Shown here: piece by piece, positions 1-64,000 of the stretch | Layout: each line of letters starts with the position of its first letter | Position numbering within the stretch: position 1 is the first letter of the stretch | Source: Flavisolibacter nicotianae | GTDB lineage: Bacteria > Bacteroidota > Bacteroidia > Chitinophagales > Chitinophagaceae | NCBI RefSeq assembly: GCF_003628535.1 | Contig: NZ_RBCI01000002.1 | Coordinates: 310,001-374,000 of the forward strand | DNA length: 64,000 nucleotides | Reading direction: 5' to 3' | The notes under the pieces: model-generated | Database searches by the model: none | Told to the model about the DNA's origin: nothing | What the model saw: the letters and a program-made list of their open reading frames with translations, nothing else | Program-made: the position numbers and the translations under genes

Positions 1-567
1 TGGAATCCGTTTTGTGCTGTTTGGTGCACGACCCTTACCCTGCAATGTTTCGTTTTGCGGAACGCTGATTCCTTCATTGCTAACGGCATAAATCGCCACC
101 GGTTCTTTTACGTTCTTTAGCAAGAAACGTCCCAGGCAAACCGCTTGGATGTCTTTATGATTTTTGATGTCGTCGTACACTTTTGCCGAAAGAAAAATGC
201 CGCCCGGAACAGCAAAGGACTCGATCCGCGAAGCAATGTTCACACCATCGCCATAGACGTCCGATTCATCCACCATTACGTCGCCGGCATGAATGCCAAT
301 GCGCAGCGGCACGCTGGGTTCTTCTCGCATCTGCTGCTGTACGGCCACCGCCGCTCTTGCCGCTTCGATGGAACTGGAAAAGATACAGAGAGCTCCATCA
401 CCCATCATCTTCTGGATGCGGCCACCGTGTGCTGCGGTTTCCTGTTGCAGGATGTGTTCAAACTTGTTGCGGATTTGCAGGGCCTGTTCCTCGTCTTCCT
501 GCATCAGTGTGGTATAGCCCATGATGTCGGCAAACACAATGGCTACAAGTTGGCGGCTGGAGGACAT
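1..567 (-). CDS. class III adenylate/guanylate cyclase domain protein (3' end outside window)
   Basis: The minus-strand frame from the ATG at 567 runs off the left edge without a stop, so the C-terminus is missing. The protein begins MSSSRQLVAIVFADIMGYT, the usual start of a class III nucleotide cyclase catalytic domain. The Asp of FADIMGYT is the expected first metal ligand and the Asp of HAGDVMVDESDVYGDGVN the second; NIASRIE is the typical adenine-binding/transition-state region. About 189 residues are visible, roughly one cyclase domain, so any partner domain (TPR or membrane part) would lie further left. Family knowledge predicts cAMP synthesis from ATP by a dimer; substrate choice cannot be proved from this fragment. 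It lies 172 nt downstream of a response regulator on the same strand. A small inverted repeat (CAATAGC/GCTATTG, 607-636) lies between them. Confidence 0.85.
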   Translation of the reverse strand, partial: MSSSRQLVAIVFADIMGYTTLMQEDEEQALQIRNKFEHILQQETAAHGGRIQKMMGDGALCIFSSSIEAARAAVAVQQQMREEPSVPLRIGIHAGDVMVDESDVYGDGVNIASRIESFAVPGGIFLSAKVYDDIKNHKDIQAVCLGRFLLKNVKEPVAIYAVSNEGISVPQNETLQGKGRAPNSTKRIP

Positions 568-739
568 AAAGAAGGTTGTCCTTTGTAAGTTACGGTTTTT
601 GGGTTGCAATAGCTACATGAAACGGCGATGCTATTGATGACCAATGCAGCATTATTCCACTGCTAACTTTTGGGGAAAGTTGTTGTTTGAAACGTTGTGG
701 ACAGGCGCAGGGAACCTGCTCAATATCCGGATCTATGCC

Positions 740-1447
740 TCACTCAGCGTATTTGTACCCAACCCCTCTCACCGAGTGAAAATATTTCGGCGTACGGCTG
801 TCTTCTTCAAAATACTTGCGGAAGCTTAAGATGAAGTTGTCGATCGTTCGGGTAGTTGGATAAACATTATAGCCCCATACCGCCTGCAGGATTTTTTCTC
901 GCGGCACCACTTCGTTTTTGTTTTCGATAAGCAGTTTCAGGAGCATGGCTTCTTTCTTGCTCAGGTCTATTTTTTCGCCACGGGCCGTTACTGCCTGTTG
1001 CGCTTTAAAGTCCACCGTGTTGCCACCAAAGCTATAGGTTTCGCCGACGGTGGACGTTTTTTGCAGGCGCTTGTTTTTCTCAATCAGCTTTTGCACACGA
1101 AGCAGCAGCTCTTCCAGGTTGAAAGGCTTGGTGAGATAATCGTCCGCGCCTTTTTTCAGTCCGGTAACCCTGTCGGCGCCGGTATCTTTAGCGCTCAGGA
1201 TCAGGATGGGCACTTCGGTGTTGGTGAGGCGGATGTTTTGCGTCACGCTGAAGCCGTCCACTTCGGGTAGCATGACATCGAGGATGATCAGGTCGAAGTA
1301 TTCGTTTTGCACTGCTTTCATGGCCTGCAGGCCGTCAAAAGCGGAGGTCACCTGGTAGCCCTGTAACTCAAGGTTCATCTTCAGGCTTTCGTGAAGGTTT
1401 TCTTCGTCTTCTACCAAAAGAACGGAGGGTTTGTTGGGATCGATCAT
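740..1447 (-). CDS. OmpR/PhoB-family response regulator
   Basis: A 235-residue two-domain regulator. The receiver domain (about residues 8-122) has the acidic pair in LLVEDEEN, the phospho-acceptor Asp in LIILDVMLPEVDG, the Thr/Ser position in LILSAKD and the conserved Lys in DYLTKPF. The C-terminal winged helix (about 140-232) ends in the usual TIDNFILSFRKYFEEDSRTPKYFHSVRGVGYKY. Its ATG overlaps the stop of the upstream histidine kinase gene (ATGA), so the two are translationally coupled and surely form one two-component system. The stimulus is unknown. The TGA stop is at 740-742. Confidence 0.95.
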   Translation of the reverse strand: MIDPNKPSVLLVEDEENLHESLKMNLELQGYQVTSAFDGLQAMKAVQNEYFDLIILDVMLPEVDGFSVTQNIRLTNTEVPILILSAKDTGADRVTGLKKGADDYLTKPFNLEELLLRVQKLIEKNKRLQKTSTVGETYSFGGNTVDFKAQQAVTARGEKIDLSKKEAMLLKLLIENKNEVVPREKILQAVWGYNVYPTTRTIDNFILSFRKYFEEDSRTPKYFHSVRGVGYKYAE

Positions 1448-2424
1448 AATTGAGCGTTCAATTGAACTATAAATTTACTTCCTGTCGGCTGATTGTCTTT
1501 CACAACAATCTCGCCGCCGTGGTCTTTGACGATTTTGCGACAGATGTAGAGTCCAAGCCCGGTGCCTTGCGTTTTGCGGGTTTCTTCGTTGCCGATTCGA
1601 TAGAACTTTTCAAACACCGCTTTCTTTTCTTCGTCCGGAATGCCGGCCCCTTCGTCTGCCACTTCCAGTGAAATGAGGTTGCCGCTTGTTGTGAGGGAAA
1701 GCGTAATGGGCTTATCCCTGGGCGAATACTTGTTGGCGTTTTCGAGCAGGTTGCTCAGCAAAAGTTTTAGCAGCATGGCGTCGCCACGGGTATCCACGTC
1801 TTCCTGGATAAAAGTGCGCAGTTCCCTGCTCGTGTAGCGGGCTCCAAAATTTTTTACCACGTCCTTCACCAGGTCCGAAAGGTCCAGTTCTTCTTTCGAA
1901 AAGCGGTAGGCATTGCCTTCGAGCTGCGACGAGATGAGGATGTTGTTGATCAGCGTATCGAGGCGCAGGGTTTCCTGCAGGGTCATCTGCACCAGCTTTT
2001 GCTTTTTTTCTTCTTCGAGGTGATACTTCTGCAGTGTTTCGAGGTTCAGCCGCGCAACGGCAATGGGCGTTTTCAATTCGTGGGTCACGGCCATCACGAA
2101 GTTTTGCTGCTGCTGCTGCAACCTGAACTGACGCCGCACGGAACGGTACACAAAGAGGGCGCCCAAAAGGATCAGGAGAAAGAACGCACTGCCCTCACCG
2201 AGGAATTTGTAAACGCCGCGTTTTTGGCTTTGTTCAATTGCCTGTAGCTGGCTTGGATAGTCGGGCCGCGACGCATCGAGAGCAGCACGCCGCAGGTCGT
2301 GGATGATGTTATTTTGATGCAGCAGGGAAAAAGCCCACCAGGCAAGAGCGGCTACGATATAGAGCAGAAGCACCCAATAGACGATGGTGACCATCTGCAG
2401 TTTGCGTTTGCTGTCGTGCGCCAT
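1444..2424 (-). CDS. membrane sensor histidine kinase
   Basis: An inner-membrane kinase of about 326 residues, partner of the overlapping response regulator. I chose the ATG at 2424 (MAHDSKRKL), one base after the gldH stop, over the upstream start at 2460 that lies inside gldH. There are two membrane segments (about residues 15-35 and 80-98) with a short periplasmic loop. The DHp helix carries the phospho-His in FVMAVTHELKTPIAVARL. The ATPase domain has the N box LLENANKYSPRD, G1 box ADEGAGIPDEE and G2 box GTGLGLYICRKIV. No PAS or HAMP domain is obvious, so sensing probably uses the short loop or the membrane. gldH, kinase and regulator are packed without gaps, suggesting co-transcription. 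Confidence 0.93.
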   Translation of the reverse strand: MAHDSKRKLQMVTIVYWVLLLYIVAALAWWAFSLLHQNNIIHDLRRAALDASRPDYPSQLQAIEQSQKRGVYKFLGEGSAFFLLILLGALFVYRSVRRQFRLQQQQQNFVMAVTHELKTPIAVARLNLETLQKYHLEEEKKQKLVQMTLQETLRLDTLINNILISSQLEGNAYRFSKEELDLSDLVKDVVKNFGARYTSRELRTFIQEDVDTRGDAMLLKLLLSNLLENANKYSPRDKPITLSLTTSGNLISLEVADEGAGIPDEEKKAVFEKFYRIGNEETRKTQGTGLGLYICRKIVKDHGGEIVVKDNQPTGSKFIVQLNAQL

Positions 2425-2425
2425 G

Positions 2426-2953
2426 TCAGGGTCTTTTCTTTTCGAGGCGAAGACCAACATTCATGACTTCGGGTAAAGGATCTTCCCGCATGATTTGTTC
2501 GACCATGAACGTGTATTCGCCCGGCCTGGTAAAATGAAAGCCATCGCCGCCGGGTTGGAAAAAGGAAAACCTGCCGGCTTCTTCGCCCACACGGATCCGG
2601 TGCTCGAAAATATCATCCATGCCGGTGCCCAGCCATCCTTCCTTGCTCGCCAGCGGCAGTTCCAGCGCCAGTTTCTGCAGCGTGTCATTCGGGCCCTTCG
2701 CCCAAAGATTCACCCAGATGTTGTTGTACTTATACTTGTTGTTGTGCCGCAAAAGAAGGTAGAGCTGGTACGGGACAGTAGTGTCTTTTATCTGGAAGGT
2801 AAACTGCGGTTTAAAATTGCTGCGCCACTGGTGAGCGGGAACCGGGACCACTTTTTCGTAAAGGTCAATTTGGGTGCAGGAGAGAAGTTGCAGGCTGCAA
2901 GCGACAAGCTGCAAGTGCAAAAAAGAAGAAAGCTTGTTTCTCAAATTAAACAT
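2426..2953 (-). CDS. gldH: gliding motility lipoprotein GldH
   Basis: A 175-residue protein matching GldH over its length: YKYNNIWVNLWAKGPNDTLQKLALELPLASKEGWLGTGMDDIFEHRI and a C-terminal PGEYTFMVEQIMREDPLPEVMNVGLRLEK. GldH is an outer-membrane/periplasmic lipoprotein needed for Bacteroidota gliding in Flavobacterium. Its role here is by family only, because no other gld gene is in the window. The signal peptide ends in a lipobox (LQLLSC) at about residue 26. Unusually, the hydrophobic stretch LHLQLVACSLQLLSC is encoded by a 7-nt-periodic repeat (2885-2919), so this gene's secretion signal has a repeat origin. It is followed after one base by the kinase start. Confidence 0.9.
   Translation of the reverse strand: MFNLRNKLSSFLHLQLVACSLQLLSCTQIDLYEKVVPVPAHQWRSNFKPQFTFQIKDTTVPYQLYLLLRHNNKYKYNNIWVNLWAKGPNDTLQKLALELPLASKEGWLGTGMDDIFEHRIRVGEEAGRFSFFQPGGDGFHFTRPGEYTFMVEQIMREDPLPEVMNVGLRLEKKRP
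2885..2919. repeat. heptamer-periodic repeat inside gldH signal peptide
   Basis: Five consecutive 7-mers read on the plus strand: AAGTTGC, AGGCTGC, AAGCGAC, AAGCTGC, AAGTGCA. The period is exactly 7 with substitutions. It lies within the coding sequence, in codons for the hydrophobic core of the GldH signal peptide. It belongs with the other heptamer-periodic elements of this window, notably the similar ACAAGCT series at 33948. Confidence 0.8.
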
Positions 2954-3015
2954 GCCGTAAAGCTAACTCGTGATGGCTAAAAAGTTTGAACAAAGCTTGC
3001 AACGTGCTGCTTTTC

Positions 3016-3891
3016 CTACAGCACGTTGAGCACCTGCTCTTTTGCTTTTTCCAGCTCATCCTTCATCAGCACGACAGACTTTTGGATGGTGGAGTCGTAG
3101 GCCTTTGCGCCGGTGGTGTTGATCTCCCGGCCAATCTCCTGCAGCACAAATGATAGTTTTTTTCCTTTGCTTTCTTCCGCGTCGTTGAGGATCGACGAAA
3201 AATAGTCGCAGTGATTTTTCAGGCGCACCTGTTCTTCGCTGATATCGATTTTTTCGATGTAGTAGATGAGCTCCTGTTCCAGGCGGTTGCCGTCATAATT
3301 TTCTTTGCCCACATTTTCCTCCAGCAGCTTGACAACGCCTTCGCGGATCTTTTGTTTGCGCAGGGGTTCGAGGCGTTCCACTTCTTCCTGCTGCTTTAAA
3401 ATGTTGGCGATGCGAAGTTCAAGATCGGCCTGCAGCGACTTGCCTTCTTCACGCCGGTGCTCGTTCAGGTTGTTGATGGCTTCCCGGATAACGTCGGAAA
3501 GTTTTTGCCATTCTTCATCCGTCAGCGTATCGCTGTTGGGCGTAATGACTTCCGGAAGTTTGATGAGTGTGCTTAAGATCGTTGAAACATCAAGTCCCAA
3601 CTCTTCTGATAAATGACGCAAGGGCTCGTAGTAGGCCTTCGCCAGGTTGGTGTTGATGCTTACCGGTTTGGCATTGCCCGTTTCCTTGAGGCTGATGGTG
3701 CAATCCACTGTTCCCCTGCCAAGGCCTTCCGACAGAAGCTTGCGGATGTCGAACTCGAAAGGTTTTAAAAATGCAGGCAGCTTCAACTGGAGATCAAACT
3801 GTTTTCCGTTGAGCGATTTGATGTCCACCAAAAACGTTTTATCACCTACGCTTTGCTCCGCTCGTCCGAAGCCCGTCATTGATTTAAGCAT
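3016..3891 (-). CDS. yicC: YicC/YloC-family endoribonuclease
   Basis: A 291-residue protein with the diagnostic start MLKSMTGFGRAE and the C-terminal DUF1732 region LVFMLQEIGREINT-like (here LSFVLQEIGREINTTGAKAYDS) ending in EQVLNVL, so it is full length. The YicC-like N-terminal domain spans about 1-155 and the C-terminal domain about 205-291, with a charged coiled coil between (KQQEEVERLEPLRKQKIREGVV). YicC-family proteins are stress-related endoribonucleases acting on mRNA or sRNA in other bacteria; the function here is inferred from family. It ends with TAG exactly where the family ends, showing that TAG is an ordinary stop in this genome. Confidence 0.93.
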   Translation of the reverse strand: MLKSMTGFGRAEQSVGDKTFLVDIKSLNGKQFDLQLKLPAFLKPFEFDIRKLLSEGLGRGTVDCTISLKETGNAKPVSINTNLAKAYYEPLRHLSEELGLDVSTILSTLIKLPEVITPNSDTLTDEEWQKLSDVIREAINNLNEHRREEGKSLQADLELRIANILKQQEEVERLEPLRKQKIREGVVKLLEENVGKENYDGNRLEQELIYYIEKIDISEEQVRLKNHCDYFSSILNDAEESKGKKLSFVLQEIGREINTTGAKAYDSTIQKSVVLMKDELEKAKEQVLNVL

Positions 3892-3965
3892 GTACAGATT
3901 CTTTAGGTAGAAGTAAATTTATTTCTTTTCAACCAATCCTCGCCGGTATAAATAGGGCAAACAAA

Positions 3966-3988
3966 AAGCCCCGCTTTTGGCGAGGCTT
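3966..3988 (-). terminator. rho-independent terminator (minus strand)
   Basis: Hairpin AAGCC-CGC / GCG-GGCTT with one mismatch and a TTTT-containing loop, followed on the minus strand by a T-rich tract. It lies between divergent genes (yicC and lpxD), where no annotated transcript should end. It therefore implies a short minus-strand transcript from the 4.0-4.3 kb region. Confidence 0.55.
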
Positions 3989-4061
3989 AATATGTAGATG
4001 GGTTAGTAAGTACAGGAAATCAAATTTCCTATCACAATATTAAAAAGATTTTTTACTAACG
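3966..4061 (-). ncRNA. candidate structured small RNA between yicC and lpxD
   Basis: Upstream (minus-strand sense) of the orphan terminator lies a nested inverted structure. The outer arms are GTTAGTAA (4002-4009) and TTACTAAC (4053-4060), 8 bp perfect. Inside is GGAAAT-CAA-ATTTCC (4015-4029), 6 bp perfect. No open reading frame of note is present. A structured element followed by a poly-T terminator in an AT-rich gap is what an sRNA gene or an independent yicC leader would look like. I do not recognise a family. Confidence 0.3.
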
Positions 4062-4283
4062 AAAAAAAAATCGCACAATTTTTATTCACATTTTTTTGTG
4101 CCGTTGTTAATTCATCACTGCCCGATCGTTTCGCGTAAGCATGTTTTGGAAACCTTGTTGGCGTGGTGAACAGACGTTGTTATTTCAAACGCAGGCGGCG
4201 TAGGTGCTTTCAGCGCTTTCAAAAAATGGAAAGCTGTCGCGGACAATCTGCATAGCGGCATGCACGAAGGCAACGTTCGCCAT

Positions 4284-4291
4284 TACCTTTG
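4284..4291 (+). promoter_or_regulatory. -7 box of lpxD promoter
   Basis: TACCTTTG matches the Bacteroidota -7 consensus TAnnTTTG and lies 17 nt before the chosen lpxD start at 4309. No good -33 TTG/TTTG is visible at the right distance. Confidence 0.5.
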
Positions 4292-4308
4292 GAAAAATTT
4301 TTTCTCGC

Positions 4309-5256
4309 ATGCGATTTGAAAAAGCAGTTCCGTTAACCGAGATCGCCCGTTTGATTGGTGCCCGCATTGTTGGAAACAGCGGCGGTGCAGCAACAGGTAT
4401 CAATGAGATTCACAAAGTCGGGGAAGGTGACCTGGTGTTTGTCGATCATCCGAAATACTATCAAAAATGCATCAACTCTGCCGCAACCTATATCATCATT
4501 AACCAGGAAACCACTTTCCCTCCGCACAAGTCCCTGCTCCTGGTAGACGAGCCGTTTGAAGCCTACCAAACCATCGTTTCGCATTACCGACCGTTTACGC
4601 CGCTGCAAAAAAACATCAGTGATACGGCCACCATCGGCGAAGGAAGCATTGTGATGCCGGGTGCTGTGATCGGTCATCACGTGCAGATCGGAAAAGGTGC
4701 ACGTATTTTTCCGAACGCAGTCATCATGGATCATTGCGTTATCGGCGACAACGTGATCATTCAAAGCGGAACCGTGATCGGAAGCGATGCGTTTTACTAC
4801 AACAAGAAAACGAACCGTGATATCCACTATAAAAAAATGCTGAGCGGCGGACGTGTGGTCATAGAGAACGATGTAGAGATTGGTGCCAACTGTACAATTG
4901 ACCGTGGTGTGAGCGGAGATACCGTGATCGGTGCCGGCACCAAGATGGATAATCTGGTGCATATCGGGCACGATACGGTTGTGGGTAAAAACTGTTTGTT
5001 CGCAGCGCAGGTTGGCGTTGCCGGTGCTACCACCATTGAAGACGAGGTAATATTGTGGGGACAGGTTGGCGTGAGCAAAACGCTGACCATCGGCAAGGGT
5101 GCCGAAGTGTATGCGCAAAGCGGCGTGCCGGCCAGCCTCGCCGGCGGTAAAAAATATTTTGGTTCACCGGCAGAAGATGCCTTGGTCAAAAAGAAAGAAC
5201 TGGTGTGGATGAAGCGCCTCCCGGTGTTGTGGGAAAAGGTGTTTGGGAACAAATGA
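4309..5256 (+). CDS. lpxD: UDP-3-O-(3-hydroxyacyl)glucosamine N-acyltransferase
   Basis: A protein of about 315 residues that adds the second hydroxyacyl chain to UDP-glucosamine in lipid A synthesis in the cytoplasm. The N-terminal domain (1-95; IARLIGARIVGN, GDLVFVDHPKY) is followed by a left-handed beta-helix of hexapeptide repeats (about 100-270: ATIGEGSIVMPGAVIGHHVQIG, VEIGANCTIDRG, VHIGHDTVVGKN). The catalytic His is expected in NLVHIGHD. A C-terminal helix follows. I start at the ATG at 4309 (MRFEKAVPL) because the family begins there and a -7 box precedes it; the longer frame to 4204 has no homologous look. In many Bacteroidota lpxD sits near lpxC/fabZ; here it stands alone. Confidence 0.92.
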   Translation: MRFEKAVPLTEIARLIGARIVGNSGGAATGINEIHKVGEGDLVFVDHPKYYQKCINSAATYIIINQETTFPPHKSLLLVDEPFEAYQTIVSHYRPFTPLQKNISDTATIGEGSIVMPGAVIGHHVQIGKGARIFPNAVIMDHCVIGDNVIIQSGTVIGSDAFYYNKKTNRDIHYKKMLSGGRVVIENDVEIGANCTIDRGVSGDTVIGAGTKMDNLVHIGHDTVVGKNCLFAAQVGVAGATTIEDEVILWGQVGVSKTLTIGKGAEVYAQSGVPASLAGGKKYFGSPAEDALVKKKELVWMKRLPVLWEKVFGNK

Positions 5257-5408
5257 ATAGCGAACAGAAGAACAAGAAATATCGAATGTCGAAGGATGCC
5301 GCTGTGCATCCTTCTTTTTTAAATAGCATCGTTCCTGCATGCCGGCAAAATAAGAGCTACAAAACACTTCTGGAATCAGCCTTCCTTGTTCTGCTGTTCA
5401 TTTATTCA
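5254..5408. repeat. inverted heptamer-like repeat between convergent genes
   Basis: The left arm starts at the lpxD stop (TGAATAGCGAACAGAAG..., 5254-5280). The right arm, on the other strand, starts at the hydrolase stop (TGAATAAATGAACAGCAG..., 5408 back to 5381). The two arms are imperfect inverted copies. GAA units recur at 7-8 nt (5247, 5255, 5262, 5270, 5276, 5284, 5291). Both convergent genes take their stop codon from the first bases of the repeat. Confidence 0.65.
5291..5320 (+). terminator. rho-independent terminator after lpxD
   Basis: A perfect 9-bp stem GAAGGATGC/GCATCCTTC with a 6-nt loop followed by TTTTTT. It lies 35 nt after the lpxD stop. Confidence 0.85.
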
Positions 5409-6830
5409 CTTCACATTTTTCTCCAGCCAGGTGCCGATGGTTTCCAGCACGCTTGGTGAAATGGTTTCTTCCAGTTGGCCGTACTCCGCCACCGTGCACT
5501 GGGTGCAACGTTGAAAAAGATGATTGAGGCCGCTCAGTTCAACAACATCAAAATGCCTTGTCTTGCTTTTTTGTAACAGTGCGTTCAACCCTGCAAGGTT
5601 GGGCCCGGCCAATACCTGTATGTCTCGGTTGCCATTCAGGGCCAGAACAGAAGCGCTGATTTTTTTGACATAGGCTGCCGGATCGTAGTGAAGGAAATAG
5701 GAGAACCAGGGCGTGCCAATCCCTTTTTGAAATGCCTGGATAAACGCTTCTCTGCTTTTTTTGTCGCGGATACCTGTGGTGGCTGAAACAACTTCTTTCG
5801 GTGTTTTCTTCAGCCAGTTGTTTACGATCGTATTTGCTGCCGCTTTTGCTGCAGATTCGGAAGTGGAAGACGTTAGTGCCAGTGCCAGCGGTTTGTAAAG
5901 AGAAAGGTAAGATTCGATGAAGTGTTTTGGCACGCCAGCCGTTTGCAGGATGGCCCCGTTTTGATGCGCCATCAGGTCAATGACTTTTTCCCCGGGTGCG
6001 GCCAGCAGGACCACGAAAGAAAGATCGTTTCGCTGTGCCGCTATCATTTCTGCAATCATGCCGCCTTCGCTGTGACCCAGCAAACCCAATTTTCCTTTGT
6101 CAACTTCTGGCAAGGCTTTCAGGTAATCCAAACCCACCAGGGCATCATTGGCAAAATCCTTTGATGTTGCATTTTTTATTTCGCCGGTCGTTTGTCCAAT
6201 ACCACGGTCATCGACCCGCAATACCAGGTAACCTTTTTTTGTCAGGTAATCGGCAATCACGGCAAAGGGCTTGTGGCCAAACAACTCTTCATCCCTGTTT
6301 TGCTGGCCCGAACCCGTGATGAGTAAAACGGCCGGGAACGGACCTGTGCCAAACGGTTTTGTGATGGTGCCTCCGTACTGAATGGATCTCGTCTAGTTAA
6401 AATAAACGACATCGGTACTTGCATAGGGAAACGGCGGCCTGGGTGTTTGCGGCCGTTTTACTTCCGCGGTAGTTTCGCCGGCTGCCGATTTTTTTAAGGC
6501 AAGCGGGAGACGGATACTCTGGATCCATTCGCCACTGAAAGTGGTGTCACTTGTTAATTTGCCGGACAGTTTTGCGCCGGCCGCGGCAACGTCCAGAAAC
6601 AGGCTGTCGCCGGAATATTTTACATCGCTCACGGGAATGCCTTTTGCGCCCTGGTCGGGACTGTCCAGCGTGGCTGTGTATGTTCCGGCGTCTTCGTGAA
6701 TGTGGACCACGACACGCAGGGAGGCTGCGGGTAAAACCAGCTTCCCTTCCCAGTTGCCGGCAATGTTTTTTTGCGCCTGCACAAAATCAAAAAAAAGCAA
6801 ACTGTAAAAAGCCAAACAGAATTTTTTCAT
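5406..6830 (-). pseudogene. secreted alpha/beta hydrolase, interrupted by in-frame TAG
   Basis: One 474-codon frame runs from ATG 6830 to TGA 5406, interrupted by TAG at 6393-6395. Part 1 (145 residues) has a signal peptide (MKKFCLAFYSLLFFDFVQAQ) and a lipocalin-like beta domain (NIAGNWEGKL...FSGEW) up to DVVYFN. After TAG the frame continues TRSIQYGGTITKPFGTGP, then PAVLLITGSGQQNRDEE and the hydrolase core. The core has nucleophile Ser in GLLGHSEGG, Asp in LNGNRDIQV and His in SGLNHLFQ, all downstream of the stop. Frame and homology are continuous, so a single substitution explains it. No ATG follows the TAG closely, so the catalytic half is probably untranslated. Sequencing error or readthrough are alternatives. 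Confidence 0.85.
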
Positions 6831-6848
6831 GAAAAAAGGGTAAACGGT

Positions 6849-7499
6849 TTACACGTGGTGTTTAAAAAGCCTGTACGAATACACAACGGGAATAAGAACG
6901 ATGACCACCAGGATTCCGATGAAAACGGGGAAGATCACCGGTGGTAGTAAAACAAGGCTCGCCGCGGCAAGTACGATGCCCCCGGCAAACCAAAGCTTTC
7001 CGGCCAGTTCGTGTGTGCGCCGCCAGTTCTCGTCGCTGCTCAGGGTCCAGGGCAAGCGAATGCCTGCAAAATAGTTGGGACGGATATGGTTCATGTAGTT
7101 GCCGATGAATGCAAGCAAGAGGCCCAAAAGCGGGAACAGCAAACTTTGAATCACCAGGGCGCCTTTTGCCGACTCGATGATGATGACATTGAGGGCGGCC
7201 ATGAAAACCACCATGCCGAAGGCCAGTTTGTTGAACGTGGTGGATGGCGGCATACCTTTCCGTTTAGGGTCGATGCGTTCAAGGTTGTTGAGCAGGAAAT
7301 AGATGCCAACCGATACGACCGACAGCACCGCAGTCACCAACCATAGCTCCTCCTTGCTGCCCATGCGGTCGGGTTTGAAGTCGGCGCCAAAATGTGTGGG
7401 TACGGTTGGCGGAAGGGTCTTCCAGAAAATGGCCAGGTAAACGGCCGGCAGCAAAGCTACCAGCACCACCATCCAGGTGAGTAGGGGCTTTCTTTTCAT
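6849..7499 (-). CDS. sdpI: SdpI-family membrane protein (DUF1648)
   Basis: A polytopic membrane protein of about 216 residues with six or so hydrophobic segments. The N-terminal DUF1648 motif is PPTVPTHFGADFKPDRMGSKEE. The C-terminal SdpI motif is YMNHIRPNYFAGIRLPWTLSSDENWRRTHELAGKLWFAGG. SdpI in Bacillus gives immunity to the SdpC killing factor and acts with the repressor SdpR; the pair is widespread and its ligand is usually unknown. The start chosen is ATG 7499, four bases after the sdpR stop; the longer start at 7544 lies inside sdpR. The adjacent sdpR and the palindrome upstream indicate an autoregulated operon. Confidence 0.9.
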   Translation of the reverse strand: MKRKPLLTWMVVLVALLPAVYLAIFWKTLPPTVPTHFGADFKPDRMGSKEELWLVTAVLSVVSVGIYFLLNNLERIDPKRKGMPPSTTFNKLAFGMVVFMAALNVIIIESAKGALVIQSLLFPLLGLLLAFIGNYMNHIRPNYFAGIRLPWTLSSDENWRRTHELAGKLWFAGGIVLAAASLVLLPPVIFPVFIGILVVIVLIPVVYSYRLFKHHV

Positions 7500-7503
7500 A
7501 ACC

Positions 7504-7767
7504 TTATTTCTTTTTTGTTTTGAATTGAATGAACCACTGTGCAATCTCGTCCACCACCGTTGTGTTGAGCGAGTAGGTGATAAACTGCGCCTGCTTTTCG
7601 GCAGCGACCAGGCCGGCCTGCTTCAGCAGGTCCAGGTGGTGCGAAATGCTTGGCTTGGAAATGTGGAAATGGTCGGCGATTTCACCGGCCGTTTTATCAC
7701 CTTCTTTCAGGAGCTTCAGGATTTCCCGGCGGGTCGCATCGTTCAGGGCTTTAAACAAAAGGTTCAT
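7504..7767 (-). CDS. sdpR: ArsR/SdpR-family autorepressor
   Basis: An 87-residue winged-helix protein: MNLLFKALNDATRREILKLLKEGDKTAGEIADHFHISKPSISHHLDLLKQAGLV and a beta wing (EKQAQFITYSLN). No metal-binding ELCVCDL motif is present, which fits the metal-independent SdpR type. First gene of a two-gene operon with sdpI. It probably binds the palindrome at 7784-7803 and represses itself; in Bacillus, SdpI sequesters SdpR at the membrane. Confidence 0.92.
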   Translation of the reverse strand: MNLLFKALNDATRREILKLLKEGDKTAGEIADHFHISKPSISHHLDLLKQAGLVAAEKQAQFITYSLNTTVVDEIAQWFIQFKTKKK

Positions 7768-7783
7768 GGACCGGTGTTTTGAT

Positions 7784-7803
7784 ATTTAGACAAATGTCTA
7801 AAT
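7784..7803. promoter_or_regulatory. SdpR operator palindrome
   Basis: Two perfect 9-bp arms, ATTTAGACA and TGTCTAAAT, separated by AA. They are centred 26 nt upstream of the sdpR ATG. Size, symmetry and position are those of an ArsR-family operator. Confidence 0.8.
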
Positions 7804-7940
7804 AATTCGGGCCGGTAAAAATTGTTTTATACCAATGGGCTATTTCCCGGTACATTTTGGCGAAGAAAAAAAGGAATTTGGCTAAAGGGCTTGCATTCGT
7901 GGCCGGCGTTTTTCAATTTTGGGCGCCAATTCAAATCCTT

Positions 7941-8036
7941 ATGCAAAAAATCTTCAGCGCACATTCACTGAAAATGGGGTTGCGCCTGGTCCTGGTCGTA
8001 CTGCTTTGTTTCATCCTGGTCAACCTGTTTTCCTGA
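7941..8036 (+). CDS. 31-residue hydrophobic peptide (putative)
   Basis: ATG 7941 to TGA 8036 encodes a short N-terminal basic/polar part (MQKIFSAHSLKMG) followed by one strongly hydrophobic segment (LRLVLVVLLCFILVNLF), like a single-span membrane peptide. It ends 1 nt before the stop of the convergent membrane-protein gene at 8038. No convincing promoter or homologue is recognised, so coding status is open. Confidence 0.35.
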   Translation: MQKIFSAHSLKMGLRLVLVVLLCFILVNLFS

Positions 8037-8037
8037 G

Positions 8038-8229
8038 TCAACCCAGGTCCCTTTCCTCGTGGGGAGCGGACGGGAATTCGGATTGTTCGCCCGGGTTGTC
8101 AAGCTCCAGTTGGGGAGCTTTGGCCGGCGGCTTGTCCCCATGGTACCGGTTCCGGTTCCATAGCAGGTAAAGGCCGGCTGCTGCAATCAATCCGCCAAGG
8201 GCGGCTACCAGGATTTCATTCTTTTTCAT
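8038..8229 (-). CDS. small single-span membrane protein
   Basis: A 63-residue protein: MKKNEILVAALGGLIAAAGLYLLW forms one glycine-rich transmembrane helix, followed by a basic NRNRYHGDK and a proline-rich acidic cytoplasmic or periplasmic tail (KAPQLELDNPGEQ...). Codon use and the clean ATG support a gene. I do not recognise the family, although the layout resembles small YtxH-like proteins. It is divergent from the hydroxyacyl-CoA dehydrogenase gene. Confidence 0.55.
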   Translation of the reverse strand: MKKNEILVAALGGLIAAAGLYLLWNRNRYHGDKPPAKAPQLELDNPGEQSEFPSAPHEERDLG

Positions 8230-8294
8230 GTCTGTTGCTCTCTTCTTCCGAAGTTAAAAATTATTGTACCATAATTTTACCGCAATCTTGCGGT

Positions 8295-9167
8295 ATGACA
8301 ACGATCTGTATTTGCGGAGCGGGCACCATGGGTAGCGGCATTGCACAAGTGGCGGCAACGGCCGGTTACGCCACCCTGCTTTTTGATGTGCAGGAATCTG
8401 CCGTACAGAAAGCCAGGGAGCGTCTGAAGGCCGACCTGGCAAGGCTGGTGGAAAAAGGCAAGCTGGCGGCAGAAAAAGCAGATGAAATCTTGGGGAGAAT
8501 TGTTTTTCTTACCGATAGCGCTCAATGCCGCGCCGATGTCGTGATCGAAGCGATTGTGGAAAAGCCGGAGGCAAAAATTGCTCTGTTTCGCCAATTGGCA
8601 ACGGTCAATACGGCGCAGACCATTTTTGCATCGAATACCTCTTCGCTTTCCATTTCGGCGATTGCCAAAGAGCTGCCGCATCCCGAACGGGTGGCGGGCC
8701 TTCATTTTTTCAATCCTGCACCATTCATGAAATTGGTGGAAGTAGTGCGGGGCGAACAAACGGCCGATGCGGTGGTGCAGCAACTGGTGCATCTCGCCAA
8801 AGTCCTTGGCAAAGTGCCGGTGGTATGCAAAGACTCGCCGGGCTTTATTGTGAACCGCGTGGCAAGGCCCTATTATATCGAGTCGCTGCGGCTGGCCGAA
8901 GAAGGCAAACTGTCTTACGAGGTCGTGGATCGACTGCTCGAAGGCGTTGGGTTTAAAATGGGGCCGTTTAAGCTGATGGACCTGATCGGGAATGATATCA
9001 ATTATGCGGTGAGTTGTTCGGTCTACGAACAACTCGGTCAGCCGGAACGATTGAAGCCATCCTTTCTTCAGAAAGAAAAAGTAGAGAAGGGAGAGCTGGG
9101 AAAAAAGACGGGAAAGGGATATTACCCCTATTCGGCCCCCCCGCCCCACAAGAGGGGGATTGGCTAA
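8295..9167 (+). CDS. 3-hydroxyacyl-CoA (3-hydroxybutyryl-CoA) dehydrogenase
   Basis: A protein of about 290 residues that oxidises 3-hydroxyacyl-CoA with NAD in fatty-acid or phenylacetate-type degradation. The Rossmann motif is TICICGAGTMGSGIAQVAATAGY. The catalytic His-Glu region is HFFNPAPFMKLVEVV with SNTSSLSI before it. The C-terminal dimerisation domain (about 185-280) includes DSPGFIVNRVARPYYIE and GPFKLMDLIGND. I use ATG 8295; the 6-bp inverted repeat CCGCAA/TTGCGG (8280-8293) lies directly before it. The family normally stops at GKKTGKGYYPY; here a copy of a GC-rich repeat (9134-9168) adds a foreign tail (SAPPPHKRGIG) and supplies the stop codon. Confidence 0.92.
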   Translation: MTTICICGAGTMGSGIAQVAATAGYATLLFDVQESAVQKARERLKADLARLVEKGKLAAEKADEILGRIVFLTDSAQCRADVVIEAIVEKPEAKIALFRQLATVNTAQTIFASNTSSLSISAIAKELPHPERVAGLHFFNPAPFMKLVEVVRGEQTADAVVQQLVHLAKVLGKVPVVCKDSPGFIVNRVARPYYIESLRLAEEGKLSYEVVDRLLEGVGFKMGPFKLMDLIGNDINYAVSCSVYEQLGQPERLKPSFLQKEKVEKGELGKKTGKGYYPYSAPPPHKRGIG

Positions 9168-9168
9168 G
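9134..9168 (-). repeat. GC-rich interspersed repeat, copy A
   Basis: Read on the minus strand it begins CTTAGCCAATCCCCCTCTTG and ends in a G run. It matches copies B-D with the shared pattern (TT)AGCC-ACTCC-YCCC-YTYGGGG-CGGGGGCT. It forms the last codons and stop of the dehydrogenase gene. Confidence 0.65.
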
Positions 9169-9223
9169 ACTCATGGCCAGCTTATTCGATTATGCATTTC
9201 AATCTAAAATTTTATTGCTTTTC

Positions 9224-10309
9224 ATGTTGGAAGAAACGAACGATAACAATGACTCGCAAAGGAGAGAGGAGCGTAGCGCTGCCACTCCTCCCTCGGGGGA
9301 CGGGGCTATTTTTATCACGGGCGGCACCGGTTTTCTCGGGGCCTATATCATCAAAAATTTAGTGGAGAAAGGACATGTGGTCCGTGCCCTGCGACGCTCC
9401 TCGTCGCGGCTGCCTTTTTTTATTCCGGAGACCATTTGGAAAAAGGTTGAATGGGTGGAGGGAGAGGTGCTGGATGTGGTGGCACTGCAGGAAGGCATGG
9501 AAGGCGCATCCGCGGTTATTCATTCTGCCGCCATTGTTTCGTTTGTGAAAGAAAACCGCGGCGAAATGTACAAGGTGAATGTTGAGGGAACTTCCAATGT
9601 CGTGAACCTGGCGCTGGAAACCGGCGTCAAGCGTTTGCTGCATGTCAGCTCCGTGGCCGCTCTTGGCCGCACCCTCAATGCGGCGACGGTCAACGAAGAA
9701 AAAAAATGGGAAGACAGCAAGGCCAACACCCACTATGCCATCACCAAGCACAAATCAGAAGTTGAAGTGTGGCGGGGATTTGCCGAAGGCCTGCAGGGCG
9801 TCATCATCAATCCCAGCACGATATTGGGCTTTGGCAACTGGCACCAGAGCAGTTGCGCCATTTTTAAAAATGCGTACAGGGAATTTCCGTGGTACACAAG
9901 GGGCGTCAATGGTTTTGTAGGCGTGGAGGATGTTGCCGAAGCGGCGGTTTGCCTGCTGCAGTCCGACATCAACGAAAAACGGTTCGTGGTCAACGCGGAG
10001 AACATCAGTTTTCAATCGCTGTTCACGGCCATCGCCGAAGGCTTTGGCAAACGGCCGCCGCACCGCTATGCCAGTCCCGCCATGAGCGAACTGGCCTGGC
10101 GCATGGAAGCCGTAAAAGGGGCACTTACCGGTGCCCGGCCGCTTCTTTCCCGCGAAACAGCAAAAATTGCCCACAGCCAGACCGCCTTCGACAACAGTGC
10201 CCTGCTGAAGGCACTGCCCGGTTTCCGGTACCAGCCATTGGAAACGGTAATCAAAAACGCCTGTACCCTTTACCTGCAGGCAATGAAACAAGGTGATTTG
10301 ACGTTATAA
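9224..10309 (+). CDS. NAD(P)-dependent epimerase/dehydratase (extended SDR)
   Basis: An oxidoreductase of about 361 residues of the dihydroflavonol-reductase-like extended SDR group. The nucleotide motif is FITGGTGFLGAYII and the catalytic set is Ser in VSSVAALG with Tyr/Lys in THYAITKHKSE. SDR substrate loops follow (NPSTILGFGNW), with a C-terminal domain to residue about 350. The start is uncertain: ATG 9224 (MLEETNDNNDS) is used, but 20 or so residues before the Rossmann strand are encoded partly by GC-rich repeat copy B (9281-9307), which lengthens the N-terminus beyond the family norm. Upstream in-frame starts overlap the previous gene. The substrate is not predictable. Confidence 0.85.
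   Translation: MLEETNDNNDSQRREERSAATPPSGDGAIFITGGTGFLGAYIIKNLVEKGHVVRALRRSSSRLPFFIPETIWKKVEWVEGEVLDVVALQEGMEGASAVIHSAAIVSFVKENRGEMYKVNVEGTSNVVNLALETGVKRLLHVSSVAALGRTLNAATVNEEKKWEDSKANTHYAITKHKSEVEVWRGFAEGLQGVIINPSTILGFGNWHQSSCAIFKNAYREFPWYTRGVNGFVGVEDVAEAAVCLLQSDINEKRFVVNAENISFQSLFTAIAEGFGKRPPHRYASPAMSELAWRMEAVKGALTGARPLLSRETAKIAHSQTAFDNSALLKALPGFRYQPLETVIKNACTLYLQAMKQGDLTL
9281..9307 (+). repeat. GC-rich interspersed repeat, copy B
   Basis: GCCACTCCTCCCTCGGGGGA followed by CGGGGCT, the same pattern as copies A, C and D. It lies inside the N-terminal codons of the SDR gene, giving the residues around AATPPSGDGA before the Rossmann fold. Confidence 0.6.
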
Positions 10310-10319
10310 CCCTTTTCTT

Positions 10320-11426
10320 ATGAAACATCCTTTCCTTTTTGTCATTTCTTTTTTCAGCACGGTCTTGTCCTTTGCGCAGGGAACCATTTCCGGTACGGTA
10401 AAAGATGCTGAAACCGGCCAGCCGCTCGAAGGCGCTTCCGTTTTTGCCCAGAACACAACCAAAGGCACCCTCTCCGATAAGGACGGGGCGTTTCGGCTCT
10501 ACCTCGATAAAGGCGGTTATGAAATCGTGGTTTCCTTTACCGGCTACACCAGCAAAACCATCAACCTGGAAGTGAACGGTGACCGGACCTTCAACCTGCA
10601 ACTGGAAAAAGGGGAGAACGCCCTGAGTGAAGTGATTATCAAAAACAGTAACGAGGTGCCCGACGGCTGGGAGAAATACGGGAAATTTTTTGTGGATCAT
10701 TTTATCGGCACAACACCCAGCGCCGACAGTTGCGAGCTGCTGAACCCACAGGCCTTGAAATTTTTGTACTTCAAGCGCAACGACCGGCTGAAGGTGCTGG
10801 CCACCGAACCCTTGCAGGTGCATAACAAAGCCCTGGGATATAATCTGCGCTACGAACTGGATTCGTTTGTTCACTTCTTTAACAGCGGCCTGAGTTCCTA
10901 CCGCGGTAAATGCCTTTACCAGGCAATGGAAGGCGATACCACAGCGCAAGCGGCCTGGAACAAAGCCCGCAAGGATTCCTATTACGGTTCTCGGCTTCAT
11001 TTTCTTCGCGCCTATTACGACAGCACGCTGACGAAGGAAGGATTCACCGTTGATCTCTATACGGCTGAAAGCCCCACCAAGTTTGGCCGCCTGCGCAATC
11101 CCTACGACACCGCTTATTATTCATACATCGACAGTTCGGCCAACGCGGAATTGTGGTTCCCCGAAAAAGCCAGTATCACCTACACGAAAAAAGCGCCGGA
11201 AAAACGATACCTGGAGCAGAATAAATTGCCGCTGAACGTGCCGGTCCAGATTTCGTATGTCGATCTGGCCGATGCCATCCTAATCAAGGCCAACGGTTAT
11301 TTTACGGAGCAGAAAAGCTGGGTCAACCAGGGCTACTGGAGCTGGAAAAACCTGGCCGACCAGTTGCCGTATGACTACGACCCGGGCCCCCCTGCTCCCC
11401 AAGCGGGGAGTGGCCAGCTTAAGTAA
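10320..11426 (+). CDS. secreted carboxypeptidase-like regulatory domain protein
   Basis: A 368-residue protein with a signal peptide (MKHPFLFVISFFSTVLSFAQ), then a CarboxypepD_reg-like beta-sandwich (about 20-105: GTISGTVKDAETGQPLEGASVFAQNTTKGTLSDKDGAFRLYL). The rest is a Bacteroidota-specific beta-rich region with no assigned function, likely periplasmic or outer-membrane associated. No catalytic motif is seen. It follows the SDR gene by 10 nt and may share its transcript. The C-terminus (DPGPPAPQAGSGQLK) comes from GC-rich repeat copy C, so the natural end was probably near DQLPYDY. Confidence 0.75.
   Translation: MKHPFLFVISFFSTVLSFAQGTISGTVKDAETGQPLEGASVFAQNTTKGTLSDKDGAFRLYLDKGGYEIVVSFTGYTSKTINLEVNGDRTFNLQLEKGENALSEVIIKNSNEVPDGWEKYGKFFVDHFIGTTPSADSCELLNPQALKFLYFKRNDRLKVLATEPLQVHNKALGYNLRYELDSFVHFFNSGLSSYRGKCLYQAMEGDTTAQAAWNKARKDSYYGSRLHFLRAYYDSTLTKEGFTVDLYTAESPTKFGRLRNPYDTAYYSYIDSSANAELWFPEKASITYTKKAPEKRYLEQNKLPLNVPVQISYVDLADAILIKANGYFTEQKSWVNQGYWSWKNLADQLPYDYDPGPPAPQAGSGQLK
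11384..11418 (-). repeat. GC-rich interspersed repeat, copy C
   Basis: On the minus strand it reads GCTGGCCACTCCCCGCTTGG followed by a G-rich half, matching copies A, B and D. It forms the last dozen codons of the secreted protein gene; the TAA stop lies just after it. Confidence 0.65.
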
Positions 11427-11518
11427 GCGGTCTTTCTTGCCCGGTGTTGTTCTGAACGTTGAAGTGTGCGACGCAACAGACGAGGAGCAGCGACTCTTTG
11501 CTGGTGACATAAAAAGAA

Positions 11519-11552
11519 AAGCCTCGATCATACAAAATGATTGAGGCTTTAT
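11519..11552. terminator. terminator between convergent genes
   Basis: Stem AGCCTCGATCAT / ATGATTGAGGCT (one G-T wobble) with a short A-rich loop. A-rich sequence precedes it and TTTATT follows. Confidence 0.75.
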
Positions 11553-11581
11553 TGTATCGTAAGAAAGCAAGGGTCTGTGCG

Positions 11582-11616
11582 TTAGCCACTCCTCCCCTTG
11601 GTGGTAATGGGCTAGA
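11582..11616 (+). repeat. GC-rich interspersed repeat, copy D
   Basis: TTAGCCACTCCTCCCCTTGG, then a G-rich half ending GGGCTAGA. The CTA of the last bases is the TAG stop of the MBL hydrolase, so this copy also begins at a stop codon. Confidence 0.6.
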
Positions 11617-12256
11617 TCATCTTCACAAACGGGTTGGTCTTTATTTCGTCACCAATCGTAGTGGACTCTCCATGACCGGGATACACCACCACGTCTTCGG
11701 GTAGGGCATACAGTTTGGTTTTGATACTTTCTTCCAGAATGCCGAAGTCGCCGCCGGGCAGGTCGGTGCGGCCCACACTTCCCTGGAAAAGCACGTCACC
11801 GCTGATCACAAACTTCGCCTCCCGGTCGTAAAACGATACGCTGCCGGGTGAATGTCCCGGCGTGAAGAGCACCTGCAGTTCGTCGTCGCCAATGCGGATG
11901 GTTTGCCCTTCTTCAATAAACACAAGCTCACCGTCGTAGTTGTCGAAGGGTAGTTGCCAGGCCTGGCCGCTGGCCGGGCCGCGGTCGAGCACCTGCTTTT
12001 CATTGGGGTGAATGTGAAGGTGCAGCCCGTAGGTGCGGTGTATAAACTTGTTGCCGAAAATATGATCGAGATGGCAATGCGTGTTGAGCAAAAGAACGGG
12101 TTTCAATCCGTTTTGTTCAATGAATCCTTTCAGGGCCTGTTCTTCCGAGGCAAAATAACAGCCCGGGTCTATAATACAGCAGTCGCCTTTTTCGTTATAA
12201 AGCACGTAGGTATTTTCCTGAACGGGATTGAAGGTGAAGGGTTGAACCGTTAACAT
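11612..12256 (-). CDS. MBL-fold metallo-hydrolase (glyoxalase II-like)
   Basis: A 214-residue metallo-beta-lactamase-fold protein. Metal ligands are visible as LLNTHCHLDHIFG (HxHxDH with Cys in the variable place), LFTPGHSPGSVSFY, GDVLFQGSVGRTDLPGG and the C-terminal VVYPGHGESTTIGDE. This set and length match the glyoxalase II/YcbL-like group that hydrolyses thioesters; the substrate is unproved. The ATG is at 12256; the TAG stop lies in GC-rich repeat copy D. It is divergent from the large outer-membrane protein gene. Confidence 0.9.
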   Translation of the reverse strand: MLTVQPFTFNPVQENTYVLYNEKGDCCIIDPGCYFASEEQALKGFIEQNGLKPVLLLNTHCHLDHIFGNKFIHRTYGLHLHIHPNEKQVLDRGPASGQAWQLPFDNYDGELVFIEEGQTIRIGDDELQVLFTPGHSPGSVSFYDREAKFVISGDVLFQGSVGRTDLPGGDFGILEESIKTKLYALPEDVVVYPGHGESTTIGDEIKTNPFVKMI

Positions 12257-12335
12257 GCAGTTTTTTGTATTTTTAATTGCAATTTACAAACCTTAACAGG
12301 AAGCACTATTATCGAAAAATTATACCACATCCTTT

Positions 12336-15300
12336 ATGATTAAATGGCGTCTCCGGACAGTTGTGATTGTTCTTTGCCTCCTTAGCTTTTCGTTTGCACA
12401 GGCCCAGGTGAACACCGTGGAGTTTGGTAAAAACCGGGTGCAGTATCAAAAATTCAATTGGCGTTATTACCAGACCGAAAACTTCAATACGTATTTCAGC
12501 CAGGACGGACTGGAGCTGGGGAAATACGTAGCGCAGGTGGCGGAAAAAGAATTGCCCCAGCTCGAGGAGTTTGTGGAGTACGGCCTGCAGCGCCGGGCCA
12601 ACATCGTTGTGTACAACAACTTCGACGAGATGTACCAAAGCAACATTGGCCTGGGTATCGACTGGCAGGGCACCGGCGGCGTTACAAAGCTGGTGAACAA
12701 CAAAATGATGCTTTACTTCGACGGCAACCGTGAGAACATGCGCCGTCAGATCCGCCAGGGAATTGCCAGCGTGCTGGTGCAAAACATTCTTTTTGGCGAC
12801 GACCTGGGCGAATTTGCGGCCAACCAAACGTTGCTCGATTTGCCCAAATGGCTGACGGATGGCTACATCGACTATGCCGCAGAGGAGTGGAGCACCACGC
12901 TGGACAACCAACTCAAGAACGAACTGCTGGGTGGCGACTACAAGAACTTCTACCATTTCGCGTTTAAAAAGCCCTTGCTGGCCGGTCATGCGTTCTGGTA
13001 TTATGTCGGCAACAAGTATGGCCGCCAGAAAACAACCTACCTTCTTTACCTGGCCCGCATTTACCGCAACCTGAACAGCGCCACCAACAAGATTGCCAAA
13101 AAGAAGTTTAAAGACATGTTGAGCGACTTCATGCAGGAGATGCCCGACATGTACCAGAAAGATTTGCGGGGCCGTAAATATGCACCCAAAGGTACCGTGA
13201 CGGTAACCGAAGACGTAACGGACAAAAAAGACTTTATCCGCTTTAACGCCAACCCGCAACCGAAAAGTTTCATGTACGCGGTGACGGAGTTCAAGCAGGG
13301 TAAATACAGCGTGGTGCTGCACGAAAACTATTACGACAAGAAAACGCTGCTGACCTATGGCACCCGCACAAGGGAAGACGAGATCAATCCCAACTACCCG
13401 CTCCTGGCATGGGACGGGAAAGGCTCGCGGCTTGCGGTGCTCTACAGCCAGGAAGGAAAGATCAAGCTCTTTATTTACGATGTGGTGAACCGCATCAAAC
13501 GCGAAAAGCTGGAGCTGCCCATGTTCGACCAGGTGCAGGACATGAAGTACATGCTCGATGCCAACACCCTTTTGTTCAGTGCTGTGCGGGGTGGACAAAG
13601 CGATATTTTTGTGTACAAGATCGACCGTGAAAAAGCGGAGCAGGTGACAAACGACGTGTACGACGACCTGGATCCCGCCTTTGTGGCCTTCCCCGGAAAA
13701 ACAGGGATCATCTTTTCCTCCAACCGTCCGTCGCCCAATGCGCCAAATACCGACACGGCCATCACCGCCCGGCCGTACAATATTTTCCTGATCGACAACT
13801 GGAACAACGAGGCGGCCTTCAAACAAATTTCGCAACTGACCAATTTGAGTTTTGGCAATGCCCGCTATCCATCGGCTTATTCGCTGGCCCACTTTACGTT
13901 TGTCAGCGACGAAAACGGGATACAAAACCGCTACGCCGGTTTCTTCCGCTCCGAGAGAGCGGGGCTGGATACGCTGGTTTACATCGGTGATGAGGTGTTG
14001 CGCAACCCGCAACTGCCGGAAGTGGACAGTGTGCTGCGCAACTGGAGCAAGACGGATATTGACTCTGTAGGCTATGTTTCGGTGACCACTGACTCGGCCT
14101 ATGTGTTCCCGCTGACCAACTACCAGGCAAGCCTGCTGGAAACCCGCACGGCCGGCGACAATTCGCAGGTAAGTGAAGTGATCCGCCAGGGAGATACCAA
14201 GTTCCTTTATAAGATTAAAGTAAACGAAGACGCCCTGCGCCGCCGGAATGTCACGGCACGTCCGACCGATTACCGCAGAAAACTCGAAGAGCGCCGGCGT
14301 ATGGCCCTGAACAAATTGATGCTGGACCAGCCGTTTGCACCGGACACCACCAAAAAGCCGGGTGACTTTTTCAACAGTGAATTCGACAGCGAGAAAAAAG
14401 ATTCTTCGCAGGTGGGCCGCGTGTTGCCAGGCCAAAACCCCCTTACCGAATCCGTATTGACAAGGGCCAGGGTGTTTGAATACCGGCCGCGGAAATTCTT
14501 CAATGATTACGTGGTGGCGGGGTTGAACAACACCCAGTTTGTCGTCAACAAGTACCAGCCTTACCAAGGTGGGATTGGTCCCATCGATCCGGCCAACAAC
14601 AACCAGCTCAATGGACTGATCCGCATGGGAACCGTGGACCTGCTGGAAGACATCAAAATCTCCGGCGGTATCCGCATTGCGCCGAACCTGAAAGACAATG
14701 ATGTGCTGTTTGAATTTACCAACCTGCGCAAGCGCCTCGACTGGGGTTTTACCTATTACCGAAGCAATGTGCAAACGGTGATCGATACCAATGCTTTTCA
14801 GCAAAACACTACAGCGCTGGTGAACCAGCATTCGAGCTATTACCTGGCCCGCCTCCGGTATGCGTTCGACCGGGTGCGCAGCATTCGCTTCACCGTTGGT
14901 CCGCGTTTCGACCGCAACGTATTCCCCAGCATCAACCTGCGTAACCTGAAACAGCCCGATCTAAAAAAGACCTATGGACAGGTATCGGCCGAATACGTGT
15001 ACGACAATACGCTCAACCCGGCACAAAATATCTGGCATGGCCTGCGGTATAAATTCTATATCGACTGGTTCACGCAGATGAACAAGGTCCGCAACACCGA
15101 AGGCAAATACCTTTTCAACTTCGGCTTTGATGCACGGCATTACCTGCCGCTCTACCGCAACCTGATCTGGGCGGTTCGTGCAGCGGGTGATTTCTCCTGG
15201 GGTAACCAGAAAGTGGTGTACTACCTCGGCGGCGTGGATGGCTGGCTGAAATTTGGCGATAACCAAAAGGTCGATGCCAACGGCAATGTGACGTACCGCT

Positions 15301-15761
15301 ATTTTGAACCCAACAACCCGCCTGATCCCGATGCCGACTATGCCTACCAGGCCCTTGCGGTGAACCTGCGCGGCTTCAAGCAAAACGTGGCCAACGGTAA
15401 CAACAACGTGGTCATCAACTCCGAGATCCGTTTCCCGGTCTTCTCTACCTTGTTCAACCGTCCGATCAACAATGCCCTGCTGCGCAACTTCCAACTGGTG
15501 CAGTTTGTGGACCTGGGCACAGCCTGGAACGGCGGCTACGACAAATGGGAAAGGCCGTCGATGTTGTATGCCAACAACTCGGCACCCGGTGTGGCCGTGC
15601 GGATAAAAGCCGGGGGCATCGGGCCCTTTGCCGGCGGCTATGGCTTTGGCGCCAGAAGCACGCTGCTGGGTTATTTTGTCCGCTACGATGTGGCCTGGCA
15701 GATGGATGGTGTGTTTAAAGGCAAGCCGCAGATGTACCTGGCCCTGGGACTGGATTTCTAA
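12336..15761 (+). CDS. outer-membrane protein: peptidase-MA-like, beta-propeller and surface-antigen barrel
   Basis: An 1141-residue protein with a signal peptide (MIKWRLRTVVIVLCLLSFSFAQAQ). Residues about 40-190 resemble a peptidase-MA-like domain (FNTYFSQDGLELGKYVAQVAEKELPQLEEF ... LPKWLTDGYIDYAAEEW), but the position where HExxH is expected reads GIASVLVQNIL, so catalysis is unlikely. Residues about 300-530 hold TolB/PD40-type propeller repeats (LLFSAVRGGQSDIFVYKID, IIFSSNRPS). Residues about 720-1141 form an Omp85/surface-antigen-type barrel ending in a terminal Phe (YLALGLDF), the usual barrel signal. Such proteins are common in Bacteroidota outer membranes; the role is unknown. Weak and long antisense frames over this gene are shadows. 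Confidence 0.85.
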   Translation: MIKWRLRTVVIVLCLLSFSFAQAQVNTVEFGKNRVQYQKFNWRYYQTENFNTYFSQDGLELGKYVAQVAEKELPQLEEFVEYGLQRRANIVVYNNFDEMYQSNIGLGIDWQGTGGVTKLVNNKMMLYFDGNRENMRRQIRQGIASVLVQNILFGDDLGEFAANQTLLDLPKWLTDGYIDYAAEEWSTTLDNQLKNELLGGDYKNFYHFAFKKPLLAGHAFWYYVGNKYGRQKTTYLLYLARIYRNLNSATNKIAKKKFKDMLSDFMQEMPDMYQKDLRGRKYAPKGTVTVTEDVTDKKDFIRFNANPQPKSFMYAVTEFKQGKYSVVLHENYYDKKTLLTYGTRTREDEINPNYPLLAWDGKGSRLAVLYSQEGKIKLFIYDVVNRIKREKLELPMFDQVQDMKYMLDANTLLFSAVRGGQSDIFVYKIDREKAEQVTNDVYDDLDPAFVAFPGKTGIIFSSNRPSPNAPNTDTAITARPYNIFLIDNWNNEAAFKQISQLTNLSFGNARYPSAYSLAHFTFVSDENGIQNRYAGFFRSERAGLDTLVYIGDEVLRNPQLPEVDSVLRNWSKTDIDSVGYVSVTTDSAYVFPLTNYQASLLETRTAGDNSQVSEVIRQGDTKFLYKIKVNEDALRRRNVTARPTDYRRKLEERRRMALNKLMLDQPFAPDTTKKPGDFFNSEFDSEKKDSSQVGRVLPGQNPLTESVLTRARVFEYRPRKFFNDYVVAGLNNTQFVVNKYQPYQGGIGPIDPANNNQLNGLIRMGTVDLLEDIKISGGIRIAPNLKDNDVLFEFTNLRKRLDWGFTYYRSNVQTVIDTNAFQQNTTALVNQHSSYYLARLRYAFDRVRSIRFTVGPRFDRNVFPSINLRNLKQPDLKKTYGQVSAEYVYDNTLNPAQNIWHGLRYKFYIDWFTQMNKVRNTEGKYLFNFGFDARHYLPLYRNLIWAVRAAGDFSWGNQKVVYYLGGVDGWLKFGDNQKVDANGNVTYRYFEPNNPPDPDADYAYQALAVNLRGFKQNVANGNNNVVINSEIRFPVFSTLFNRPINNALLRNFQLVQFVDLGTAWNGGYDKWERPSMLYANNSAPGVAVRIKAGGIGPFAGGYGFGARSTLLGYFVRYDVAWQMDGVFKGKPQMYLALGLDF

Positions 15762-15780
15762 TTCACGATTTGATGATTCG

Positions 15781-15813
15781 AAAAGAGACGCTGTTGAGGC
15801 GTCTCTTTTTTTT
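15781..15813 (+). terminator. rho-independent terminator
   Basis: Stem AAAAGAGACGC / GCGTCTCTTTT with a 7-nt loop and an 8-nt T run, 20 nt after the outer-membrane protein stop. Confidence 0.9.
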
Positions 15814-15888
15814 ATCTGTCAACTGTACCAACGACCACGTAAGCAGGATGCAGTGCGCAGTGGAAAACAGTGACAAGAATGGCCGGTT

Positions 15889-15923
15889 GCTGACCGCTGA
15901 TTGCCGATTGCCAACTGCCTATA
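15889..15923. repeat. heptamer-periodic repeat
   Basis: Five exact 7-nt steps: GCTGACC, GCTGATT, GCCGATT, GCCAACT, GCCTATA. CAGTG units at 15851 and 15858 may extend it. A possible inverted partner (GGCAATCAG) lies near 15987. It sits in the 282-nt gap between the outer-membrane protein and the DUF3857 gene. Confidence 0.75.
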
Positions 15924-16043
15924 CGCAGATCCATTTACGTAAGACGGCACGAAAGGGAAAATCCTGCATGCGGCGAAAGTTTTACGGCAATCAGTCGCGA
16001 TTTCAGTCAACGGAAAATATATTTGAGCTGCCAACCACTCTTC

Positions 16044-18101
16044 ATGAAACAAACGAACTGCTTTACTACGCTGGTCCTGTTATTCTTTTCTTTGAACCTT
16101 TTTGCAGGAAGCAAAAAACCCGTTATCGAAAAACAACCGGCATGGGTTTCATCGATCCCGGTCAATTATGCGGCCAATCAATTCGACCAAGACACCGAAG
16201 ATGGTTATGCCGATCTTCACCTGGAAAAACAGGTGTCTTTGCAGCAGCAGGCGGTGTTTGTAAAAAAAGCCGTCCATATCCTTTCGGAAGCCGGCGTGCA
16301 AAACCAGTCGCAAATCTCGGTTGATTATGATCCGTCCTACCAGTCGCTGGCTTTTCATTCCATCCGCATTCTTCGTGGCGGTGAGGCCATCAACAAACTG
16401 GAGCTTGCCAAGATCAAGACCATCCAGCAGGAAAAAGAGTTGAACCGCTTTCTTTACAACGGCTCGCTGACGGCCGTTCTTTTTTTGGAAGACGTGCGGA
16501 AGGATGACATCATTGAATACAGCTATACCGTCAAGGGGTTCAACCCAATTTTCGGAAACAAGTATGCCGAACTGTTTCAGACAAAATACGGCGTGCCGGT
16601 GTACGGCCTCTCTTTCCGGCTTCTTGTTCCCAAAGAACGAAACATTGTCATTAAAAACAGCCTAACGGATCTGCAGCCGGTGATTTCCACCACGGCAACG
16701 GAGAAGGTATACGAGTGGACGATTGCCGAATCGGAAGCAGTGCATGCGGAATCAAATGTTCCTTCCTGGCACGATGCCTATCCGGTGGTGATGATCAGCG
16801 AGTTTGCGAGCTGGCAAGAAGTGGCCGACTGGGCTATGAACCTGTTTCCGTTTTCGGGCCCGCTGCCGGCCTCCCTGCAGAAGAAAGTGGCCGACATCAA
16901 AGCCGGCAATGCAACAACCGAAGCGCAGTTGCTGGCAGCGCTTCGCTTTGTGCAGGACGATATTCGCTACATGGGAATCGAGATGGGCGAGAATTCGCAC
17001 AAGCCGCATGCGCCGACCCAGATCCTGCAACAGCGCTTTGGCGACTGCAAGGACAAAGCCTACCTGCTTTGCACGCTTCTGAAAGCGCTGGGTATCGAAG
17101 CCTACCCGGTGCTGAACAACACCTACTACAAAAAGACTTTACTAACCTGGCAACCCACACCTTTTGCATTCGATCATGCGACGGTTTGTGTGCAGCTGAA
17201 AGGCAAAACCTATTGGTTCGACCCGACGATTTCCTACCAGCGCGGACCACTGCATGCCATTTCCTATCCGGATTACCAGGTCGGGTTGGTGCTTCGTCCC
17301 GGCACGGCAGGCCTTACCTCTATCGCCTTGCAGGAAAGCGGTAAGACGAGTGTAAAAGAACTGTTCACGGTTACCAGCATGACAGGACCTGTCCGGTTGA
17401 AAGTGGTCACCGATTTTTCCGGTTCTTATGCCGATAACGTCCGCTACAGTTTCAAGAATAACAGCCTGAGTGAGATCCGGAAATCCTACAAGGAATTTTA
17501 TTCGGCCTATTTTAAGAAACTGGAAATCGACAGTGTCACCTACCGCGATGAAGAAGAGACGGGCACGTTTATCACGACGGAATATTACACCATCGCGGAT
17601 TTCTGGTCGAAGGAAAATGGCAAGACACGAGTGGTGCTGGAGCCTTACCTGATCAACAGTGTGCTGAAAAAACCAAAAGAACAGGAGCGCACCATGCCCT
17701 TTGCATTGGCTTTCCCCACACGCTACCACGAGGAGATTGAAGTGCAGTTGCCGGAAGCATGGCCGATTGAAGAAAGTTCGGTTGCCGTTGCAGATTCTGC
17801 ATTTTCATTAACGTCTCGTTTTTACCAGCTCGAGAACGACAAAATTTCCATGGTGTACGACTACGAGAACCTGCAGGATCATATCAACCCGGAAGCAACA
17901 GGCCATTACCTGGAAACGATGAACAAGGCAGAAAAATCCATTGCATACGAGCTTTTCAGAACGCCGAGCACGTCGTCATCTTCGGCATTTACGACAACCT
18001 CGGACAAAGGCTTTACAACGGCTTACGTGCTGCTTGGGATCTGTGCCCTTGTTACCTATTTCTACCGGCGTCGGAACCGGGAGCGAAATCCTTGGAATTA
18101 A
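16044..18101 (+). CDS. DUF3857/transglutaminase-like envelope protein
   Basis: A protein of about 685 residues. A signal peptide (MKQTNCFTTLVLLFFSLNLFAG) leads to a DUF3857 domain (about 40-220). A transglutaminase-like core (about 265-400) has the catalytic Cys in RFGDCKDKAYLL, His in AFDHATV and Asp in YWFDPTISY, so the triad looks intact. A beta domain follows (about 420-640). A C-terminal transmembrane helix (TAYVLLGICALVTYFY) and a basic tail (RRRNRERN) suggest anchoring in the membrane with the domains in the periplasm. Peptide-bond or cross-link chemistry is likely, but the substrate is unknown. I use ATG 16044; the frame extends to a TTG at 16023. Confidence 0.88.
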   Translation: MKQTNCFTTLVLLFFSLNLFAGSKKPVIEKQPAWVSSIPVNYAANQFDQDTEDGYADLHLEKQVSLQQQAVFVKKAVHILSEAGVQNQSQISVDYDPSYQSLAFHSIRILRGGEAINKLELAKIKTIQQEKELNRFLYNGSLTAVLFLEDVRKDDIIEYSYTVKGFNPIFGNKYAELFQTKYGVPVYGLSFRLLVPKERNIVIKNSLTDLQPVISTTATEKVYEWTIAESEAVHAESNVPSWHDAYPVVMISEFASWQEVADWAMNLFPFSGPLPASLQKKVADIKAGNATTEAQLLAALRFVQDDIRYMGIEMGENSHKPHAPTQILQQRFGDCKDKAYLLCTLLKALGIEAYPVLNNTYYKKTLLTWQPTPFAFDHATVCVQLKGKTYWFDPTISYQRGPLHAISYPDYQVGLVLRPGTAGLTSIALQESGKTSVKELFTVTSMTGPVRLKVVTDFSGSYADNVRYSFKNNSLSEIRKSYKEFYSAYFKKLEIDSVTYRDEEETGTFITTEYYTIADFWSKENGKTRVVLEPYLINSVLKKPKEQERTMPFALAFPTRYHEEIEVQLPEAWPIEESSVAVADSAFSLTSRFYQLENDKISMVYDYENLQDHINPEATGHYLETMNKAEKSIAYELFRTPSTSSSSAFTTTSDKGFTTAYVLLGICALVTYFYRRRNRERNPWN

Positions 18102-18167
18102 AACAGCAATGCCTTGCCATCATTTCCACTTAACGCAATCTGTGGCCAGGCAGTTGTTTCTTGCCCG

Positions 18168-18860
18168 CTACCACACCGCTTTGCTGATTTGTTTCAGGGC
18201 CAGGTAGATCAGCGACATGAAAACGGCATAGCAAACGATCATGCTCCAGTCGAAGCGATTGCGAAACGGATGAACAAGAAGGTAAATGAGGTCCTCTGTC
18301 AACTGGAAAGGACGGGCGACCACGTCCCAACTATTATAACGCAGGAAGCGGCCGATGTAAATACCAAAGGCATTCAGCAGCATCATCGGGTAAACAAACT
18401 GCCATTCTCTTAACCGTTGCCATTTGCACGCAATCATCTGCTCCATCTACCGGATGGATGTAGCGCCAAGCAGAATTCCATTCCACGCAAAGGAAAAGAT
18501 CAGCGCCAGGTCGAACCAGAAGGGGACGACTTTCCTGTCTTCCAGGTGAAACAGGTCGGTGATAATGTAAAACGAATTGGGAAGAAAAAGCAGCCAGACC
18601 GTGAAAAGCAAAGCGAACAGGCTGTTGTTCTCAATCCATGCCGGGCGGCGAAGAGCGGTACGGGTTAGCAAATAAGGAACGATAGCCAGGAACAGGTTCC
18701 AGCCCATCCAGACGAACAGGTATTGCCCTGTATAATACACCCGGAATCCTGTCAGGCATAAACTGAAAAGACAGGAGAGAATCAGCAGTTTTTCCAGTTC
18801 GGTTTTCGCGGTGTAAAGACCGATAAAAGAAGAAGAAATTCGTTTCAGCTTTGTCTTCAT
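18168..18860 (-). pseudogene. DUF1361 membrane protein, interrupted by in-frame TAG
   Basis: A single frame from ATG 18860 (MKTKLKRISSS) to TAG 18168 encodes a DUF1361 protein of about 229 residues with six hydrophobic segments (LLILSCLFSLCLTGFRVYY, LFVWMGWNLFLAIVPYLL, SLFALLFTVWLLFLPNSFYIITDL ...). It is split by TAG at 18447-18449 after GILLGATSIR. The next codon is ATG (TAGATG), so the second half (MEQMIACKW...) could be re-initiated and the halves might still be made as two peptides. Frame and membrane topology are continuous across the stop. An earlier ATG at 18881 is possible. It follows the radical SAM gene on the same strand. Confidence 0.8.
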
Positions 18861-18942
18861 TTCAAATTGATTTTTGCGCATCCGGTTCAACGAAATCGTG
18901 TGGCGGAGGTGTCGACGGCCAGCTTGCATCACTGATCGTCTT

Positions 18943-20343
18943 TCATGCAATAGCAGGGAACGGCGAGGTGCCGCCATCCTTTTCTTTTTTCACCTTCGAT
19001 AAAATGCTTTCCAGCAGCGGAAGCATTTTGTTTAAACCTTTTGTTTTAATGATAAAGTTCCACAGCGGTTCAAATTTTTTCCAGCCGCCGGCGTAGGCAA
19101 AATGCTTGATGCAGTGCTTGAGTTGCTCGTGCTGCAGGCTGGCCTTTGCAATGTTGGACCAACTGTAAAACGACTGGTAGGCCCGGTCGTACCCCGCCTT
19201 TAATTCTTCGGCTTTAAGACTTTTTGTTTTGTACACCACCTGCCGTGTATCGTACCGATCCCAATCGCGGTGCAGGAGCCGACCGTCTTTTTCCATTTGC
19301 TGAAAAAGCCTTGTGCCGGGATAGGGCGTCAGGATATGAAAGGTGGCAGTCGTCAGGCCGTTGTTTACGGCCCAATCCACTGTTCGGTTGAATACGTCCT
19401 TGTCGTCATCATCCAACCCGAAAACAAAACTGCCGTTGATCATAATGCCCAGGGAATGCAGGCGGCGGATTGCATCGGCATAGTCTTTCCCGAGGTTTTG
19501 TTTTTTATTGCTCTGCCGGAGGTTTGCCTGGCTCAGTGTTTCAAAGCCGACAAAGACGGAACGAAGGCCGGCCTCCGCCGCTTGTTCAATCAGGTTGCCG
19601 CGAAGAATGGCGTCGATGGTGGATGCTCCCTGGAAAACGCGGTTCATTCCTTTCATGCCCTCAAACAATGCAGCTGCAAACTTTTGGTTGCCCAATAAAT
19701 GATCGTCGAGGAAATAAAGGTGCCGTCCCGGAAGGCGATCGATTTCCGAAAGCGCTGCATCCACCCGCTGTGTGTAAAAGGACCGGCCGCCTTCAAAAAA
19801 AGCATCCTTGTAGCAAAAGTCGCAGTGGTGCGGGCAGCCACGCGACACGACAATCGAGTTGGGAACAAGATAAAGCTGCCGCTTGATCAGGTCGCGCCGC
19901 ACCGGCAGAATTTCTTCAATCGTCCGCTCCCGGTTGTAATAGATTTTTTTGGGGCAGCCGGCGCGAAAATCGTTTAGAAAAACAGGAAACGTGTCTTCGC
20001 CGGGACCGATAAAAAGACTGTCGGCATGCGGTGCGGCTTCGGCCGGCAAAGAGCTGACATGAAGACCGCCCAAACAAACATAACTGCCTTTGCTGCGGTA
20101 AAGGTCGGCCAGTGCATAGGCGCGGTAGGCATTGGTGATGTAAACCTGGATCACCACAAGGTCCGGCGCCTCTTCCGTATCGACCGTTTCCACGTGTTCA
20201 TCCCGGAGGTCGATTTCATCATCAGGCGAACAATAGGCCGCCAGGGTTGCCAGGCCTAACGGCGGAAACAAGGAATACTTGATCGGCCGCCAGTACGGAC
20301 TCTTGGCTTCGGTTAGTGCGGGTAAAATGAATTTGATTTTCAT
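18943..20343 (-). CDS. B12-binding-domain radical SAM protein
   Basis: A protein of about 466 residues. The N-terminal cobalamin-binding-like domain (about 1-150; FPPLGLATLAAYC, LVVIQVYITNAYRAYALAD, GGLHVSSLPAEA) precedes a radical SAM domain with the cluster motif in VVSRGCPHHCDFCY (CxxxCxxC), a SAM-binding region and a C-terminal extension (about 370-466). The DxHxxG-type cobalamin motif is not evident, as in many YgiQ/Elp3-like members whose B12 use is doubtful. The substrate is unknown; neighbours give no pathway. ATG 20343 (MKIKFILPAL) is used. Confidence 0.87.
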   Translation of the reverse strand: MKIKFILPALTEAKSPYWRPIKYSLFPPLGLATLAAYCSPDDEIDLRDEHVETVDTEEAPDLVVIQVYITNAYRAYALADLYRSKGSYVCLGGLHVSSLPAEAAPHADSLFIGPGEDTFPVFLNDFRAGCPKKIYYNRERTIEEILPVRRDLIKRQLYLVPNSIVVSRGCPHHCDFCYKDAFFEGGRSFYTQRVDAALSEIDRLPGRHLYFLDDHLLGNQKFAAALFEGMKGMNRVFQGASTIDAILRGNLIEQAAEAGLRSVFVGFETLSQANLRQSNKKQNLGKDYADAIRRLHSLGIMINGSFVFGLDDDDKDVFNRTVDWAVNNGLTTATFHILTPYPGTRLFQQMEKDGRLLHRDWDRYDTRQVVYKTKSLKAEELKAGYDRAYQSFYSWSNIAKASLQHEQLKHCIKHFAYAGGWKKFEPLWNFIIKTKGLNKMLPLLESILSKVKKEKDGGTSPFPAIA

Positions 20344-20390
20344 ATGCTGATTGATGGGAAAAGAGTGCATTCGTCTGGGTCGTTATCGAC

Positions 20391-21728
20391 TCACCATTGA
20401 AATTTTTTAGAAAAACGCATGATGACGGCAAGTGTCAGGAACAAGCCAATGCTTCCCAGCAGAAGGGAATAATCCTGTAATTGTAAAATGGTAAAGACAT
20501 AGCCATACAACAAAAGCAGGATGAAGGACAGCAACACGGCCAGTTTCCCCGAATGCAGAATGTCTTTGACAAACCAGCCAAGAAGTGCAATGGTTGCTAG
20601 CGATGCAATGGCATACGAAGGATTAAAACCAATGTATTCGGAGAACGAAAGCAGGAGCGTATAAAACAGAACCAGGGCAAGGCCGATCAGGCCATAATGA
20701 AACGGGTGCGCAGATTTCTGATTGGACATTTCGATCAGGAAAAATGCGGCAAAAGTGAGCAGCAGGAAGAGCAGTGAATATTTAATGCTGCGCATGATTT
20801 TCTGGTAACTGCCAACGGGCACAAACAGGTCGGCGCCAAATGCGCTTGCAGAAAGGGGCGAAGCCGAATCGGTGGCGCCAAGATGATAACTGTCGTCTTT
20901 CCATTGTTGCGGAAAATTTTGTTTGTGCGCCATACTTTTCCAGGTTGCGGAAAAGCCGCTGTCCTTAATGGTTGTAGTCTGCGGCAGGCTGTTGCCGGTG
21001 AAACTGGGGTGCGGCCAGGTAGAAGAAAGCGTGACCGTCGTTGACTTGGCAATGGGGGTAAACAACAGTTCTTCCGAGCCATTAAAAGAGAGCGACGAGG
21101 AGAACGTCAGGTTGTTGGCCTGTGCGGCCGTTAACGAAACCGGTGTGTATAAACCATCGCTGGTGCCATCGGTTTTTTCGTAAGGGGCAAGCGTTGCGGT
21201 GCTGTCACCCAGTTTCAGCCGCACTTCGTCGTTCAGCCCTTTGTTGTCCGAAATGCTCATTCGCACAAAGGCTTCGCTCCACAGCATGTCTTCCGGCGCA
21301 ATGCCTAAGCGCTCCGGTGAAAGGGCATGGAAACGGCCTTGCAGGTTTACCTGTGACGAGTACAGCAGCACTTTGTAGATGCCCCTGTATTTTTCCTGTG
21401 GCGTTACCGTCGATTGGATGGTGAGTTCATCGGGCAAAAAATAAGCAAGGTGCTGTTCCCGCTTGACCTGTGCGCTCGTGTCTCTTTTGCTTTGCCAGAA
21501 CGGAACCACCAGCACGGGCCCCACCAGGTTTTGCCGTCCGGCCCATTTGCTGCTGACTTCTGCGATGGCTTCCTTTTGCCGGCCTTCCCGTTCTTCAATT
21601 AGTTTTTCTACCTGGTAGGTTGGAATTTGAAGAACAAGAAGAATGATTCCAATGATGCCGCATTTAACCAGCAGTTTGCTGCGCGACCATACGGTTTGAA
21701 CAACTGTTTCCATTTTGATTGTATTCAT
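20391..21728 (-). CDS. creD: inner-membrane protein CreD
   Basis: A protein of about 445 residues with the CreD layout: one N-terminal transmembrane helix (LVKCGIIGIILLVLQIPTYQVEKLIEEREGRQ), a large periplasmic beta domain with VGPVLVVPFW and GADLFVPVGSYQKIMRSIKYS, and five or six C-terminal helices. CreD in enterobacteria belongs to the CreBC regulon and affects envelope stability and colicin E2 tolerance; the function here is by family. ATG 21728 overlaps the upstream membrane-protein gene by 65 nt; ATG 21713 is an alternative. Last gene of a cluster with a winged-helix regulator and two shared operators. Confidence 0.92.
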   Translation of the reverse strand: MNTIKMETVVQTVWSRSKLLVKCGIIGIILLVLQIPTYQVEKLIEEREGRQKEAIAEVSSKWAGRQNLVGPVLVVPFWQSKRDTSAQVKREQHLAYFLPDELTIQSTVTPQEKYRGIYKVLLYSSQVNLQGRFHALSPERLGIAPEDMLWSEAFVRMSISDNKGLNDEVRLKLGDSTATLAPYEKTDGTSDGLYTPVSLTAAQANNLTFSSSLSFNGSEELLFTPIAKSTTVTLSSTWPHPSFTGNSLPQTTTIKDSGFSATWKSMAHKQNFPQQWKDDSYHLGATDSASPLSASAFGADLFVPVGSYQKIMRSIKYSLLFLLLTFAAFFLIEMSNQKSAHPFHYGLIGLALVLFYTLLLSFSEYIGFNPSYAIASLATIALLGWFVKDILHSGKLAVLLSFILLLLYGYVFTILQLQDYSLLLGSIGLFLTLAVIMRFSKKFQW

Positions 21729-22191
21729 TGATGAGTGATTTGGTTTTTGTATAAATGATCCGGAGCAGGAGGAAGCCGAAGACGCCAAACGAGCAGTCGA
21801 TCAGTCGCCAGCCCAACGGAATGCCGCGGAAATAGCCGGCTGCAAAGGCAAAGGGAATCACCAGCACACAGGTGATCAATCCAAACTGAATGATCCAAAT
21901 ATTTTTAACAGGATCCCGGTAAGGCCCAAGAAAAAGCAAGGCTAAAATGAAGTGCGCAAAAGCCAGCCAGTCGTATCCGTAAAAAAGAAAGGGGTATTCG
22001 TTGGCTACTTCGCGGTAGGCCAGCAACACCTTTTGTAACCACGCATGCAGTGTTGTATCCTGCTTCACCGATTTTACCAGGATACCTAGTTGCAGATCCA
22101 CCGGAATGGCTGTGAGCCCGCTCAGAAAAAGGCAAACCATAAAAAGGAGAAGAAGCTGCCGGATTGTTTTTTGGGTTCTATCGTCGCGCAT
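21664..22191 (-). CDS. four-span membrane protein in creD cluster
   Basis: A protein of about 175 residues (MRDDRTQKTIRQLLLLFMVCLFLSGLTAIPVD...) with four hydrophobic segments, and conserved-looking polar pieces between them (LQKVLLAYREVANEYPFLFYGYDWLAFAHF; GPYRDPVKNIWIIQFGL). I do not know its function, though proteins of this look accompany creD in related genomes. ATG 22191 is 19 nt from the operator at 22210-22228. Its 3' end overlaps the creD start by 65 nt, implying coupled translation. Confidence 0.75.
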   Translation of the reverse strand: MRDDRTQKTIRQLLLLFMVCLFLSGLTAIPVDLQLGILVKSVKQDTTLHAWLQKVLLAYREVANEYPFLFYGYDWLAFAHFILALLFLGPYRDPVKNIWIIQFGLITCVLVIPFAFAAGYFRGIPLGWRLIDCSFGVFGFLLLRIIYTKTKSLINEYNQNGNSCSNRMVAQQTAG

Positions 22192-22209
22192 GTTCTGATG
22201 GTTTAAAAG

Positions 22210-22228
22210 CACTTTGTATTTCAAAGTG
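22210..22228. promoter_or_regulatory. operator 1 of creD cluster
   Basis: CACTTTG-N5-CAAAGTG, perfect 7-bp arms, just upstream of the membrane-protein/creD pair. It matches the site at 23213-23231. The CACTTTG half overlaps a -7-like box on the minus strand, so binding would block transcription. Confidence 0.7.
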
Positions 22229-22244
22229 AAAGGATAAAAAAAAT

Positions 22245-22550
22245 TTATTTCACGCCCCTGATCATGTTTTCCAATGCCTGGATATGATCCTTAAACGCCT
22301 TTTCCCCGGCTTTGGTGATGGCATAGGTGGTGTTGGTTTTACGGCCAACGAATCCTTTGTGCACTTTCAGGAAGCCACTTTCTTCCAGCGTTTGCAGGTG
22401 CGTGGCCAGGTTGCCGTCGGTGACTTCGAGCAACTGCTTCAGGTCATTGAAGTTGATCTCTTCGTTCACCGAGACAATGCTCATTACACCCAGCCGGATG
22501 CGGTTGTCGAAGATTTTGTTCAGGCCTGCTATGGGATTGTTTACTGCCAT
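22245..22550 (-). CDS. winged-helix transcriptional regulator
   Basis: A 101-residue protein: LNKIFDNRIRLGVMSIVSVNEEINFNDLKQLLEVTDGNLATHLQTLEESGFLKVHKGFVGRKTNTTYAITKAGEKAFKDHIQAL. It consists of one winged helix (HTH recognition region TDGNLATHLQTLEE) and a C-terminal dimerisation helix, as in the small MarR/PadR-like regulators of pfam HTH_27 type. It begins 6 nt after the stop of the membrane protein gene upstream and is followed by operator 1. I infer it binds the two CACTTTG-N5-CAAAGTG sites. Confidence 0.88.
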   Translation of the reverse strand: MAVNNPIAGLNKIFDNRIRLGVMSIVSVNEEINFNDLKQLLEVTDGNLATHLQTLEESGFLKVHKGFVGRKTNTTYAITKAGEKAFKDHIQALENMIRGVK

Positions 22551-22556
22551 GGTACG

Positions 22557-23204
22557 TTACTGGGCGGGAGCCGGTTTGCGTTCATTTTTCCACCACATCA
22601 CAAAGCCATAGACGATGTGCAGTACACCAAAACCAATGGCCCAAAAATGCAAGCCGTAGCCGATGAATTGCGTGGCGATCAGGCCTACAATGATTTCTGA
22701 TAGACCGAGGTAACGGATATCACTGAGTGTGTATTTACTGCCGTTCACGAGAGCCAGACCGTAAAAAAGTAAGCTGGCGGGAACCACAAACCGCCATTCA
22801 TTGTGTTGCAACATCGTCAGGAGAAAAAGCCCGCCGGTTGCCAGGGGAATGAACATGTTGATGGCAAGTTGCTTGGAGGTATGGTTCCAAAATTGTCCGT
22901 TTGTTTTTTGGGTTCGGCGCCAGGTAAAATAAAAGGCGGAAAGCAAGGCCAGGCAAAGCACGCCTCCTGCCAAAAGAAAGAGTTTCAGTTTGAGTTCCTG
23001 GAATTCGCGGCCGGAAAAATTGCCTTCCTGGTTGTAACGGTGGTAATAATCGCCGATCCACTGGTAGGCAAAATACGCACCGAGCAAAGCCCAAAAGCCG
23101 GCTGCAATGCCGCTTAAGCCACTCAGGGAAAGAAAGCGGCTGGAGCGCTGCATCATTTGCCGTATGTCCTGCAATGCCTCCAGGTGTTGGTCTTGTTTGA
23201 TCAT
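22557..23204 (-). CDS. six-span membrane protein in operon with winged-helix regulator
   Basis: A protein of about 215 residues. A soluble N-terminal helix (MIKQDQHLEALQDIRQMMQRSSRFLSLSG) is followed by about six membrane helices and a short basic tail. I recognise no function; together with the downstream regulator it resembles membrane-sensor/regulator pairs of Bacteroidota. ATG 23204 is used because operator 2 and a -7-like TTACTTTG lie immediately upstream; longer frames run through the operator. Confidence 0.75.
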   Translation of the reverse strand: MIKQDQHLEALQDIRQMMQRSSRFLSLSGLSGIAAGFWALLGAYFAYQWIGDYYHRYNQEGNFSGREFQELKLKLFLLAGGVLCLALLSAFYFTWRRTQKTNGQFWNHTSKQLAINMFIPLATGGLFLLTMLQHNEWRFVVPASLLFYGLALVNGSKYTLSDIRYLGLSEIIVGLIATQFIGYGLHFWAIGFGVLHIVYGFVMWWKNERKPAPAQ

Positions 23205-23212
23205 GTAAAAAG

Positions 23213-23231
23213 CACTTTGCATCACAAAGTA
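23213..23231. promoter_or_regulatory. operator 2 of creD cluster
   Basis: CACTTTG-N5-CAAAGTA, differing in one base from the symmetrical site at 22210-22228 with the same spacer length. It is 9 nt upstream of the ATG at 23204 and overlaps the -7-like box TTACTTTG of the minus strand. Confidence 0.7.
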
Positions 23232-23402
23232 ATAACGGTTTCTTGATCTTTCAAAATAAAGGGGCCGGTATTTTTTTGCCGCCGTAAAAAGCAGCACCGG
23301 GAAAGGAGGTGCATCACCCGGGGCAGTCAACGCATTCCCCTCATTCTGCGGTTAAGGATCGCAGTAAGATAAGGGCGGTGCAAAAACTACCAATTTTGAT
23401 TA

Positions 23403-23433
23403 TTGCGGGATCTGTTTCCTGCCAGTAGGTTTG
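23403..23433 (+). promoter_or_regulatory. Bacteroidota promoter of DUF3575 gene
   Basis: TTG (23403-23405), a 20-nt spacer and TAGGTTTG (23426-23433), matching TTG-N19-21-TAnnTTTG. It is 24 nt before the ATG. Confidence 0.7.
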
Positions 23434-23457
23434 CGCTTCAACCTTAACATAAAAAGT

Positions 23458-24228
23458 ATGAGAAACAGATTTCGTACCGTCATTGTATGCGGGCTTTTTT
23501 TCGTTGGCACCGGCGCGTTTGCGCAGGAGAGTCCTGTCAGCCAGGTGCTTCCTTTCAAGAAAAATATTGTCAAAATCAACCTGACCTCGCTGGCCTTCAA
23601 AAATGCGTCCCTGCAGTTCGAGCATGTCACCAGTCCGAAGACTTCGTTTGCACTCGGTGTGAGTTTTTTGCCCAAAACAGGATTGCCTTTTGCGTCGACC
23701 CTGCGTGATAAATTTGGCGACAACGCCGATGCCGAAAGAGCCATTGAAACGACTAAGCTGAGCAACTTTGCCATCACTCCCGAGTACCGTTTTTACCTGG
23801 GAAAAGCGGCGCCAACTGGATTTTATATTGCGCCATTTGCCCGTTACCAGCATATGAGCTTTGAACAGGTATACAGCTTTACGGCCAGCAATGGCAAAAT
23901 GCACTACCCGCTCATTGGTGGTACGATTAACAACATCGGTGGCGGCGTTTTGTTGGGAGCACAATGGAATTTGGGTTCGAACATGACCTTCGACTGGTGG
24001 ATTGCCGGTCCCATTTATGGTTCTACCAGTGGCCTGCTGACCGGTACCGATGACATGAGCGACCTGTCGGCACAGGACCGTGCCAACCTGGAAAGCGACA
24101 TCGAAAGCGTGGAGCTTCCTTTGACCAAGCTCGATGCCACCGTTGGCAATAACCGCGTCGATGTAAAATTAAGCGGGCCCTATGCCGGTATCCGTGCGTT
24201 TGGTTTTGCACTGGGGATAAAATTCTGA
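23458..24228 (+). CDS. outer-membrane beta-barrel protein (DUF3575-like)
   Basis: A protein of about 256 residues with a signal peptide (MRNRFRTVIVCGLFFVGTGAFAQ). The mature part is an amphipathic beta protein (NIVKINLTSLAFKNASLQFEHV, ITPEYRFYLGKAAPTGFYIAPFARYQHM, INNIGGGVLLGAQW), ending in a terminal Phe (GFALGIKF) typical of outer-membrane barrels. This resembles DUF3575 proteins. No function is known. It has its own promoter and terminator, so it is a single-gene unit. Confidence 0.8.
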   Translation: MRNRFRTVIVCGLFFVGTGAFAQESPVSQVLPFKKNIVKINLTSLAFKNASLQFEHVTSPKTSFALGVSFLPKTGLPFASTLRDKFGDNADAERAIETTKLSNFAITPEYRFYLGKAAPTGFYIAPFARYQHMSFEQVYSFTASNGKMHYPLIGGTINNIGGGVLLGAQWNLGSNMTFDWWIAGPIYGSTSGLLTGTDDMSDLSAQDRANLESDIESVELPLTKLDATVGNNRVDVKLSGPYAGIRAFGFALGIKF

Positions 24229-24246
24229 TTGCTGAAAATGAATGGC

Positions 24247-24285
24247 AAAAAATCCCGGAGTGAAGGCCCCGGGATTTTTTTTTGC
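24247..24285 (+). terminator. rho-independent terminator
   Basis: AAAAATCCCGG / CCGGGATTTTT stem with a 10-nt loop and a long T run, 20 nt after the barrel-protein stop. Confidence 0.9.
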
Positions 24286-24379
24286 CTTTAGCCAGCGATG
24301 ATTGAAAAAGTTCTTTCTTCATGGCGGAGCAACCTGCATGGTTGCCCTGGCGTTAAAGAATTTTTCATCACCCTGCTTT

Positions 24380-27300
24380 CTATTCCTGATTTGTCAATGA
24401 CAAAAGATATTTCTGCAGCAAGCGGCCTGTTGCCGCCGGCTTGTAGGTTTCGTCGGAATAGTAACCGGTAGCCTTGTCTTCTTCTTCGTTCGCCGGTTGC
24501 TGAGGCCCTACCACTACCAGGTACTCTTTCTTTGCTTCGCCATCGAGGGCAAGGCGAACTTTAAAGAGCTGAAAAACGCGTTTTTTCCCTTCATACGGCG
24601 CAGTCCGTGCACCCAATGGTACAAGGGTAAAATCAGCGGGCTCATAGTCGTTGGTGAAAAGATGGTAGGCCTTGCTCTCAGCCAGTTTGGCTTCCGTAGC
24701 ATAGACAGCCGGAAAAAGTTTACCCTTCCCGGCTTTCTTCAGGGCCTCGTAAAAATAAAACCGCTGGTCTACATCGGCTGCAACCGTGGTGAGGACAACC
24801 AGTGGTACCGTTTCGCCGGCTTGCAGCAAAGCCATGATCGCCTGTTGTTTTGTGTACGGATCTTTTAGCAATAAAAATTTTGACAGCAACGCTTTCGAAG
24901 ACGGGGTGTTCAGGTGGCCCAGTAACGTGGTCCATGCCGCCAACTCCCACCGGTTTTTCTCGTTTTTCAAACTGTTCAGTGCCTGTGTTGCCGCTGTCAA
25001 GATTGAATCGGTATAGGGCAGCAGCGCATCACGGGAAAGCAGGTTGCTGTCGACCAGGTTGTTGGCCAGGTAGGGAAGGAAATTCGTCAACAGGCTGTCA
25101 GTGGACCGGCTCAGGAGTTGTGGGAACAAGGTTGCTGTTAATTGCAGCGAATCAGTCAGTGCACCTCGAAGCCGCCAGTAATACCCTTTTTGTGGCGGCA
25201 TTTGCAACAACAACTGTTTGATCGCGGCATACGACCTGGCAGTCTTAGTTTTTGCCAGCAGATAGAGCAGGTCCAGTTTCAACTCGTCTTTTTCTCTTCC
25301 CAGCTTTGGATAAGTGGTTTCGATAAACTGCACCGTCGTGCTATCGGCCATTGGCAGAATGCTGCCGATTAATTGGTCTACCGTGTTGTTGAGTCCCTCC
25401 AGCGTGTCGCGGTAGGAGACCAGCAAGGCCTGGTGCAGCAAGGGCAGGTCGGAAGCATTGAACGATACTAGTTTGAAAATGGCCTGTGCATTTGCTATCT
25501 GAGCCGAATCGGTGCTGGCAAGCGCCTGGAGCAATTGTCGGCTTCGGGAAGTATACATGGTTGGCGCTACTCCATCAGTCAAACGAAAGCTGTTAAAGAA
25601 CGCATCGTGATCCGGGTTGACGCTGTCTTCGGCCGAATAGCTGCCGAACAGCGTGTACAACGTGTCCCTGCTGATAAACATTCGCACCCGGCGCTGCAGG
25701 GAACCTTGCAGCGGCTGCACCACAAAGTCGATGCCTTTCAGGTTGCCAACCGAGATCCAGTTTTTTCGAAGCACGGTATCTCCATCTGACGAGTAATCGC
25801 CGATCTTGGAATTGAAATAGGACGTATCCGATTTGATCCAGTATAACGAATCAAACACGTCTGTCATCACCTGATAGGTCACTGCATTGGCAGGGTTGGT
25901 CGATGTGTAAACGCGAAGGCGGGGACGCAGGCTGTCGGTTTCCTGTGTTTGAAAGTCCGACGGCGAGGTGGCCGAAAAGCCCGCGGCGCCGTGCGTGGAA
26001 AATGTTGTTCCCCTATACGGCAAAAGTTCCATGGACTCCAGGTAGTGCTGGACATCGGTACTGTCGGCTCCCTTCGGTGCACCCGCAATAAGGGTGTACA
26101 CCCGGTTGCCGCGAATTACATGCAGGGTATGGTAGGTGCCATTGACTTTTTTTATGAAATAGTTCAGGTAAAGAGCGGGCCGGCCGTGATAGGTGCCAAT
26201 GGTTGAAGCGGTGATTTCTCCCACACCCTCCATTTCTTTTTTGACCTGTTCAAAATATACCGAGTCTTTCGGCAGATAATAGCCCGGCTTTAATTGCTTT
26301 ACCTGGGCCAGATAATAATAACCAGTTTCGGGGTCGACGGCCTGGTGTGAGAGAAAAACCCAGTTGGATTTCTGGGCCACGCCAGCGTCGAGGGCAGGCA
26401 GCGGCTCGGGCCGGCCGGGCATGCGCACCTTCAGGCCTTTTTCGGCAAGGGTGAAATCCTGCCAGTTGTTTTTGATGTTGGTTTGACCGGGAATGAACGA
26501 GTTGAAAAACCGTGCGGCATCGGTGGTAAACAGGCGGTCCTTTCGGGGCGAACCCACCAGCAGTAGAAACAGAACCTTGTCTTTTACATAGGTCTGTATA
26601 CGGAAAGAGGATTCTTCGTTGTTAAGGACCGTTTCTTTTCCCTGCAGGCCGGCTATAGAGACAGCCGTAAGACGGTATTGTGCTTTGCTATCACCCATGT
26701 TTTTTGCCATGTTTTTCACGATGTCGTCAAGCGGCATGCTGCTGGCCGCATAGCTGGTGCTGTGGCCCACCATGTAAAACGTGTTGTTGGGAAGATCGAA
26801 GCACATTTTCATGTTCACCAGATTGCCAAACATTTTAATGTCGGCGCCTTTAAAAGGCATCTGCACGGTATAAATCCCTGCATCGCCGGTAATGCTTTTC
26901 CAGGGTCTTTCCTTCAGGTGCTGGGCGTAATCGTTTCCGAAGGTAGTGCTGGAAGAAAAGACGGGATCCACCGAAAAGCCGCGACTGCGCAACAGTGCGA
27001 TCACCCCGGAGTCGCCGGGCAGGTGGGCGGCGCCGACAGCGAAAAAAGACGACCGAACCTGCGAAAGGCTGTCCATGCGATAGGCCATTTTTACATTGCG
27101 CCGGGTGAGCACCAAATCCCGTATGCGGGTACCGTAGTTGATCATGTGATCCAGTTTTTCCAGGTCCTGCGACGTGTACGTGCGGATCATTTCTTCAATG
27201 CCTTCGTTCATCTTCTTTTCCGGCGCCAGCACTTCTTCCGGCTTCAGGTCGCGGCCCACTTCATCCAGGACGTCCAGCTGGTCGCCGATGTCCTCAATGC

Positions 27301-27817
27301 CACCGGTCCATTTATCCTGCCGCAGGGCAAGGCCCAATAAAAAGCCGTCGACGATCGTGGGCATTTCACCTTTCTGCAGGTATTTCTGCATGCGGTAATC
27401 ACGGATTTTCTTGAGTTGTTTTTTCGACACCGTGTTGCCTTTGACACCAAACTTTTTCAGCAGGCTGTCGGCCGAGCCGGAAAGCTTCGAGCGGTCGATT
27501 GATACGGCTTGTTTGGAAAGAAAAAAGTCTTCTTCTGCTTCACGGGCCTTGTTGCTCATAAGCGAATCCATGAACGCACTAAAATCCACTTCCGTGGCAA
27601 AACCGGCGGTCGTCTCCAGGGCGTGGTAAACCGAATCGCCAAACTGGAACAGGCGTTTGTCCTGCAGGTGCATGGTGCCATAGAGATAGGAAGGGGTTGA
27701 TAGGCCGTTGCCGCTGATGCGCCAAAGAAGCGTGCTGGGTATCTTTTGTGAAAAGCCTGACAGGTAGAACAGGCAGGCACAACTGGCAAGAATGTGCCGG
27801 AGGTAAGCAGTAGTCAT
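24380..27817 (-). CDS. TraB/GumN-domain giant secreted protein
   Basis: A protein of about 1145 residues, far longer than the usual 280-350 of TraB/GumN proteins. A signal peptide (HILASCACLFYLSGFSQ) precedes a TraB/GumN domain (about 25-290) with both family GxxH motifs, YLYGTMHLQDKRLF and FFAVGAAHLPGDSGVIALL, and the intervening Glu-rich region; the family is proposed to be metalloprotease-like. Residues about 310-760 contain repeated beta modules of unknown type (IYTVQMPFKGADIKMF, VRMPGRPEPLPALD). Residues about 770-1080 look like an alpha-helical repeat (HEAT-like: LLQALASTDSAQIANAQAIFK, TKQQAIMALLQAGE). Periplasmic or surface location is inferred. ATG 27817 is used over the TTG at 27835. 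Confidence 0.8.
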   Translation of the reverse strand: MTTAYLRHILASCACLFYLSGFSQKIPSTLLWRISGNGLSTPSYLYGTMHLQDKRLFQFGDSVYHALETTAGFATEVDFSAFMDSLMSNKAREAEEDFFLSKQAVSIDRSKLSGSADSLLKKFGVKGNTVSKKQLKKIRDYRMQKYLQKGEMPTIVDGFLLGLALRQDKWTGGIEDIGDQLDVLDEVGRDLKPEEVLAPEKKMNEGIEEMIRTYTSQDLEKLDHMINYGTRIRDLVLTRRNVKMAYRMDSLSQVRSSFFAVGAAHLPGDSGVIALLRSRGFSVDPVFSSSTTFGNDYAQHLKERPWKSITGDAGIYTVQMPFKGADIKMFGNLVNMKMCFDLPNNTFYMVGHSTSYAASSMPLDDIVKNMAKNMGDSKAQYRLTAVSIAGLQGKETVLNNEESSFRIQTYVKDKVLFLLLVGSPRKDRLFTTDAARFFNSFIPGQTNIKNNWQDFTLAEKGLKVRMPGRPEPLPALDAGVAQKSNWVFLSHQAVDPETGYYYLAQVKQLKPGYYLPKDSVYFEQVKKEMEGVGEITASTIGTYHGRPALYLNYFIKKVNGTYHTLHVIRGNRVYTLIAGAPKGADSTDVQHYLESMELLPYRGTTFSTHGAAGFSATSPSDFQTQETDSLRPRLRVYTSTNPANAVTYQVMTDVFDSLYWIKSDTSYFNSKIGDYSSDGDTVLRKNWISVGNLKGIDFVVQPLQGSLQRRVRMFISRDTLYTLFGSYSAEDSVNPDHDAFFNSFRLTDGVAPTMYTSRSRQLLQALASTDSAQIANAQAIFKLVSFNASDLPLLHQALLVSYRDTLEGLNNTVDQLIGSILPMADSTTVQFIETTYPKLGREKDELKLDLLYLLAKTKTARSYAAIKQLLLQMPPQKGYYWRLRGALTDSLQLTATLFPQLLSRSTDSLLTNFLPYLANNLVDSNLLSRDALLPYTDSILTAATQALNSLKNEKNRWELAAWTTLLGHLNTPSSKALLSKFLLLKDPYTKQQAIMALLQAGETVPLVVLTTVAADVDQRFYFYEALKKAGKGKLFPAVYATEAKLAESKAYHLFTNDYEPADFTLVPLGARTAPYEGKKRVFQLFKVRLALDGEAKKEYLVVVGPQQPANEEEDKATGYYSDETYKPAATGRLLQKYLLSLTNQE

Positions 27818-27864
27818 GGTTTGAATTTGACGCAAGATAACCGGAAAGCCGGAACCGGCAAGTC

Positions 27865-29046
27865 TTAGAGAGCATTGGCTGCAGCCAGGATCACACGACA
27901 GGCGGCCGCCAGTTCTTCTCCGGAGATGGTCAGCGGCGGCGAAATGCGCAGGCAGTTCGGCGCAAACAGGAACCAGTCGGTGAGCACACCGTTTTCAATA
28001 CAGGTATCGATGATTTGTTTGCACTGGTCAAAACTTTCAAATTCCACGGCGGCCCACAAGCCAAAAATGTGCAGGGTTTTTATTTTCGGGTGAACCAGTT
28101 GTTCTTTCAGCAGCCTTTCTTTTTCGGCAACAGAGGACGTTAGGTTTTCCTGCAGCAAAGCCTCCATGGCGGCCTTGCCGGCGGCACAGCAAAGCGGGTG
28201 GCCACCGAAGGTGGTGATGTGCCCGAGCACCGGGTTGTCGGTAAAGCAGTCCATTCTTTTTTTGTCGGTGATGAAAGCACCCAGCGGAAGCCCGCCGCCC
28301 AGCGCTTTGCCAAGCAGCAGTACATCCGGTTCCACGTCAAACTGCTGGAAGCCCCACAACTTTCCTGTGCGGCCAAAGCCGGCCTGGATTTCGTCTAAAA
28401 TAAAGAGTGCCCCGGTGTCCCTGCATTTTTGTTGCAGCGCCTGCAACCATTCTTTTTGCGGGGGCAAAATGCCGGCTTCCGCCTGTACGGTTTCGGCGAT
28501 CACGCAGGCAGTGTTTTCGGTGATCCATCCAAGGTCGTCGAACGAATTGTAAACAAGATGCTGTACGTCGGGAAGCAGCGGCCGGTAGGCATTGCGCCAG
28601 TACTCGCTGCCAATGATGCTCAGCGCACCCTGCGTAGAGCCGTGATAGGAATTTTGAAAAGCGGCGATCCCGGTTCTACCGGTCACCCGTTTGGTCAGTT
28701 TCATGGCGCCTTCCACGGCCTCGGCGCCGGAATTGGTGAAATAAACAGAGTGGAGCGAATCGGGCAGGTTTTCCGCCAGCAGTCTAGCATACTGTACCTG
28801 CGGGCTTTGCACAAATTCGCCGTATACCATCACATGCAGGTATTCGTCGGCCTGCTGTTTGATGGCTTCAACGACTTTGGGATGGCGGTGACCGACGTTG
28901 GCCACACTGATGCCGCCGATCAAATCGATGTATGTCCTTCCTGCCGAATCGGTGAGACTGCAACCTTCCGCTTTTACAATTTCAATGGCCAGCGGTGCCG
29001 GGGAGGTTTGTGCCACATGCTGCAAAAAAAGCTGCCGTAAGTTCAT
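27865..29046 (-). CDS. class III PLP aminotransferase (acetylornithine/ornithine type)
   Basis: A 393-residue fold-type I aminotransferase. Visible motifs: GGISVANVGHRHPKVVEAI, TNSGAEAVEGAMKL (PLP phosphate), SYHGSTQGALS, Asp in FILDEIQAGFGRTG (pyridine N) and the Schiff-base Lys in LLLGKALGGGLPLGA. This is the acetylornithine/ornithine/4-aminobutyrate branch. No arginine-biosynthesis genes are nearby, so the exact substrate is open. A -7 box lies 5 nt before the ATG, suggesting a leaderless mRNA. Confidence 0.88.
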   Translation of the reverse strand: MNLRQLFLQHVAQTSPAPLAIEIVKAEGCSLTDSAGRTYIDLIGGISVANVGHRHPKVVEAIKQQADEYLHVMVYGEFVQSPQVQYARLLAENLPDSLHSVYFTNSGAEAVEGAMKLTKRVTGRTGIAAFQNSYHGSTQGALSIIGSEYWRNAYRPLLPDVQHLVYNSFDDLGWITENTACVIAETVQAEAGILPPQKEWLQALQQKCRDTGALFILDEIQAGFGRTGKLWGFQQFDVEPDVLLLGKALGGGLPLGAFITDKKRMDCFTDNPVLGHITTFGGHPLCCAAGKAAMEALLQENLTSSVAEKERLLKEQLVHPKIKTLHIFGLWAAVEFESFDQCKQIIDTCIENGVLTDWFLFAPNCLRISPPLTISGEELAAACRVILAAANAL

Positions 29047-29051
29047 CGCGG

Positions 29052-29059
29052 CAAAAATA
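29052..29059 (-). promoter_or_regulatory. -7 box giving leaderless aminotransferase mRNA
   Basis: TATTTTTG on the minus strand, 5 nt before the ATG at 29046. The start of transcription would fall at or next to the start codon. Confidence 0.55.
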
Positions 29060-29342
29060 ACCGCGGATTACGCGGATTTCGGATGGATTGAACGGATTGT
29101 TTTCTGTTCGGCTTTGCGTTGCACGGCCGTCCTGTATACATGAATTAGTTGTTGGACCACCTTGCAGAAGCGATCATCGCTTCAATCAAACGTTTGCAAT
29201 GGGTGGCTGTCAGCTTTTGCCGCTATGGTCCAACGGAAACTGTAGCCTCGATGCCCGGCAGGCAACCATTCCTTTCTCCTTCGCTTCGTGCAAAAAAAAA
29301 AGTCCCGCACCTGCGGGACTTTTTATACGAAGAAAAATCTTC
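29060..29342. other. gap with GGATT repeats, 9-bp inverted repeat and terminator
   Basis: GGATT recurs at 29065, 29074, 29085 and 29094. GTTGGACCA (29152-29160) and TGGTCCAAC (29225-29233) form a perfect 9-bp inverted repeat with a 64-nt loop. A bidirectional terminator follows at 29293-29326. No convincing gene is seen. Confidence 0.5.
29293..29326. terminator. bidirectional terminator after M13 peptidase gene
   Basis: AAAAAGTCCCGCA/TGCGGGACTTTTT with a 2-nt loop, A run on one side and T run on the other. The same stem recurs at 41960 and 56983. Confidence 0.9.
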
Positions 29343-31373
29343 TTACCAAATATGGATTCTCTTTTCCGGGGCAACATAAAGTTTCTCACCGGGTTTCACG
29401 TTGAATGCATCGTACCAGGCGTCCATGTTCACCACGGCACCGTTGGCACGGTACATACCGGGAGAATGCGGATCAGTCAGGATCAGTTGCGCTTGCGTTT
29501 CCGGTACTGCGTTGTTGCGCCAGATCTGCGCCCAGCTCAGGAAAAAGCGTTGGGCCGGCGTGAAGCCGTCAACAGCCTTCGCGTCTTTGTACTGCTTTGT
29601 TTTGGTAAAGGCTTCGTAGGCAATGTTCAATCCACCGATGTCGGCCAGGTTTTCACCCAGCGTCAGCCGGCCGTTCACGTGCAGGGTGTCCAGCACGGCG
29701 TAGGCATTGTATTGCTCCACCACCTGGTTTGCCTTTGCCTTAAACTTCGCTTCGTCCTCTTTGGTCCACCAGTTTTCGAGGTTGCCGCTGGCCGCATATT
29801 GAGCGCCCTGGTCGTCGAAGCCGTGAGTCATTTCATGACCGATGACGGCACCAATTCCACCATAGATGATGGCATCGTCGGCACCAAAATCAAAGAACGG
29901 AAATTGGAGAATGCCGGCAGGAAAGGCGATCTCGTTGTTCACCGGGTTGTAGTACGCATTGATCGTGGGAGGCGTCATGCCCCATTCGGTACGGTCCACA
30001 GGTTTGCCCAGGCGGTTTACTGTGTAATAGTTGTAGCTCCACACCGAAGCGCTACGCAGGTTGCTGACAAAATCGGTTGGCGTTACCGTGACACCCTGGT
30101 AGTCTTTCCATGTATCGGGATAGGCGATTTTCTTGGTGAAGGCATTCAGCTTTTGCAGGGCTTTTTGCTTGGTGGCATCGCTCATCCAGTCCAGGCGCTG
30201 GATGCGGCTGGCAAAGGTTTGCTGCAGGTTGTTCACCATTGCCACCATGCGGGTTTTGGCTTCACCCTTGAAATATTTCTGCACGTACAATTGTCCCAGC
30301 AGGTCGCCCAGCGTGTTGTCGAGCAGGGAGCTGATTCGCTGCCAGCGTGGTGTTTGTTCTTTCTGGCCGGTCAACACCTGTGTCAGGCGGAAGTTTTCGT
30401 TCACGAAAGCGCTGCTCAGGTAGGGGGCTGCGCTGCGCAACACGTTCCAGCGCAGGTAGGCTTTCCAGTCCTGCAACGGAAGGGCTGTCAGCAGGATGTC
30501 GGCAGTTTTCAGGAACGAAGGATTGGTGACCAGGAGGCTGTCGGCCGCTTTGATATTCATTTTCTGCAGCAGGGTACTCCAGTTCAATCCCGGTGTTTGC
30601 TGCGTCAGGTCTTTTACGGCAAACTTGTTATAGGTTTTGTACGGGTCACGCATTTCTACACGGCTCATCTGGGCCTTTGCCAGCGCGGTTTCGATACGCA
30701 AAATGGCATCGGCATCGTAAGTGGCCGTGGCGGAATTTTCTCCGACAAGCGAAAACATTTTTTCCACGTGGTCCCGGAACGCCTTGCGGATGGTTTGGCT
30801 GCGGGCATCATCCTTTATATAATAGTCGCGGTCGGGGAGGGAGGTGCCGCCCTGGCCCAGTTGAACGATGTATTGGTTCACGTTCTTGCGGTCCTGTCCC
30901 ACGAACATGCCAAACAGGGGAGAGGCAATGCCTTTGGTGCGAAGCGTGACAATTTCCGTCAGCACATCCTGCTTGTTGTTCAATGCGGCAAGACGGTCCA
31001 GGTCTTCTTTAATGGGCTGGTAACCTTTTGCCTCGATGGCTGCCGAGTCCATGCCACTGCGGTAAAAGTCGCCGATCATTTGCGAAAGGCGGTCCTTGCT
31101 ACCGCTTTTGGCCGCTCCTTCCAGTAAGGTATGAAGGCGTTGCGAGCTTTCTTCCCGCAGCACATCAAACGAACCCCAGCGGGTCTTGGACGCCGGGATG
31201 GTATTCTTTTTCAGCCAGCCGCCATTGGCATATTGGTAAAAATTGTCGCCCGGTTTTACCGACAGGTCCATGTTGGCCGGGTCAATGTACCTGGGCTTTT
31301 TGTCATTGGTGGTAAAGGCCACAGCGGAGGTGGCAACTGCACCAATGAAAAATGCCTGTAGCAGTGTTCTCAT
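29343..31373 (-). CDS. M13-family metallopeptidase (neprilysin/PepO-like)
   Basis: An exported zinc peptidase of about 676 residues with a signal-like N-terminus (MRTLLQAFFIGAVATSAVAFT). The N-terminal M13 domain (MDLSVKPGDNFYQYANGGWLKKNTIPASKTRWGSF) spans about 30-420. The catalytic domain has HExxH in GAVIGHEMTHGFDDQGAQY, the third ligand Glu in LTLGENLADIGGL, and the family NAYYNPVNNEIAFPAGIL and C-terminal PHSPGMYRANGAVVNMDAWYDAFNVKPGEKLYVAPEKRIHIW. It is complete. It probably degrades short peptides in the periplasm or outside. ATG 31373 is used. It is divergent from the PBP4 gene. Confidence 0.95.
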   Translation of the reverse strand: MRTLLQAFFIGAVATSAVAFTTNDKKPRYIDPANMDLSVKPGDNFYQYANGGWLKKNTIPASKTRWGSFDVLREESSQRLHTLLEGAAKSGSKDRLSQMIGDFYRSGMDSAAIEAKGYQPIKEDLDRLAALNNKQDVLTEIVTLRTKGIASPLFGMFVGQDRKNVNQYIVQLGQGGTSLPDRDYYIKDDARSQTIRKAFRDHVEKMFSLVGENSATATYDADAILRIETALAKAQMSRVEMRDPYKTYNKFAVKDLTQQTPGLNWSTLLQKMNIKAADSLLVTNPSFLKTADILLTALPLQDWKAYLRWNVLRSAAPYLSSAFVNENFRLTQVLTGQKEQTPRWQRISSLLDNTLGDLLGQLYVQKYFKGEAKTRMVAMVNNLQQTFASRIQRLDWMSDATKQKALQKLNAFTKKIAYPDTWKDYQGVTVTPTDFVSNLRSASVWSYNYYTVNRLGKPVDRTEWGMTPPTINAYYNPVNNEIAFPAGILQFPFFDFGADDAIIYGGIGAVIGHEMTHGFDDQGAQYAASGNLENWWTKEDEAKFKAKANQVVEQYNAYAVLDTLHVNGRLTLGENLADIGGLNIAYEAFTKTKQYKDAKAVDGFTPAQRFFLSWAQIWRNNAVPETQAQLILTDPHSPGMYRANGAVVNMDAWYDAFNVKPGEKLYVAPEKRIHIW

Positions 31374-31469
31374 GTGTTGTAAGATTTTTAGGGTCACGAA
31401 GTTACAAGAACGCTGGGGACTTGAGGTTAAGAAAGGTGAATAAAGTGCAAGGCCTTTGGGCGGATTGGA

Positions 31470-31477
31470 TACATTTG
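31470..31477 (+). promoter_or_regulatory. -7 box giving leaderless PBP4 mRNA
   Basis: TACATTTG, an exact TAnnTTTG match, 6 nt before the ATG at 31484. Confidence 0.55.
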
Positions 31478-31483
31478 TTTTTT

Positions 31484-32797
31484 ATGATTAAACGTCGCAG
31501 TGTTTTTCTTTTTTTGCTGGCATTTACTTTCCTTGCCTCCTGTAGCCTTTCCCATCAAATTCAACAATCAGCGCAGAAACGGATCCTGAACGATTCGGCT
31601 TTGCATACAGCCCATATTGGCATCAGCATTTACGAGCCGGCAACCGGCAAACGGTGGTACGATTACCAGGGCGATAAATATTTTGTGCCGGCCAGTAATA
31701 CCAAGCTGGCGACCTGTTATGCGGCGATGAAATATCTTGGCGACAGCCTGGTGGGAGCACGGTTCGAGAGTGGAAAGGATGGTGCAATGGAATTATTCCC
31801 CTCCGGCGATCCGACGTTTCTTCACCCGGACTTTCCGTTTCAGCCGGTTTACGAACGCCTGAAAAAAGCAACGGTGCTCCGGTGGAACCTCACCGGTTGG
31901 CAGGATGAGCGGTGGGGCAGTGGCTGGAGCTGGAACGACTATGCCGACGATTACATGGCGGAACGATCTCCCTTCCCGGTTTACGGCAACCTGACAAAGG
32001 CCTACCTAAAAGAGGGAAGCCTGCAGTTTCTGCCGGCGCAGAAACTGGTATGGCCCGAAGGCCAGGCCCCTGCATTTCCAAAATTCAGCCTGACAAGGGC
32101 CTTGAATGAAAATGTTTTTTACGGCACTCCTTCGACCGGTCTTTTTAAAACCACCTGGTTTCCCATGCGGATGGACCCCGCATTTGTATCCAAACTGTTA
32201 AAAGATACACTGCACCTGCAAAACGTTTTGACGTTTGAGGCGCCGCCGGGATATGCAGACCGGGGAAACAAAACGGTCATTCACTCCCAGTCCACCGACT
32301 CCCTGCTCAGGCCCATGATGCACCGCTCCGATAACTTTTTTGCAGAGCAGTCCTTGCTCATGGTCAGCAACGAGGTGCTGGGAATAATGAACGATGCCCG
32401 GATCATTGACACGCTCCTGAAGACCGACCTGGACGACCTGCCGCAGAAACCACGATGGGTGGACGGTTCCGGGCTGAGTCGCTACAATTTATTTACGCCG
32501 CAGGATTTTGTGGCGATCCTCGGGAAGATGAGGAGCAATTTCGGGATGAAACGGCTCCGGGAAATCCTGCCCACCGGCAACGAGGGAACCCTGGCAGGCT
32601 ATTACAAATCCGACAGCACTTTCTTCTACGCCAAGACCGGCACCCTGTCCGGCGTAGTGGCAATCAGCGGCTTTTTGACCACGATCAAGGGAAGGGAGCT
32701 CATCTTCTCAGTCCTGGTAAATAATCACCAGGCATCGGCAACCCAGGTGCGACGGGCGGTAGAAGGCTTTCTTCAAACCCTGCGAAAGCGGTACTGA
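31484..32797 (+). CDS. dacB: D-alanyl-D-alanine carboxypeptidase/endopeptidase (PBP4, S13)
   Basis: A lipoprotein of about 437 residues. The signal ends in a lipobox (FTFLASCSLS). The three penicillin-binding motifs are present: SxxK in FVPASNTKLAT, SxN in MHRSDNFFAEQ, KTG in FYAKTGTLSGVV. This is an S13 PBP4 enzyme trimming or cleaving peptidoglycan peptides in the periplasm. I start at ATG 31484 because it begins the signal peptide and a -7 box lies 6 nt upstream; the frame extends to 31352 into the divergent gene. mreBCD follows, so the gene sits in a cell-wall neighbourhood. Confidence 0.92.
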   Translation: MIKRRSVFLFLLAFTFLASCSLSHQIQQSAQKRILNDSALHTAHIGISIYEPATGKRWYDYQGDKYFVPASNTKLATCYAAMKYLGDSLVGARFESGKDGAMELFPSGDPTFLHPDFPFQPVYERLKKATVLRWNLTGWQDERWGSGWSWNDYADDYMAERSPFPVYGNLTKAYLKEGSLQFLPAQKLVWPEGQAPAFPKFSLTRALNENVFYGTPSTGLFKTTWFPMRMDPAFVSKLLKDTLHLQNVLTFEAPPGYADRGNKTVIHSQSTDSLLRPMMHRSDNFFAEQSLLMVSNEVLGIMNDARIIDTLLKTDLDDLPQKPRWVDGSGLSRYNLFTPQDFVAILGKMRSNFGMKRLREILPTGNEGTLAGYYKSDSTFFYAKTGTLSGVVAISGFLTTIKGRELIFSVLVNNHQASATQVRRAVEGFLQTLRKRY

Positions 32798-32846
32798 ACC
32801 TGCATTTGGGCAACCTGTGAAAACTCTTAACTCTTTGTTTTTCCTG

Positions 32847-32877
32847 TTTGTTTATCAAATCTTTTCCATCACCTTTG
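32847..32877 (+). promoter_or_regulatory. mreB promoter
   Basis: TTTG (32847-32850), a 19-nt spacer and CACCTTTG (32870-32877), one mismatch from TAnnTTTG. It is 35 nt upstream of the mreB ATG. Confidence 0.6.
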
Positions 32878-32912
32878 CACAACTTGTAAAAATTTAAATA
32901 CGAAAGAGCAGT

Positions 32913-33938
32913 ATGGGACTTTTTAACTGGTTTACACAGGAGATTGCCATTGACCTGGGTACTGCAAATACGCTCATTATACACAATGATGAGGTGGTGG
33001 TGAATGAACCGTCGATTGTGGCCCTTAACAGAAACAATCCAAAAGAAGTATTAGCCGTGGGCAAACGTGCCCTGATGATGCACGAGAAAACACACGAAAG
33101 CATACGCACAGTAAGACCCTTGAAAGATGGCGTGATCGCCGATTTCAATGCTGCCGAGCTGATGATCAGGGAGATGATCAAAATGATCTATCCCAAAAAG
33201 CCCCTGTTTCCCCCGAGCTGGCGCATGATGATCTGTATCCCGTCGAGCATTACCGAGGTGGAAAAACGGGCCGTACGCGACAGTGCCGAACAGGCCGGTG
33301 CCAAGGAAGTTTACCTGATTCACGAACCCATGGCCGCAGCGCTGGGGATTGGAATCGATGTGGAAGAACCGGTTGGTAATATGATCATCGACATTGGCGG
33401 CGGTACCACCGGGATTACGGTGATTGCCCTTGCCGGTATCGTTTGTGACCAGTCGATCCGCATTGCCGGCGACGAATTTACGGCTGATATCATGGAAGCC
33501 CTTCGCCGTTACCACAGTCTTTTGATTGGTGAACGCACGGCGGAGCAGATCAAAATCCAGATCGGTGCTGCCATGAAAGACCTCGACAACCCGCCGGATG
33601 ATATCCCGGTAAACGGTCGCGACCTGGTAACCGGTATTCCCAAGCAGATCATGGTCAGCTACCAGGAGATTGCCGAAGCCCTGGACAAGAGCATTTTTAA
33701 AATTGAAGAAGCCATTCTGAAAGCGCTGGAGCAAACCCCACCCGAGCTGGCCGCCGACATTTACCGTCGTGGCCTCTACCTTACCGGTGGCGGTGCCCTG
33801 TTAAAGGGTTTGGACAAGCGCCTGAGTGCCAAGATCAAGCTTCCCGTTCACGTAGCCGACGACCCGCTGAAAAGCGTCGTGCGGGGTACAGGGCTGGCGC
33901 TGAAGAATTACGACCGATATCCTTTTGTAATGAGATAA
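32913..33938 (+). CDS. mreB: rod-shape protein MreB
   Basis: A 341-residue bacterial actin. Nucleotide-binding motifs: phosphate 1 AIDLGTANTLI, connect MIIDIGGGTTGITVIALAG, adenosine LYLTGGGALLKGLD; EPMAAALGIG is also typical. It forms membrane-bound filaments guiding cell-wall elongation. It is followed by mreC after a 73-nt spacer that holds a strong repeat hairpin, and by mreD overlapping mreC. Confidence 0.97.
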   Translation: MGLFNWFTQEIAIDLGTANTLIIHNDEVVVNEPSIVALNRNNPKEVLAVGKRALMMHEKTHESIRTVRPLKDGVIADFNAAELMIREMIKMIYPKKPLFPPSWRMMICIPSSITEVEKRAVRDSAEQAGAKEVYLIHEPMAAALGIGIDVEEPVGNMIIDIGGGTTGITVIALAGIVCDQSIRIAGDEFTADIMEALRRYHSLLIGERTAEQIKIQIGAAMKDLDNPPDDIPVNGRDLVTGIPKQIMVSYQEIAEALDKSIFKIEEAILKALEQTPPELAADIYRRGLYLTGGGALLKGLDKRLSAKIKLPVHVADDPLKSVVRGTGLALKNYDRYPFVMR

Positions 33939-33946
33939 AAAACAGC

Positions 33947-33995
33947 CACAAGCTGGCGGCTGCAAGCTACAAGCCTTGTGGCTGACAGCTTGTGG
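33947..33995. repeat. heptamer-periodic hairpin between mreB and mreC
   Basis: ACAAGCT, GGCGGCT, GCAAGCT, ACAAGCC (33948-33975) are spaced exactly 7 nt, then TTGTGGC, TGACAGC, TTGTGGA. The left arm 33947-33967 and right arm 33975-33995 pair at 17 of 21 positions around a 7-nt loop. It starts 8 nt after the mreB stop. Confidence 0.8.
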
Positions 33996-34011
33996 ATTGC
34001 CGCTTCTCTCC

Positions 34012-34890
34012 ATGCTTAACATCTTTGCATTTCTTCGCCGGTATTTCACCTTCATCGTTTTTGTGGTTTTGCAGTTCGTCTCGTTGTGGATGCTGTTCAG
34101 CTACAATCGCTTTCACCGGGCTGCCTTCCTGGGCGTCGCTTCCGAAGTGACGGGACGCGTCAATACGCAGGTGGATAAGCTGGACGATTATTTTCACCAG
34201 GGCGAAGAGGCCCGGCGGGTACACCGCATGAACGACTCCCTGCTGAATTTACTGAAGTCGAACTTCGAATTCCAGGATACCACCCAACGCCTGGTCGTGG
34301 ATACGTTGCACTTCGATTCCACCGCCGCCATCCGCCGCTATACCTGGCGGGATGCCAAGGTGGTGTACAATACCATTAATTCCGAACAAAACTACCTGCA
34401 GCTCAACCGCGGCAGCCGGTATGGCATCCGCGATGAGATGGCCGTATTGAATTCGGATGGTGCCGTTGTGGGTGTGGTGGTCAACGTGAGCCCTAACTTC
34501 AGCCAGGTGATGAGCCTTTTGCACGTGCAAAGCTCTGTGAGTGCGGCGCACCAGAAGAGCGGTACGCTGGGCAAGGTGGAGTGGGATGGGAAAGACCCCA
34601 AATATGTCTGGCTCAAAGGTGTCTCGCGAAGCGTGGATGTAAAAGTTGGCGACAGCGTGGTGACCAGCCGCTATTCGTACAACTTCCCGCCCAACCACCT
34701 GATTGGGACCGTCAGCCAGATCAACAGCGACCCGTCTACCGGGTTTTACCTGTTGAAAGTAAAGACGGCGGCCAATTTCTCTACCATCCAACAGGTGTTC
34801 GTCGTGGAAAACCTGTTGCGGGAAGAGCAGTTGCGCCTGTCAAAGGAGACGGATAAAAAAATGGAACAACAAAAAAACAAACAACGGTGA
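34012..34890 (+). CDS. mreC: rod-shape protein MreC
   Basis: A protein of about 292 residues. A single N-terminal transmembrane helix (FTFIVFVVLQFVSLWMLF), a coiled coil (TQVDKLDDYFHQGEEARRVHRMNDSLLNLLKS) and the periplasmic MreC beta domains with NYLQLNRGSRYGIRDEMAVLNSDGAVVGVVVNVS and GDSVVTSRYSYNFPPNHLIGTV. It links MreB to periplasmic wall synthases. ATG 34012 is used; the GTG start of mreD overlaps its stop (GTGA). Confidence 0.95.
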   Translation: MLNIFAFLRRYFTFIVFVVLQFVSLWMLFSYNRFHRAAFLGVASEVTGRVNTQVDKLDDYFHQGEEARRVHRMNDSLLNLLKSNFEFQDTTQRLVVDTLHFDSTAAIRRYTWRDAKVVYNTINSEQNYLQLNRGSRYGIRDEMAVLNSDGAVVGVVVNVSPNFSQVMSLLHVQSSVSAAHQKSGTLGKVEWDGKDPKYVWLKGVSRSVDVKVGDSVVTSRYSYNFPPNHLIGTVSQINSDPSTGFYLLKVKTAANFSTIQQVFVVENLLREEQLRLSKETDKKMEQQKNKQR

Positions 34891-35420
34891 GCGACCTGGT
34901 AAGAAATTTCATCCGGCTGATAGTGTTTTTGCTGGTGCAAGTTTTTGTGCTGAACAAAATCCCCTTCCTGCACCAATTTGTTGTGCCCTACCTCTATTAT
35001 TTATTTATTCTCTGGCTGCCGTTTTCTCTTCCGCGGCCGGCTCTTTTGATCATTGGTTTTTTTACCGGGCTGCTGCTCGACTATTTCATGTGGCAACCCG
35101 GTTTGCATGCCGCCGCCTGTGTGCTCATTGCCTATATCCGGCCATTTATCATTGGCCTGCTGATACCGAAAGACACCAATGAATTCAACTACCGCGAACC
35201 GTCGCCACGGGCCATGGGCTGGGCGCCCTACACGGTATATGCCCTGGTGATGACCCTTGTGCATCACAGCTACCTCACCCTGTTGGAATGGCTGCAGTTC
35301 GGCACCTTCCTGCAATTTCTGGTCAAGGTGCTGGCAACAACGGCCATCAGCATGCTCCTGGTCTTTACAGCCGAATTGCTCTTCCCGCGAAAAGTAAAGT
35401 ACCGAACCAATACGGCGTAG
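34887..35420 (+). CDS. mreD: rod-shape protein MreD
   Basis: A 177-residue, five-span membrane protein (FIRLIVFLLVQVFVLNKIPFLHQFVVPYLYYLFILWLPF...) at the mreD position. The start is GTG 34887, overlapping the mreC stop by 4 nt. The usual next genes, mrdA (PBP2) and rodA, are not here: an unrelated lipoprotein gene follows after a repeat-filled gap. It ends in TAG, after which a heptamer-type repeat begins immediately. Confidence 0.9.
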   Translation: MSDLVRNFIRLIVFLLVQVFVLNKIPFLHQFVVPYLYYLFILWLPFSLPRPALLIIGFFTGLLLDYFMWQPGLHAAACVLIAYIRPFIIGLLIPKDTNEFNYREPSPRAMGWAPYTVYALVMTLVHHSYLTLLEWLQFGTFLQFLVKVLATTAISMLLVFTAELLFPRKVKYRTNTA

Positions 35421-35557
35421 GCAACAGGCGAACAAGGAAGATCGGATGGTGAAGAAGCTTCTCTGTTCATTTTTCTTTTGACTTAGCCTTCCTACAAGTT
35501 GAAGGCAATGATGAACGGGAAACACCTCTAAAATCTTCCTTCCTTGTTCATTTGTTC
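35421..35557. repeat. inverted heptamer-like repeat after mreD
   Basis: The left arm (35421-35455; GCAACAG, GCGAACA, AGGAAGA, TCGGATG, GTGAAGA) begins at the base after the mreD stop. The right arm (35531-35557) is its imperfect inverted copy (ATCTTCCTTCCTTGTTC...). The 208-nt gap to the next gene contains only this element and a -7 box. Confidence 0.65.
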
Positions 35558-35614
35558 GGGGAGTTTTAGTCTATCCTTAGGAAAGGCGCTTTCCTGCATC
35601 ACCGCGAAAGGGCT

Positions 35615-35622
35615 TATGTTTG
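35615..35622 (+). promoter_or_regulatory. -7 box giving leaderless mRNA
   Basis: TATGTTTG, an exact TAnnTTTG match, 6 nt before the ATG at 35629. Confidence 0.5.
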
Positions 35623-35628
35623 CCCCGC

Positions 35629-37029
35629 ATGCGAAAGGCTTCATTTTTCACCGCTACGTTACTGCTTTTCATCGCGGCTGCCTGGACAGCCGTTTCTACC
35701 GGCTGCGCCAACATTATTCCCCCTTCCGGCGGACCCAGGGACACCCTCGCCCCGCGGTTGGTTTCGGCACTGCCCAAGGACTCTACGCTGAATTTCCGGT
35801 CCAACCGGGTAACGTTGAACTTTGACGAATACGTTGACCTGCAGGAAGTGCAGAACAACTTGCTCTTCACACCCACCTTCGAGGTGAACCCCGAAGTGTC
35901 GGTCAGGGGCAAAACGGTAACCGTCCGCTTTCGCGACAGCCTTCTTCCAAACACTACCTACCTGCTGAATTTCGGCAATGCCATCCGGGACATGAACGAA
36001 TCCAACCCAATTCGCAATTTCATCTACACATTCTCTACCGGGCCTGCCCTCGACTCGCTGACCCTGTCGGGAAAAGTGACGCTGGCCGAAAACGGCAAAA
36101 CCGATTCGATGCTGATCGTGATGTTGCACCGCAATTTGACCGACTCGGCCGTGGTAAAAGAACGGCCGGTGTATGTGGCGAGGGTGGATGCCAGCGGGAA
36201 TTTCCGCTTTCAAAATTTGCCAAGGGACACATTTGCCATTTATGCGTTGGGAGAGGCCGGCATCGTGCGGCGCTACCAAAACAAGAACCAGTATTTTGCC
36301 TTTGCCGACAGCGCGGTGGTGCCCGGTGCTTCCCGCGACCTGACGCTCTACGCCTACCGCGAACAGCCAACGAAAACCACAACGGCGGCCCCGGGGCAAA
36401 CCCGTGGTGCGGCTGCGGCAGACCGGCGCCTCCGGTTTACCAACACGTCCGGTACGCTGGACCTGCAGCGTGATTTTGTGCTCACCTTTCAAACGCCGTT
36501 GCGCCGGTACGATTCCACACAGATGGCGCTAAGCACCGACAGTGCCTTTACCCCGGCTCCGTTTATCACCTTGCTCGATACATCCCGTACGCAGCTCTCC
36601 ATCCGGTCGCAGTGGAGAGAAGGGACGCCCTATCACCTGGTGCTGGGAAAAGATTTTGCCGAGGACACGGCCGGCCGGCGACTCCTGAAAAGCGACACGC
36701 TGAATTTTTCCACCAAAAAAATCGCCGATTACGGCCAGTTGCGCCTGCGCATCCGCAATGCCGATACGGCCCGCCGGCCCGTGTTGCAGTTTGTGCAGAG
36801 TGGCCAGGTGGTCTTTTCGGCACTGCTTCCGCCGGGGGGTATTTTTACGGCAAGGCTTTTCAATCCCGGCGACTATGAACTGCAGGTTTTATACGACGCC
36901 AACGGCAACGGCAAGTGGGACCCGGGCCATTTTTTTGGCACCAAACGGCAACCCGAAATTGTGGTTCCGCTCAAGCAGGGCATCAATGTAAAAGCGGCCT
37001 GGGACAACGAATTTGAGCGGTCTTTATAA
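35629..37029 (+). CDS. Ig-like domain lipoprotein
   Basis: A protein of about 466 residues. A signal peptide with a lipobox (STGCANIIPPSGGPRDTLAPRLV) is followed by an SbsA/BIG_5-type Ig-like domain (about 35-135: VTLNFDEYVDLQEVQNNLLFTPTFEVNPEVSVRGKTVTVRF). A carboxypeptidase-like beta region follows (about 140-235: LSGKVTLAENGKTDSMLIVMLH), then further Ig-like strands to a C-terminal DANGNGKWDPGHFFGTKRQPE calcium-like loop. This is a common Bacteroidota outer-membrane lipoprotein of unknown role. It precedes recR. Confidence 0.88.
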   Translation: MRKASFFTATLLLFIAAAWTAVSTGCANIIPPSGGPRDTLAPRLVSALPKDSTLNFRSNRVTLNFDEYVDLQEVQNNLLFTPTFEVNPEVSVRGKTVTVRFRDSLLPNTTYLLNFGNAIRDMNESNPIRNFIYTFSTGPALDSLTLSGKVTLAENGKTDSMLIVMLHRNLTDSAVVKERPVYVARVDASGNFRFQNLPRDTFAIYALGEAGIVRRYQNKNQYFAFADSAVVPGASRDLTLYAYREQPTKTTTAAPGQTRGAAAADRRLRFTNTSGTLDLQRDFVLTFQTPLRRYDSTQMALSTDSAFTPAPFITLLDTSRTQLSIRSQWREGTPYHLVLGKDFAEDTAGRRLLKSDTLNFSTKKIADYGQLRLRIRNADTARRPVLQFVQSGQVVFSALLPPGGIFTARLFNPGDYELQVLYDANGNGKWDPGHFFGTKRQPEIVVPLKQGINVKAAWDNEFERSL

Positions 37030-37063
37030 AGCCTTTTTAACACCGTTTGCGGGGGCAAAACTG

Positions 37064-37071
37064 TACATTTG
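37064..37071 (+). promoter_or_regulatory. -7 box giving leaderless recR mRNA
   Basis: TACATTTG, 6 nt before the recR ATG at 37078. A TTTG lies at 37046 with a short 14-nt spacer. Confidence 0.5.
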
Positions 37072-37077
37072 TACACT

Positions 37078-37695
37078 ATGCAATTCTCTTCTTCTCTCCT
37101 CGAAAATGCCGTGAACGAGTTTGCAAAATTGCCCGGCATTGGCAAGAAAACCGCCCTGCGCCTGGTGCTCCATTTGCTGAAACAGGAAAGCGAAGATGTG
37201 CAGCATTTCAGCGAGGTGGTGAGCCGCATGCGCAGCGAAATCAAGTTTTGCCAGCGCTGCCACAACGTGGCCGATGCCGATATCTGTTCCATTTGTGCCA
37301 ACAGCCTGCGCAAGCAGGAAATGATCTGCGTGGTGGAGAACATCCGCGACGTGATTGCACTGGAAAGCACCCAGCAATACAGCGGTACCTATCACGTACT
37401 GGGCGGTGTGATTTCTCCGCTCGACGGCGTTGGTCCGAATCAACTGAACATCGACACGCTGGTTCACCGTGTGCAGAAAGAAGAAACGGCCGAGGTGATT
37501 TTTGCGCTCAGTCCAACCATCCAGGGCGATACGACGATTTACTATATCCAGAAAAAACTGCCGGCAGCTACAAAGGTGACCACCATTGCCCGCGGCATTG
37601 CCTTTGGCGGCGAGCTGGAATACGCCGATGAAATGACGCTGGCCCGCAGCCTGCAAAACCGTTTGCCAGTCGACAGCTATGTCAGCAGCCGGTAA
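37078..37695 (+). CDS. recR: recombination protein RecR
   Basis: A 205-residue protein. Helix-hairpin-helix LPGIGKKTALRLVLHLL, C4 zinc finger CQRCHNVADADICSIC, Toprim domain MICVVENIRDVIALE ... GTYHVLGGVISPLDGVGPNQLNI and the Walker-B-like GGELEYADEMTLARSLQNR. It acts with RecO/RecF in loading RecA at gaps. It starts at ATG 37078; the frame extends to TTG 37069. The 460-nt gap after it belongs to the metH leader. Confidence 0.96.
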   Translation: MQFSSSLLENAVNEFAKLPGIGKKTALRLVLHLLKQESEDVQHFSEVVSRMRSEIKFCQRCHNVADADICSICANSLRKQEMICVVENIRDVIALESTQQYSGTYHVLGGVISPLDGVGPNQLNIDTLVHRVQKEETAEVIFALSPTIQGDTTIYYIQKKLPAATKVTTIARGIAFGGELEYADEMTLARSLQNRLPVDSYVSSR

Positions 37696-37948
37696 AGCGC
37701 CGGTCCCGCTAAAAGGGCGAGGCAGGTGGCTGCGATCTTTTACAAGTATTCGTTTATTTTCATCTTTTCTTTTTTTATGTAACGAGCAACGGGCTATCGA
37801 TGGGACTTTTGTTGCGTCGCACACCGCATCGTTCGCATGGCTATTCAGCAAATGCTGTCTTGTCAAGACAAGCTGCTGCACCGAAAGCATAAGAGAGGAC
37901 AGAAAAACGAGCCAGATTCTGCTCTTCAGGGAGACAGGTGATTTGCCT

Positions 37949-38158
37949 TATATTTGCACCACAGGCGGATTTGTTTATTGTTCGGCCTTAATTGAACTAA
38001 TAAACGCAGAAACTCTCCAACCAAGTTTTTCCTGACGTTTATTGGTCCAGTACACGTGAGACGTGAGAAGTCAAACGTGAAACAAAATAGTCTGGTCAGG
38101 CTACGTTCACTCCTGTTTCACCTCTCACGTTTGACGTTTCACGATTTAAATTAATGCA
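37949..38158 (+). promoter_or_regulatory. metH promoter and structured leader
   Basis: TATATTTG (37949-37956) predicts an mRNA start near 37963 and a leader of about 195 nt. The leader can fold two exclusive hairpins: GTTTATT-GTTC (37973-37983) with GAAC-AATAAAC (37994-38005), or AATAAACG (37999-38006) with CGTTTATT (38036-38043). The heptamer hairpin follows directly before the start codon. I recognise no known SAM or B12 riboswitch. Between recR and this promoter (37696-37948) I see nothing clear. Confidence 0.45.
38054..38143. repeat. inverted heptamer-periodic repeat before metH
   Basis: Left arm: ACGTGAG, ACGTGAG, AAGTCAA, ACGTGAA, ACAAAAT (38054-38088), exact period 7. Right arm: TTTCACC, TCTCACG, TTTGACG, TTTCACG (38116-38143), exact period 7. 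The arms pair over about 30 positions with roughly 22 matches. The repeat ends 15 nt before the metH ATG. Confidence 0.85.
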
Positions 38159-39193
38159 ATGGCAAACATTCAAGACTTACTCAAACAACGCATCCTGGTA
38201 ATTGACGGCGCCATGGGCACCATGATCCAGCGCTATAAACTCACTGAACAGGACTACCGCGGCGAACGATTCAAGGACTGGCCTTCCGACCTGAAAGGCA
38301 ACAACGATCTTTTGTGTTTAACGCAACCGCAGATCATCAAAGCCATTCACAAGGAATACCTGGCGGCCGGCGCCGACATCATTGAGACCAATACGTTCAA
38401 TTCGCAAAAAGTTTCATTGGCCGATTACGGCATGGAAACCCTGGCGTACGAGATCAATGTGGCTGCTGCAAAAATTGCCCGTGAAGCCATCGCGGAATTC
38501 AATTCGCCGGAGCCCAAGTTCGTGGCCGGTGCCATCGGCCCGTTGAACAAAACACTTTCCCTGTCGCCGGATGTAAACAACCCCGGCTTCCGTGCGCTGA
38601 GTTTTGACGAAGCGGTAGCAGCCTATTACGAGCAGGTAAAAGGATTGACAGAAGGGGGCGTAGACCTGCTTTTGATTGAGACGATCTTCGACACCCTCAA
38701 TGCAAAGGCTGCCATTTTTGCCATCAAAAAATATTTCCGCGATACCAAACAGGAAGAACGGCCGATCATGATCAGCGGTACCATCACCGATGCATCGGGA
38801 AGAACCCTGAGCGGGCAAACGCTGGAAGCGTTTTACAATTCCATCCGTCATGCACGGCCGCTGAGCATCGGCTTGAACTGTGCGCTGGGTGCGCAGGAAA
38901 TGCGTCCGCACGTTGAGGAACTGAGTCACCTTGCCGAATGTTTTACCTCGGCTTATCCCAATGCCGGACTGCCCAATGCCATGGGCGAATACGACGAACA
39001 GCCGGAAGACACCGCCCACTTTATCGAAGACTGGGCAAAAGAAGGTTTTGTAAACATCGTAGGCGGCTGCTGCGGTACAACGCCGGATCATATCCGGCAC
39101 ATTGCCGACCATGTAAAGAAGATCAGGCCACGTCCGTTGCCGGTGGTGGAGACAAGCGTGCAAACAGAAAAAGAAGAAGCGGCCATCTCTTAA
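38159..39193 (+). CDS. metH: methionine synthase N-terminal module (homocysteine S-methyltransferase)
   Basis: A 344-residue protein equal to the homocysteine-binding barrel of Met[39 protein letters not shown], and zinc cysteines in [13 protein letters not shown] and [13 protein letters not shown]. In E. coli MetH these are the first 350 residues of a single 1227-residue chain; here the module is a separate gene, and the remaining modules follow 61 nt later. The two proteins must work together to transfer methyl from methyl-cobalamin to homocysteine. Such split metH genes occur in other Bacteroidota. Confidence 0.93.
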
Positions 39194-39253
39194 ATTCAAA
39201 CGTGTGTAAACAACCCCTGGCGCTTTGATGCCTGCGTGGTTCAAAACAATATT

Positions 39254-41944
39254 ATGAGCGAAGCGACGATCATCAAACCCTATCTGCGCCTTTCCGGCCT
39301 TGAGCCGCTAACCATCCGTCCCGAATCGAATTTTGTGAATGTGGGTGAACGGTGTAACGTAACCGGTTCTAAAAAATTTGCCCGCCTCATTCGTGAAAAC
39401 AAATACGAAGAAGCGCTTTCCGTTGCCCGCCAGCAGGTGGAAAACGGTGCGCAGGTGCTCGATGTAAACATGGACGACGCACTGCTGGACGGCGTGAAGG
39501 CTATGACCACCTTCCTGAATCTTTTGCAGGCAGAACCGGACATTGCGAAAATTCCCGTCATGATTGACTCATCCAAATTCGAGATCATCGAAGCGGGATT
39601 GAAATGTGTGCAGGGCAAGTGCATTGTGAACTCCATTTCGATGAAAGAAGGTGAAGAGAAGTTTATTGAACAGGCCTTCATTTGCCAGGCATACGGAGCG
39701 GCTGTGGTGGTGATGGCGTTCGACGAGCAAGGGCAGGCCGATACCCTGCAACGAAGAATTGACATTTGCGAAAAAGCCTACAAAATCCTCACGGAAGTCG
39801 TGGGCTTCGATCCGCAGGATATCATCTTCGATCCCAACATCTTCGCCATTGCCACCGGGATTGAAGAGCACAACAACTATGCAGTTGATTTTATCGATGC
39901 CACCCGCATCATCAAGCAAAAGATGCCGCTGGCAAAGATCAGCGGTGGTGTGAGCAACGTTTCGTTTTCCTTCCGTGGCAACGACCCGGTGCGGGAAGCC
40001 ATACATGCCGTGTTCCTCTACCATGCCATCAGGGCCGGTATGGACATGGGTATTGTGAATGCGGGTCAGTTGATCGTGTACGATGAAATTGAACCGCAAC
40101 TGCGGGAACTGTGCGAAGACGTGGTCCTGAACCGGAGAGAGGATGCAACGGAACGCCTGGTTGCCTTTGCCGAAACCGTCAAGGCAAAAGACAAGGCTGA
40201 AGTGAAAGACGAGGCCTGGCGTTCCACCTCGGTGGAAGAACGGCTGAAACATGCACTGGTCAACGGGATCACAGACTACATCGATGGCGATACCGAAGAA
40301 GCGAGACAAAAATATCCAAAACCACTCGATGTGATCGAAGGGCCGCTGATGGCCGGGATGGACGTGGTGGGCGACCTGTTTGGCAGCGGTAAAATGTTTT
40401 TGCCGCAGGTGGTGAAAAGTGCAAGGGTGATGAAAAAAGCCGTTGCTGTTTTAACGCCATTCATTGAAAAAGAAAAAGAAGAGAAAGCCGCAAGAGGTGA
40501 AATTTCACCTTCCGGTGCCGCCAAAGTTTTGATGGCAACCGTGAAAGGCGATGTGCACGACATTGGTAAAAACATCGTGGGTGTTGTGTTGGGATGCAAT
40601 GGTTACGAGGTAGTGGACCTGGGTGTGATGGTGCCGGCAGAAAAAATCCTGGAGACTGCACAAAAAGAAGGCGCGGATGTGATCGGACTCAGTGGGCTGA
40701 TCACGCCGTCGCTGGACGAGATGGTGCACATTGCCCGTGAGATGAAACGTCGCAATATGAAGCAGCCGCTTTTGATTGGCGGTGCCACAACTTCACGTAC
40801 CCATACGGCAGTAAAAATTGCTCCCGAATATGAGAACGGTGTTGTGCACGTGCTGGATGCCTCCCGCAGTGTAACGGTGGTGAGCAACTTGCTGAACAAG
40901 GAAGGCAAGGCGCAATTCCTGCAGCAAACCCAAAACGAATACCTAGCCCTGCGCAACCAGTTTCTCAATAAACAAAAGCACAAAGTACAGATCCCTTACG
41001 AAGAGGCGGTGGTGACCAAGGAATATTTCGACTGGAAAAACTACAAACCAACCAGGCCCGCCACCGATGGCATTAAGGTGTTGAAAGAATTTGATCTTGG
41101 CACCATTGCCAGGTACATCGACTGGGGGCCGTTCTTTATTGGATGGGAAATGCCCGGACGTTTCCCGGAAGTGCTCAGCGATAAAATCTTCGGTGCGGAG
41201 GCGACACGTTTATACAACGATGCGCAGAAGATGGTGGAGAAAATCGTTGCCGAAAAATGGTTCTCGGCCAATGGCGTGATCGGCTTCTGGCCGGCTCATT
41301 CAAACAACCGCGATACCATCACCCTGCAAACGGCAAACGGCGAAGTGAAGTTGGAATCGCTGCGCCAGCAGATGAAAAAAGCGGTTGGGCAACCGTCTTA
41401 TTCCCTGGCCGATTTCGTAGCTCCCGACACCTTCTCGCAAGACTACATGGGTGCCTTTGCCGTAACCATTCAGGGTGCACGGGAACACATTGATCGTTTT
41501 GCCTCCGAATACGACGAATACAACAAGATTCTGGTGCAGATCCTTGCCGACCGTTTTGTGGAAGCCTTTGCCGAATGCCTGCATGAAAACGTGCGAAAAG
41601 AGTATTGGGGCTATGCCAAGGATGAAAACCTGACAAACGAAGAACTGATCAAAGAAGGCTACAAAGGCATTCGCCCGGCGCCGGGTTATCCTGCCTGTCC
41701 GGACCATACAGAGAAATTGAAATTGTTCTCTTTGTTGAATGCAACCGAGAACATCGGCATTGAACTTACAGAAAGCCTGGCCATGAACCCGCCGGCTTCT
41801 GTCTGTGGCTGGTATTTTGCACATCCCGGAAGTCATTACTTCGGCATTGGCAAGATCGGTCGCGACCAACTGGAAGATTATGCCAAGCGCAAGGGCATGA
41901 GCCTCGAAGAAGCGGAAAAATGGCTACGGCCGGTGCTGGAGTAA
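39254..41944 (+). CDS. metH: cobalamin-dependent methionine synthase, folate/B12/activation modules
   Basis: An 896-residue protein. Pterin-binding domain (about 1-300: [42 protein letters not shown]). B12 cap and Rossmann domains (about 320-560) carry the lower-ligand His in [24 protein letters not shown]. The SAM-dependent reactivation domain (about 570-890) has [32 protein letters not shown] and [15 protein letters not shown]. It completes the split MetH with the upstream gene. ATG 39254 is used; the frame extends to GTG 39236. Confidence 0.94.
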
Positions 41945-41959
41945 AATGCATTCGTTCTC

Positions 41960-41996
41960 AAATAAAAAGTCCCGCTGCTGGCGGGACTTTTTATTT
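41960..41996. terminator. bidirectional terminator after metH
   Basis: A perfect 16-bp stem, AAATAAAAAGTCCCGC with GCGGGACTTTTTATTT, around TGCTG. It serves metH and the convergent gene at 42006. Confidence 0.95.
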
Positions 41997-42005
41997 GTAT
42001 TGAGG

Positions 42006-42956
42006 TTATTGTTGCTGGTAGGCTCTGCCTGATTGGATCAGGCGCTGGCGTGCGGTATTTCCCGGAACGGCAATATGTGTTGCCGGATCGTACTCTTTTC
42101 CCACAGCCGGAGAACCTTGCGGCACCCAGATGTTCACAATGGTATTGGTATAGGAATAAGGAAGGTAACGGACATAATAGCCATCGGGATGAAACGACCA
42201 GCGACCGCTTGGAATATCCAATGAGCCTTCGCCCTTTGGTGCAAGACCGGCCAGTACGGCCACTCTCTCCATTTCGTCATAACTGCTGCTGGCACTTGTC
42301 AGCATGCCACGCAACTGGTTTTCTGCTTCCAGGACGGCTTTCACGCCGGCCGGCAAACCATCCATGCCTTTTTGCATCAGGGCATTGGGGATCAGCCCAA
42401 TGGCGCCGCCATTGAGTTGCACCAGTTGTTTGGGGGTCAGCAGAAGGGCTGCGACGGCTTTTAGTTTGGTTTGCAGGTCATCGAATTTTGCACGGGCTAT
42501 GATGGACCAAAGCAGTAGTTGAATATCGTGCTGGTCGATCTCGGGGTGGTTAACGGAGTTTCGCACAATCGCCTTCACCACTTCTTCCTGCGGACCTAAG
42601 GGCGGAGCAAAAAGGTACCCGTCACCGCCGCCAGGACCGTGGGTGCCGGCCTTCAAGCAATAACTCTGGTCGTGCAACTCGTAGTATCCGGGCTGCAGCA
42701 CAAAGCCGCCGTTGGGTGTTCGCTGCAACGTCATCAGGCTTCGTTTTGCTTCCCTTGGCGTAAATTGATCAAGGCTGTCGACCGCCCACCTGGCATCGGT
42801 GAGAGAGGTGGTGATAGGGGCCGGTTTTTTCAATATATCCTGAACAGGATTGCTATCCAGTTCGCTGGCGGCTTTCTTCAGAATGTTTTTGAACTGTGCG
42901 TCTGCACCCAATCCAAACAGGCAGAAAGCGGAGAGGAGCGTTACGATGTGTTTCAT
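42006..42956 (-). CDS. secreted protein of unknown family
   Basis: About 316 residues with a signal peptide (MKHIVTLLSAFCLFGLGADAQ). The centre has a distinctive region, VLQPGYYELHDQSYCLKAGTHGP, then GGGDGYLFAPPLG and HPEIDQHDIQLLLWSIIARA, followed by a long helical part and a C-terminal beta region (SLDIPSGRWSFHPDGYYVRYLPYS, NIWVPQGS). I have seen this layout only in Bacteroidota proteins without assigned function. The first ATG at 42962 is equally possible. Confidence 0.7.
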   Translation of the reverse strand: MKHIVTLLSAFCLFGLGADAQFKNILKKAASELDSNPVQDILKKPAPITTSLTDARWAVDSLDQFTPREAKRSLMTLQRTPNGGFVLQPGYYELHDQSYCLKAGTHGPGGGDGYLFAPPLGPQEEVVKAIVRNSVNHPEIDQHDIQLLLWSIIARAKFDDLQTKLKAVAALLLTPKQLVQLNGGAIGLIPNALMQKGMDGLPAGVKAVLEAENQLRGMLTSASSSYDEMERVAVLAGLAPKGEGSLDIPSGRWSFHPDGYYVRYLPYSYTNTIVNIWVPQGSPAVGKEYDPATHIAVPGNTARQRLIQSGRAYQQQ

Positions 42957-42986
42957 ATGCATGGTTTTGATGGTTAATATGGGTCA

Positions 42987-43439
42987 TCAGTTGATAGATT
43001 CGCGAAGCCTTTCCACTTCACGGGCATCCTTGTACGCTCTTACAAGCGCAACCACGATCAGGATTTTCAGTATAAACCCTTTGACGATGTTGGTGGGATC
43101 CACAAACATCATCCCGATATGAATGACAACATAGGTAGCCAGCGCCGTGATGAATGCAGCGGCTGGCTTTTTGTAACTCCACAGCGCCAGTGCCAAGAAA
43201 ATAACACCGATGCCCGCATCGATCATGCCGGCAACCAGGGCCACGGTTGGATCCTGTGTGGACGCGTATTCCCAAATGCCGATGCCGGCCTGCAGTGCCG
43301 CAATGACATAAAGCCAGATGCGGGCTGTTTTTAAACTTTTTTCATATGGCTTTGTATCTGCCAGGTCGCTGAAGATGGTTTCCTGTGGTTGCGATAGATC
43401 CGGTGAAAAGACATCGTTGGGTGATTGTTGTGTTTCCAT
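42987..43439 (-). CDS. four-span membrane protein of unknown function
   Basis: 150 residues. A polar N-terminal tail of about 40 residues (METQQSPNDVFSPDLSQPQ...) is followed by four hydrophobic helices (IWLYVIAALQAGIGIWEYA, ALVAGMIDAGIGVIFLALALWSY, FITALATYVVIHIGMMF, ILKILIVVALVRAY) and a charged end. No family is recognised. It is 30 nt upstream of the unknown secreted gene on the same strand, possibly co-transcribed. Confidence 0.7.
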   Translation of the reverse strand: METQQSPNDVFSPDLSQPQETIFSDLADTKPYEKSLKTARIWLYVIAALQAGIGIWEYASTQDPTVALVAGMIDAGIGVIFLALALWSYKKPAAAFITALATYVVIHIGMMFVDPTNIVKGFILKILIVVALVRAYKDAREVERLRESIN

Positions 43440-43494
43440 TGTTTTGGTTGTTTCACTAAATATAAGTCATCTCTGCCGGCACCGCAACGAGTGG

Positions 43495-44103
43495 TTATAA
43501 AATCTCCCGTGCCTTTAATTCTTCCCGCAGTTGTGCCGGGCTTTGGAAGCGAATGGTGGGTATGCCAAAAGCCTGTGCGGCTTCCGCATTGCGCAGATTG
43601 TCGTCAATAAAAACGGCTTCTTCCCGGTTAATGGCAAAGCGGTCGAGGATTCGCTGGTAAATCTCCGGGAAAGGTTTACGGGTTTTTTCTTCTCCGCTTA
43701 CCAGCCGTCCGTCGAACCAATGAAGAAAGTCGTATTTGCGCAACGCAACGGGGAAGAGTTCTGCGCTCCAGTTGGTGAGTGCATACAGTTTGTACCGGCC
43801 GCTTTCCTTGAGTTCACGGAAGATCTCAACGGTTTCGGGAATGGGACCGCCCAGCATTTCTTCCCAGCGGCCGTAGTAGGCTTCGATCTCGTTCTGCCAT
43901 TCGGGGTGTTGGTCCACCAGGAGTTGGGTGGCTTCTTTCAGCGAACGTCCCGCATCCTGTTCTTCGTTCCATTCGGAAGTGCAAATGTGCCGGAAGAAAT
44001 GGCGGCGCTTTTCTTCGTCGTCGATCAGCTTGTCAAAAACATAGGCGGGGTTCCAGTCAATCAGGACGCCGCCAAGGTCAAAAATGAGGGTGTTCACTTT
44101 CAT
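43495..44103 (-). CDS. HAD-family phosphatase (paralogue 2)
   Basis: A 202-residue HAD-IA hydrolase: motif I FDLGGVLIDW (nucleophile Asp), motif II YALTNWS, motif III Lys in KTRKPFPEIYQRIL, motif IV FIDDNLRNAEAAQAFG, and a helical cap (TSEWNEEQDAGRS). Close to the gene 6 nt upstream at 44110, which shares DAGRS, FYDRW/YYGRW, GPI and the same C-terminal ending (xxIL). The substrate is probably a small phosphate ester, but the exact one is unknown. Confidence 0.9.
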   Translation of the reverse strand: MKVNTLIFDLGGVLIDWNPAYVFDKLIDDEEKRRHFFRHICTSEWNEEQDAGRSLKEATQLLVDQHPEWQNEIEAYYGRWEEMLGGPIPETVEIFRELKESGRYKLYALTNWSAELFPVALRKYDFLHWFDGRLVSGEEKTRKPFPEIYQRILDRFAINREEAVFIDDNLRNAEAAQAFGIPTIRFQSPAQLREELKAREIL

Positions 44104-44109
44104 CTGGTC

Positions 44110-44715
44110 TTATAAAATTTGGAGTGATTGCAATTCGGAGCGCAAGGCTTCCGGTGTGGTGAATAAAACGGCTTCAAGGCCCAGCCGCCGGGCAGTTTCC
44201 ACGTTGTGCTGGTTGTCGTCGATAAACAGGGCTTCCTCCGGCTTGATCCGGTACCGGCGGAATAAAAGGTGGAAGATGTCTTCGCTCGGCTTTATCATCG
44301 ATTCCTCTCCGCTGATCACTTTACCATCGAACCATGCGAGGAATGGAAAATCCGCTGCCGTGCGCTGGTAGAGTTCCGCATTCCAGTTGCTCAGTGCGTA
44401 TACCTTGTATCCCTTTTTTTTCACTTCGTCCAGGATCTGCACCGAACCGTCAATAGGCCCGGCGAACATTTCTTTCCAGCGGTCGTAAAAGGCGCGGATG
44501 GCGGGTTCCCAGTCCGGATGTTCTTTTACGAGGGATTCGGTGCCAGCCTGCGGTGAGCGGCCTGCATCCTGCTCGGTATGCCAGTCCATCGTGCAGACAT
44601 TCTTCAGGAAAAAATCGACCTTCTCTTTGTCGTCGAAAATTTTCGAGTAGAGATTGGCAGGGTCCCATCGTACCAGCACATTGCCCAAATCAAAGATGAT
44701 CGTATTCTTTTTCAT
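44110..44715 (-). CDS. HAD-family phosphatase (paralogue 1)
   Basis: 201 residues, same family and length as the next gene: motif I FDLGNVLVRWDP, motif II YALSNWN, Lys in SMIKPSEDIFHLL, motif IV FIDDNQHNVETARRLG. By eye about 40 percent of residues match the downstream copy over the whole length without large gaps. First gene of a two-gene unit; the duplication is old enough for substrate divergence. Confidence 0.9.
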   Translation of the reverse strand: MKKNTIIFDLGNVLVRWDPANLYSKIFDDKEKVDFFLKNVCTMDWHTEQDAGRSPQAGTESLVKEHPDWEPAIRAFYDRWKEMFAGPIDGSVQILDEVKKKGYKVYALSNWNAELYQRTAADFPFLAWFDGKVISGEESMIKPSEDIFHLLFRRYRIKPEEALFIDDNQHNVETARRLGLEAVLFTTPEALRSELQSLQIL

Positions 44716-44896
44716 GCGTCTTCCCTTCTTTCGCCGCCGGACATGCCCAAAAGCCGGCTCGCCGTGGCGTTTTTTGAAGGCGTGAAATTAGGGACAAAAG
44801 TTTTCGGGTTTACCTCTTCGCGGGTTGGACGTGATGAGTGGCCATTTGCATCACAAGCCAATAACCCGTGAACAAGTGAGCCTGTAAATTTTTCGC

Positions 44897-45646
44897 TCAG
44901 GCGGCCGGCTGCCGGCGCACCATTTTTTCAAACAACCACCATTTCGGTTTATAGGGCATCACCTTGTAATTGCTGCTGATGTATTTGGCGATGTGGTCCA
45001 TGGCTTCGTCGATGTTGTCGGTATAAAGCACGAGGTTCATGTCCTCCCTGGAGATGGTGCCGCGGTTGGCCATGTCCTGCATCGCTTCCCACAATTCCTT
45101 GTAATACTCTTTTCCAAACAGCACCATCGGGAAGCTGTTCAGCGATTTGGTTTGAATGAGGGTAAGCGTTTCAAAAAATTCATCCATGGTGCCAAAGCCG
45201 CCGGGCAGGATAATAAAGGCATAGGAATATTTAATGAGCAGGGTCTTGCGCACAAAAAAATGCTCGAACGTAAAAGACCGGTGCACGTATTTGTTGACCA
45301 CCTGTTCGAATGGCAAGCGGATGTTGCAGCCGACCGACAGGCCGTCATTTTCGTAAGCGCCCCGGTTCGCCGCTTCCATGATGCCGGGACCCCCTCCCGT
45401 CATCGTGGTGAAGCCGGTGGCGGCAATGCGTTTTCCAAATTCGCGGGCTTGCTGGTAATAGAGATTGTCTTCCTTGAATCGGGCCGAACCAAAAACCGTA
45501 ATGCAGGGACCTACATAGTGCAGGGTGCGGAAGGCTTTAATGAACTGGGTAAACACTCGCCAGGCAAACCGTAACTCGAAACGGCGGTTCCGGGGTCCCT
45601 GGAGGTAAAGCGGTTCTTTGGGTGGGATAACGGGTTTCTTTTCCAT
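44897..45646 (-). CDS. LOG-family (TIGR00730) nucleotide-processing protein
   Basis: 249 residues. Rossmann-like fold with TVFGSARFKEDNLYYQQAREFGKRIA, TGGGPGIMEAANRGAYE and the hallmark PGGFGTMDEFFETLTLIQT. Such proteins hydrolyse nucleoside 5'-monophosphates to free base and ribose phosphate (cytokinin-activating LOG in plants and some bacteria). It is longer than the shortest LOG proteins and has an N-terminal extension of about 45 residues, as in the type common to Bacteroidota. Confidence 0.88.
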   Translation of the reverse strand: MEKKPVIPPKEPLYLQGPRNRRFELRFAWRVFTQFIKAFRTLHYVGPCITVFGSARFKEDNLYYQQAREFGKRIAATGFTTMTGGGPGIMEAANRGAYENDGLSVGCNIRLPFEQVVNKYVHRSFTFEHFFVRKTLLIKYSYAFIILPGGFGTMDEFFETLTLIQTKSLNSFPMVLFGKEYYKELWEAMQDMANRGTISREDMNLVLYTDNIDEAMDHIAKYISSNYKVMPYKPKWWLFEKMVRRQPAA

Positions 45647-45768
45647 AGCAGGTTATTGTAAAGATAAGTCACCAGTCCGCAGTTGGAAGGATGCAGCAGG
45701 CGCTAAATACATGTTACCTGAACAGTCAGTGGCACAAGAAACCTTTGGGGCTATTAACTGCTCGCTCA

Positions 45769-46149
45769 TTATAATTCCTCTTCCCGCTCCAGCATCAGGA
45801 TGGCGCTCTGCGGCACAATAAAGTATTTGTCTCCTTCGTACATCACTTCCGTTGCGCCATTGAGTAAAAAAACAGCAAGGTCGCCTTCCTTTGCCTGCAG
45901 CGGAATGTATTTCACCTGTTCTTCCTGGGTCTTCCACGGTTCTTCTTCGGTAGGAGAAGGAATGGCATAGCCGGGTCCCGTTTTAATAATGTAGCCCTGC
46001 TGCACCTTCTCACGCTCCTGCACGCCGGGCGGAAGGTAAAGCCCGGTCTGGGTTTTTTCGTTTGGCCGGGTAGGACGAACCAGGACCCTGTCGCCAATGA
46101 TGATCAGTTTTTTGAGCCGGTTATCGGGAGTGATATGCATGGACTGCAT
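45769..46149 (-). CDS. orphan GroES-like co-chaperonin
   Basis: 126 residues. The Cpn10 fold is clear (LIIIGDRVLVRPTRPNEKTQTGLYLPPGVQEREKVQQGYIIKTGPG ... GDLAVFLLNGATEVMYEGDKYFIVPQSAILML). It is longer than the usual 95 residues by an insertion (YAIPSPTEEEPWKTQEEQVKYIPLQAKE) and N- and C-terminal extensions. No groEL lies beside it, so it is a second, stand-alone co-chaperonin. It has its own promoter. Confidence 0.88.
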   Translation of the reverse strand: MQSMHITPDNRLKKLIIIGDRVLVRPTRPNEKTQTGLYLPPGVQEREKVQQGYIIKTGPGYAIPSPTEEEPWKTQEEQVKYIPLQAKEGDLAVFLLNGATEVMYEGDKYFIVPQSAILMLEREEEL

Positions 46150-46170
46150 TTTTACGGTTAGTAGAGACTA

Positions 46171-46178
46171 CAAAAGTA
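46171..46178 (-). promoter_or_regulatory. promoter of GroES-like gene
   Basis: TACTTTTG on the minus strand (exact TAnnTTTG), with TTG 21 nt upstream (46200-46202). The leader is about 15 nt. Confidence 0.6.
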
Positions 46179-46264
46179 GGGTGGAAGAATTTTTGCATGC
46201 AATTCAGGAAGCGGATTTGTAAACAGAAACACGTTAATTTTATACGCAACAAAAAACCAATCTC

Positions 46265-46966
46265 ATGGCTGATAAAGACAAACGAGCGAAGATTTTATTA
46301 TGCGAGGACGATCCGAACTTAGGCAGTGTTTTGAAGAATTACCTTGAGTTGAACGACTATGACGTGACCCTGGAACGCGACGGCCGCCTTGGGCTGGCTG
46401 CGTTTCAACGCGAAAGCTTTGACCTTTGCCTGCTGGATGTGATGATGCCCAACATGGACGGCTTTACCCTGGCAGAAGAAATCCGGGACATAAACCCTGA
46501 TGTGCCCCTGTTTTTCCTGAGCGCCAAGACGATGAAGGAAGACATTATCCAGGGCTATAAGCTGGGTGCCGACGATTACATCACCAAGCCCTTCGACAGC
46601 GAAGTGCTTCTGCACAAGATCAAAGCCATTTTAAAACGCAACGAAGAGATCAACCGCGAAGCCGAAAACCGCGAGTACGACCTGGCTTCCTATCACTTCA
46701 ACCCCAAGCTGCGTGAGCTGTCGCATGACGGCAAAACACAAACGCTTTCGCCCAAGGAAAACGAGTTGCTGAAAATGCTTTGCGAGCACATGAACGATTT
46801 GCTTCCGCGGGAGCAGGCCCTGAAGCGCATCTGGGGCAGCGATACCTACTTCAATGGCCGCAGCATGGACGTGTACATTGCCAAGCTGCGCAAATATTTA
46901 AAAGACGATACCAATATCGAGATCGTCAATATCCACGGCAACGGATTCCGGCTGGTGGTAAAATAA
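46265..46966 (+). CDS. RprY-like response regulator (orphan)
   Basis: 233 residues. Receiver with acidic pair LLCEDDPN, phospho-Asp in CLLDVMMPNMDGF, FFLSAKT and Lys in DYITKPFDSE. Winged helix with ELSHDGKTQTLSPKENELLKMLCEH ... DVYIAKLRKYL ... NIHGNGFRLVVK. It resembles Bacteroidota RprY. No sensor kinase is adjacent, unlike the pair at 0.7-2.4 kb. Confidence 0.93.
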   Translation: MADKDKRAKILLCEDDPNLGSVLKNYLELNDYDVTLERDGRLGLAAFQRESFDLCLLDVMMPNMDGFTLAEEIRDINPDVPLFFLSAKTMKEDIIQGYKLGADDYITKPFDSEVLLHKIKAILKRNEEINREAENREYDLASYHFNPKLRELSHDGKTQTLSPKENELLKMLCEHMNDLLPREQALKRIWGSDTYFNGRSMDVYIAKLRKYLKDDTNIEIVNIHGNGFRLVVK

Positions 46967-47154
46967 AGTTTGCACGATACAAGTTTGAAAGCCTTCGTCC
47001 TTCATGGGCCGGAGGCTTTTTCTTTTGCCCGGCAGGGCGCCACGTATGCAGCAGGAAAAAGCATCGGCGGGGAGAAACCTGTTTTTGGGAGGGACTTTTT
47101 GCTGCCATCCGGCGATGCACGCCAATGGTCCCGGATTCTGCTGGGAAGGCTTTG

Positions 47155-47631
47155 TCAGGAAGGAACAACCTTTGAGCGGAGCAAGGCCCGCATTTCCGAA
47201 AGCTGTTCTCCGCTGAACGCCTTTTTAGGCACCAGGAAAAAAGACGTGGCGTTGAAGTACAGGTGGAAAAAATACGGTGTCTCCAGGTAATGGCTGACGG
47301 CTTTCCAACTCCATTGCCGGCCGCCGCGTTCGTTGCCTAGGGAAAACCCTTTTTCTTCAAAGTCCATGGTAAAGTGATCCTGGAAGGTGGCCGCCCGGCG
47401 GTACACAATGCCGGGCAAAATGGCCCAGAAAGAAATCATCAGCACCAGCCATAAAACGGTGCTGACAAAAAAAGCCAGCGGCAGAATTTTCTTGAAATAA
47501 AAAAGGGCTGCCGACAGCAAGGCAAAGACATTCACCAGGATGATCATGATCCGGATTTCCTTGCGGCTTAAAAAGTGGTAACGCAAGGCTTGCAGCACTT
47601 GTTTTTTATCGTAACCAAAACTGACGGTCAT
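47155..47631 (-). CDS. YcxB-family membrane protein
   Basis: 158 residues. Two adjacent transmembrane helices (IMIILVNVFALLSAALFYF, LAFFVSTVLWLVLMISFW) and a C-terminal YcxB-like beta domain (TMDFEEKGFSLGNERGGRQWSWKAVSHYLETPYFFHLYFNATSFFLVPKKAF). The domain resembles a PH-like fold of unknown function. Single gene. Confidence 0.82.
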   Translation of the reverse strand: MTVSFGYDKKQVLQALRYHFLSRKEIRIMIILVNVFALLSAALFYFKKILPLAFFVSTVLWLVLMISFWAILPGIVYRRAATFQDHFTMDFEEKGFSLGNERGGRQWSWKAVSHYLETPYFFHLYFNATSFFLVPKKAFSGEQLSEMRALLRSKVVPS

Positions 47632-47671
47632 GCAAAAAATTAGAGGCGTAAAGATAAGCGAGTAGGGATAT

Positions 47672-47699
47672 AAAAAAACCCCGCAGGAAGCGGGGTTTT
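47672..47699. terminator. terminator of DksA-like gene
   Basis: AAAACCCCGC/GCGGGGTTTT with a 5-nt loop, between two minus-strand genes. Confidence 0.85.
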
Positions 47700-47716
47700 G
47701 CCTATGAAGGAAAAGC

Positions 47717-48706
47717 TTACTTGTTCATCATTTGCTTGGCTTCAATGCTTAGCGTGGCATGCGGTACGGCACGCAGGCGGGCCTTGTCGATCAGCTTACC
47801 GGTGACCCGGCAAATGCCATACGTTTTGTTTTCGATCCGCATGATGGCTTTTTCCAGGTGGTCGATGAATTGGATCTGGCGGCTGGCCATCTGGCTCAGT
47901 TGCTCCCGTTCCATGCTCATGCTGCCATCTTCCATGGTCATGTAGCGGCCTTCGTCCAAATCGCCGCTCTCGTCCTTGCGGGTAATCAGACCCTGTAAAT
48001 AAGCCAGCTCTTTCTTCGCAATTTCTAGTTTCTTGTTGATCAACTCTCTGAACTCTGCCAATTCGGCGTCACTGTAGCGCATAGTGGGTCCGTTTTCTTC
48101 TTGTTTTTGTGAATTGTCCAATATGGATCGGGTGAAATCAGGCTCATACTTGATGGCCTTGTCCGTGCTTGTCTTCGGAATGACAACTTTCACAGGTTTT
48201 GCCGGCACCTTCGGAGCAGCGGCCGGTTTATTTTCCAGCGGCTTTGTTGCTGTTTTAACCGTTTCGTGGTTGGGTGCTGCCACTTCGGGTTTCTTTACCG
48301 GTTCGGCCTTGGGCTTCTCCGTTTTGGCAGGTGCCTTCGGCGCGGCCGGTTTTGCGGCTACGGCTTTTGCCGGGGTTGTCGCAAGCTTCTTCGGGGCTGC
48401 AGGGGCCGGTTTTTTTGCGGCTTCTTTTTTCGGAACAACAGCCGGCTTTTTCGCCGTTGCTTTTACAGCGGGCTTGGCAACAGGCTTTGCTGCAGGCTTT
48501 GCTTTCGCTGCGGGCTTGGCGGTTGTCTTGACCGGTTTTGCCGGAGCCTTTTTTGCGGCCGGCTTTGCTTTGACCGGTACAGGTTTAACAGCTTTTTTTG
48601 GAGCGGCTGCTTTCCCGGTAGCCTTTTGGGCAGGCTTTGCCGGCGCTTTTTTTGCAGGCTGGGCAGCTTTGCCTGACTTTTTGGTTGCTACCTTTTTTGT
48701 TGCCAT
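47717..48706 (-). CDS. Lys/Ala/Pro-rich (histone H1-like) domain fused to DksA/TraR-type domain
   Basis: 329 residues. Residues 1 to about 195 are low-complexity, made of AKPAAK/KKAPAKP-like units, the composition of histone H1 C-termini, and must be disordered and strongly positive. Residues about 205-329 are a DksA/TraR-like unit: a coiled coil (AELAEFRELINKKLEIAKKELAYLQGLI) and YGICRVTGKLIDKARLRAVPHATLSIEAK. The classic CxxC...CxxC finger has lost three of its four cysteines, so zinc binding is unlikely. DksA-type proteins bind the RNA polymerase secondary channel; the basic tail may hold it on DNA (inference). Confidence 0.85.
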   Translation of the reverse strand: MATKKVATKKSGKAAQPAKKAPAKPAQKATGKAAAPKKAVKPVPVKAKPAAKKAPAKPVKTTAKPAAKAKPAAKPVAKPAVKATAKKPAVVPKKEAAKKPAPAAPKKLATTPAKAVAAKPAAPKAPAKTEKPKAEPVKKPEVAAPNHETVKTATKPLENKPAAAPKVPAKPVKVVIPKTSTDKAIKYEPDFTRSILDNSQKQEENGPTMRYSDAELAEFRELINKKLEIAKKELAYLQGLITRKDESGDLDEGRYMTMEDGSMSMEREQLSQMASRQIQFIDHLEKAIMRIENKTYGICRVTGKLIDKARLRAVPHATLSIEAKQMMNK

Positions 48707-48713
48707 ACGGTTA

Positions 48714-51700
48714 TTACCCTTTTTTTAAAACGATGACTTTCAACTGGTTTTCGTTAACCTCGATCTCAATGCCATCGGCAATCGTTGACGTAATTTCCAG
48801 CGTGTCTGCCAGAATTTCCGCGCAAATATAGTTATTAAATTTACTAAGTGAAGCGGCGATCCCATTGTTCGCTGCCACTTTAACGTCGATTCTGTCGGTC
48901 ACATCAAAGCCACTGTCCTTACGGATTTTCTGGATTCGGTTGACAAACTCACGGGCATTGCCTTCGTCTTCCAGTTCCGGGGTGATGTTGATGTCCAGGG
49001 CCACGGTCAGCGGGCCTTTGCTGGCTACGGACCATCCCGGGATATCTTCACTGGTGATTTCCACCTCGGCCAGCGTCAATTCAACAGCCTCATCGTTAAT
49101 GGGCAATGAATATCTGCCTTCTTTTTCAAATAAAGAAATGTCGTGCTGGGAAAAATTTTGCAGGGCCGTGGATACCGCTTTCATCCTGGCTCCCAGCTTT
49201 TTACCTAACGCAACGAAGTTGGGTTTGATCTTCTTTTTGATGAAGCCTTCGGTGTCTGTCAGGTACTCCATTTCTTTTACGTTCACTTCCGCTTTAATTA
49301 GGTCTTCCACCTTCTGCAATTGCTGTTCCATGGTTGGGCTCAGTACCGGAAGGAGCACCTTTTGCAAGGGTTGGCGGACCTTGATATTGGCCTTTTTCCG
49401 CAGCGAAAGCACGAGGGAAGAAGCATCCTGCGCCAGTTGCATCCGCTCTTCCAGCTCCGTATCGATCAGCTCTTCCCTTACTTCCGGGAAAAGAATATGG
49501 TGAACCGACTGCCCGTGATGTTTCCCGGTCACGGCGTTTAACTGGATAAAAATTTCATCACTAAAGAAGGGCGAGATGGGCGCCATCAGGCGAACAACGG
49601 TTTCCAGGCACTCGTAAAGAGTTTGGTAGGCTGCAATCTTGTCCTGCTCGTAGTCGCCCTTCCAGAACCGGCGGCGGCAAAGGCGCACATACCAGTTGCT
49701 CAGGTGCTCGTCCACAAAATCTTCGATCAGCCGGCCGGCCTGCGTCGGCTCGTATTCGTCCAGCGCCGCGGTTGCCTGCTTTATCAGGGTTTGAAGGGAA
49801 GAAAGAATCCAGCGGTCGATCTCCGGCCGTTCCGCCACCGGGATGTAGTCTTCCTTAAAGGTAAAACCATCCACATTGGCGTACAGTGCAAAGAACTGGT
49901 ATGTATTATATAAGGTACCGAAGAATTTCCGCTGTACCTCTTTGATTCCTTCAATATCGAACTTCAGGTTGTCCCAAGGCGAGGCGTTGGTGATCAGGTA
50001 CCAGCGGGTGGCATCAGCGCCAAACTGCTCGATGGTCTTGAACGGGTCTACCACGTTGCCGAGGCGCTTGCTCATCTTGTTGCCGTTTTTGTCCAGCACC
50101 AGGCCGTTGGAAACCACCGTTTTGTAGGCCACGCTGTCAAACAGCATCACGCCAAGGGCATGCAGGGTGTAAAACCAGCCACGGGTTTGGTCCACGCCTT
50201 CGGCAATAAAATCGGCCGGGAAATTTTGCGTAAACTTCTCCTGGTTCTCAAAAGGAAAGTGCCACTGCGCATAGGGCATGGCGCCACTGTCGAACCAAAC
50301 GTCGATCAGGTCCGGTTCGCGGCGCATGGGCTTGCCGCTGTCCGACACGAGGATCACCTCGTCCACGTAGGGCTTGTGGAGATCCAAGATGCCGTTGTGC
50401 AGGTAATGCGTGTTCACGTCGCCACCCAACACCTCGCTGGCCTTGCGGATCTCGGCATTCAGTTCCTCAATGGAACCAATGCATTTTTCCTCCCGGCCGT
50501 CTTCAGTCCGCCAGATGGGCAGGGGTGTTCCCCAGTAGCGGCTGCGGCTCAGGTTCCAGTCCACCATGTTTTCCAGCCAGTTGCCAAAGCGGCCGGTACC
50601 GGTACTTTCGGGCTTCCAGTTGATGGTCTTGTTCAGTTCCACCATCCGGTCTTTCACGGCCGTGGTACGGATGAACCAGGCATCCAGCGGGTAGTAAACC
50701 ACCGGCTTGTCGGTGCGCCAGCAATGCGGGTAGCTGTGCTCGTATTTTTCGACCTTGAAGGCCCTATTCTCTTTTTTCAACTTGACCGAAATGTCCACGT
50801 TCACGTCGACATAAGCCGGGTCGCTTTTATAGTCTTTAATGTAGCGGCCGGAAAATTCGCCCAGGCCATCCACAAATTTTCCCTCCCTGTCAACCAGGGT
50901 CAGGATACCAATATTGTATTTCTTTCCCACCCGGAAGTCGTCCGCACCAAAGGCCGGGGCGGTATGCACAATGCCGGTACCGTCTTCGGTGGTAACAAAA
51001 TCGCCCAGTAAGATCCGCCAGGGTTTTGCGCCTGGGGTGATGGCCTGCACCGCCGCCAGGGAATTGGCTTCATCCGGCAGCAATTGTTCGTATTCGAGGC
51101 CTTCCAGTTCCGAACCTTTGAATTCGGCCAGGATCTTCCAGGGAAGCAGTTTTACTTTTTCATCGTAACTGTCAAAGTCACCATTCTCGCCTTCGGGCTT
51201 GAAATATTTGCCCAGCAGGGCCTTGGCCAAAATGACATTAACCGGCAGGTGCGTATAGGGGTTGAAAGTCTTGACCAACACGTAGTCGATGTTTGGCCCC
51301 ACGGTCAATCCCAGGTTGGAAGGAAGGGTCCACGGGGTGGTCGTCCAGGCCAGGAAGAAAATTTCGCAGTTGGCAGTTGGCAGTTGGCAGTTGGCAGCCT
51401 GGAAAAGAAACGCACTTTTTTCATTTCTTACCGCCTTGAACATCGCCACGGCACTGGTGTCTTTCACATTGCGGTAGGTTCCGGGCTGGTTCAGTTCATG
51501 CGAGCTTAAACCGGTGCCGGCAGCCGGCGAGTAGGGCTGGATGGAAACGCTTTTGTACAGCAGTCCTTTTTCATACAACTGTTTCAGGCACCACCACAGC
51601 GTTTCGATGTATTCGTTGGTAAAGGTGATGTAAGGGTGTTCAAGGTCAACCCAGTAGCCCATTTTGGTGGTCAGTTCGTCCCACTTGTCTTTGTAGCGGA

Positions 51701-52079
51701 GCACGGCTTCGCGGCACTTCTGGTTGTATTCTTCAATGGAAATTTTCTTGCCGATATCCTCTTTGGTGATTCCCAGTTCCTTCTCCACCCCAAGTTCCAC
51801 GGGCAGGCCGTGGGTATCCCAGCCGCCTTTGCGCTCCACTTTAAAACCCTGCATGGTCTTGTAGCGGCACACGAGATCTTTCAATGTACGGGAAATGACG
51901 TGGTGGATGCCGGGCATGCCGTTGGCGCTTGGCGGGCCCTCGTAAAACACAAAAGGCTGGGCGCCTTCCCTTACTTCCACGCTTTTTTGAAAGGCGTTTT
52001 CACGCTGCCACCTGTCCAACACTTCTTTTTCGATCGCAGGCAGGTTAAGATGTTTGAATTCTTTATACCGATTGGCCAT
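48714..52079 (-). CDS. ileS: isoleucyl-tRNA synthetase
   Basis: 1121 residues, the large type. HIGH-like motif in PPSANGMPGIHHVISRTLKD, editing domain (FFLAWTTTPWTLPSN ... GTGIVHTAPAFGADDF), KMSKR in GNKMSKRLGNVVDP and an anticodon-binding end. It charges tRNA-Ile. Just before the editing domain (about residues 228-238) the protein carries QAANCQLPTANCEI, encoded by 4.6 perfect copies of a 7-nt repeat (51366-51397), a region that is short and non-repetitive in relatives. The frame is kept, so the enzyme should be functional. It begins with a good -7 box upstream. Confidence 0.97.
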   Translation of the reverse strand: MANRYKEFKHLNLPAIEKEVLDRWQRENAFQKSVEVREGAQPFVFYEGPPSANGMPGIHHVISRTLKDLVCRYKTMQGFKVERKGGWDTHGLPVELGVEKELGITKEDIGKKISIEEYNQKCREAVLRYKDKWDELTTKMGYWVDLEHPYITFTNEYIETLWWCLKQLYEKGLLYKSVSIQPYSPAAGTGLSSHELNQPGTYRNVKDTSAVAMFKAVRNEKSAFLFQAANCQLPTANCEIFFLAWTTTPWTLPSNLGLTVGPNIDYVLVKTFNPYTHLPVNVILAKALLGKYFKPEGENGDFDSYDEKVKLLPWKILAEFKGSELEGLEYEQLLPDEANSLAAVQAITPGAKPWRILLGDFVTTEDGTGIVHTAPAFGADDFRVGKKYNIGILTLVDREGKFVDGLGEFSGRYIKDYKSDPAYVDVNVDISVKLKKENRAFKVEKYEHSYPHCWRTDKPVVYYPLDAWFIRTTAVKDRMVELNKTINWKPESTGTGRFGNWLENMVDWNLSRSRYWGTPLPIWRTEDGREEKCIGSIEELNAEIRKASEVLGGDVNTHYLHNGILDLHKPYVDEVILVSDSGKPMRREPDLIDVWFDSGAMPYAQWHFPFENQEKFTQNFPADFIAEGVDQTRGWFYTLHALGVMLFDSVAYKTVVSNGLVLDKNGNKMSKRLGNVVDPFKTIEQFGADATRWYLITNASPWDNLKFDIEGIKEVQRKFFGTLYNTYQFFALYANVDGFTFKEDYIPVAERPEIDRWILSSLQTLIKQATAALDEYEPTQAGRLIEDFVDEHLSNWYVRLCRRRFWKGDYEQDKIAAYQTLYECLETVVRLMAPISPFFSDEIFIQLNAVTGKHHGQSVHHILFPEVREELIDTELEERMQLAQDASSLVLSLRKKANIKVRQPLQKVLLPVLSPTMEQQLQKVEDLIKAEVNVKEMEYLTDTEGFIKKKIKPNFVALGKKLGARMKAVSTALQNFSQHDISLFEKEGRYSLPINDEAVELTLAEVEITSEDIPGWSVASKGPLTVALDINITPELEDEGNAREFVNRIQKIRKDSGFDVTDRIDVKVAANNGIAASLSKFNNYICAEILADTLEITSTIADGIEIEVNENQLKVIVLKKG
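51366..51397. repeat. perfect heptamer tandem repeat inside ileS
   Basis: GCAGTTG repeated four times exactly (51366-51393) followed by GCAG. On the coding strand it reads CAACTGC units, giving QLPTANC with a 7-residue protein period (21 nt). Confidence 0.95.
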
Positions 52080-52109
52080 AAAGGGCTCCTTCCTTGTTTA
52101 AAATGTGTG

Positions 52110-52117
52110 CAAAGGTA
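52110..52117 (-). promoter_or_regulatory. -7 box of ileS promoter
   Basis: TACCTTTG on the minus strand (exact TAnnTTTG), 30 nt before the ileS ATG. Confidence 0.6.
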
Positions 52118-52391
52118 AGAAAATACACTCCCTGTGGTTTGCGAAAACTGGGGAATTGGCGGTGATGGCTATTTGCTACTTGCCATTGGATCAACAGCAA
52201 AACCAGCTTTTTGTTTCCGGTTTTGCAGGGCCCCGCCTGACTATAGAGGAGCTTCTTATCGTCCTTCCTATTTGCAAAATGTCAGGCCTGTGTCATTTTT
52301 CGTATGACCTGACTTCTGTCCTGTCGCTATTTGATTTATATCACTGCCACACGCATGCTGAACGGACAGTTTTGCGCCTGACGATTTTTTT
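52118..52391. other. gap upstream of siderophore receptor
   Basis: Divergent gap. A weak 7-nt series, CTATTTG, CTACTTG, CCATTGG, lies at about 52170-52190. A bulged hairpin (GTCAG...GTCAT / ATGAC-CTGAC) lies at about 52280-52312. No Fur-like palindrome or riboswitch is recognised. Confidence 0.4.
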
Positions 52392-54947
52392 ATGATGCAT
52401 CTCAAGACAACGACAAGTTTTTCCACTTTCCGTAAAGCCTTTTTCCCGATCCGGCAGCAAAAAAAGGCCGGTCTCGGCTCTCTTTGCAAAAAAATATTGA
52501 CCGTGAGACGAGTTGTTCTTTTTTCCTTGCTGACATTTAATTTATATACCCTTGCACAGGCCGGAACTGCGGCGCCCCGTTTTGCTGCCGCTATCGATAT
52601 TCCTGCTGCAACCATCACGGGCCAGGTGAAGACCGCCGATGGTCGGCCGGCAGCTTTTGTAACCGTGCTAATAAAAGAAAATAAAAAACTGACCCTGACC
52701 GATGAAAACGGAAATTTTGTAATCAAAGGCCTCAAAGAAGGAACCTATACGCTTGAGATCACCATGGTCGGTGTAAAGCCGCAAATCAATACCGTCCAGA
52801 TAAAAAAGGACGAGACGCTTTCTCTTTCGTTTATGCTGGAAGAAAATGCAGGCGAATTGTCGGCCGTTGTGGTGACCTCTGGCCGTTCGCTGAACAACCG
52901 GCCCGTATCGATTGGCAAGATCACGATTCACCCAATGGACCTGCCGCAAAGCATGGCAGTGGTGGGGCAGGGGTTGATCCGCGAGCAGCAGGCGCAACGC
53001 CTGGGCGATGTGATCAAAAATGTGAACGGCGTCTATGTAACCACCACCCGCGGCGCTGTGCAGGAAAGTTTCGGGGCTCGGGGCTATGGCTTTGGCAGCA
53101 GCAACCTGTTTAAGAACGGTGCCCGCATCAACTCCGGTGTAATGCCGGAAATGAGCTCGCTGGAAAGAGTGGAAGTGCTGAAAGGCAGCTCGGCGATCCT
53201 GTTTGGTCAGGTGGCACCCGGTGGCATTCTGAACATGGTCACCAAACAACCCAAATTCGACGGCGGCGGCGAAATTTCCTTCCGTGCCGGGAGCTATGAC
53301 CTGTACAAGCCTGCATTTGATATTTACGGACCCCTGTCTTCTTCGGTTGCTTACCGGGTTAACGGAACCTACGAATCGGCCGGCAGTTTCCGGGACCAGG
53401 TCACGTCCAGCCGCGCCTATATCAATCCCTCTCTTCTCTTTAAATTAGGAGAGAATACGGAGCTGGTTACCGAAGGCGATTACCTCTTTCACCGCTTTAC
53501 GCCGGATTTTGGCATAGGCAGCCTGAATAATACAACGATTCCATCGGTGCCCCGTTCCCGTTTCATGGGCACGTCCTGGCAGTACAATAAAACAAAACAG
53601 GCAACCGCAACCGCAACACTGAAGCACCGGTTCAGCGATGCCTGGAAACTCAATGCCTCTGTCGCTTACCAGTTATACCAAAGAGATTATTATGGTGTGG
53701 AACGAATCCAGGCGGCTTCGAACGGCGACTGGACACGACCGCTGGGTAAAATTCTTTCACGCGAAGATTATTCTACCGGCCAGGCGAACCTCAATGGAAA
53801 ATTTGCTACCGGCGACTGGGAACATAACCTGCTGACCGGCGTAGATGCCGATCATTATATCACCGTAAACAACGATTTCCGTTTCCCGGCCGTTGCCGGG
53901 CTGCCCGCAGGTGGTTACGACAAGATTAATATCCTCGATCCCGAAAAATACATGCAGCGCACCGATGTGCCCGAGGCTACGCCCATCCGCAAACGAAATG
54001 CGCCGGTGGATCGGTTCGGGGTATATGCGCAGGACCTGATCAAGATTTCTTCCAAATTCAATGTGCTGGCAGGCCTTCGCTGGTCGTACGTGGCAACAAA
54101 AGGCATTGATAGCACCAACCTGCTTACCGGTGCGCAAACAATTGGGGCAAGCCGTTACGACCAGGCCTGGTCACCCCGTCTGGGACTTGTTTACAAACCG
54201 TCTGCGAACACGTCTTTCTTTGTTTCGTACGCCAACTCCTTTGTGGTGAATACGGGCCAGGATGTTGAAGGGAATCCTGTCAAACCTTCTCTGATTGATC
54301 AGTACGAAGCGGGGGTGAAGAATGAGCTATTCAACGGCCTGCTTTCGGCAAACGTGACCGTGTACCGGATCAAAAACAATAACCTGGCACAAACGGCACC
54401 ATTCCGGATCGACGGTACGCCCAACACGGACGCGGGGATTAAACAATTGACCGGCCAAACCACCAGTGATGGTGTGGAAGTGGACCTGGCGGCACACCCG
54501 GTGAAGGGGCTGGATATCCTTGCCGGCTATAGTTATAATTATATGCGCTACACCAAAACGGATACGACGGTTGGCAGTTTTAAAACCGGCGAACGCCTGG
54601 TGAACAACCCGGCACATACTGCCAACGGAAGTATATTTTACACCTTTGGCAACGGGTTGTTGAACGGGCTGAAAACCGGTGTAACAGTGGTGTACACCGG
54701 CGATCGTTTTGGTGGATGGAACACGGATGTCGTATCAACCAACCCGGTGAAATACCGGACACGCATTTTCCCGGTTGAAGGTTTCACCACGGTTGACCTT
54801 TCTGCCGGCTATACGTACAAAAAGATTTCCCTGATGGGCAAAGTGCCCAACCTCACCAATGCACTGAATTATTATGTGCACGAGAACTACAGCATCAACC
54901 CCATTCCGCCAGCCCAGTTTGTGGCTACCGTATCGTATAAATTTTAA
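52392..54947 (+). CDS. TonB-dependent siderophore receptor
   Basis: 851 residues. Signal sequence (VVLFSLLTFNLYTLAQAG), N-terminal carboxypeptidase-like domain (about 70-155: ITGQVKTADGRPAAFVTVLIKENKKLTLTDENGNFVIKGL), plug domain (PQSMAVVGQGLIREQQAQRLGDVIKNVNGVYV, RVEVLKGSSAILFGQVAPGGILNMVTKQP) and a 22-strand-type barrel ending in FVATVSYKF. This is the FhuA-like class that imports ferric siderophores across the outer membrane using TonB energy. The start is an ATGATG pair and the N-terminus before the signal is about 30 residues longer than usual; a later start is possible. No siderophore enzymes are adjacent. Confidence 0.93.
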   Translation: MMHLKTTTSFSTFRKAFFPIRQQKKAGLGSLCKKILTVRRVVLFSLLTFNLYTLAQAGTAAPRFAAAIDIPAATITGQVKTADGRPAAFVTVLIKENKKLTLTDENGNFVIKGLKEGTYTLEITMVGVKPQINTVQIKKDETLSLSFMLEENAGELSAVVVTSGRSLNNRPVSIGKITIHPMDLPQSMAVVGQGLIREQQAQRLGDVIKNVNGVYVTTTRGAVQESFGARGYGFGSSNLFKNGARINSGVMPEMSSLERVEVLKGSSAILFGQVAPGGILNMVTKQPKFDGGGEISFRAGSYDLYKPAFDIYGPLSSSVAYRVNGTYESAGSFRDQVTSSRAYINPSLLFKLGENTELVTEGDYLFHRFTPDFGIGSLNNTTIPSVPRSRFMGTSWQYNKTKQATATATLKHRFSDAWKLNASVAYQLYQRDYYGVERIQAASNGDWTRPLGKILSREDYSTGQANLNGKFATGDWEHNLLTGVDADHYITVNNDFRFPAVAGLPAGGYDKINILDPEKYMQRTDVPEATPIRKRNAPVDRFGVYAQDLIKISSKFNVLAGLRWSYVATKGIDSTNLLTGAQTIGASRYDQAWSPRLGLVYKPSANTSFFVSYANSFVVNTGQDVEGNPVKPSLIDQYEAGVKNELFNGLLSANVTVYRIKNNNLAQTAPFRIDGTPNTDAGIKQLTGQTTSDGVEVDLAAHPVKGLDILAGYSYNYMRYTKTDTTVGSFKTGERLVNNPAHTANGSIFYTFGNGLLNGLKTGVTVVYTGDRFGGWNTDVVSTNPVKYRTRIFPVEGFTTVDLSAGYTYKKISLMGKVPNLTNALNYYVHENYSINPIPPAQFVATVSYKF

Positions 54948-54964
54948 GGAAATTATTTTTGAAA

Positions 54965-55006
54965 AGGCAAGACCCCGGAGGTTTTAAAATCCTCCGGGGT
55001 CTTTTG
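54965..55006. terminator. strong terminator after siderophore receptor
   Basis: A perfect 13-bp stem AAGACCCCGGAGG / CCTCCGGGGTCTT with a 9-nt loop and TTTT after it. Confidence 0.92.
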
Positions 55007-55097
55007 CGCTGCGGAAAAAGATTGGTAAAAAGATGTTTGAGCAGGCAGCGGAAAGCATGAACAGGTGTAGGGAATGAGAACGTTTTCGTTGACGCGT

Positions 55098-55130
55098 AAG
55101 AGGCGCTTTATAAAAGGCGCCTCTTGTTGT
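55098..55130 (+). terminator. possible second terminator
   Basis: AAGAGGCGC/GCGCCTCTT, a perfect 9-bp stem with a 10-nt loop. The T tract is weak (GTTGTTTG), so it may instead be a leader structure of the exonuclease gene. Confidence 0.5.
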
Positions 55131-55263
55131 TTGAAAGCGTTTGGCACGAAGCATGCACAGTGTATTGTTCTTTTGGAAAAACGATTTGCCCTGCCAATTT
55201 TCCTGTCCTGATTGTGCCATTTATTCAATTCGGGCCGTTGCGGATTATTCTGTTCAGGAAGAC

Positions 55264-55271
55264 TATTTTTG
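55264..55271 (+). promoter_or_regulatory. -7 box giving leaderless exonuclease III mRNA
   Basis: TATTTTTG, 5 nt before the ATG at 55277. TTG at 55238-55240 has a 23-nt spacer. Confidence 0.55.
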
Positions 55272-55276
55272 ACGCC

Positions 55277-56062
55277 ATGAAAATCATCAGCTACAATGTC
55301 AACGGCATTCGTGCAGCCATGAAGAAAGGCTTCGTGGAATGGCTGCAAACCCATCCCGCCGATGTGATCTGCATACAGGAAAACAAGGCACAGCAAAGTG
55401 ATGTGGACGCCAAACTGTTCAATGATCTCGGCTACCACGATCACTGGTTTTGTGCGCAGAAAAAGGGCTACAGCGGTGTGACTGTTTTTTCTAAAATTCA
55501 TCCGGACAATGTGCAATGCGGAACAGGCCACCAGGTAAGTGATGACGAAGGCCGGGTGATTCAACTGGATTTTGGAAAGGTGAAATTGATCAACGCCTAT
55601 TTCCCGTCCGGTACCTCCGGCGACGAGCGGCAGACCTACAAATACCAGTGGCTGGATGAATTTTACGATTATGTGCAGGTGCTGCGGGAAAAGAACCCGT
55701 ACATTATTCTTTGCGGCGATTACAATATTGCCCACAAGGAAATCGATATTCACAATCCGGCAGGAAACAAAAACACCTCCGGCTTTCTGCCCGCCGAAAG
55801 AGCCTGGATGGATAAGTTTTACAGCAATGGCTGGGTGGATGTGTTTCGCCATTTCAGGCCGGAGCCGCACCGTTATTCGTGGTGGAGCCAGCGTTTTCCC
55901 AAAGTGCGCCTGGAAAACAAAGGATGGCGTATCGACTATATTTCTGCAACGGAAAAATTAAAGCCCTTCTTAAAAGATGCGGAGATTTATCCCGATGTGA
56001 AGCACAGCGATCACTGTCCCGTGTATGCGGATATCGACGTGGAAAAAATCAACGAAAAATAA
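55277..56062 (+). CDS. xth: exodeoxyribonuclease III
   Basis: 261 residues of the Xth/APE1 group: MKIISYNVNGIRAAMKKGF (metal Asn), CIQENKAQ (metal Glu), LINAYFPSG, ILCGDYNIAHKEIDI (catalytic Asp-Asn), FLPAERAWMD, YSWWSQRF and the closing KHSDHCPVYADI (Asp-His). An AP endonuclease/3' exonuclease for base-excision repair. ATG 55277 is the family start; the frame extends upstream without support. It is followed by the DUF4286 gene after 5 nt. Confidence 0.95.
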   Translation: MKIISYNVNGIRAAMKKGFVEWLQTHPADVICIQENKAQQSDVDAKLFNDLGYHDHWFCAQKKGYSGVTVFSKIHPDNVQCGTGHQVSDDEGRVIQLDFGKVKLINAYFPSGTSGDERQTYKYQWLDEFYDYVQVLREKNPYIILCGDYNIAHKEIDIHNPAGNKNTSGFLPAERAWMDKFYSNGWVDVFRHFRPEPHRYSWWSQRFPKVRLENKGWRIDYISATEKLKPFLKDAEIYPDVKHSDHCPVYADIDVEKINEK

Positions 56063-56067
56063 CCGTG

Positions 56068-56382
56068 ATGTCAGAAGCGATCATCTATAATGTAACGGTG
56101 AAAGTGGACGCCTCTATTGCCGATGCCTGGCTGCAGTGGCTGAAGGACGAACACATTCCGCAAATGTTGCAAACCGGCTGTTTTACCGGCGCCAAAATCG
56201 TTCGCCTGCTGGAGGTAGACGAAAGCGAAGGACCGACGTACGCCATTCAATACAGCGCCGAAACCAAAGCCGATTATAACCGGTACATTACGATGCATTC
56301 GGCGGGCATGCAGCAAAAGTCGTACGGCAAATGGGGCGATCGTTTCATTGCGTTCCGAAGCGTCATGCAAGTGGTCGGCTAA
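56068..56382 (+). CDS. DUF4286 family protein
   Basis: 104 residues: MSEAIIYNVTVKVDASIADAWLQWLKDEHIPQMLQTGCFTGAKIVRLLEVDESEGPTYAIQY. A ferredoxin-like alpha-beta fold of the dimeric alpha-beta barrel type common in Bacteroidota, function unknown. It starts 5 nt after the exonuclease stop, so it is co-transcribed; the frame extends upstream only as a shadow inside that gene. Confidence 0.9.
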   Translation: MSEAIIYNVTVKVDASIADAWLQWLKDEHIPQMLQTGCFTGAKIVRLLEVDESEGPTYAIQYSAETKADYNRYITMHSAGMQQKSYGKWGDRFIAFRSVMQVVG

Positions 56383-56632
56383 GATTCTGCGTCCGAAATG
56401 CAATTCGCAAGCCTTGTCGAATCATACATTCTCTACCTGTATTGGATTAAATCGTGTGCCGGATGTGGACGGTGGTGTTTTGTGCGTGGTCTCGTGAAAC
56501 GCTGATGCAGCAAGGCTTTGCGCCGATGTGCGTAAAAGCCGAAACGTACTTATGCGCAGGTCATTCGGCTGAAACCCTTAACCACGGCGGCTTACAGCCT
56601 GCGATGCTTTTTGAAAAAAGGACGAAAATTAT
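56383..56632. other. 250-nt gap, nothing convincing
   Basis: An open frame at 56454-56657 (67 residues, Cys/Met-rich) has no homologous look, runs into the HU promoter and is not called. Confidence 0.5.
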
Positions 56633-56662
56633 TTTGTTGCTATGGAAAACCGTCTAAATTTG
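56633..56662 (+). promoter_or_regulatory. HU gene promoter
   Basis: TTTG (56633-56636), an 18-nt spacer and TAAATTTG (56655-56662), an exact -7 box. The leader is about 25 nt and AT-rich before the ATG at 56694. Confidence 0.8.
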
Positions 56663-56693
56663 TTCCATTCAATTTTGAATTAAAAAAATAACT

Positions 56694-56963
56694 ATGAACA
56701 AAGCTGAACTGATCGCGAAGATTGCCGAAGATGCTGGCATCACCAAAACACAAGCCAACACTGCCCTGGATTCTTTTGTGGAAGCTGTAACCAAAACCCT
56801 GAAAGGTGGTGGTAAAGTAACCCTGGTGGGTTTCGGAACATTCTCTGTTTCGAAGCGTGCTGCCCGCAACGGCCGCAACCCCCAAACAGGTGAGGTAATC
56901 AAGATCAAAGCTCGCAAAGTTGCCCGCTTTAAAGCTGGTAAAGAGCTTTCTGCCAAGTTGTAA
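56694..56963 (+). CDS. hup: HU-family DNA-binding protein
   Basis: 89 residues: [89 protein letters not shown]. The DNA-intercalating Pro is in RNPQTGE and the arm is basic. A nucleoid protein, canonical in length. It has its own promoter and terminator. Confidence 0.97.
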
Positions 56964-56982
56964 CCAACTGCAAAACCGTATT

Positions 56983-57014
56983 AAAAGTCCCGCATTTTTT
57001 GCGGGACTTTTTTA
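56983..57014 (+). terminator. terminator after HU gene
   Basis: AAAAGTCCCGC/GCGGGACTTTT with loop ATTTTTT and a long T run. Same stem as at 29293 and 41960. Confidence 0.92.
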
Positions 57015-57078
57015 TTTTCTCCGCCATGGCCTTGGCTGCGGCCATTTTTTTCCGACATTTGCCACCTAAAATTTTGAT

Positions 57079-57207
57079 ATGGGAAGAGGTGATAAAAAAA
57101 CCAAAAAAGGAAAAACCTTCAAAGGTTCTTTCGGCAAGTGGAGACCGGCAAGCAAAAAGAAAATTTCTGCAACCGCTCCGCAAGTGAAGAAAGCAACAGA
57201 GGAATAA
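57079..57207 (+). CDS. 30S ribosomal protein THX (bTHX)
   Basis: 42 residues. It begins MGRGDKKTKKGKTFKGSFGK, then WRPASKKK and an Ala/Lys tail ending ATEE. The MGxGDKKTxKGK start and basic content are those of the Bacteroidota THX/S31-like small-subunit protein, which fills a cavity in the 30S head. The C-terminal 15 residues are longer than the Thermus protein. It follows the HU terminator by about 65 nt. A heptamer repeat starts at its stop codon. Confidence 0.85.
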   Translation: MGRGDKKTKKGKTFKGSFGKWRPASKKKISATAPQVKKATEE

Positions 57208-57282
57208 GCAATTTGCAATAGGCAATTGGTAAAGTGTTTACAGAAAGATCATGGCCAATTGTCTATTGCCTATTCCTCATTG
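57206..57282. repeat. inverted heptamer-periodic repeat between THX and pdxH
   Basis: Left: AAGCAAT, TTGCAAT, AGGCAAT (57206-57226), exact period 7, starting in the THX stop codon. Right: ATTG/ATTC at 57258, 57265, 57272 and 57279, exact period 7. The two arms are inverted copies (GAGGAATAAGCAATTTGCAA and GAGGAATAGGCAATAGACAA on opposite strands). Confidence 0.85.
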
Positions 57283-57286
57283 TACA

Positions 57287-57931
57287 CTACGGTGCCAACC
57301 GCTCAATCTTCCAGGCGCCATTTTCTTCCATCGTATACTGTATCCTGTCGTGCAGGCGGCTGTAACGGCCCTGCCAGAATTCGATCATCACAGGCTTTAC
57401 CATGTATCCGCCCCAGTGTGGTGGACGCGGTACGTCTTCATTGCTGAATTCCGCTTTTCTTTCGTCAAATTTTTGTTCCAGCCATTCCCGGTTCTCGATC
57501 ACCTGGCTCTGTGGCGAAGCCCACGCACCAATGCGGCTGCCGATCGGACGCGACTGGAAATAGGCATCGCTTTCGGCCGCCGGTAATTTGGAAACAAGGC
57601 CCATGATCCGTACCTGCCGTTCCAGTTCCTTCCAAAAAAACACGAGGCTTGCTTTGGGGTTTTCGTCTAATTGAGTCCCTTTAAAACTTTGGTAGTTGGT
57701 GAAAAAAACAAACCCGTTTTCATCAAATCCTTTGAGCAAGACAATCCGGGCCGAAGGAAGTCCATCGGCCGATGCCGTGGCAAGAATCATGGCGTTCGGC
57801 TCCGGCACTTCGGCGGCAAGGACCTGCGTCCACCACCGTTGAAATTGTTGAATGGGATCGGCCGCAATATCTTTTTCCAACAGGGTTTCCGATGCGTATT
57901 CTTTTCGGATATCAGCAATGGCTTTGTTCAT
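57287..57931 (-). CDS. pdxH: pyridoxamine 5'-phosphate oxidase
   Basis: 214 residues with the FMN-binding split barrel: MNKAIADIRKEYASETL, PNAMILATASADGLPSARIVLLKGFDENGFVFFTNYQS, FWKELERQVRIMG, SRPIGSRIGAWASPQS and the C-terminal PPHWGGYMVKPVMIEFWQG, RLHDRI and IERLAP. It makes pyridoxal 5'-phosphate from PNP/PMP. ATG 57931 gives the family start; ATG 57949 adds six residues. It is convergent with THX. Confidence 0.96.
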   Translation of the reverse strand: MNKAIADIRKEYASETLLEKDIAADPIQQFQRWWTQVLAAEVPEPNAMILATASADGLPSARIVLLKGFDENGFVFFTNYQSFKGTQLDENPKASLVFFWKELERQVRIMGLVSKLPAAESDAYFQSRPIGSRIGAWASPQSQVIENREWLEQKFDERKAEFSNEDVPRPPHWGGYMVKPVMIEFWQGRYSRLHDRIQYTMEENGAWKIERLAP

Positions 57932-57994
57932 GCAGGCGAAGGTAGGCATGGGTTTGCTGCGGTCTGGGTGATTTCCCTCAGGGCTTAGGAGATA

Positions 57995-58137
57995 AGCTGT
58001 TCGAGGTTGGAAGAACTTTGTCTTTCAATTCAATCTTGGGACAGGCTGTTATGCAAAGGCATGCGGAATGGGAAAGGAAACGCCGGTATTGTGTTCAACC
58101 GCAAACCTCGAACAATGGAAACTGAACCTCGAATATT
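57995..58137. repeat. inverted heptamer-periodic repeat upstream of GH3 gene
   Basis: The right part AACCTCG, AACAATG, GAAACTG, AACCTCG, AATATTT (58104-58138) has exact period 7. The left part (57995-58037) contains the inverted counterpart TGTTCGAGGTT, 11 identical bases to the complement of the right arm. It fills the 234-nt divergent gap between pdxH and the GH3 gene. Confidence 0.75.
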
Positions 58138-58165
58138 TCTCCGCTTTTCCCGTTAACTTGCCCCG

Positions 58166-59689
58166 GTGAAACTGTTTTCCCCGGCCATATCGCGACTTGC
58201 CCGCCTACGCCTCTGGTCCATCGAACAATGGATGGCCGAACCGGCAAAGGCACAATATGCCGTGTGGCAGGATCTGCTGGCTGCGGGGCAATACACGGAA
58301 TTTGGCCGTAACCACGGCTTTTCCCACATACAATCGCTGGCCGATTATAAAACCGCGATACCCTTGCAGCGCTACGAAGACCTCAAACCCTTTATCGACC
58401 GCATGATGAAAGGAGAGGAAAATGTGCTCTGGAACACACCCATTTCCTGGTTTGCCAAAAGCAGCGGCACCACCAGCGAAAGGAGCAAATTTATTCCTGT
58501 CAGCGAAGAGAGTTTGCAGGACAATCATTACAAAGCCTCGAAGGACGTGTTGTCGCTTTATTATATCTCGCATCCCGAAAGTGACCTGCTCACCGGCAAG
58601 GGGCTGGTGATTGGCGGCAGTCACCAGATCAATCAATTCAACCAGGATATTCAATATGGCGACCTGAGTGCCGTCATCCTGCAGAATTCTCCGTTCTGGA
58701 GCAACTGGATCCGCACGCCGGACCTGGCGATTGCGCTGATGGACGAATGGGAAGAAAAACTTGAAAAGCTGGCTCAAAGCACCATCAGCGAAAATGTGAC
58801 GTCAATGGCGGGTGTGCCTACCTGGCTGATCGTTTTATTGAAGCGCATTTTGGAGATCACCGGCAAAGAAACCATTAAGCAGGTGTGGCCGGCGCTGGAA
58901 CTGTACATGCATGGCGGCGTGAGCTTTGTGCCTTACCGGCAACAGTTTGAAAAGCTGATTGGAGCACCAATCAACTACATGGAAATGTACAATGCGTCGG
59001 AAGGTTTCTTCGCGGCGCAGGACGACCTGACGCAGGAAGGCATGCTGCTGCTTTGCGACCACGGAATTTTTTACGAGTTCATGCCGGCATCCGAATGGGA
59101 CAGCGCCCATCCGCGGACCATTCAACTGGATGAAGTAGAGCTTGGGAAAAATTATGCGCCGGTCATTACCACCAACGGCGGCCTGTGGCGCTACCTTTTG
59201 GGCGACACCATTCAGTTTACTTCTTTACATCCTTTCCGCATCAAGGTTTCCGGCCGGATCAAGCATTATATCAATGCCTTTGGCGAGGAAGTCATCGTTG
59301 ATAATACCGACAAGGCGCTGGCGCTGGCCTGCGAACGAACCGGGGCCGCCGTTTCCGATTATACGGCAGCACCCATTTACTTTTCCGAAGCCGGCAACGG
59401 CGCACATGAATGGCTGCTGGAGTTCGACCGCGAGCCGCAAAGCTTGGTGCAGTTTGTTGCCGAACTGGATGCGGCGCTTCAGCAAATCAACAGCGATTAC
59501 GAAGCCAAGCGGTACAAAGACATTGCCCTCCGGATGCCGGAAGCGACCGTACTTCCAAAGGGAAGTTTTGCAGCCTGGCTGGGCAGCAAAGGCAAACTGG
59601 GCGGCCAGCACAAAGTGCCACGGTTAAACAATGACCGTACCGTACTGGAAGAAATCAAAGCGTTTGCTGCGGCTTCCATTCCGAAATAA
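58166..59689 (+). CDS. GH3-family acyl-adenylating protein
   Basis: 507 residues of the GH3 auxin-responsive promoter family: ISWFAKSSGTTSERSKFIPVS (P-loop), PALELYMHGGVSFVPYRQQFEKLIG, MEMYNASEGFFAAQD and LGDTIQFTSLHPFRIKVSGRIKHYINAFGEEVIVDNTDKAL, then a C-terminal domain. The plant members make acyl-amino acid amides via acyl-AMP; Bacteroidota members are of unknown role. The start is GTG 58166, with a weak -7-like TTAACTTG 5 nt before it. fabG follows after 55 nt. Confidence 0.9.
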   Translation: MKLFSPAISRLARLRLWSIEQWMAEPAKAQYAVWQDLLAAGQYTEFGRNHGFSHIQSLADYKTAIPLQRYEDLKPFIDRMMKGEENVLWNTPISWFAKSSGTTSERSKFIPVSEESLQDNHYKASKDVLSLYYISHPESDLLTGKGLVIGGSHQINQFNQDIQYGDLSAVILQNSPFWSNWIRTPDLAIALMDEWEEKLEKLAQSTISENVTSMAGVPTWLIVLLKRILEITGKETIKQVWPALELYMHGGVSFVPYRQQFEKLIGAPINYMEMYNASEGFFAAQDDLTQEGMLLLCDHGIFYEFMPASEWDSAHPRTIQLDEVELGKNYAPVITTNGGLWRYLLGDTIQFTSLHPFRIKVSGRIKHYINAFGEEVIVDNTDKALALACERTGAAVSDYTAAPIYFSEAGNGAHEWLLEFDREPQSLVQFVAELDAALQQINSDYEAKRYKDIALRMPEATVLPKGSFAAWLGSKGKLGGQHKVPRLNNDRTVLEEIKAFAAASIPK

Positions 59690-59744
59690 TCTGCACAGCA
59701 TCAAACAGCAATCCTTTACTTTGCCGGACTAAAAATCAACCGAT

Positions 59745-60500
59745 ATGAGACTTCTGGAAAACAAAGTTGTGATTGTGACCGGCGCTGCTCGCGGCATTGG
59801 TGAAGGCGTTGCCCTGAAGATGGCCGAACATGGAGCGCATGTGGCCTTTACCTATGTTAGCGAAAGCAGTGCGGAAAAAGCAAAAGCACTGGAAGAAAAA
59901 CTGGTATCACTCGGTATAAAAGCAAAGGCCTACCGGAGCAATGCAGGTGAGTTTTCAGAATGCGAAAGCTTTGTGTCGGACGTGGTGAAAGAGTTTGGTT
60001 CGGTGGATGTCTGTGTCAATAACGCCGGTATCTCCAAAGACAACCTGTTGCTGCGTATGACGCCGGAGCAGTGGGATGACGTGATGAACATTAACCTGAA
60101 AAGCGTTTTTAACATGACCAAGCTGGTTATCCGTCCCATGATGAAGGCAAAAAGCGGCAGTATCATCAACATGAGTTCCGTGATCGGGCTTATGGGCAAC
60201 GCAGGCCAGGGCAGCTATGCGGCTTCGAAAGCCGGTATTATTGGATTTACCAAATCGGTAGCCAAGGAACTCGGAAGCCGTAACATCCGCTGCAATGCCA
60301 TTGCGCCGGGTTTTGTGGAAACCGATATGACTTCTTACCTGAAAGAAGGCGAACAGGCCGAAAAATACAAAGCCGGAATTCCCCTCGGCAAATTTGCTAC
60401 GACGGAAGACATCGCCAATGCCACCCTATTCCTGGCCTCGGACCTGAGCGGTTATATTACCGGTCAGGTGCTAAGTGTCGATGGCGGACTGTATATGTAA
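59745..60500 (+). CDS. fabG: 3-oxoacyl-ACP reductase FabG
   Basis: 251 residues. NADP-binding TGAARGIGEGVA, NNAG in VCVNNAGISKDN, catalytic Ser in IINMSSVIG, Tyr-Lys in GSYAASKAGIIGFTKS, C-terminal SGYITGQVLSVDGGLYM. It reduces 3-oxoacyl-ACP in type II fatty-acid synthesis. The Asn of the tetrad is in NLKSVFNM. It is separated from the EPS region by a terminator. Confidence 0.95.
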   Translation: MRLLENKVVIVTGAARGIGEGVALKMAEHGAHVAFTYVSESSAEKAKALEEKLVSLGIKAKAYRSNAGEFSECESFVSDVVKEFGSVDVCVNNAGISKDNLLLRMTPEQWDDVMNINLKSVFNMTKLVIRPMMKAKSGSIINMSSVIGLMGNAGQGSYAASKAGIIGFTKSVAKELGSRNIRCNAIAPGFVETDMTSYLKEGEQAEKYKAGIPLGKFATTEDIANATLFLASDLSGYITGQVLSVDGGLYM

Positions 60501-60510
60501 AAAAATCCCG

Positions 60511-60563
60511 GCAGGCTGCGTTTCAACGGATGATCTTCCGTACAAGCGCAGCCTGCTTTGTTT
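60511..60563 (+). terminator. terminator after fabG
   Basis: GCAGGCTGCG (60511-60520) with CGCAGCCTGC (60547-60556), perfect 10-bp stem with a 26-nt loop, followed by a T-rich tract. Confidence 0.8.
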
Positions 60564-61304
60564 TTTATCGCCAGCAATTTTCGTGAGTCCCCATTGGCGT
60601 ATAAAATTCTCGTTTGGAGCAAATCGGCTCTTTCCCGTTGGTGTCACTTTCCCAGCAACTGCTTTTACCTGCCCGGCCTCACGGTGCGGTTGTCCATTCG
60701 TGAATGAAAACGTTTGGATGAGGGCCGCTTTTCCTAAAAGAAAAATTGATCTTCCTCGAATCACTTTTGTATTCCATATACCAAATAGAAACGGACAGTT
60801 TAAAAAAAATCATTTGGTGTGATCGCCAGAACATGGTAAATTTAATTGACTCTAATTTCCCCTGTTAAACCGTTTGGGTTCTGTAGTAAAACCAACGTAA
60901 ACCACAACCATCGTTCTCATTTGTTTCAGTATGAATGTTTTTTGTTGCCGTTCATCTACACTGCTGCCCGGGAAATGCGCCACGTAGCCGAATGTTGGTT
61001 GGCAACGGATTTGTATTAGTCTATGACATTTCTCAAAATGACGTATTTGTGAATTGTTGTGGCGGCCTTTGAGAATCGAAATTGATTTTTATAAATTCGC
61101 AAAACAGATAATGTGTTCCAGATTTGAGAGCATTTTGCGAACTGTAAAAAGTAAACTCCTTATCCTCATAAAAAGCTAACTGGAAATTCCTTTTTCCGTT
61201 TGTACAGTTTCTATGGGCATTGTCGGTTTTGTCAGAACGAACCTGTTACCGGGATCGGCGAAGCCCTAAATAAAAAAAATCAAGTTCACCCAAACCCGTC
61301 TTAT
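60564..61304. other. 740-nt AT-rich gap upstream of EPS locus
   Basis: No gene is supported. It contains a 5-bp hairpin (CATTT-CTCA-AAATG, 61024-61037) and a perfect 9-bp inverted repeat TTCGCAAAA (61096-61104) / TTTTGCGAA (61133-61141) with a 28-nt loop. The long untranslated distance before an UpxY-like gene suggests a regulated promoter region. Confidence 0.5.
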
Positions 61305-61868
61305 ATGAATACAAACCCCGTTTGGTATGCTGTCTATACCAAACCCAAATGGGAAAAGAAAGTTGCGGAACTTTTGACCCGGAAGGGAATTGAAAACTAT
61401 TGCCCTCTCAACAAGGTGATGAAGCAGTGGCACGATCGGAAGAAGCTGGTGGAAGAACCTTTATTTACCTCGTATGTTTTCGTTTGTATAACGCCGGCAG
61501 AACTGACCGAAGTGAAGAAAACCGATGGAATCATCAACTTCGTTTATTGGCTTGGAAAACCAGCCATGGTCAGAGAAGAGGAAATTGAAACCATCCGCGA
61601 CTTTTTGTGCTCTTACCGTGAAGTTCAGCTTGAAAAAACCAGGATAAAACCGGAAGACTCCATCCAGATCATCAACGGGCCGCTGATGAACCGCGAAGGA
61701 AAAGTGCTGGAGGTTCACCAGAAAACAATCAAGGTGATTTTGCCCTCGCTGGGGCATGCACTGGTTGCCCAGGTGGAAAAAGCAAGCGTGGAAGTCATTA
61801 CTGCCAAGGAAACAAATTTCAGGCAGGAGCTTTCCTCACCTTCTCTCAAAAATTTCAAGATCGCCTAA
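61305..61868 (+). CDS. UpxY/NusG-like transcription antiterminator
   Basis: 187 residues. The NGN domain is clear: PVWYAVYTKPKWEKKVAELLTRKGIENYCPLNKVMKQW and LFTSYVFVCITPAEL. It ends in a KOW-like region (INGPLMNREGKVLEVHQKTIKVILPSLGHALVAQVE). Specialised NusG paralogues of this kind (UpxY in Bacteroides, RfaH in enterobacteria) let RNA polymerase pass leader hairpins of capsule or EPS operons. A sugar-phosphate transferase follows, with hairpins between. ATG 61305 is used; the frame extends to TTG 61200. Confidence 0.88.
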   Translation: MNTNPVWYAVYTKPKWEKKVAELLTRKGIENYCPLNKVMKQWHDRKKLVEEPLFTSYVFVCITPAELTEVKKTDGIINFVYWLGKPAMVREEEIETIRDFLCSYREVQLEKTRIKPEDSIQIINGPLMNREGKVLEVHQKTIKVILPSLGHALVAQVEKASVEVITAKETNFRQELSSPSLKNFKIA

Positions 61869-62154
61869 CACGCCGGGAATTGAGTCTTTTTAACCCGGCC
61901 AACCTGTAAACGGGGCATCACTTCTTTGGTTAGAAGGCGAAGCCCCGTTTTCCCTGGACCAGCCCGGCGATTCCCCGTCATCTTTTCGCAACCTGTCAAC
62001 CGCAGTTTTTGGTGGAGATCAGCACCTCTTGTGGTGCTTGCTGTTTCTGCTGGCGGCTGTAAGCCCAGGTCCTTTTTCAAATAACCGGCCGGCAGGCCTG
62101 ATATGTTTCTTGGTGTAAGAACAAAAAATTTGATTTCAAACCATTACTTACCGC
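61869..62154 (+). promoter_or_regulatory. hairpin-rich leader between upxY-like and transferase genes
   Basis: Three hairpins in 286 nt: GCCGGG/CCCGGC (61872-61898), AAACGGGGC/GCCCCGTTT (61908-61950) enclosing CTTCT/AGAAG and followed by TTTTCC (terminator-like), and AGCACC/GGTGCT (62021-62038). This is the layout expected of a leader controlled by the gene just upstream. Confidence 0.5.
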
Positions 62155-63546
62155 ATGATGAACAATCGTTACTCCCGCATACTACAGTTCTACGAAATCA
62201 CGATGGATTTTACCACGCTCAACATTGTGTATTTTCTGACACGCTACCTGATGCGGGACAGTATCTCCCTTGCCAGTACGGAATATTCCTATTTCTGGCT
62301 ATGGCTCAATACCGCCTGGCTGCTTACCAGTTGGCTAAGCCAGTTATACGGGGAAAATTCCATGGCTTCCTTCGAAGGCTTTTCCCGCCGAAGCATGCAT
62401 ACCTATTTTTACTGGGCCGTACTGGTTTTGACCTACCTGTTTTTTACCCGCCAGTTAGCGATATCCCGGTTGTTTATCCTGGTGATCATGGTGAGTTACG
62501 GATGCATGCTTTTGCTGAACCGCCTGCTGTTTTTGATGGTGCGAGGCTATTTACGGGAAAAGCAGCTCTTTTGCCGAAAGGTCATTATCCTCGGCTACAA
62601 CGAAACTGCCAAAAAGCTTACGACCTATCTCGAAGACGAAGACAACCTAACCGAGATCGTCGGCTATTGTGAAAAGGAAGAGAATGTGAGCGAGCTAACG
62701 CATTACCCTGTGCTGTCGCGGCTGGAAAACGCGATGCAGGTTGCCATGCAATACAACGTGGAAGAAATCTATTCAACCATCGCTCCCGAACACAATTTTG
62801 CTATTTACCAGTTGATGAAAGAGGCCGAGCAGGCCTGCATTCGCTTTCGTTTTATCCCGGACATGAGCTTTTTCATCAACCGGTCCTACCATGTCGAATA
62901 CATGAAGGATATACCGGTGCTGACCATGCGCCGCGAACCGCTGGAGGACAGCCTCAACCGGATGAAGAAACGCATCATGGATGTGTTGGTGAGTTCCTTC
63001 GTGATTGTTTTTTTACTGTCGTGGATGATTCCCCTGCTGGGATTGCTGATCTGGCTGGAATCTCCGGGACCGATTTTTTTCCGGCAAATGCGCAGCGGCC
63101 GCAATAACAAGCCGTTTAAATGCATCAAGTTTCGCAGCATGAAGCGAAGCCAGGACGCCAATTCGAGGCAGGCAACGAAGAATGATGATCGACTTACAAA
63201 AATTGGCCGCTTCATTCGTAAAACCAGTCTCGACGAATTTCCGCAGTTCCTCAATGTGTTTGTGGGAGAAATGAGTCTCGTAGGGCCGCGGCCACACATG
63301 CTGAAGCATACCGATGATTATTCCAAACTGCTGGAGGAGTACATGGTGCGTCACTTTGCCAAACCGGGCATCACCGGCTGGGCACAGGTGAATGGTTACC
63401 GCGGCGAAACGCGAACACTCGAGCAAATGCAGGGAAGGGTTCAGTACGATATCTGGTACCTTGAAAACTGGAGCCTTTGGCAGGATGTACGGATCATGTT
63501 TCTTACCGTCATCAATATATTTCGCGGGGAGCAAAATGCCTTTTAG
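62155..63546 (+). CDS. polyprenyl glycosyl-1-phosphate transferase (EPS initiating enzyme)
   Basis: 463 residues. Four or five N-terminal transmembrane helices, a Rossmann-like central domain (KVIILGYNETAKKLTTYLED) and a C-terminal bacterial sugar transferase domain: KKRIMDVLVSSFVIVFLLSWMIPLLGLLIWLESPGPIFFRQMRSG, FKCIKFRSMK, RKTSLDEFPQFLNVFVGEMSLVGPRPHM and GITGWAQVNGYRGET. It transfers a sugar phosphate to undecaprenyl phosphate, the first step of polysaccharide synthesis, in the inner membrane. First enzyme of a locus that would be expected to continue, though the next gene on the right is on the other strand. Confidence 0.92.
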   Translation: MMNNRYSRILQFYEITMDFTTLNIVYFLTRYLMRDSISLASTEYSYFWLWLNTAWLLTSWLSQLYGENSMASFEGFSRRSMHTYFYWAVLVLTYLFFTRQLAISRLFILVIMVSYGCMLLLNRLLFLMVRGYLREKQLFCRKVIILGYNETAKKLTTYLEDEDNLTEIVGYCEKEENVSELTHYPVLSRLENAMQVAMQYNVEEIYSTIAPEHNFAIYQLMKEAEQACIRFRFIPDMSFFINRSYHVEYMKDIPVLTMRREPLEDSLNRMKKRIMDVLVSSFVIVFLLSWMIPLLGLLIWLESPGPIFFRQMRSGRNNKPFKCIKFRSMKRSQDANSRQATKNDDRLTKIGRFIRKTSLDEFPQFLNVFVGEMSLVGPRPHMLKHTDDYSKLLEEYMVRHFAKPGITGWAQVNGYRGETRTLEQMQGRVQYDIWYLENWSLWQDVRIMFLTVINIFRGEQNAF

Positions 63547-63573
63547 CAGGGCAAATGCCGCGTGGTGTTTTTG

Positions 63574-64000
63574 TTAGTGCAGGATCCTGATCTTCTTTTT
63601 TTGAATGTAAAAATGCCACAACATCATAGTGGCAATGGAGCGGTAGGGTTTCCAGTTTATGGCTCTTTTTTCCCACTCTTCTTTTGACCGTTTTTCACCG
63701 TTCACCATTTCCAGTGCCCTCACCAGTGCCAGGTCACCCAGGGGGAAAATATCTGTTCGTTGCAAGGCGTGCAGGAGATAGATGTCAACCGTCCAGTCGC
63801 CGATGCCCTTGAGGGCTTTCAGCTCTTTTCTCACCACCTCATCCCCCTCTTGTTCAAACCGTTTTAAACTGACTTTTTTCGACAGGAGTGCCTGCGCCAG
63901 TTCTCTTGTATACACGATTTTTTGCCGGCTGAAATAGCAGCTTCGCAACTCTTCGTCGTTAAGTCTCAGGAAGGCAGCAGGACTCGGATTCGGCAATCTT
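63574..64000 (-). CDS. AlkA-type DNA glycosylase (5' end outside window)
   Basis: 140 residues seen, reading in from the right edge (the first in-window codons are sense codons, not a true start). HhH-GPD features: LKALKGIGDWTVDIYLLHALQRTDIFPLGDLALVRALEM (hairpin KGIGDWT and catalytic Asp in GDLAL), then KRAINWKPYRSIATMMLWHFY. It matches the C-terminal half of 3-methyladenine DNA glycosylase II, which excises alkylated bases. The N-terminus is missing. Confidence 0.88.
   Translation of the reverse strand, partial: RLPNPSPAAFLRLNDEELRSCYFSRQKIVYTRELAQALLSKKVSLKRFEQEGDEVVRKELKALKGIGDWTVDIYLLHALQRTDIFPLGDLALVRALEMVNGEKRSKEEWEKRAINWKPYRSIATMMLWHFYIQKKKIRILH

What the first reader, a model, noticed from the sequence alone, without database searches (positions are those of the whole stretch)
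2885..58138. A family of 7-nt-periodic mini-repeats of different sequence, often as inverted pairs
At least nine places in 64 kb show DNA with a period of 7 (exact in seven: 2885, 15889, 33948, 38054, 51366, 57206, 58104; approximate at 5247 and 35421; weak near 52170). The heptamer differs at each site (AAGCTGC, GCCGATT, ACAAGCT, ACGTGAG, GCAGTTG, GCAATxx, AACCTCG, GAACAxx), so this is not one transposed element but something that generates or copies heptamer arrays. Six sites have an inverted partner forming an imperfect hairpin of 20-30 bp. Heptamer STRR repeats of cyanobacteria are the closest described thing I know; I know of no named system in Bacteroidota. Possible roles: transcription termination, mRNA stability, polymerase slippage products, or a mobile hairpin.
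Basis: seen in the sequence. Interest (0 to 1): 0.8.

Follow-up and report, generated by a model that had tools for sequence, protein, structure and literature searches.

The report
Heptamer arrays are S23-protein element stems
The odd 7- and 8-letter DNA repeats scattered between this bacterium's genes appear to be the hairpin ends of small mobile-looking elements that sometimes carry a gene for a ring-forming 'four-helix-bundle' protein, each protein lineage tending to have its own repeat word; genes of the same family lie between such repeats in cyanobacteria.

Summary
In 1.26 Mb of this Flavisolibacter-like genome, tandem 7- and 8-nt arrays are intergenic (71 intergenic, 6 coding, 0 simulated); periods 6 and 9 are not enriched. 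They often form stem-loops with a purine-rich 5' arm, close to stop codons, and differ between congeners. Of ten listed sites, two do not stand up and several are weak.

What they are: 7/8-nt arrays bracket genes of the four-helix-bundle protein S23p (PF05635, '23S rRNA intervening-sequence protein'). Of 111 S23p genes examined in the genus, 93 lie between inverted arms (cross-locus control 26 of 555), best period 7 or 8 in 86 of 93. Word and period follow the protein tree, also at unrelated loci. In plasmids, 19 of 20 S23p genes examined (cyanobacteria, Azospirillum) have inverted repeat arms. A published Coxiella 23S rRNA IVS carrying an S23p ORF holds tandem heptamers (PMC4990558).

Best reading: the window's arrays are gene-less derivatives of S23p elements, an intergenic, multi-word variant of 23S rRNA intervening sequences and perhaps the source of cyanobacterial heptamer repeats. 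Binding of the word by S23p, and movement, are inferred. One congener has arrays but no detected S23p.

The parts
2885..2920 (.). AAGCTGC-class array (modest), gene-less; overlaps a low-scoring called ORF 2534-2980
   Evidence: TRF row; local score 10.0 for 2889-2915; ORF
5262..5293 (.). weak array just after the stop of the gene ending at 5256 (the finding's 5247 site; GAACANN by eye); best inverted partner 5382-5411
   Evidence: score 7.5, partner score 28
15889..15919 (.). GCNGATT/GCCAACT-class heptamer array, intergenic
   Evidence: score 14.0
33939..34011 (+). mreB-mreC intercistronic stem-loop; AGCTNNN-type heptamers by eye, array score only 8.0
   Evidence: MFE z -4.2; genes by Pfam
38054..38083 (.). 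ACGTSAR-class array, 5' (purine-rich) arm
   Evidence: score 13.0
38125..38143 (.). 3' arm (TTTCACG class) of the 38054 hairpin
   Evidence: partner score 28
51363..51397 (+). GCAGTTG x 4.6 inside ileS (gene on -), in a loop that varies in length and sequence between congeners
   Evidence: score 26.0
57187..57232 (.). GCAATTN-class array, 5' arm
   Evidence: score 13.5
57255..57281 (.). 3' arm of the 57187 hairpin, next to the stop of the PNPOx gene on -
   Evidence: partner score 29

Best explanation
The arrays are the terminal stems of a class of small repetitive elements: [tandem 7/8-nt words] - loop - [inverted tandem words]. Some copies carry one gene in the loop, for S23p (PF05635/TIGR02436), the protein known from intervening sequences (IVS) of 23S rRNA. 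Most copies, including all in this window, carry no such gene.

Each S23p lineage tends to go with its own word and period, and gene and arms behave as one unit that turns up at unrelated places and in different species. The most likely working is that the S23p ring recognises the tandem word (as RNA stem-loop or single strand, or as DNA) and maintains or mobilises elements bearing it, gene-less ones in trans. Insertion is mostly tolerated in transcript 3' ends, where the stem-loop may also act as an mRNA end or spacer, as in mreB-mreC.

Shown: the anatomy, the gene link, the word-protein link, differences between congeners, and recurrence of gene plus arms in cyanobacterial and Azospirillum plasmids. 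Inferred: binding, mobility in trans, any RNA function. Not known: the step that writes new arrays.
For: 114 distinct S23p places were examined, mostly the better-scoring ones of 179 matches (whose listing was cut); 111 gave an ORF. 93 of 111 have inverted arms scoring >=26 (control 26 of 555); best period of 5-12 is 7 in 64 and 8 in 22 of the 93.

A 7/8 array lies on at least one side of 24 of 30 S23p loci, on both sides of 11; near 145 of 1083 genes of this genome; beside 2 of 30 PF13366 loci (Fisher tests).

Word follows protein (82 elements with period 7/8, arms >=26): with no homologous ORF found in the 0.6-1.5 kb of flank held and identity >=0.6, 40 pairs share the period in 100% and the word within one letter in 62%; below 0.3 identity, 59% and 1% (2592 pairs). 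Mantel 0 of 1000 permutations. On the tree, period changes 6 times (shuffled mean 18.8, minimum 13), word class 16 times (35.2, minimum 30); genome labels show no clustering (69; mean 62.2).

Screened from the arrays, 4 of 6 inverted array pairs 250-1100 bp apart enclose an S23p ORF by coordinates; 4 of 4 S23p ORFs in 80 named family loci have inverted arms, scores 34-44.

Plasmids: 19 of 20 S23p genes at >=26 and 16 of 20 at >=40, against 13 and 3 of 109 other genes on three of the plasmids. Coxiella IVS heptamers: PMC4990558 passages. No S23p among called genes of the window.
Against: G005 has no PF05635 match, yet 63+51 GTSAATG matches.

The trans link is weak: 39 of 79 gene-less arrays here match a word of the genome's own S23p arms within one letter, but words from G001 and G006 match 34 of 79 each. 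By my tally the AGTTGA class has a known cognate S23p in 4 of 9 genomes with such matches and 0 of 9 without (one-sided p 0.04).

The link could be co-inheritance without binding. The cross-phylum word-protein test is mixed: 10 of 2000 permutations of Chitinophagaceae arms reach the observed value, but 350 of 2000 of cyanobacterial arms.

Arm length is about 30-32 nt for both periods, which does not favour a fixed count of five words. The cross-locus control among plasmid loci was high (109 of 380; words are shared), and three of the 19 have best period 9. 18 of 111 S23p genes lack arms at the threshold.
Confidence: 0.75

Rival explanations
1. The arrays are host stem-loops selected at mRNA 3' ends (termination, stability, spacing within operons); tandem words are only an easy way to build and rebuild a stem, and S23p genes are occasional passengers.
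For: Arrays densest in convergent gaps (0.88 per kb against 0.27 in divergent), median 1.5-4 nt from the nearest stop there; purine-rich 5' arm in 36 of 36 array-partner cases here and 74 of 89 unique hairpins overall; the mreB-mreC gap holds a significant stem-loop in 12 of 16 scored genomes of the genus, with different words.
Against: At C2:176481 a terminator-like stem is shared while arrays beside it occur in one species only. Only 8 of 23 scored mreB-mreC gaps in the wider family have such a stem, and five gaps are 5-31 nt. An array sits inside ileS. This view does not predict that words follow S23p lineages.
Confidence: 0.2
2. S23p genes are parasites that land in the loops of pre-existing array hairpins; the hairpins have another origin.
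For: Most hairpins have no gene. In G010 a DUF559-like ORF (my reading of the sequence) lies in another kind of hairpin in the mreB-mreC gap. PF13366 genes sit between inverted repeats of other periods (flawed). G005 has arrays without detected S23p.
Against: Protein lineage predicts word and period at unrelated loci, which random landing would not give; PF13366 genes have 7/8 arrays beside them in only 2 of 30 loci.
Confidence: 0.12
3. REP-like hairpins moved by a Y1 (RAYT) transposase.
For: Y1_Tnp matches in 14 of 18 genomes of the genus; REPs likewise sit at gene 3' ends (recalled).
Against: None detected in G004, G005, G008 and G010, although G008 has 130+161 and G005 63+51 GTSAATG matches; no single conserved palindrome.
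Confidence: 0.03
4. A reverse transcriptase writes the arrays, with S23p as an Avd-like partner.
For: S23p resembles the Avd protein of diversity-generating retroelements (PMC10053308 passages; NCBIfam Avd model E 7.5e-9 but under its cut-off).
Against: No RVT_1 match in 12 of 18 genomes of the genus, among them the window's own and G008. An annotated avd gene beside an RT in Anabaena sp. 90 has no inverted flanks at >=26.
Confidence: 0.04
5. Neutral microsatellite-like slippage of 7/8-nt units in non-coding DNA.
For: Unit-number differences between arms and species, by eye.
Against: Only lags 7 and 8 (and their doubles) are enriched. Perfect arms with internally unlike units, by eye. Same word at many places in one species and none in a congener: GTSAATG 130+161 in G008, 0 in G013.
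Confidence: 0.03

Closest known systems
23S rRNA intervening sequences (IVS) with an S23p ORF (e.g. Coxiella; PMC4990558)
   Same: S23p ORF in an element with inverted repeats; scattered occurrence; called a selfish element; tandem heptamers (GACAGAT) before the ORF whose number varies between strains (passages).
   Different: Here in intergenic DNA and not in rRNA (no Rfam match at nine S23p loci of this genome); dozens of words; most copies lack the gene; RNase III excision untested.
Cyanobacterial STRR heptamer repeats (recalled) and TAACTGA repeats (PMC4679880)
   Same: Tandem intergenic heptamers of several words; indels mostly in 7-nt steps; TAACTGA repeats noted in Cyanobacteria, Beggiatoaceae and five Bacteroidetes (abstract and one section).
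   Different: No S23p gene or inverted-arm element was linked to them in the parts read. Here S23p genes of cyanobacterial plasmids lie between such arrays, and a gene-less array that I read as TAACTGA type occurs on a Nostoc plasmid (L426 22233).
REP/BIME hairpins with RAYT transposase (recalled)
   Same: Dispersed hairpins near gene 3' ends, presumed moved in trans by a dedicated protein.
   Different: No fixed palindrome; tandem words; Y1 gene not detected in two array-rich genomes.
Avd of diversity-generating retroelements
   Same: PF05635 resembles Avd according to PMC10053308 (passages).
   Different: No RT needed; the Avd model's cut-off is not passed.

Membership tests
S23p / 23S rRNA IVS elements | S23p (PF05635) ORF | tested here: met
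   17 PF05635 matches in this genome, matches in 17 of 18 genomes of the genus; none among called genes of the window, whose copies are gene-less
S23p / 23S rRNA IVS elements | ORF between long inverted repeats forming a stem | tested here: met
   93 of 111; 19 of 20 in plasmids
S23p / 23S rRNA IVS elements | insertion inside 23S rRNA | tested here: not met
   no Rfam match in nine S23p loci of this genome (of 17 matches) nor in the window
S23p / 23S rRNA IVS elements | excision by RNase III | not testable with these tools
   needs RNA
Cyanobacterial STRR | tandem heptamers, intergenic | tested here: met
   octamers as well
Cyanobacterial STRR | identity with the published STRR sequences | not tested
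   the original sequences were not at hand
REP/RAYT | cognate Y1 transposase in the genome | tested here: not met
   no match in 4 of 18 genomes of the genus, two of them (G005, G008) rich in GTSAATG matches
Diversity-generating retroelement | reverse transcriptase | tested here: not met
   no RVT_1 match in 12 of 18 genomes of the genus, the window's own among them

The most novel reading that the evidence does not exclude
S23p proteins are a large family of sequence-specific ring proteins, each reading its own tandem 7/8-nt word, one word per subunit, much as the TRAP ring reads spaced triplets (recalled). Word and protein co-evolve as pairs, and the pairs account for cyanobacterial STRRs, the TAACTGA repeats, the Bacteroidota heptamer and octamer hairpins and the heptamers of 23S rRNA IVSs as one trans-phylum system of repeat-writing selfish elements.
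Probability: 0.35. Interest if true: 0.95.

Novelty: new variant of a known kind. Interest (0 to 1): 0.85.

Why it matters
Heptamer repeats of cyanobacteria, Beggiatoaceae and Bacteroidota have been described without a maker being named in what I read or recall, and S23p proteins have solved structures (2gsc, 2rld) without a known function (PMC4990558 passages). Joining the two makes both questions testable: a protein with a predicted target, and a repeat with a predicted protein. It also gives many natural protein-word pairs, from which a recognition code could be read, and would explain much fast-changing intergenic DNA in Chitinophagaceae. The listings of my ten searches of the held open-access library did not show the link; subscription papers and preprints are not covered.

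Tried and rejected
Rejected: pure slippage; a single transposed sequence (unlike loops and words by eye); Y1/RAYT and reverse transcriptase as general drivers; known Rfam RNAs. An impression from a few hairpins that arm units keep direct rather than mirrored order was dropped when 89 hairpins were listed and many arms proved perfect inverted repeats (by eye, not tested formally). A G<->C excess between neighbouring units was seen for period 7 only and not pursued. The pentamer idea would predict longer arms for octamers; not seen. The cross-phylum word-protein test is inconclusive. The trans-specificity test is weak. I looked for empty sites of gene-bearing elements in the synteny at hand and found none that could be read.

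Errors and dropped rows. Loci lying on the minus strand were not turned: four of eleven congeners (G009, G005, G011, G002) did not align; 14 of 96 loci dropped out, and rest on that reduced set (one search added 20 loci). In one search the same cause, I think, left several genomes without a gap reading; one search turned them. One search repeats the main counts on 114 distinct places (116 fetched, two of them twice); three gave no ORF (L377, L381, L404). The one search counts (PF05635 14 of 25 against 3 of 104; PF13366 9 of 18 against 0 of 49) carry this flaw. L274 was dropped from word tests because its arms are one long inverted duplication; ORFs under 95 aa were dropped too. Searches left out arrays containing TAAACCC or CCCTAAT (one search also GGGTTTA), a separate conserved motif; one search did not, so its 163 non-coding arrays include them. 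The AGTTGA control is void because the word reads the same backwards; match counts are overlapping positions, not separate arrays. One search uses softer detector settings. My notebook has two slips: plasmid arm periods are 7 in 9, 8 in 7 and 9 in 3 of 19, and the ileS loop gain is not '+6' against all congeners.
Full report
OBSERVATION. The window is G000:C2:310001-374000 of a 6.09-Mb genome. Its nearest named relative found is Flavisolibacter longurius (ileS 89% identical at protein level in the best segment; its contig has the same length as G006 contig C9, so G006 is very probably that species). I read 1.264 Mb of the genome and called genes with a simple codon-usage caller of my own. Self-matching segments at lags 7 and 8 are strongly enriched in non-coding DNA and absent from simulations; lags 5, 6, 9, 10 and 11 are not enriched, lags 13/14 are (double periods). 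Of the finding's ten sites, four are good arrays by score, 33948 is a strong hairpin with a modest array, 2885 is modest, 5247 and 35421 are weak but have inverted partners, 52170 is chance-level and 58104 is not an array.

ANATOMY. Of 95 arrays here, 36 have an inverted partner within 200 bp at score >=26, against 2 of 95 random intergenic pieces; in G006, G014 and other Chitinophagaceae loci 97 of 184 against 15 of 184. In all 36 cases here (some hairpins count twice) the 5' arm is the purine-rich one; over 89 unique hairpins of all genomes the split is 74 to 13 with 2 ties. Arrays are densest in convergent gaps, where they lie a median 1.5 to 4 nt from the nearest stop codon. Many hairpins elsewhere have perfect arms although the units within an arm differ (by eye).

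TURNOVER. Of 66 orthologous gap pairs with G006 or G014, 11 show a detected array: ten in one species only and one in both with unlike words (the window's mreB-mreC gap counts as 'one only' because its own array is under the threshold). At C2:176481 a terminator-like stem is shared while arrays beside it occur in G014 only. Some arrays are shared: G006 and G014 have nearly the same mreB-mreC hairpin. In that gap (window 33939-34011; genes by Pfam) 12 of 16 scored genomes of the genus, this one included, have a significant stem-loop and 9 of 16 have 7/8 arrays (not G000 itself, score 8.0), with different words; in 23 scored gaps of 30 wider-family loci 8 and 8, both together in 5, and five further gaps are only 5-31 nt. 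Inside ileS the GCAGTTG array sits in a variable loop: of seven congeners that aligned, four are six residues shorter, one is one shorter, and G006 and G015 are as long, G015 with a heptamer-like insert by eye; so the gain is not simply the array. Word classes are amplified species by species: GTSAATG triples give 130+161 matches in G008 and 0 in G013 (control at most 2); AGTTGA octamers give 99+48 in G015 and 0 in nine of 18 genomes, G000 among them (its control is void).

THE GENE. PF05635 (23S rRNA intervening-sequence protein, S23p) has 17 matches in this genome and occurs in 17 of 18 genomes of the genus. One of these proteins (L273) matches TIGR02436, 'four helix bundle protein', and PDB entries 2rld and 2gsc. 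Six listed S23p genes lie within my fetched stretches of G000 and G014, and all six have inverted arms of repeat words, scores 24-63, five of them at >=26. Over 114 distinct places in the genus (of 179 matches, mostly the better-scoring), 111 gave an ORF and 93 of these have inverted arms at score >=26, against 26 of 555 cross-locus pairs. The best period is 7 in 64, 8 in 22 and other in 7. An array lies beside 24 of 30 S23p loci but only 2 of 30 PF13366 loci and 145 of 1083 genes of this genome (distances defined slightly differently). Starting from arrays instead, 4 of 6 far-spaced inverted pairs enclose an S23p ORF by coordinates.

WORD AND PROTEIN. Among 82 elements (period 7/8, arms >=26), word similarity follows protein identity: Mantel rho 0.202 between genomes, and 0.175 for pairs with no homologous ORF in the flanks held (0.6-1.5 kb a side); 0 of 1000 permutations each. 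At identity >=0.6 without shared flanks, 40 pairs agree in period always, in word within one letter in 62% and within two in 95%. Below 0.3, 2592 pairs give 59%, 1% and 7%. On the tree, period changes 6 times (shuffled mean 18.8) and word class 16 times (35.2), while genomes are mixed (69 against 62.2) (earlier, smaller versions). Examples from the tree: GTTCACNN, GTTGAYNN and TATTGGTY octamers, and GTTTGGN, ACGTSAR, TTAGCNN and GCARTTG heptamers, in separate clades. Two window classes have an S23p with like arms in this genome: ACGTGAG (38054) at C1:846289, and GCAATTG/GCAGTTG (57206, 51366) at C2:139805. This link shows that gene and arms travel together; it does not by itself prove binding.

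OTHER PHYLA. In PLSDB plasmids 37 records hold S23p at E 1e-5, nearly all cyanobacteria, plus Azospirillum and Gemmatirosa; the phage collection has none. Of 20 loci fetched (19 cyanobacterial, one Azospirillum), 19 have inverted arms at >=26 and 16 at >=40, best period 7 in 9, 8 in 7 and 9 in 3; the one miss (Nostoc HK-01) still has arrays on both sides. The cross-locus control was high, 109 of 380, because words are shared (tally). Words include AACAGGG, AAAAGGG, GGTGACA, CCAGTGA, AGGGTGT and TTAGCNN (7) and GCAGAGGA (8), and in Azospirillum, an alphaproteobacterium, GGACGGATGACAGA. On three of these plasmids 13 of 109 other genes reach 26 and 3 reach 40. Gene-less hairpins of the same words occur there, one inside a relaxase gene. 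The Coxiella IVS paper reports three tandem GACAGAT heptamers before its S23p ORF, varying between strains, and a pentameric ring for a relative (passages only). Whether words agree across phyla lineage by lineage is unsettled, though the Pseudanabaena word TTAGCNN matches that of two of its three nearest Flavisolibacter proteins.

INFERENCE. I conclude that the window's arrays are gene-less stems of S23p elements. I think it likely (about 0.6) that S23p recognises its word, and possible (about 0.3) that the ring reads one word per subunit. How arrays are written is open: the genome has no detected RVT_1 reverse transcriptase, Y1 transposase was not detected in two array-rich congeners, and one congener, G005, has arrays without detected S23p.

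LITERATURE. Seen: abstract and the section on Cyanobacteria and Bacteroidetes of PMC4679880 plus a term search; passages of PMC4990558 and PMC10053308; search listings otherwise. STRR, REP/RAYT and TRAP details are recalled.

Noticed in passing
L296-L325 (PF13366 loci), e.g. L299, L321, L305: Genes of PF13366 (PDDEXK_3) also lie between inverted repeats, by eye of longer period (for example GCACGGAATACACGGAA): perhaps a parallel element class. 9 of 18 loci scored >=26 against 0 of 49 controls (with the strand flaw told there).
   Followed up: partly
L193 (G010 mreB-mreC gap): A DUF559-like ORF (my reading, not searched) sits inside a long hairpin with CCCTCTCCTAAAGGAGAGGG-type arms where congeners have heptamer stem-loops.
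   Followed up: no
window 37950-38050: A conserved stretch (GGCGGATTTGTTTATTGTTCGGCC ... CGTTTATT) upstream of the homocysteine S-methyltransferase gene in many congeners looks like a structured leader RNA; Rfam has no credible match.
   Followed up: partly
L108, L112, L115, L119, L130 and others (18 hits for two motifs in 80 ileS loci): Nearly invariant TAACCCCTAAACCCTAAACCGTA following a G-rich/C-rich hairpin near ileS in several genera; not an array family.
   Followed up: no
L427 9043-10539: Anabaena sp. 90 plasmid carries a reverse transcriptase next to an annotated avd; this avd has no inverted flanks at the threshold, unlike the S23p gene on the same plasmid.
   Followed up: partly
L274 (G002): S23p gene between near-perfect inverted copies of about 130 bp that include neighbouring non-array sequence.
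   Followed up: no
G005: A 7.0-Mb congener without detected PF05635, PF13366 or Y1_Tnp, yet with 63+51 GTSAATG matches.
   Followed up: no
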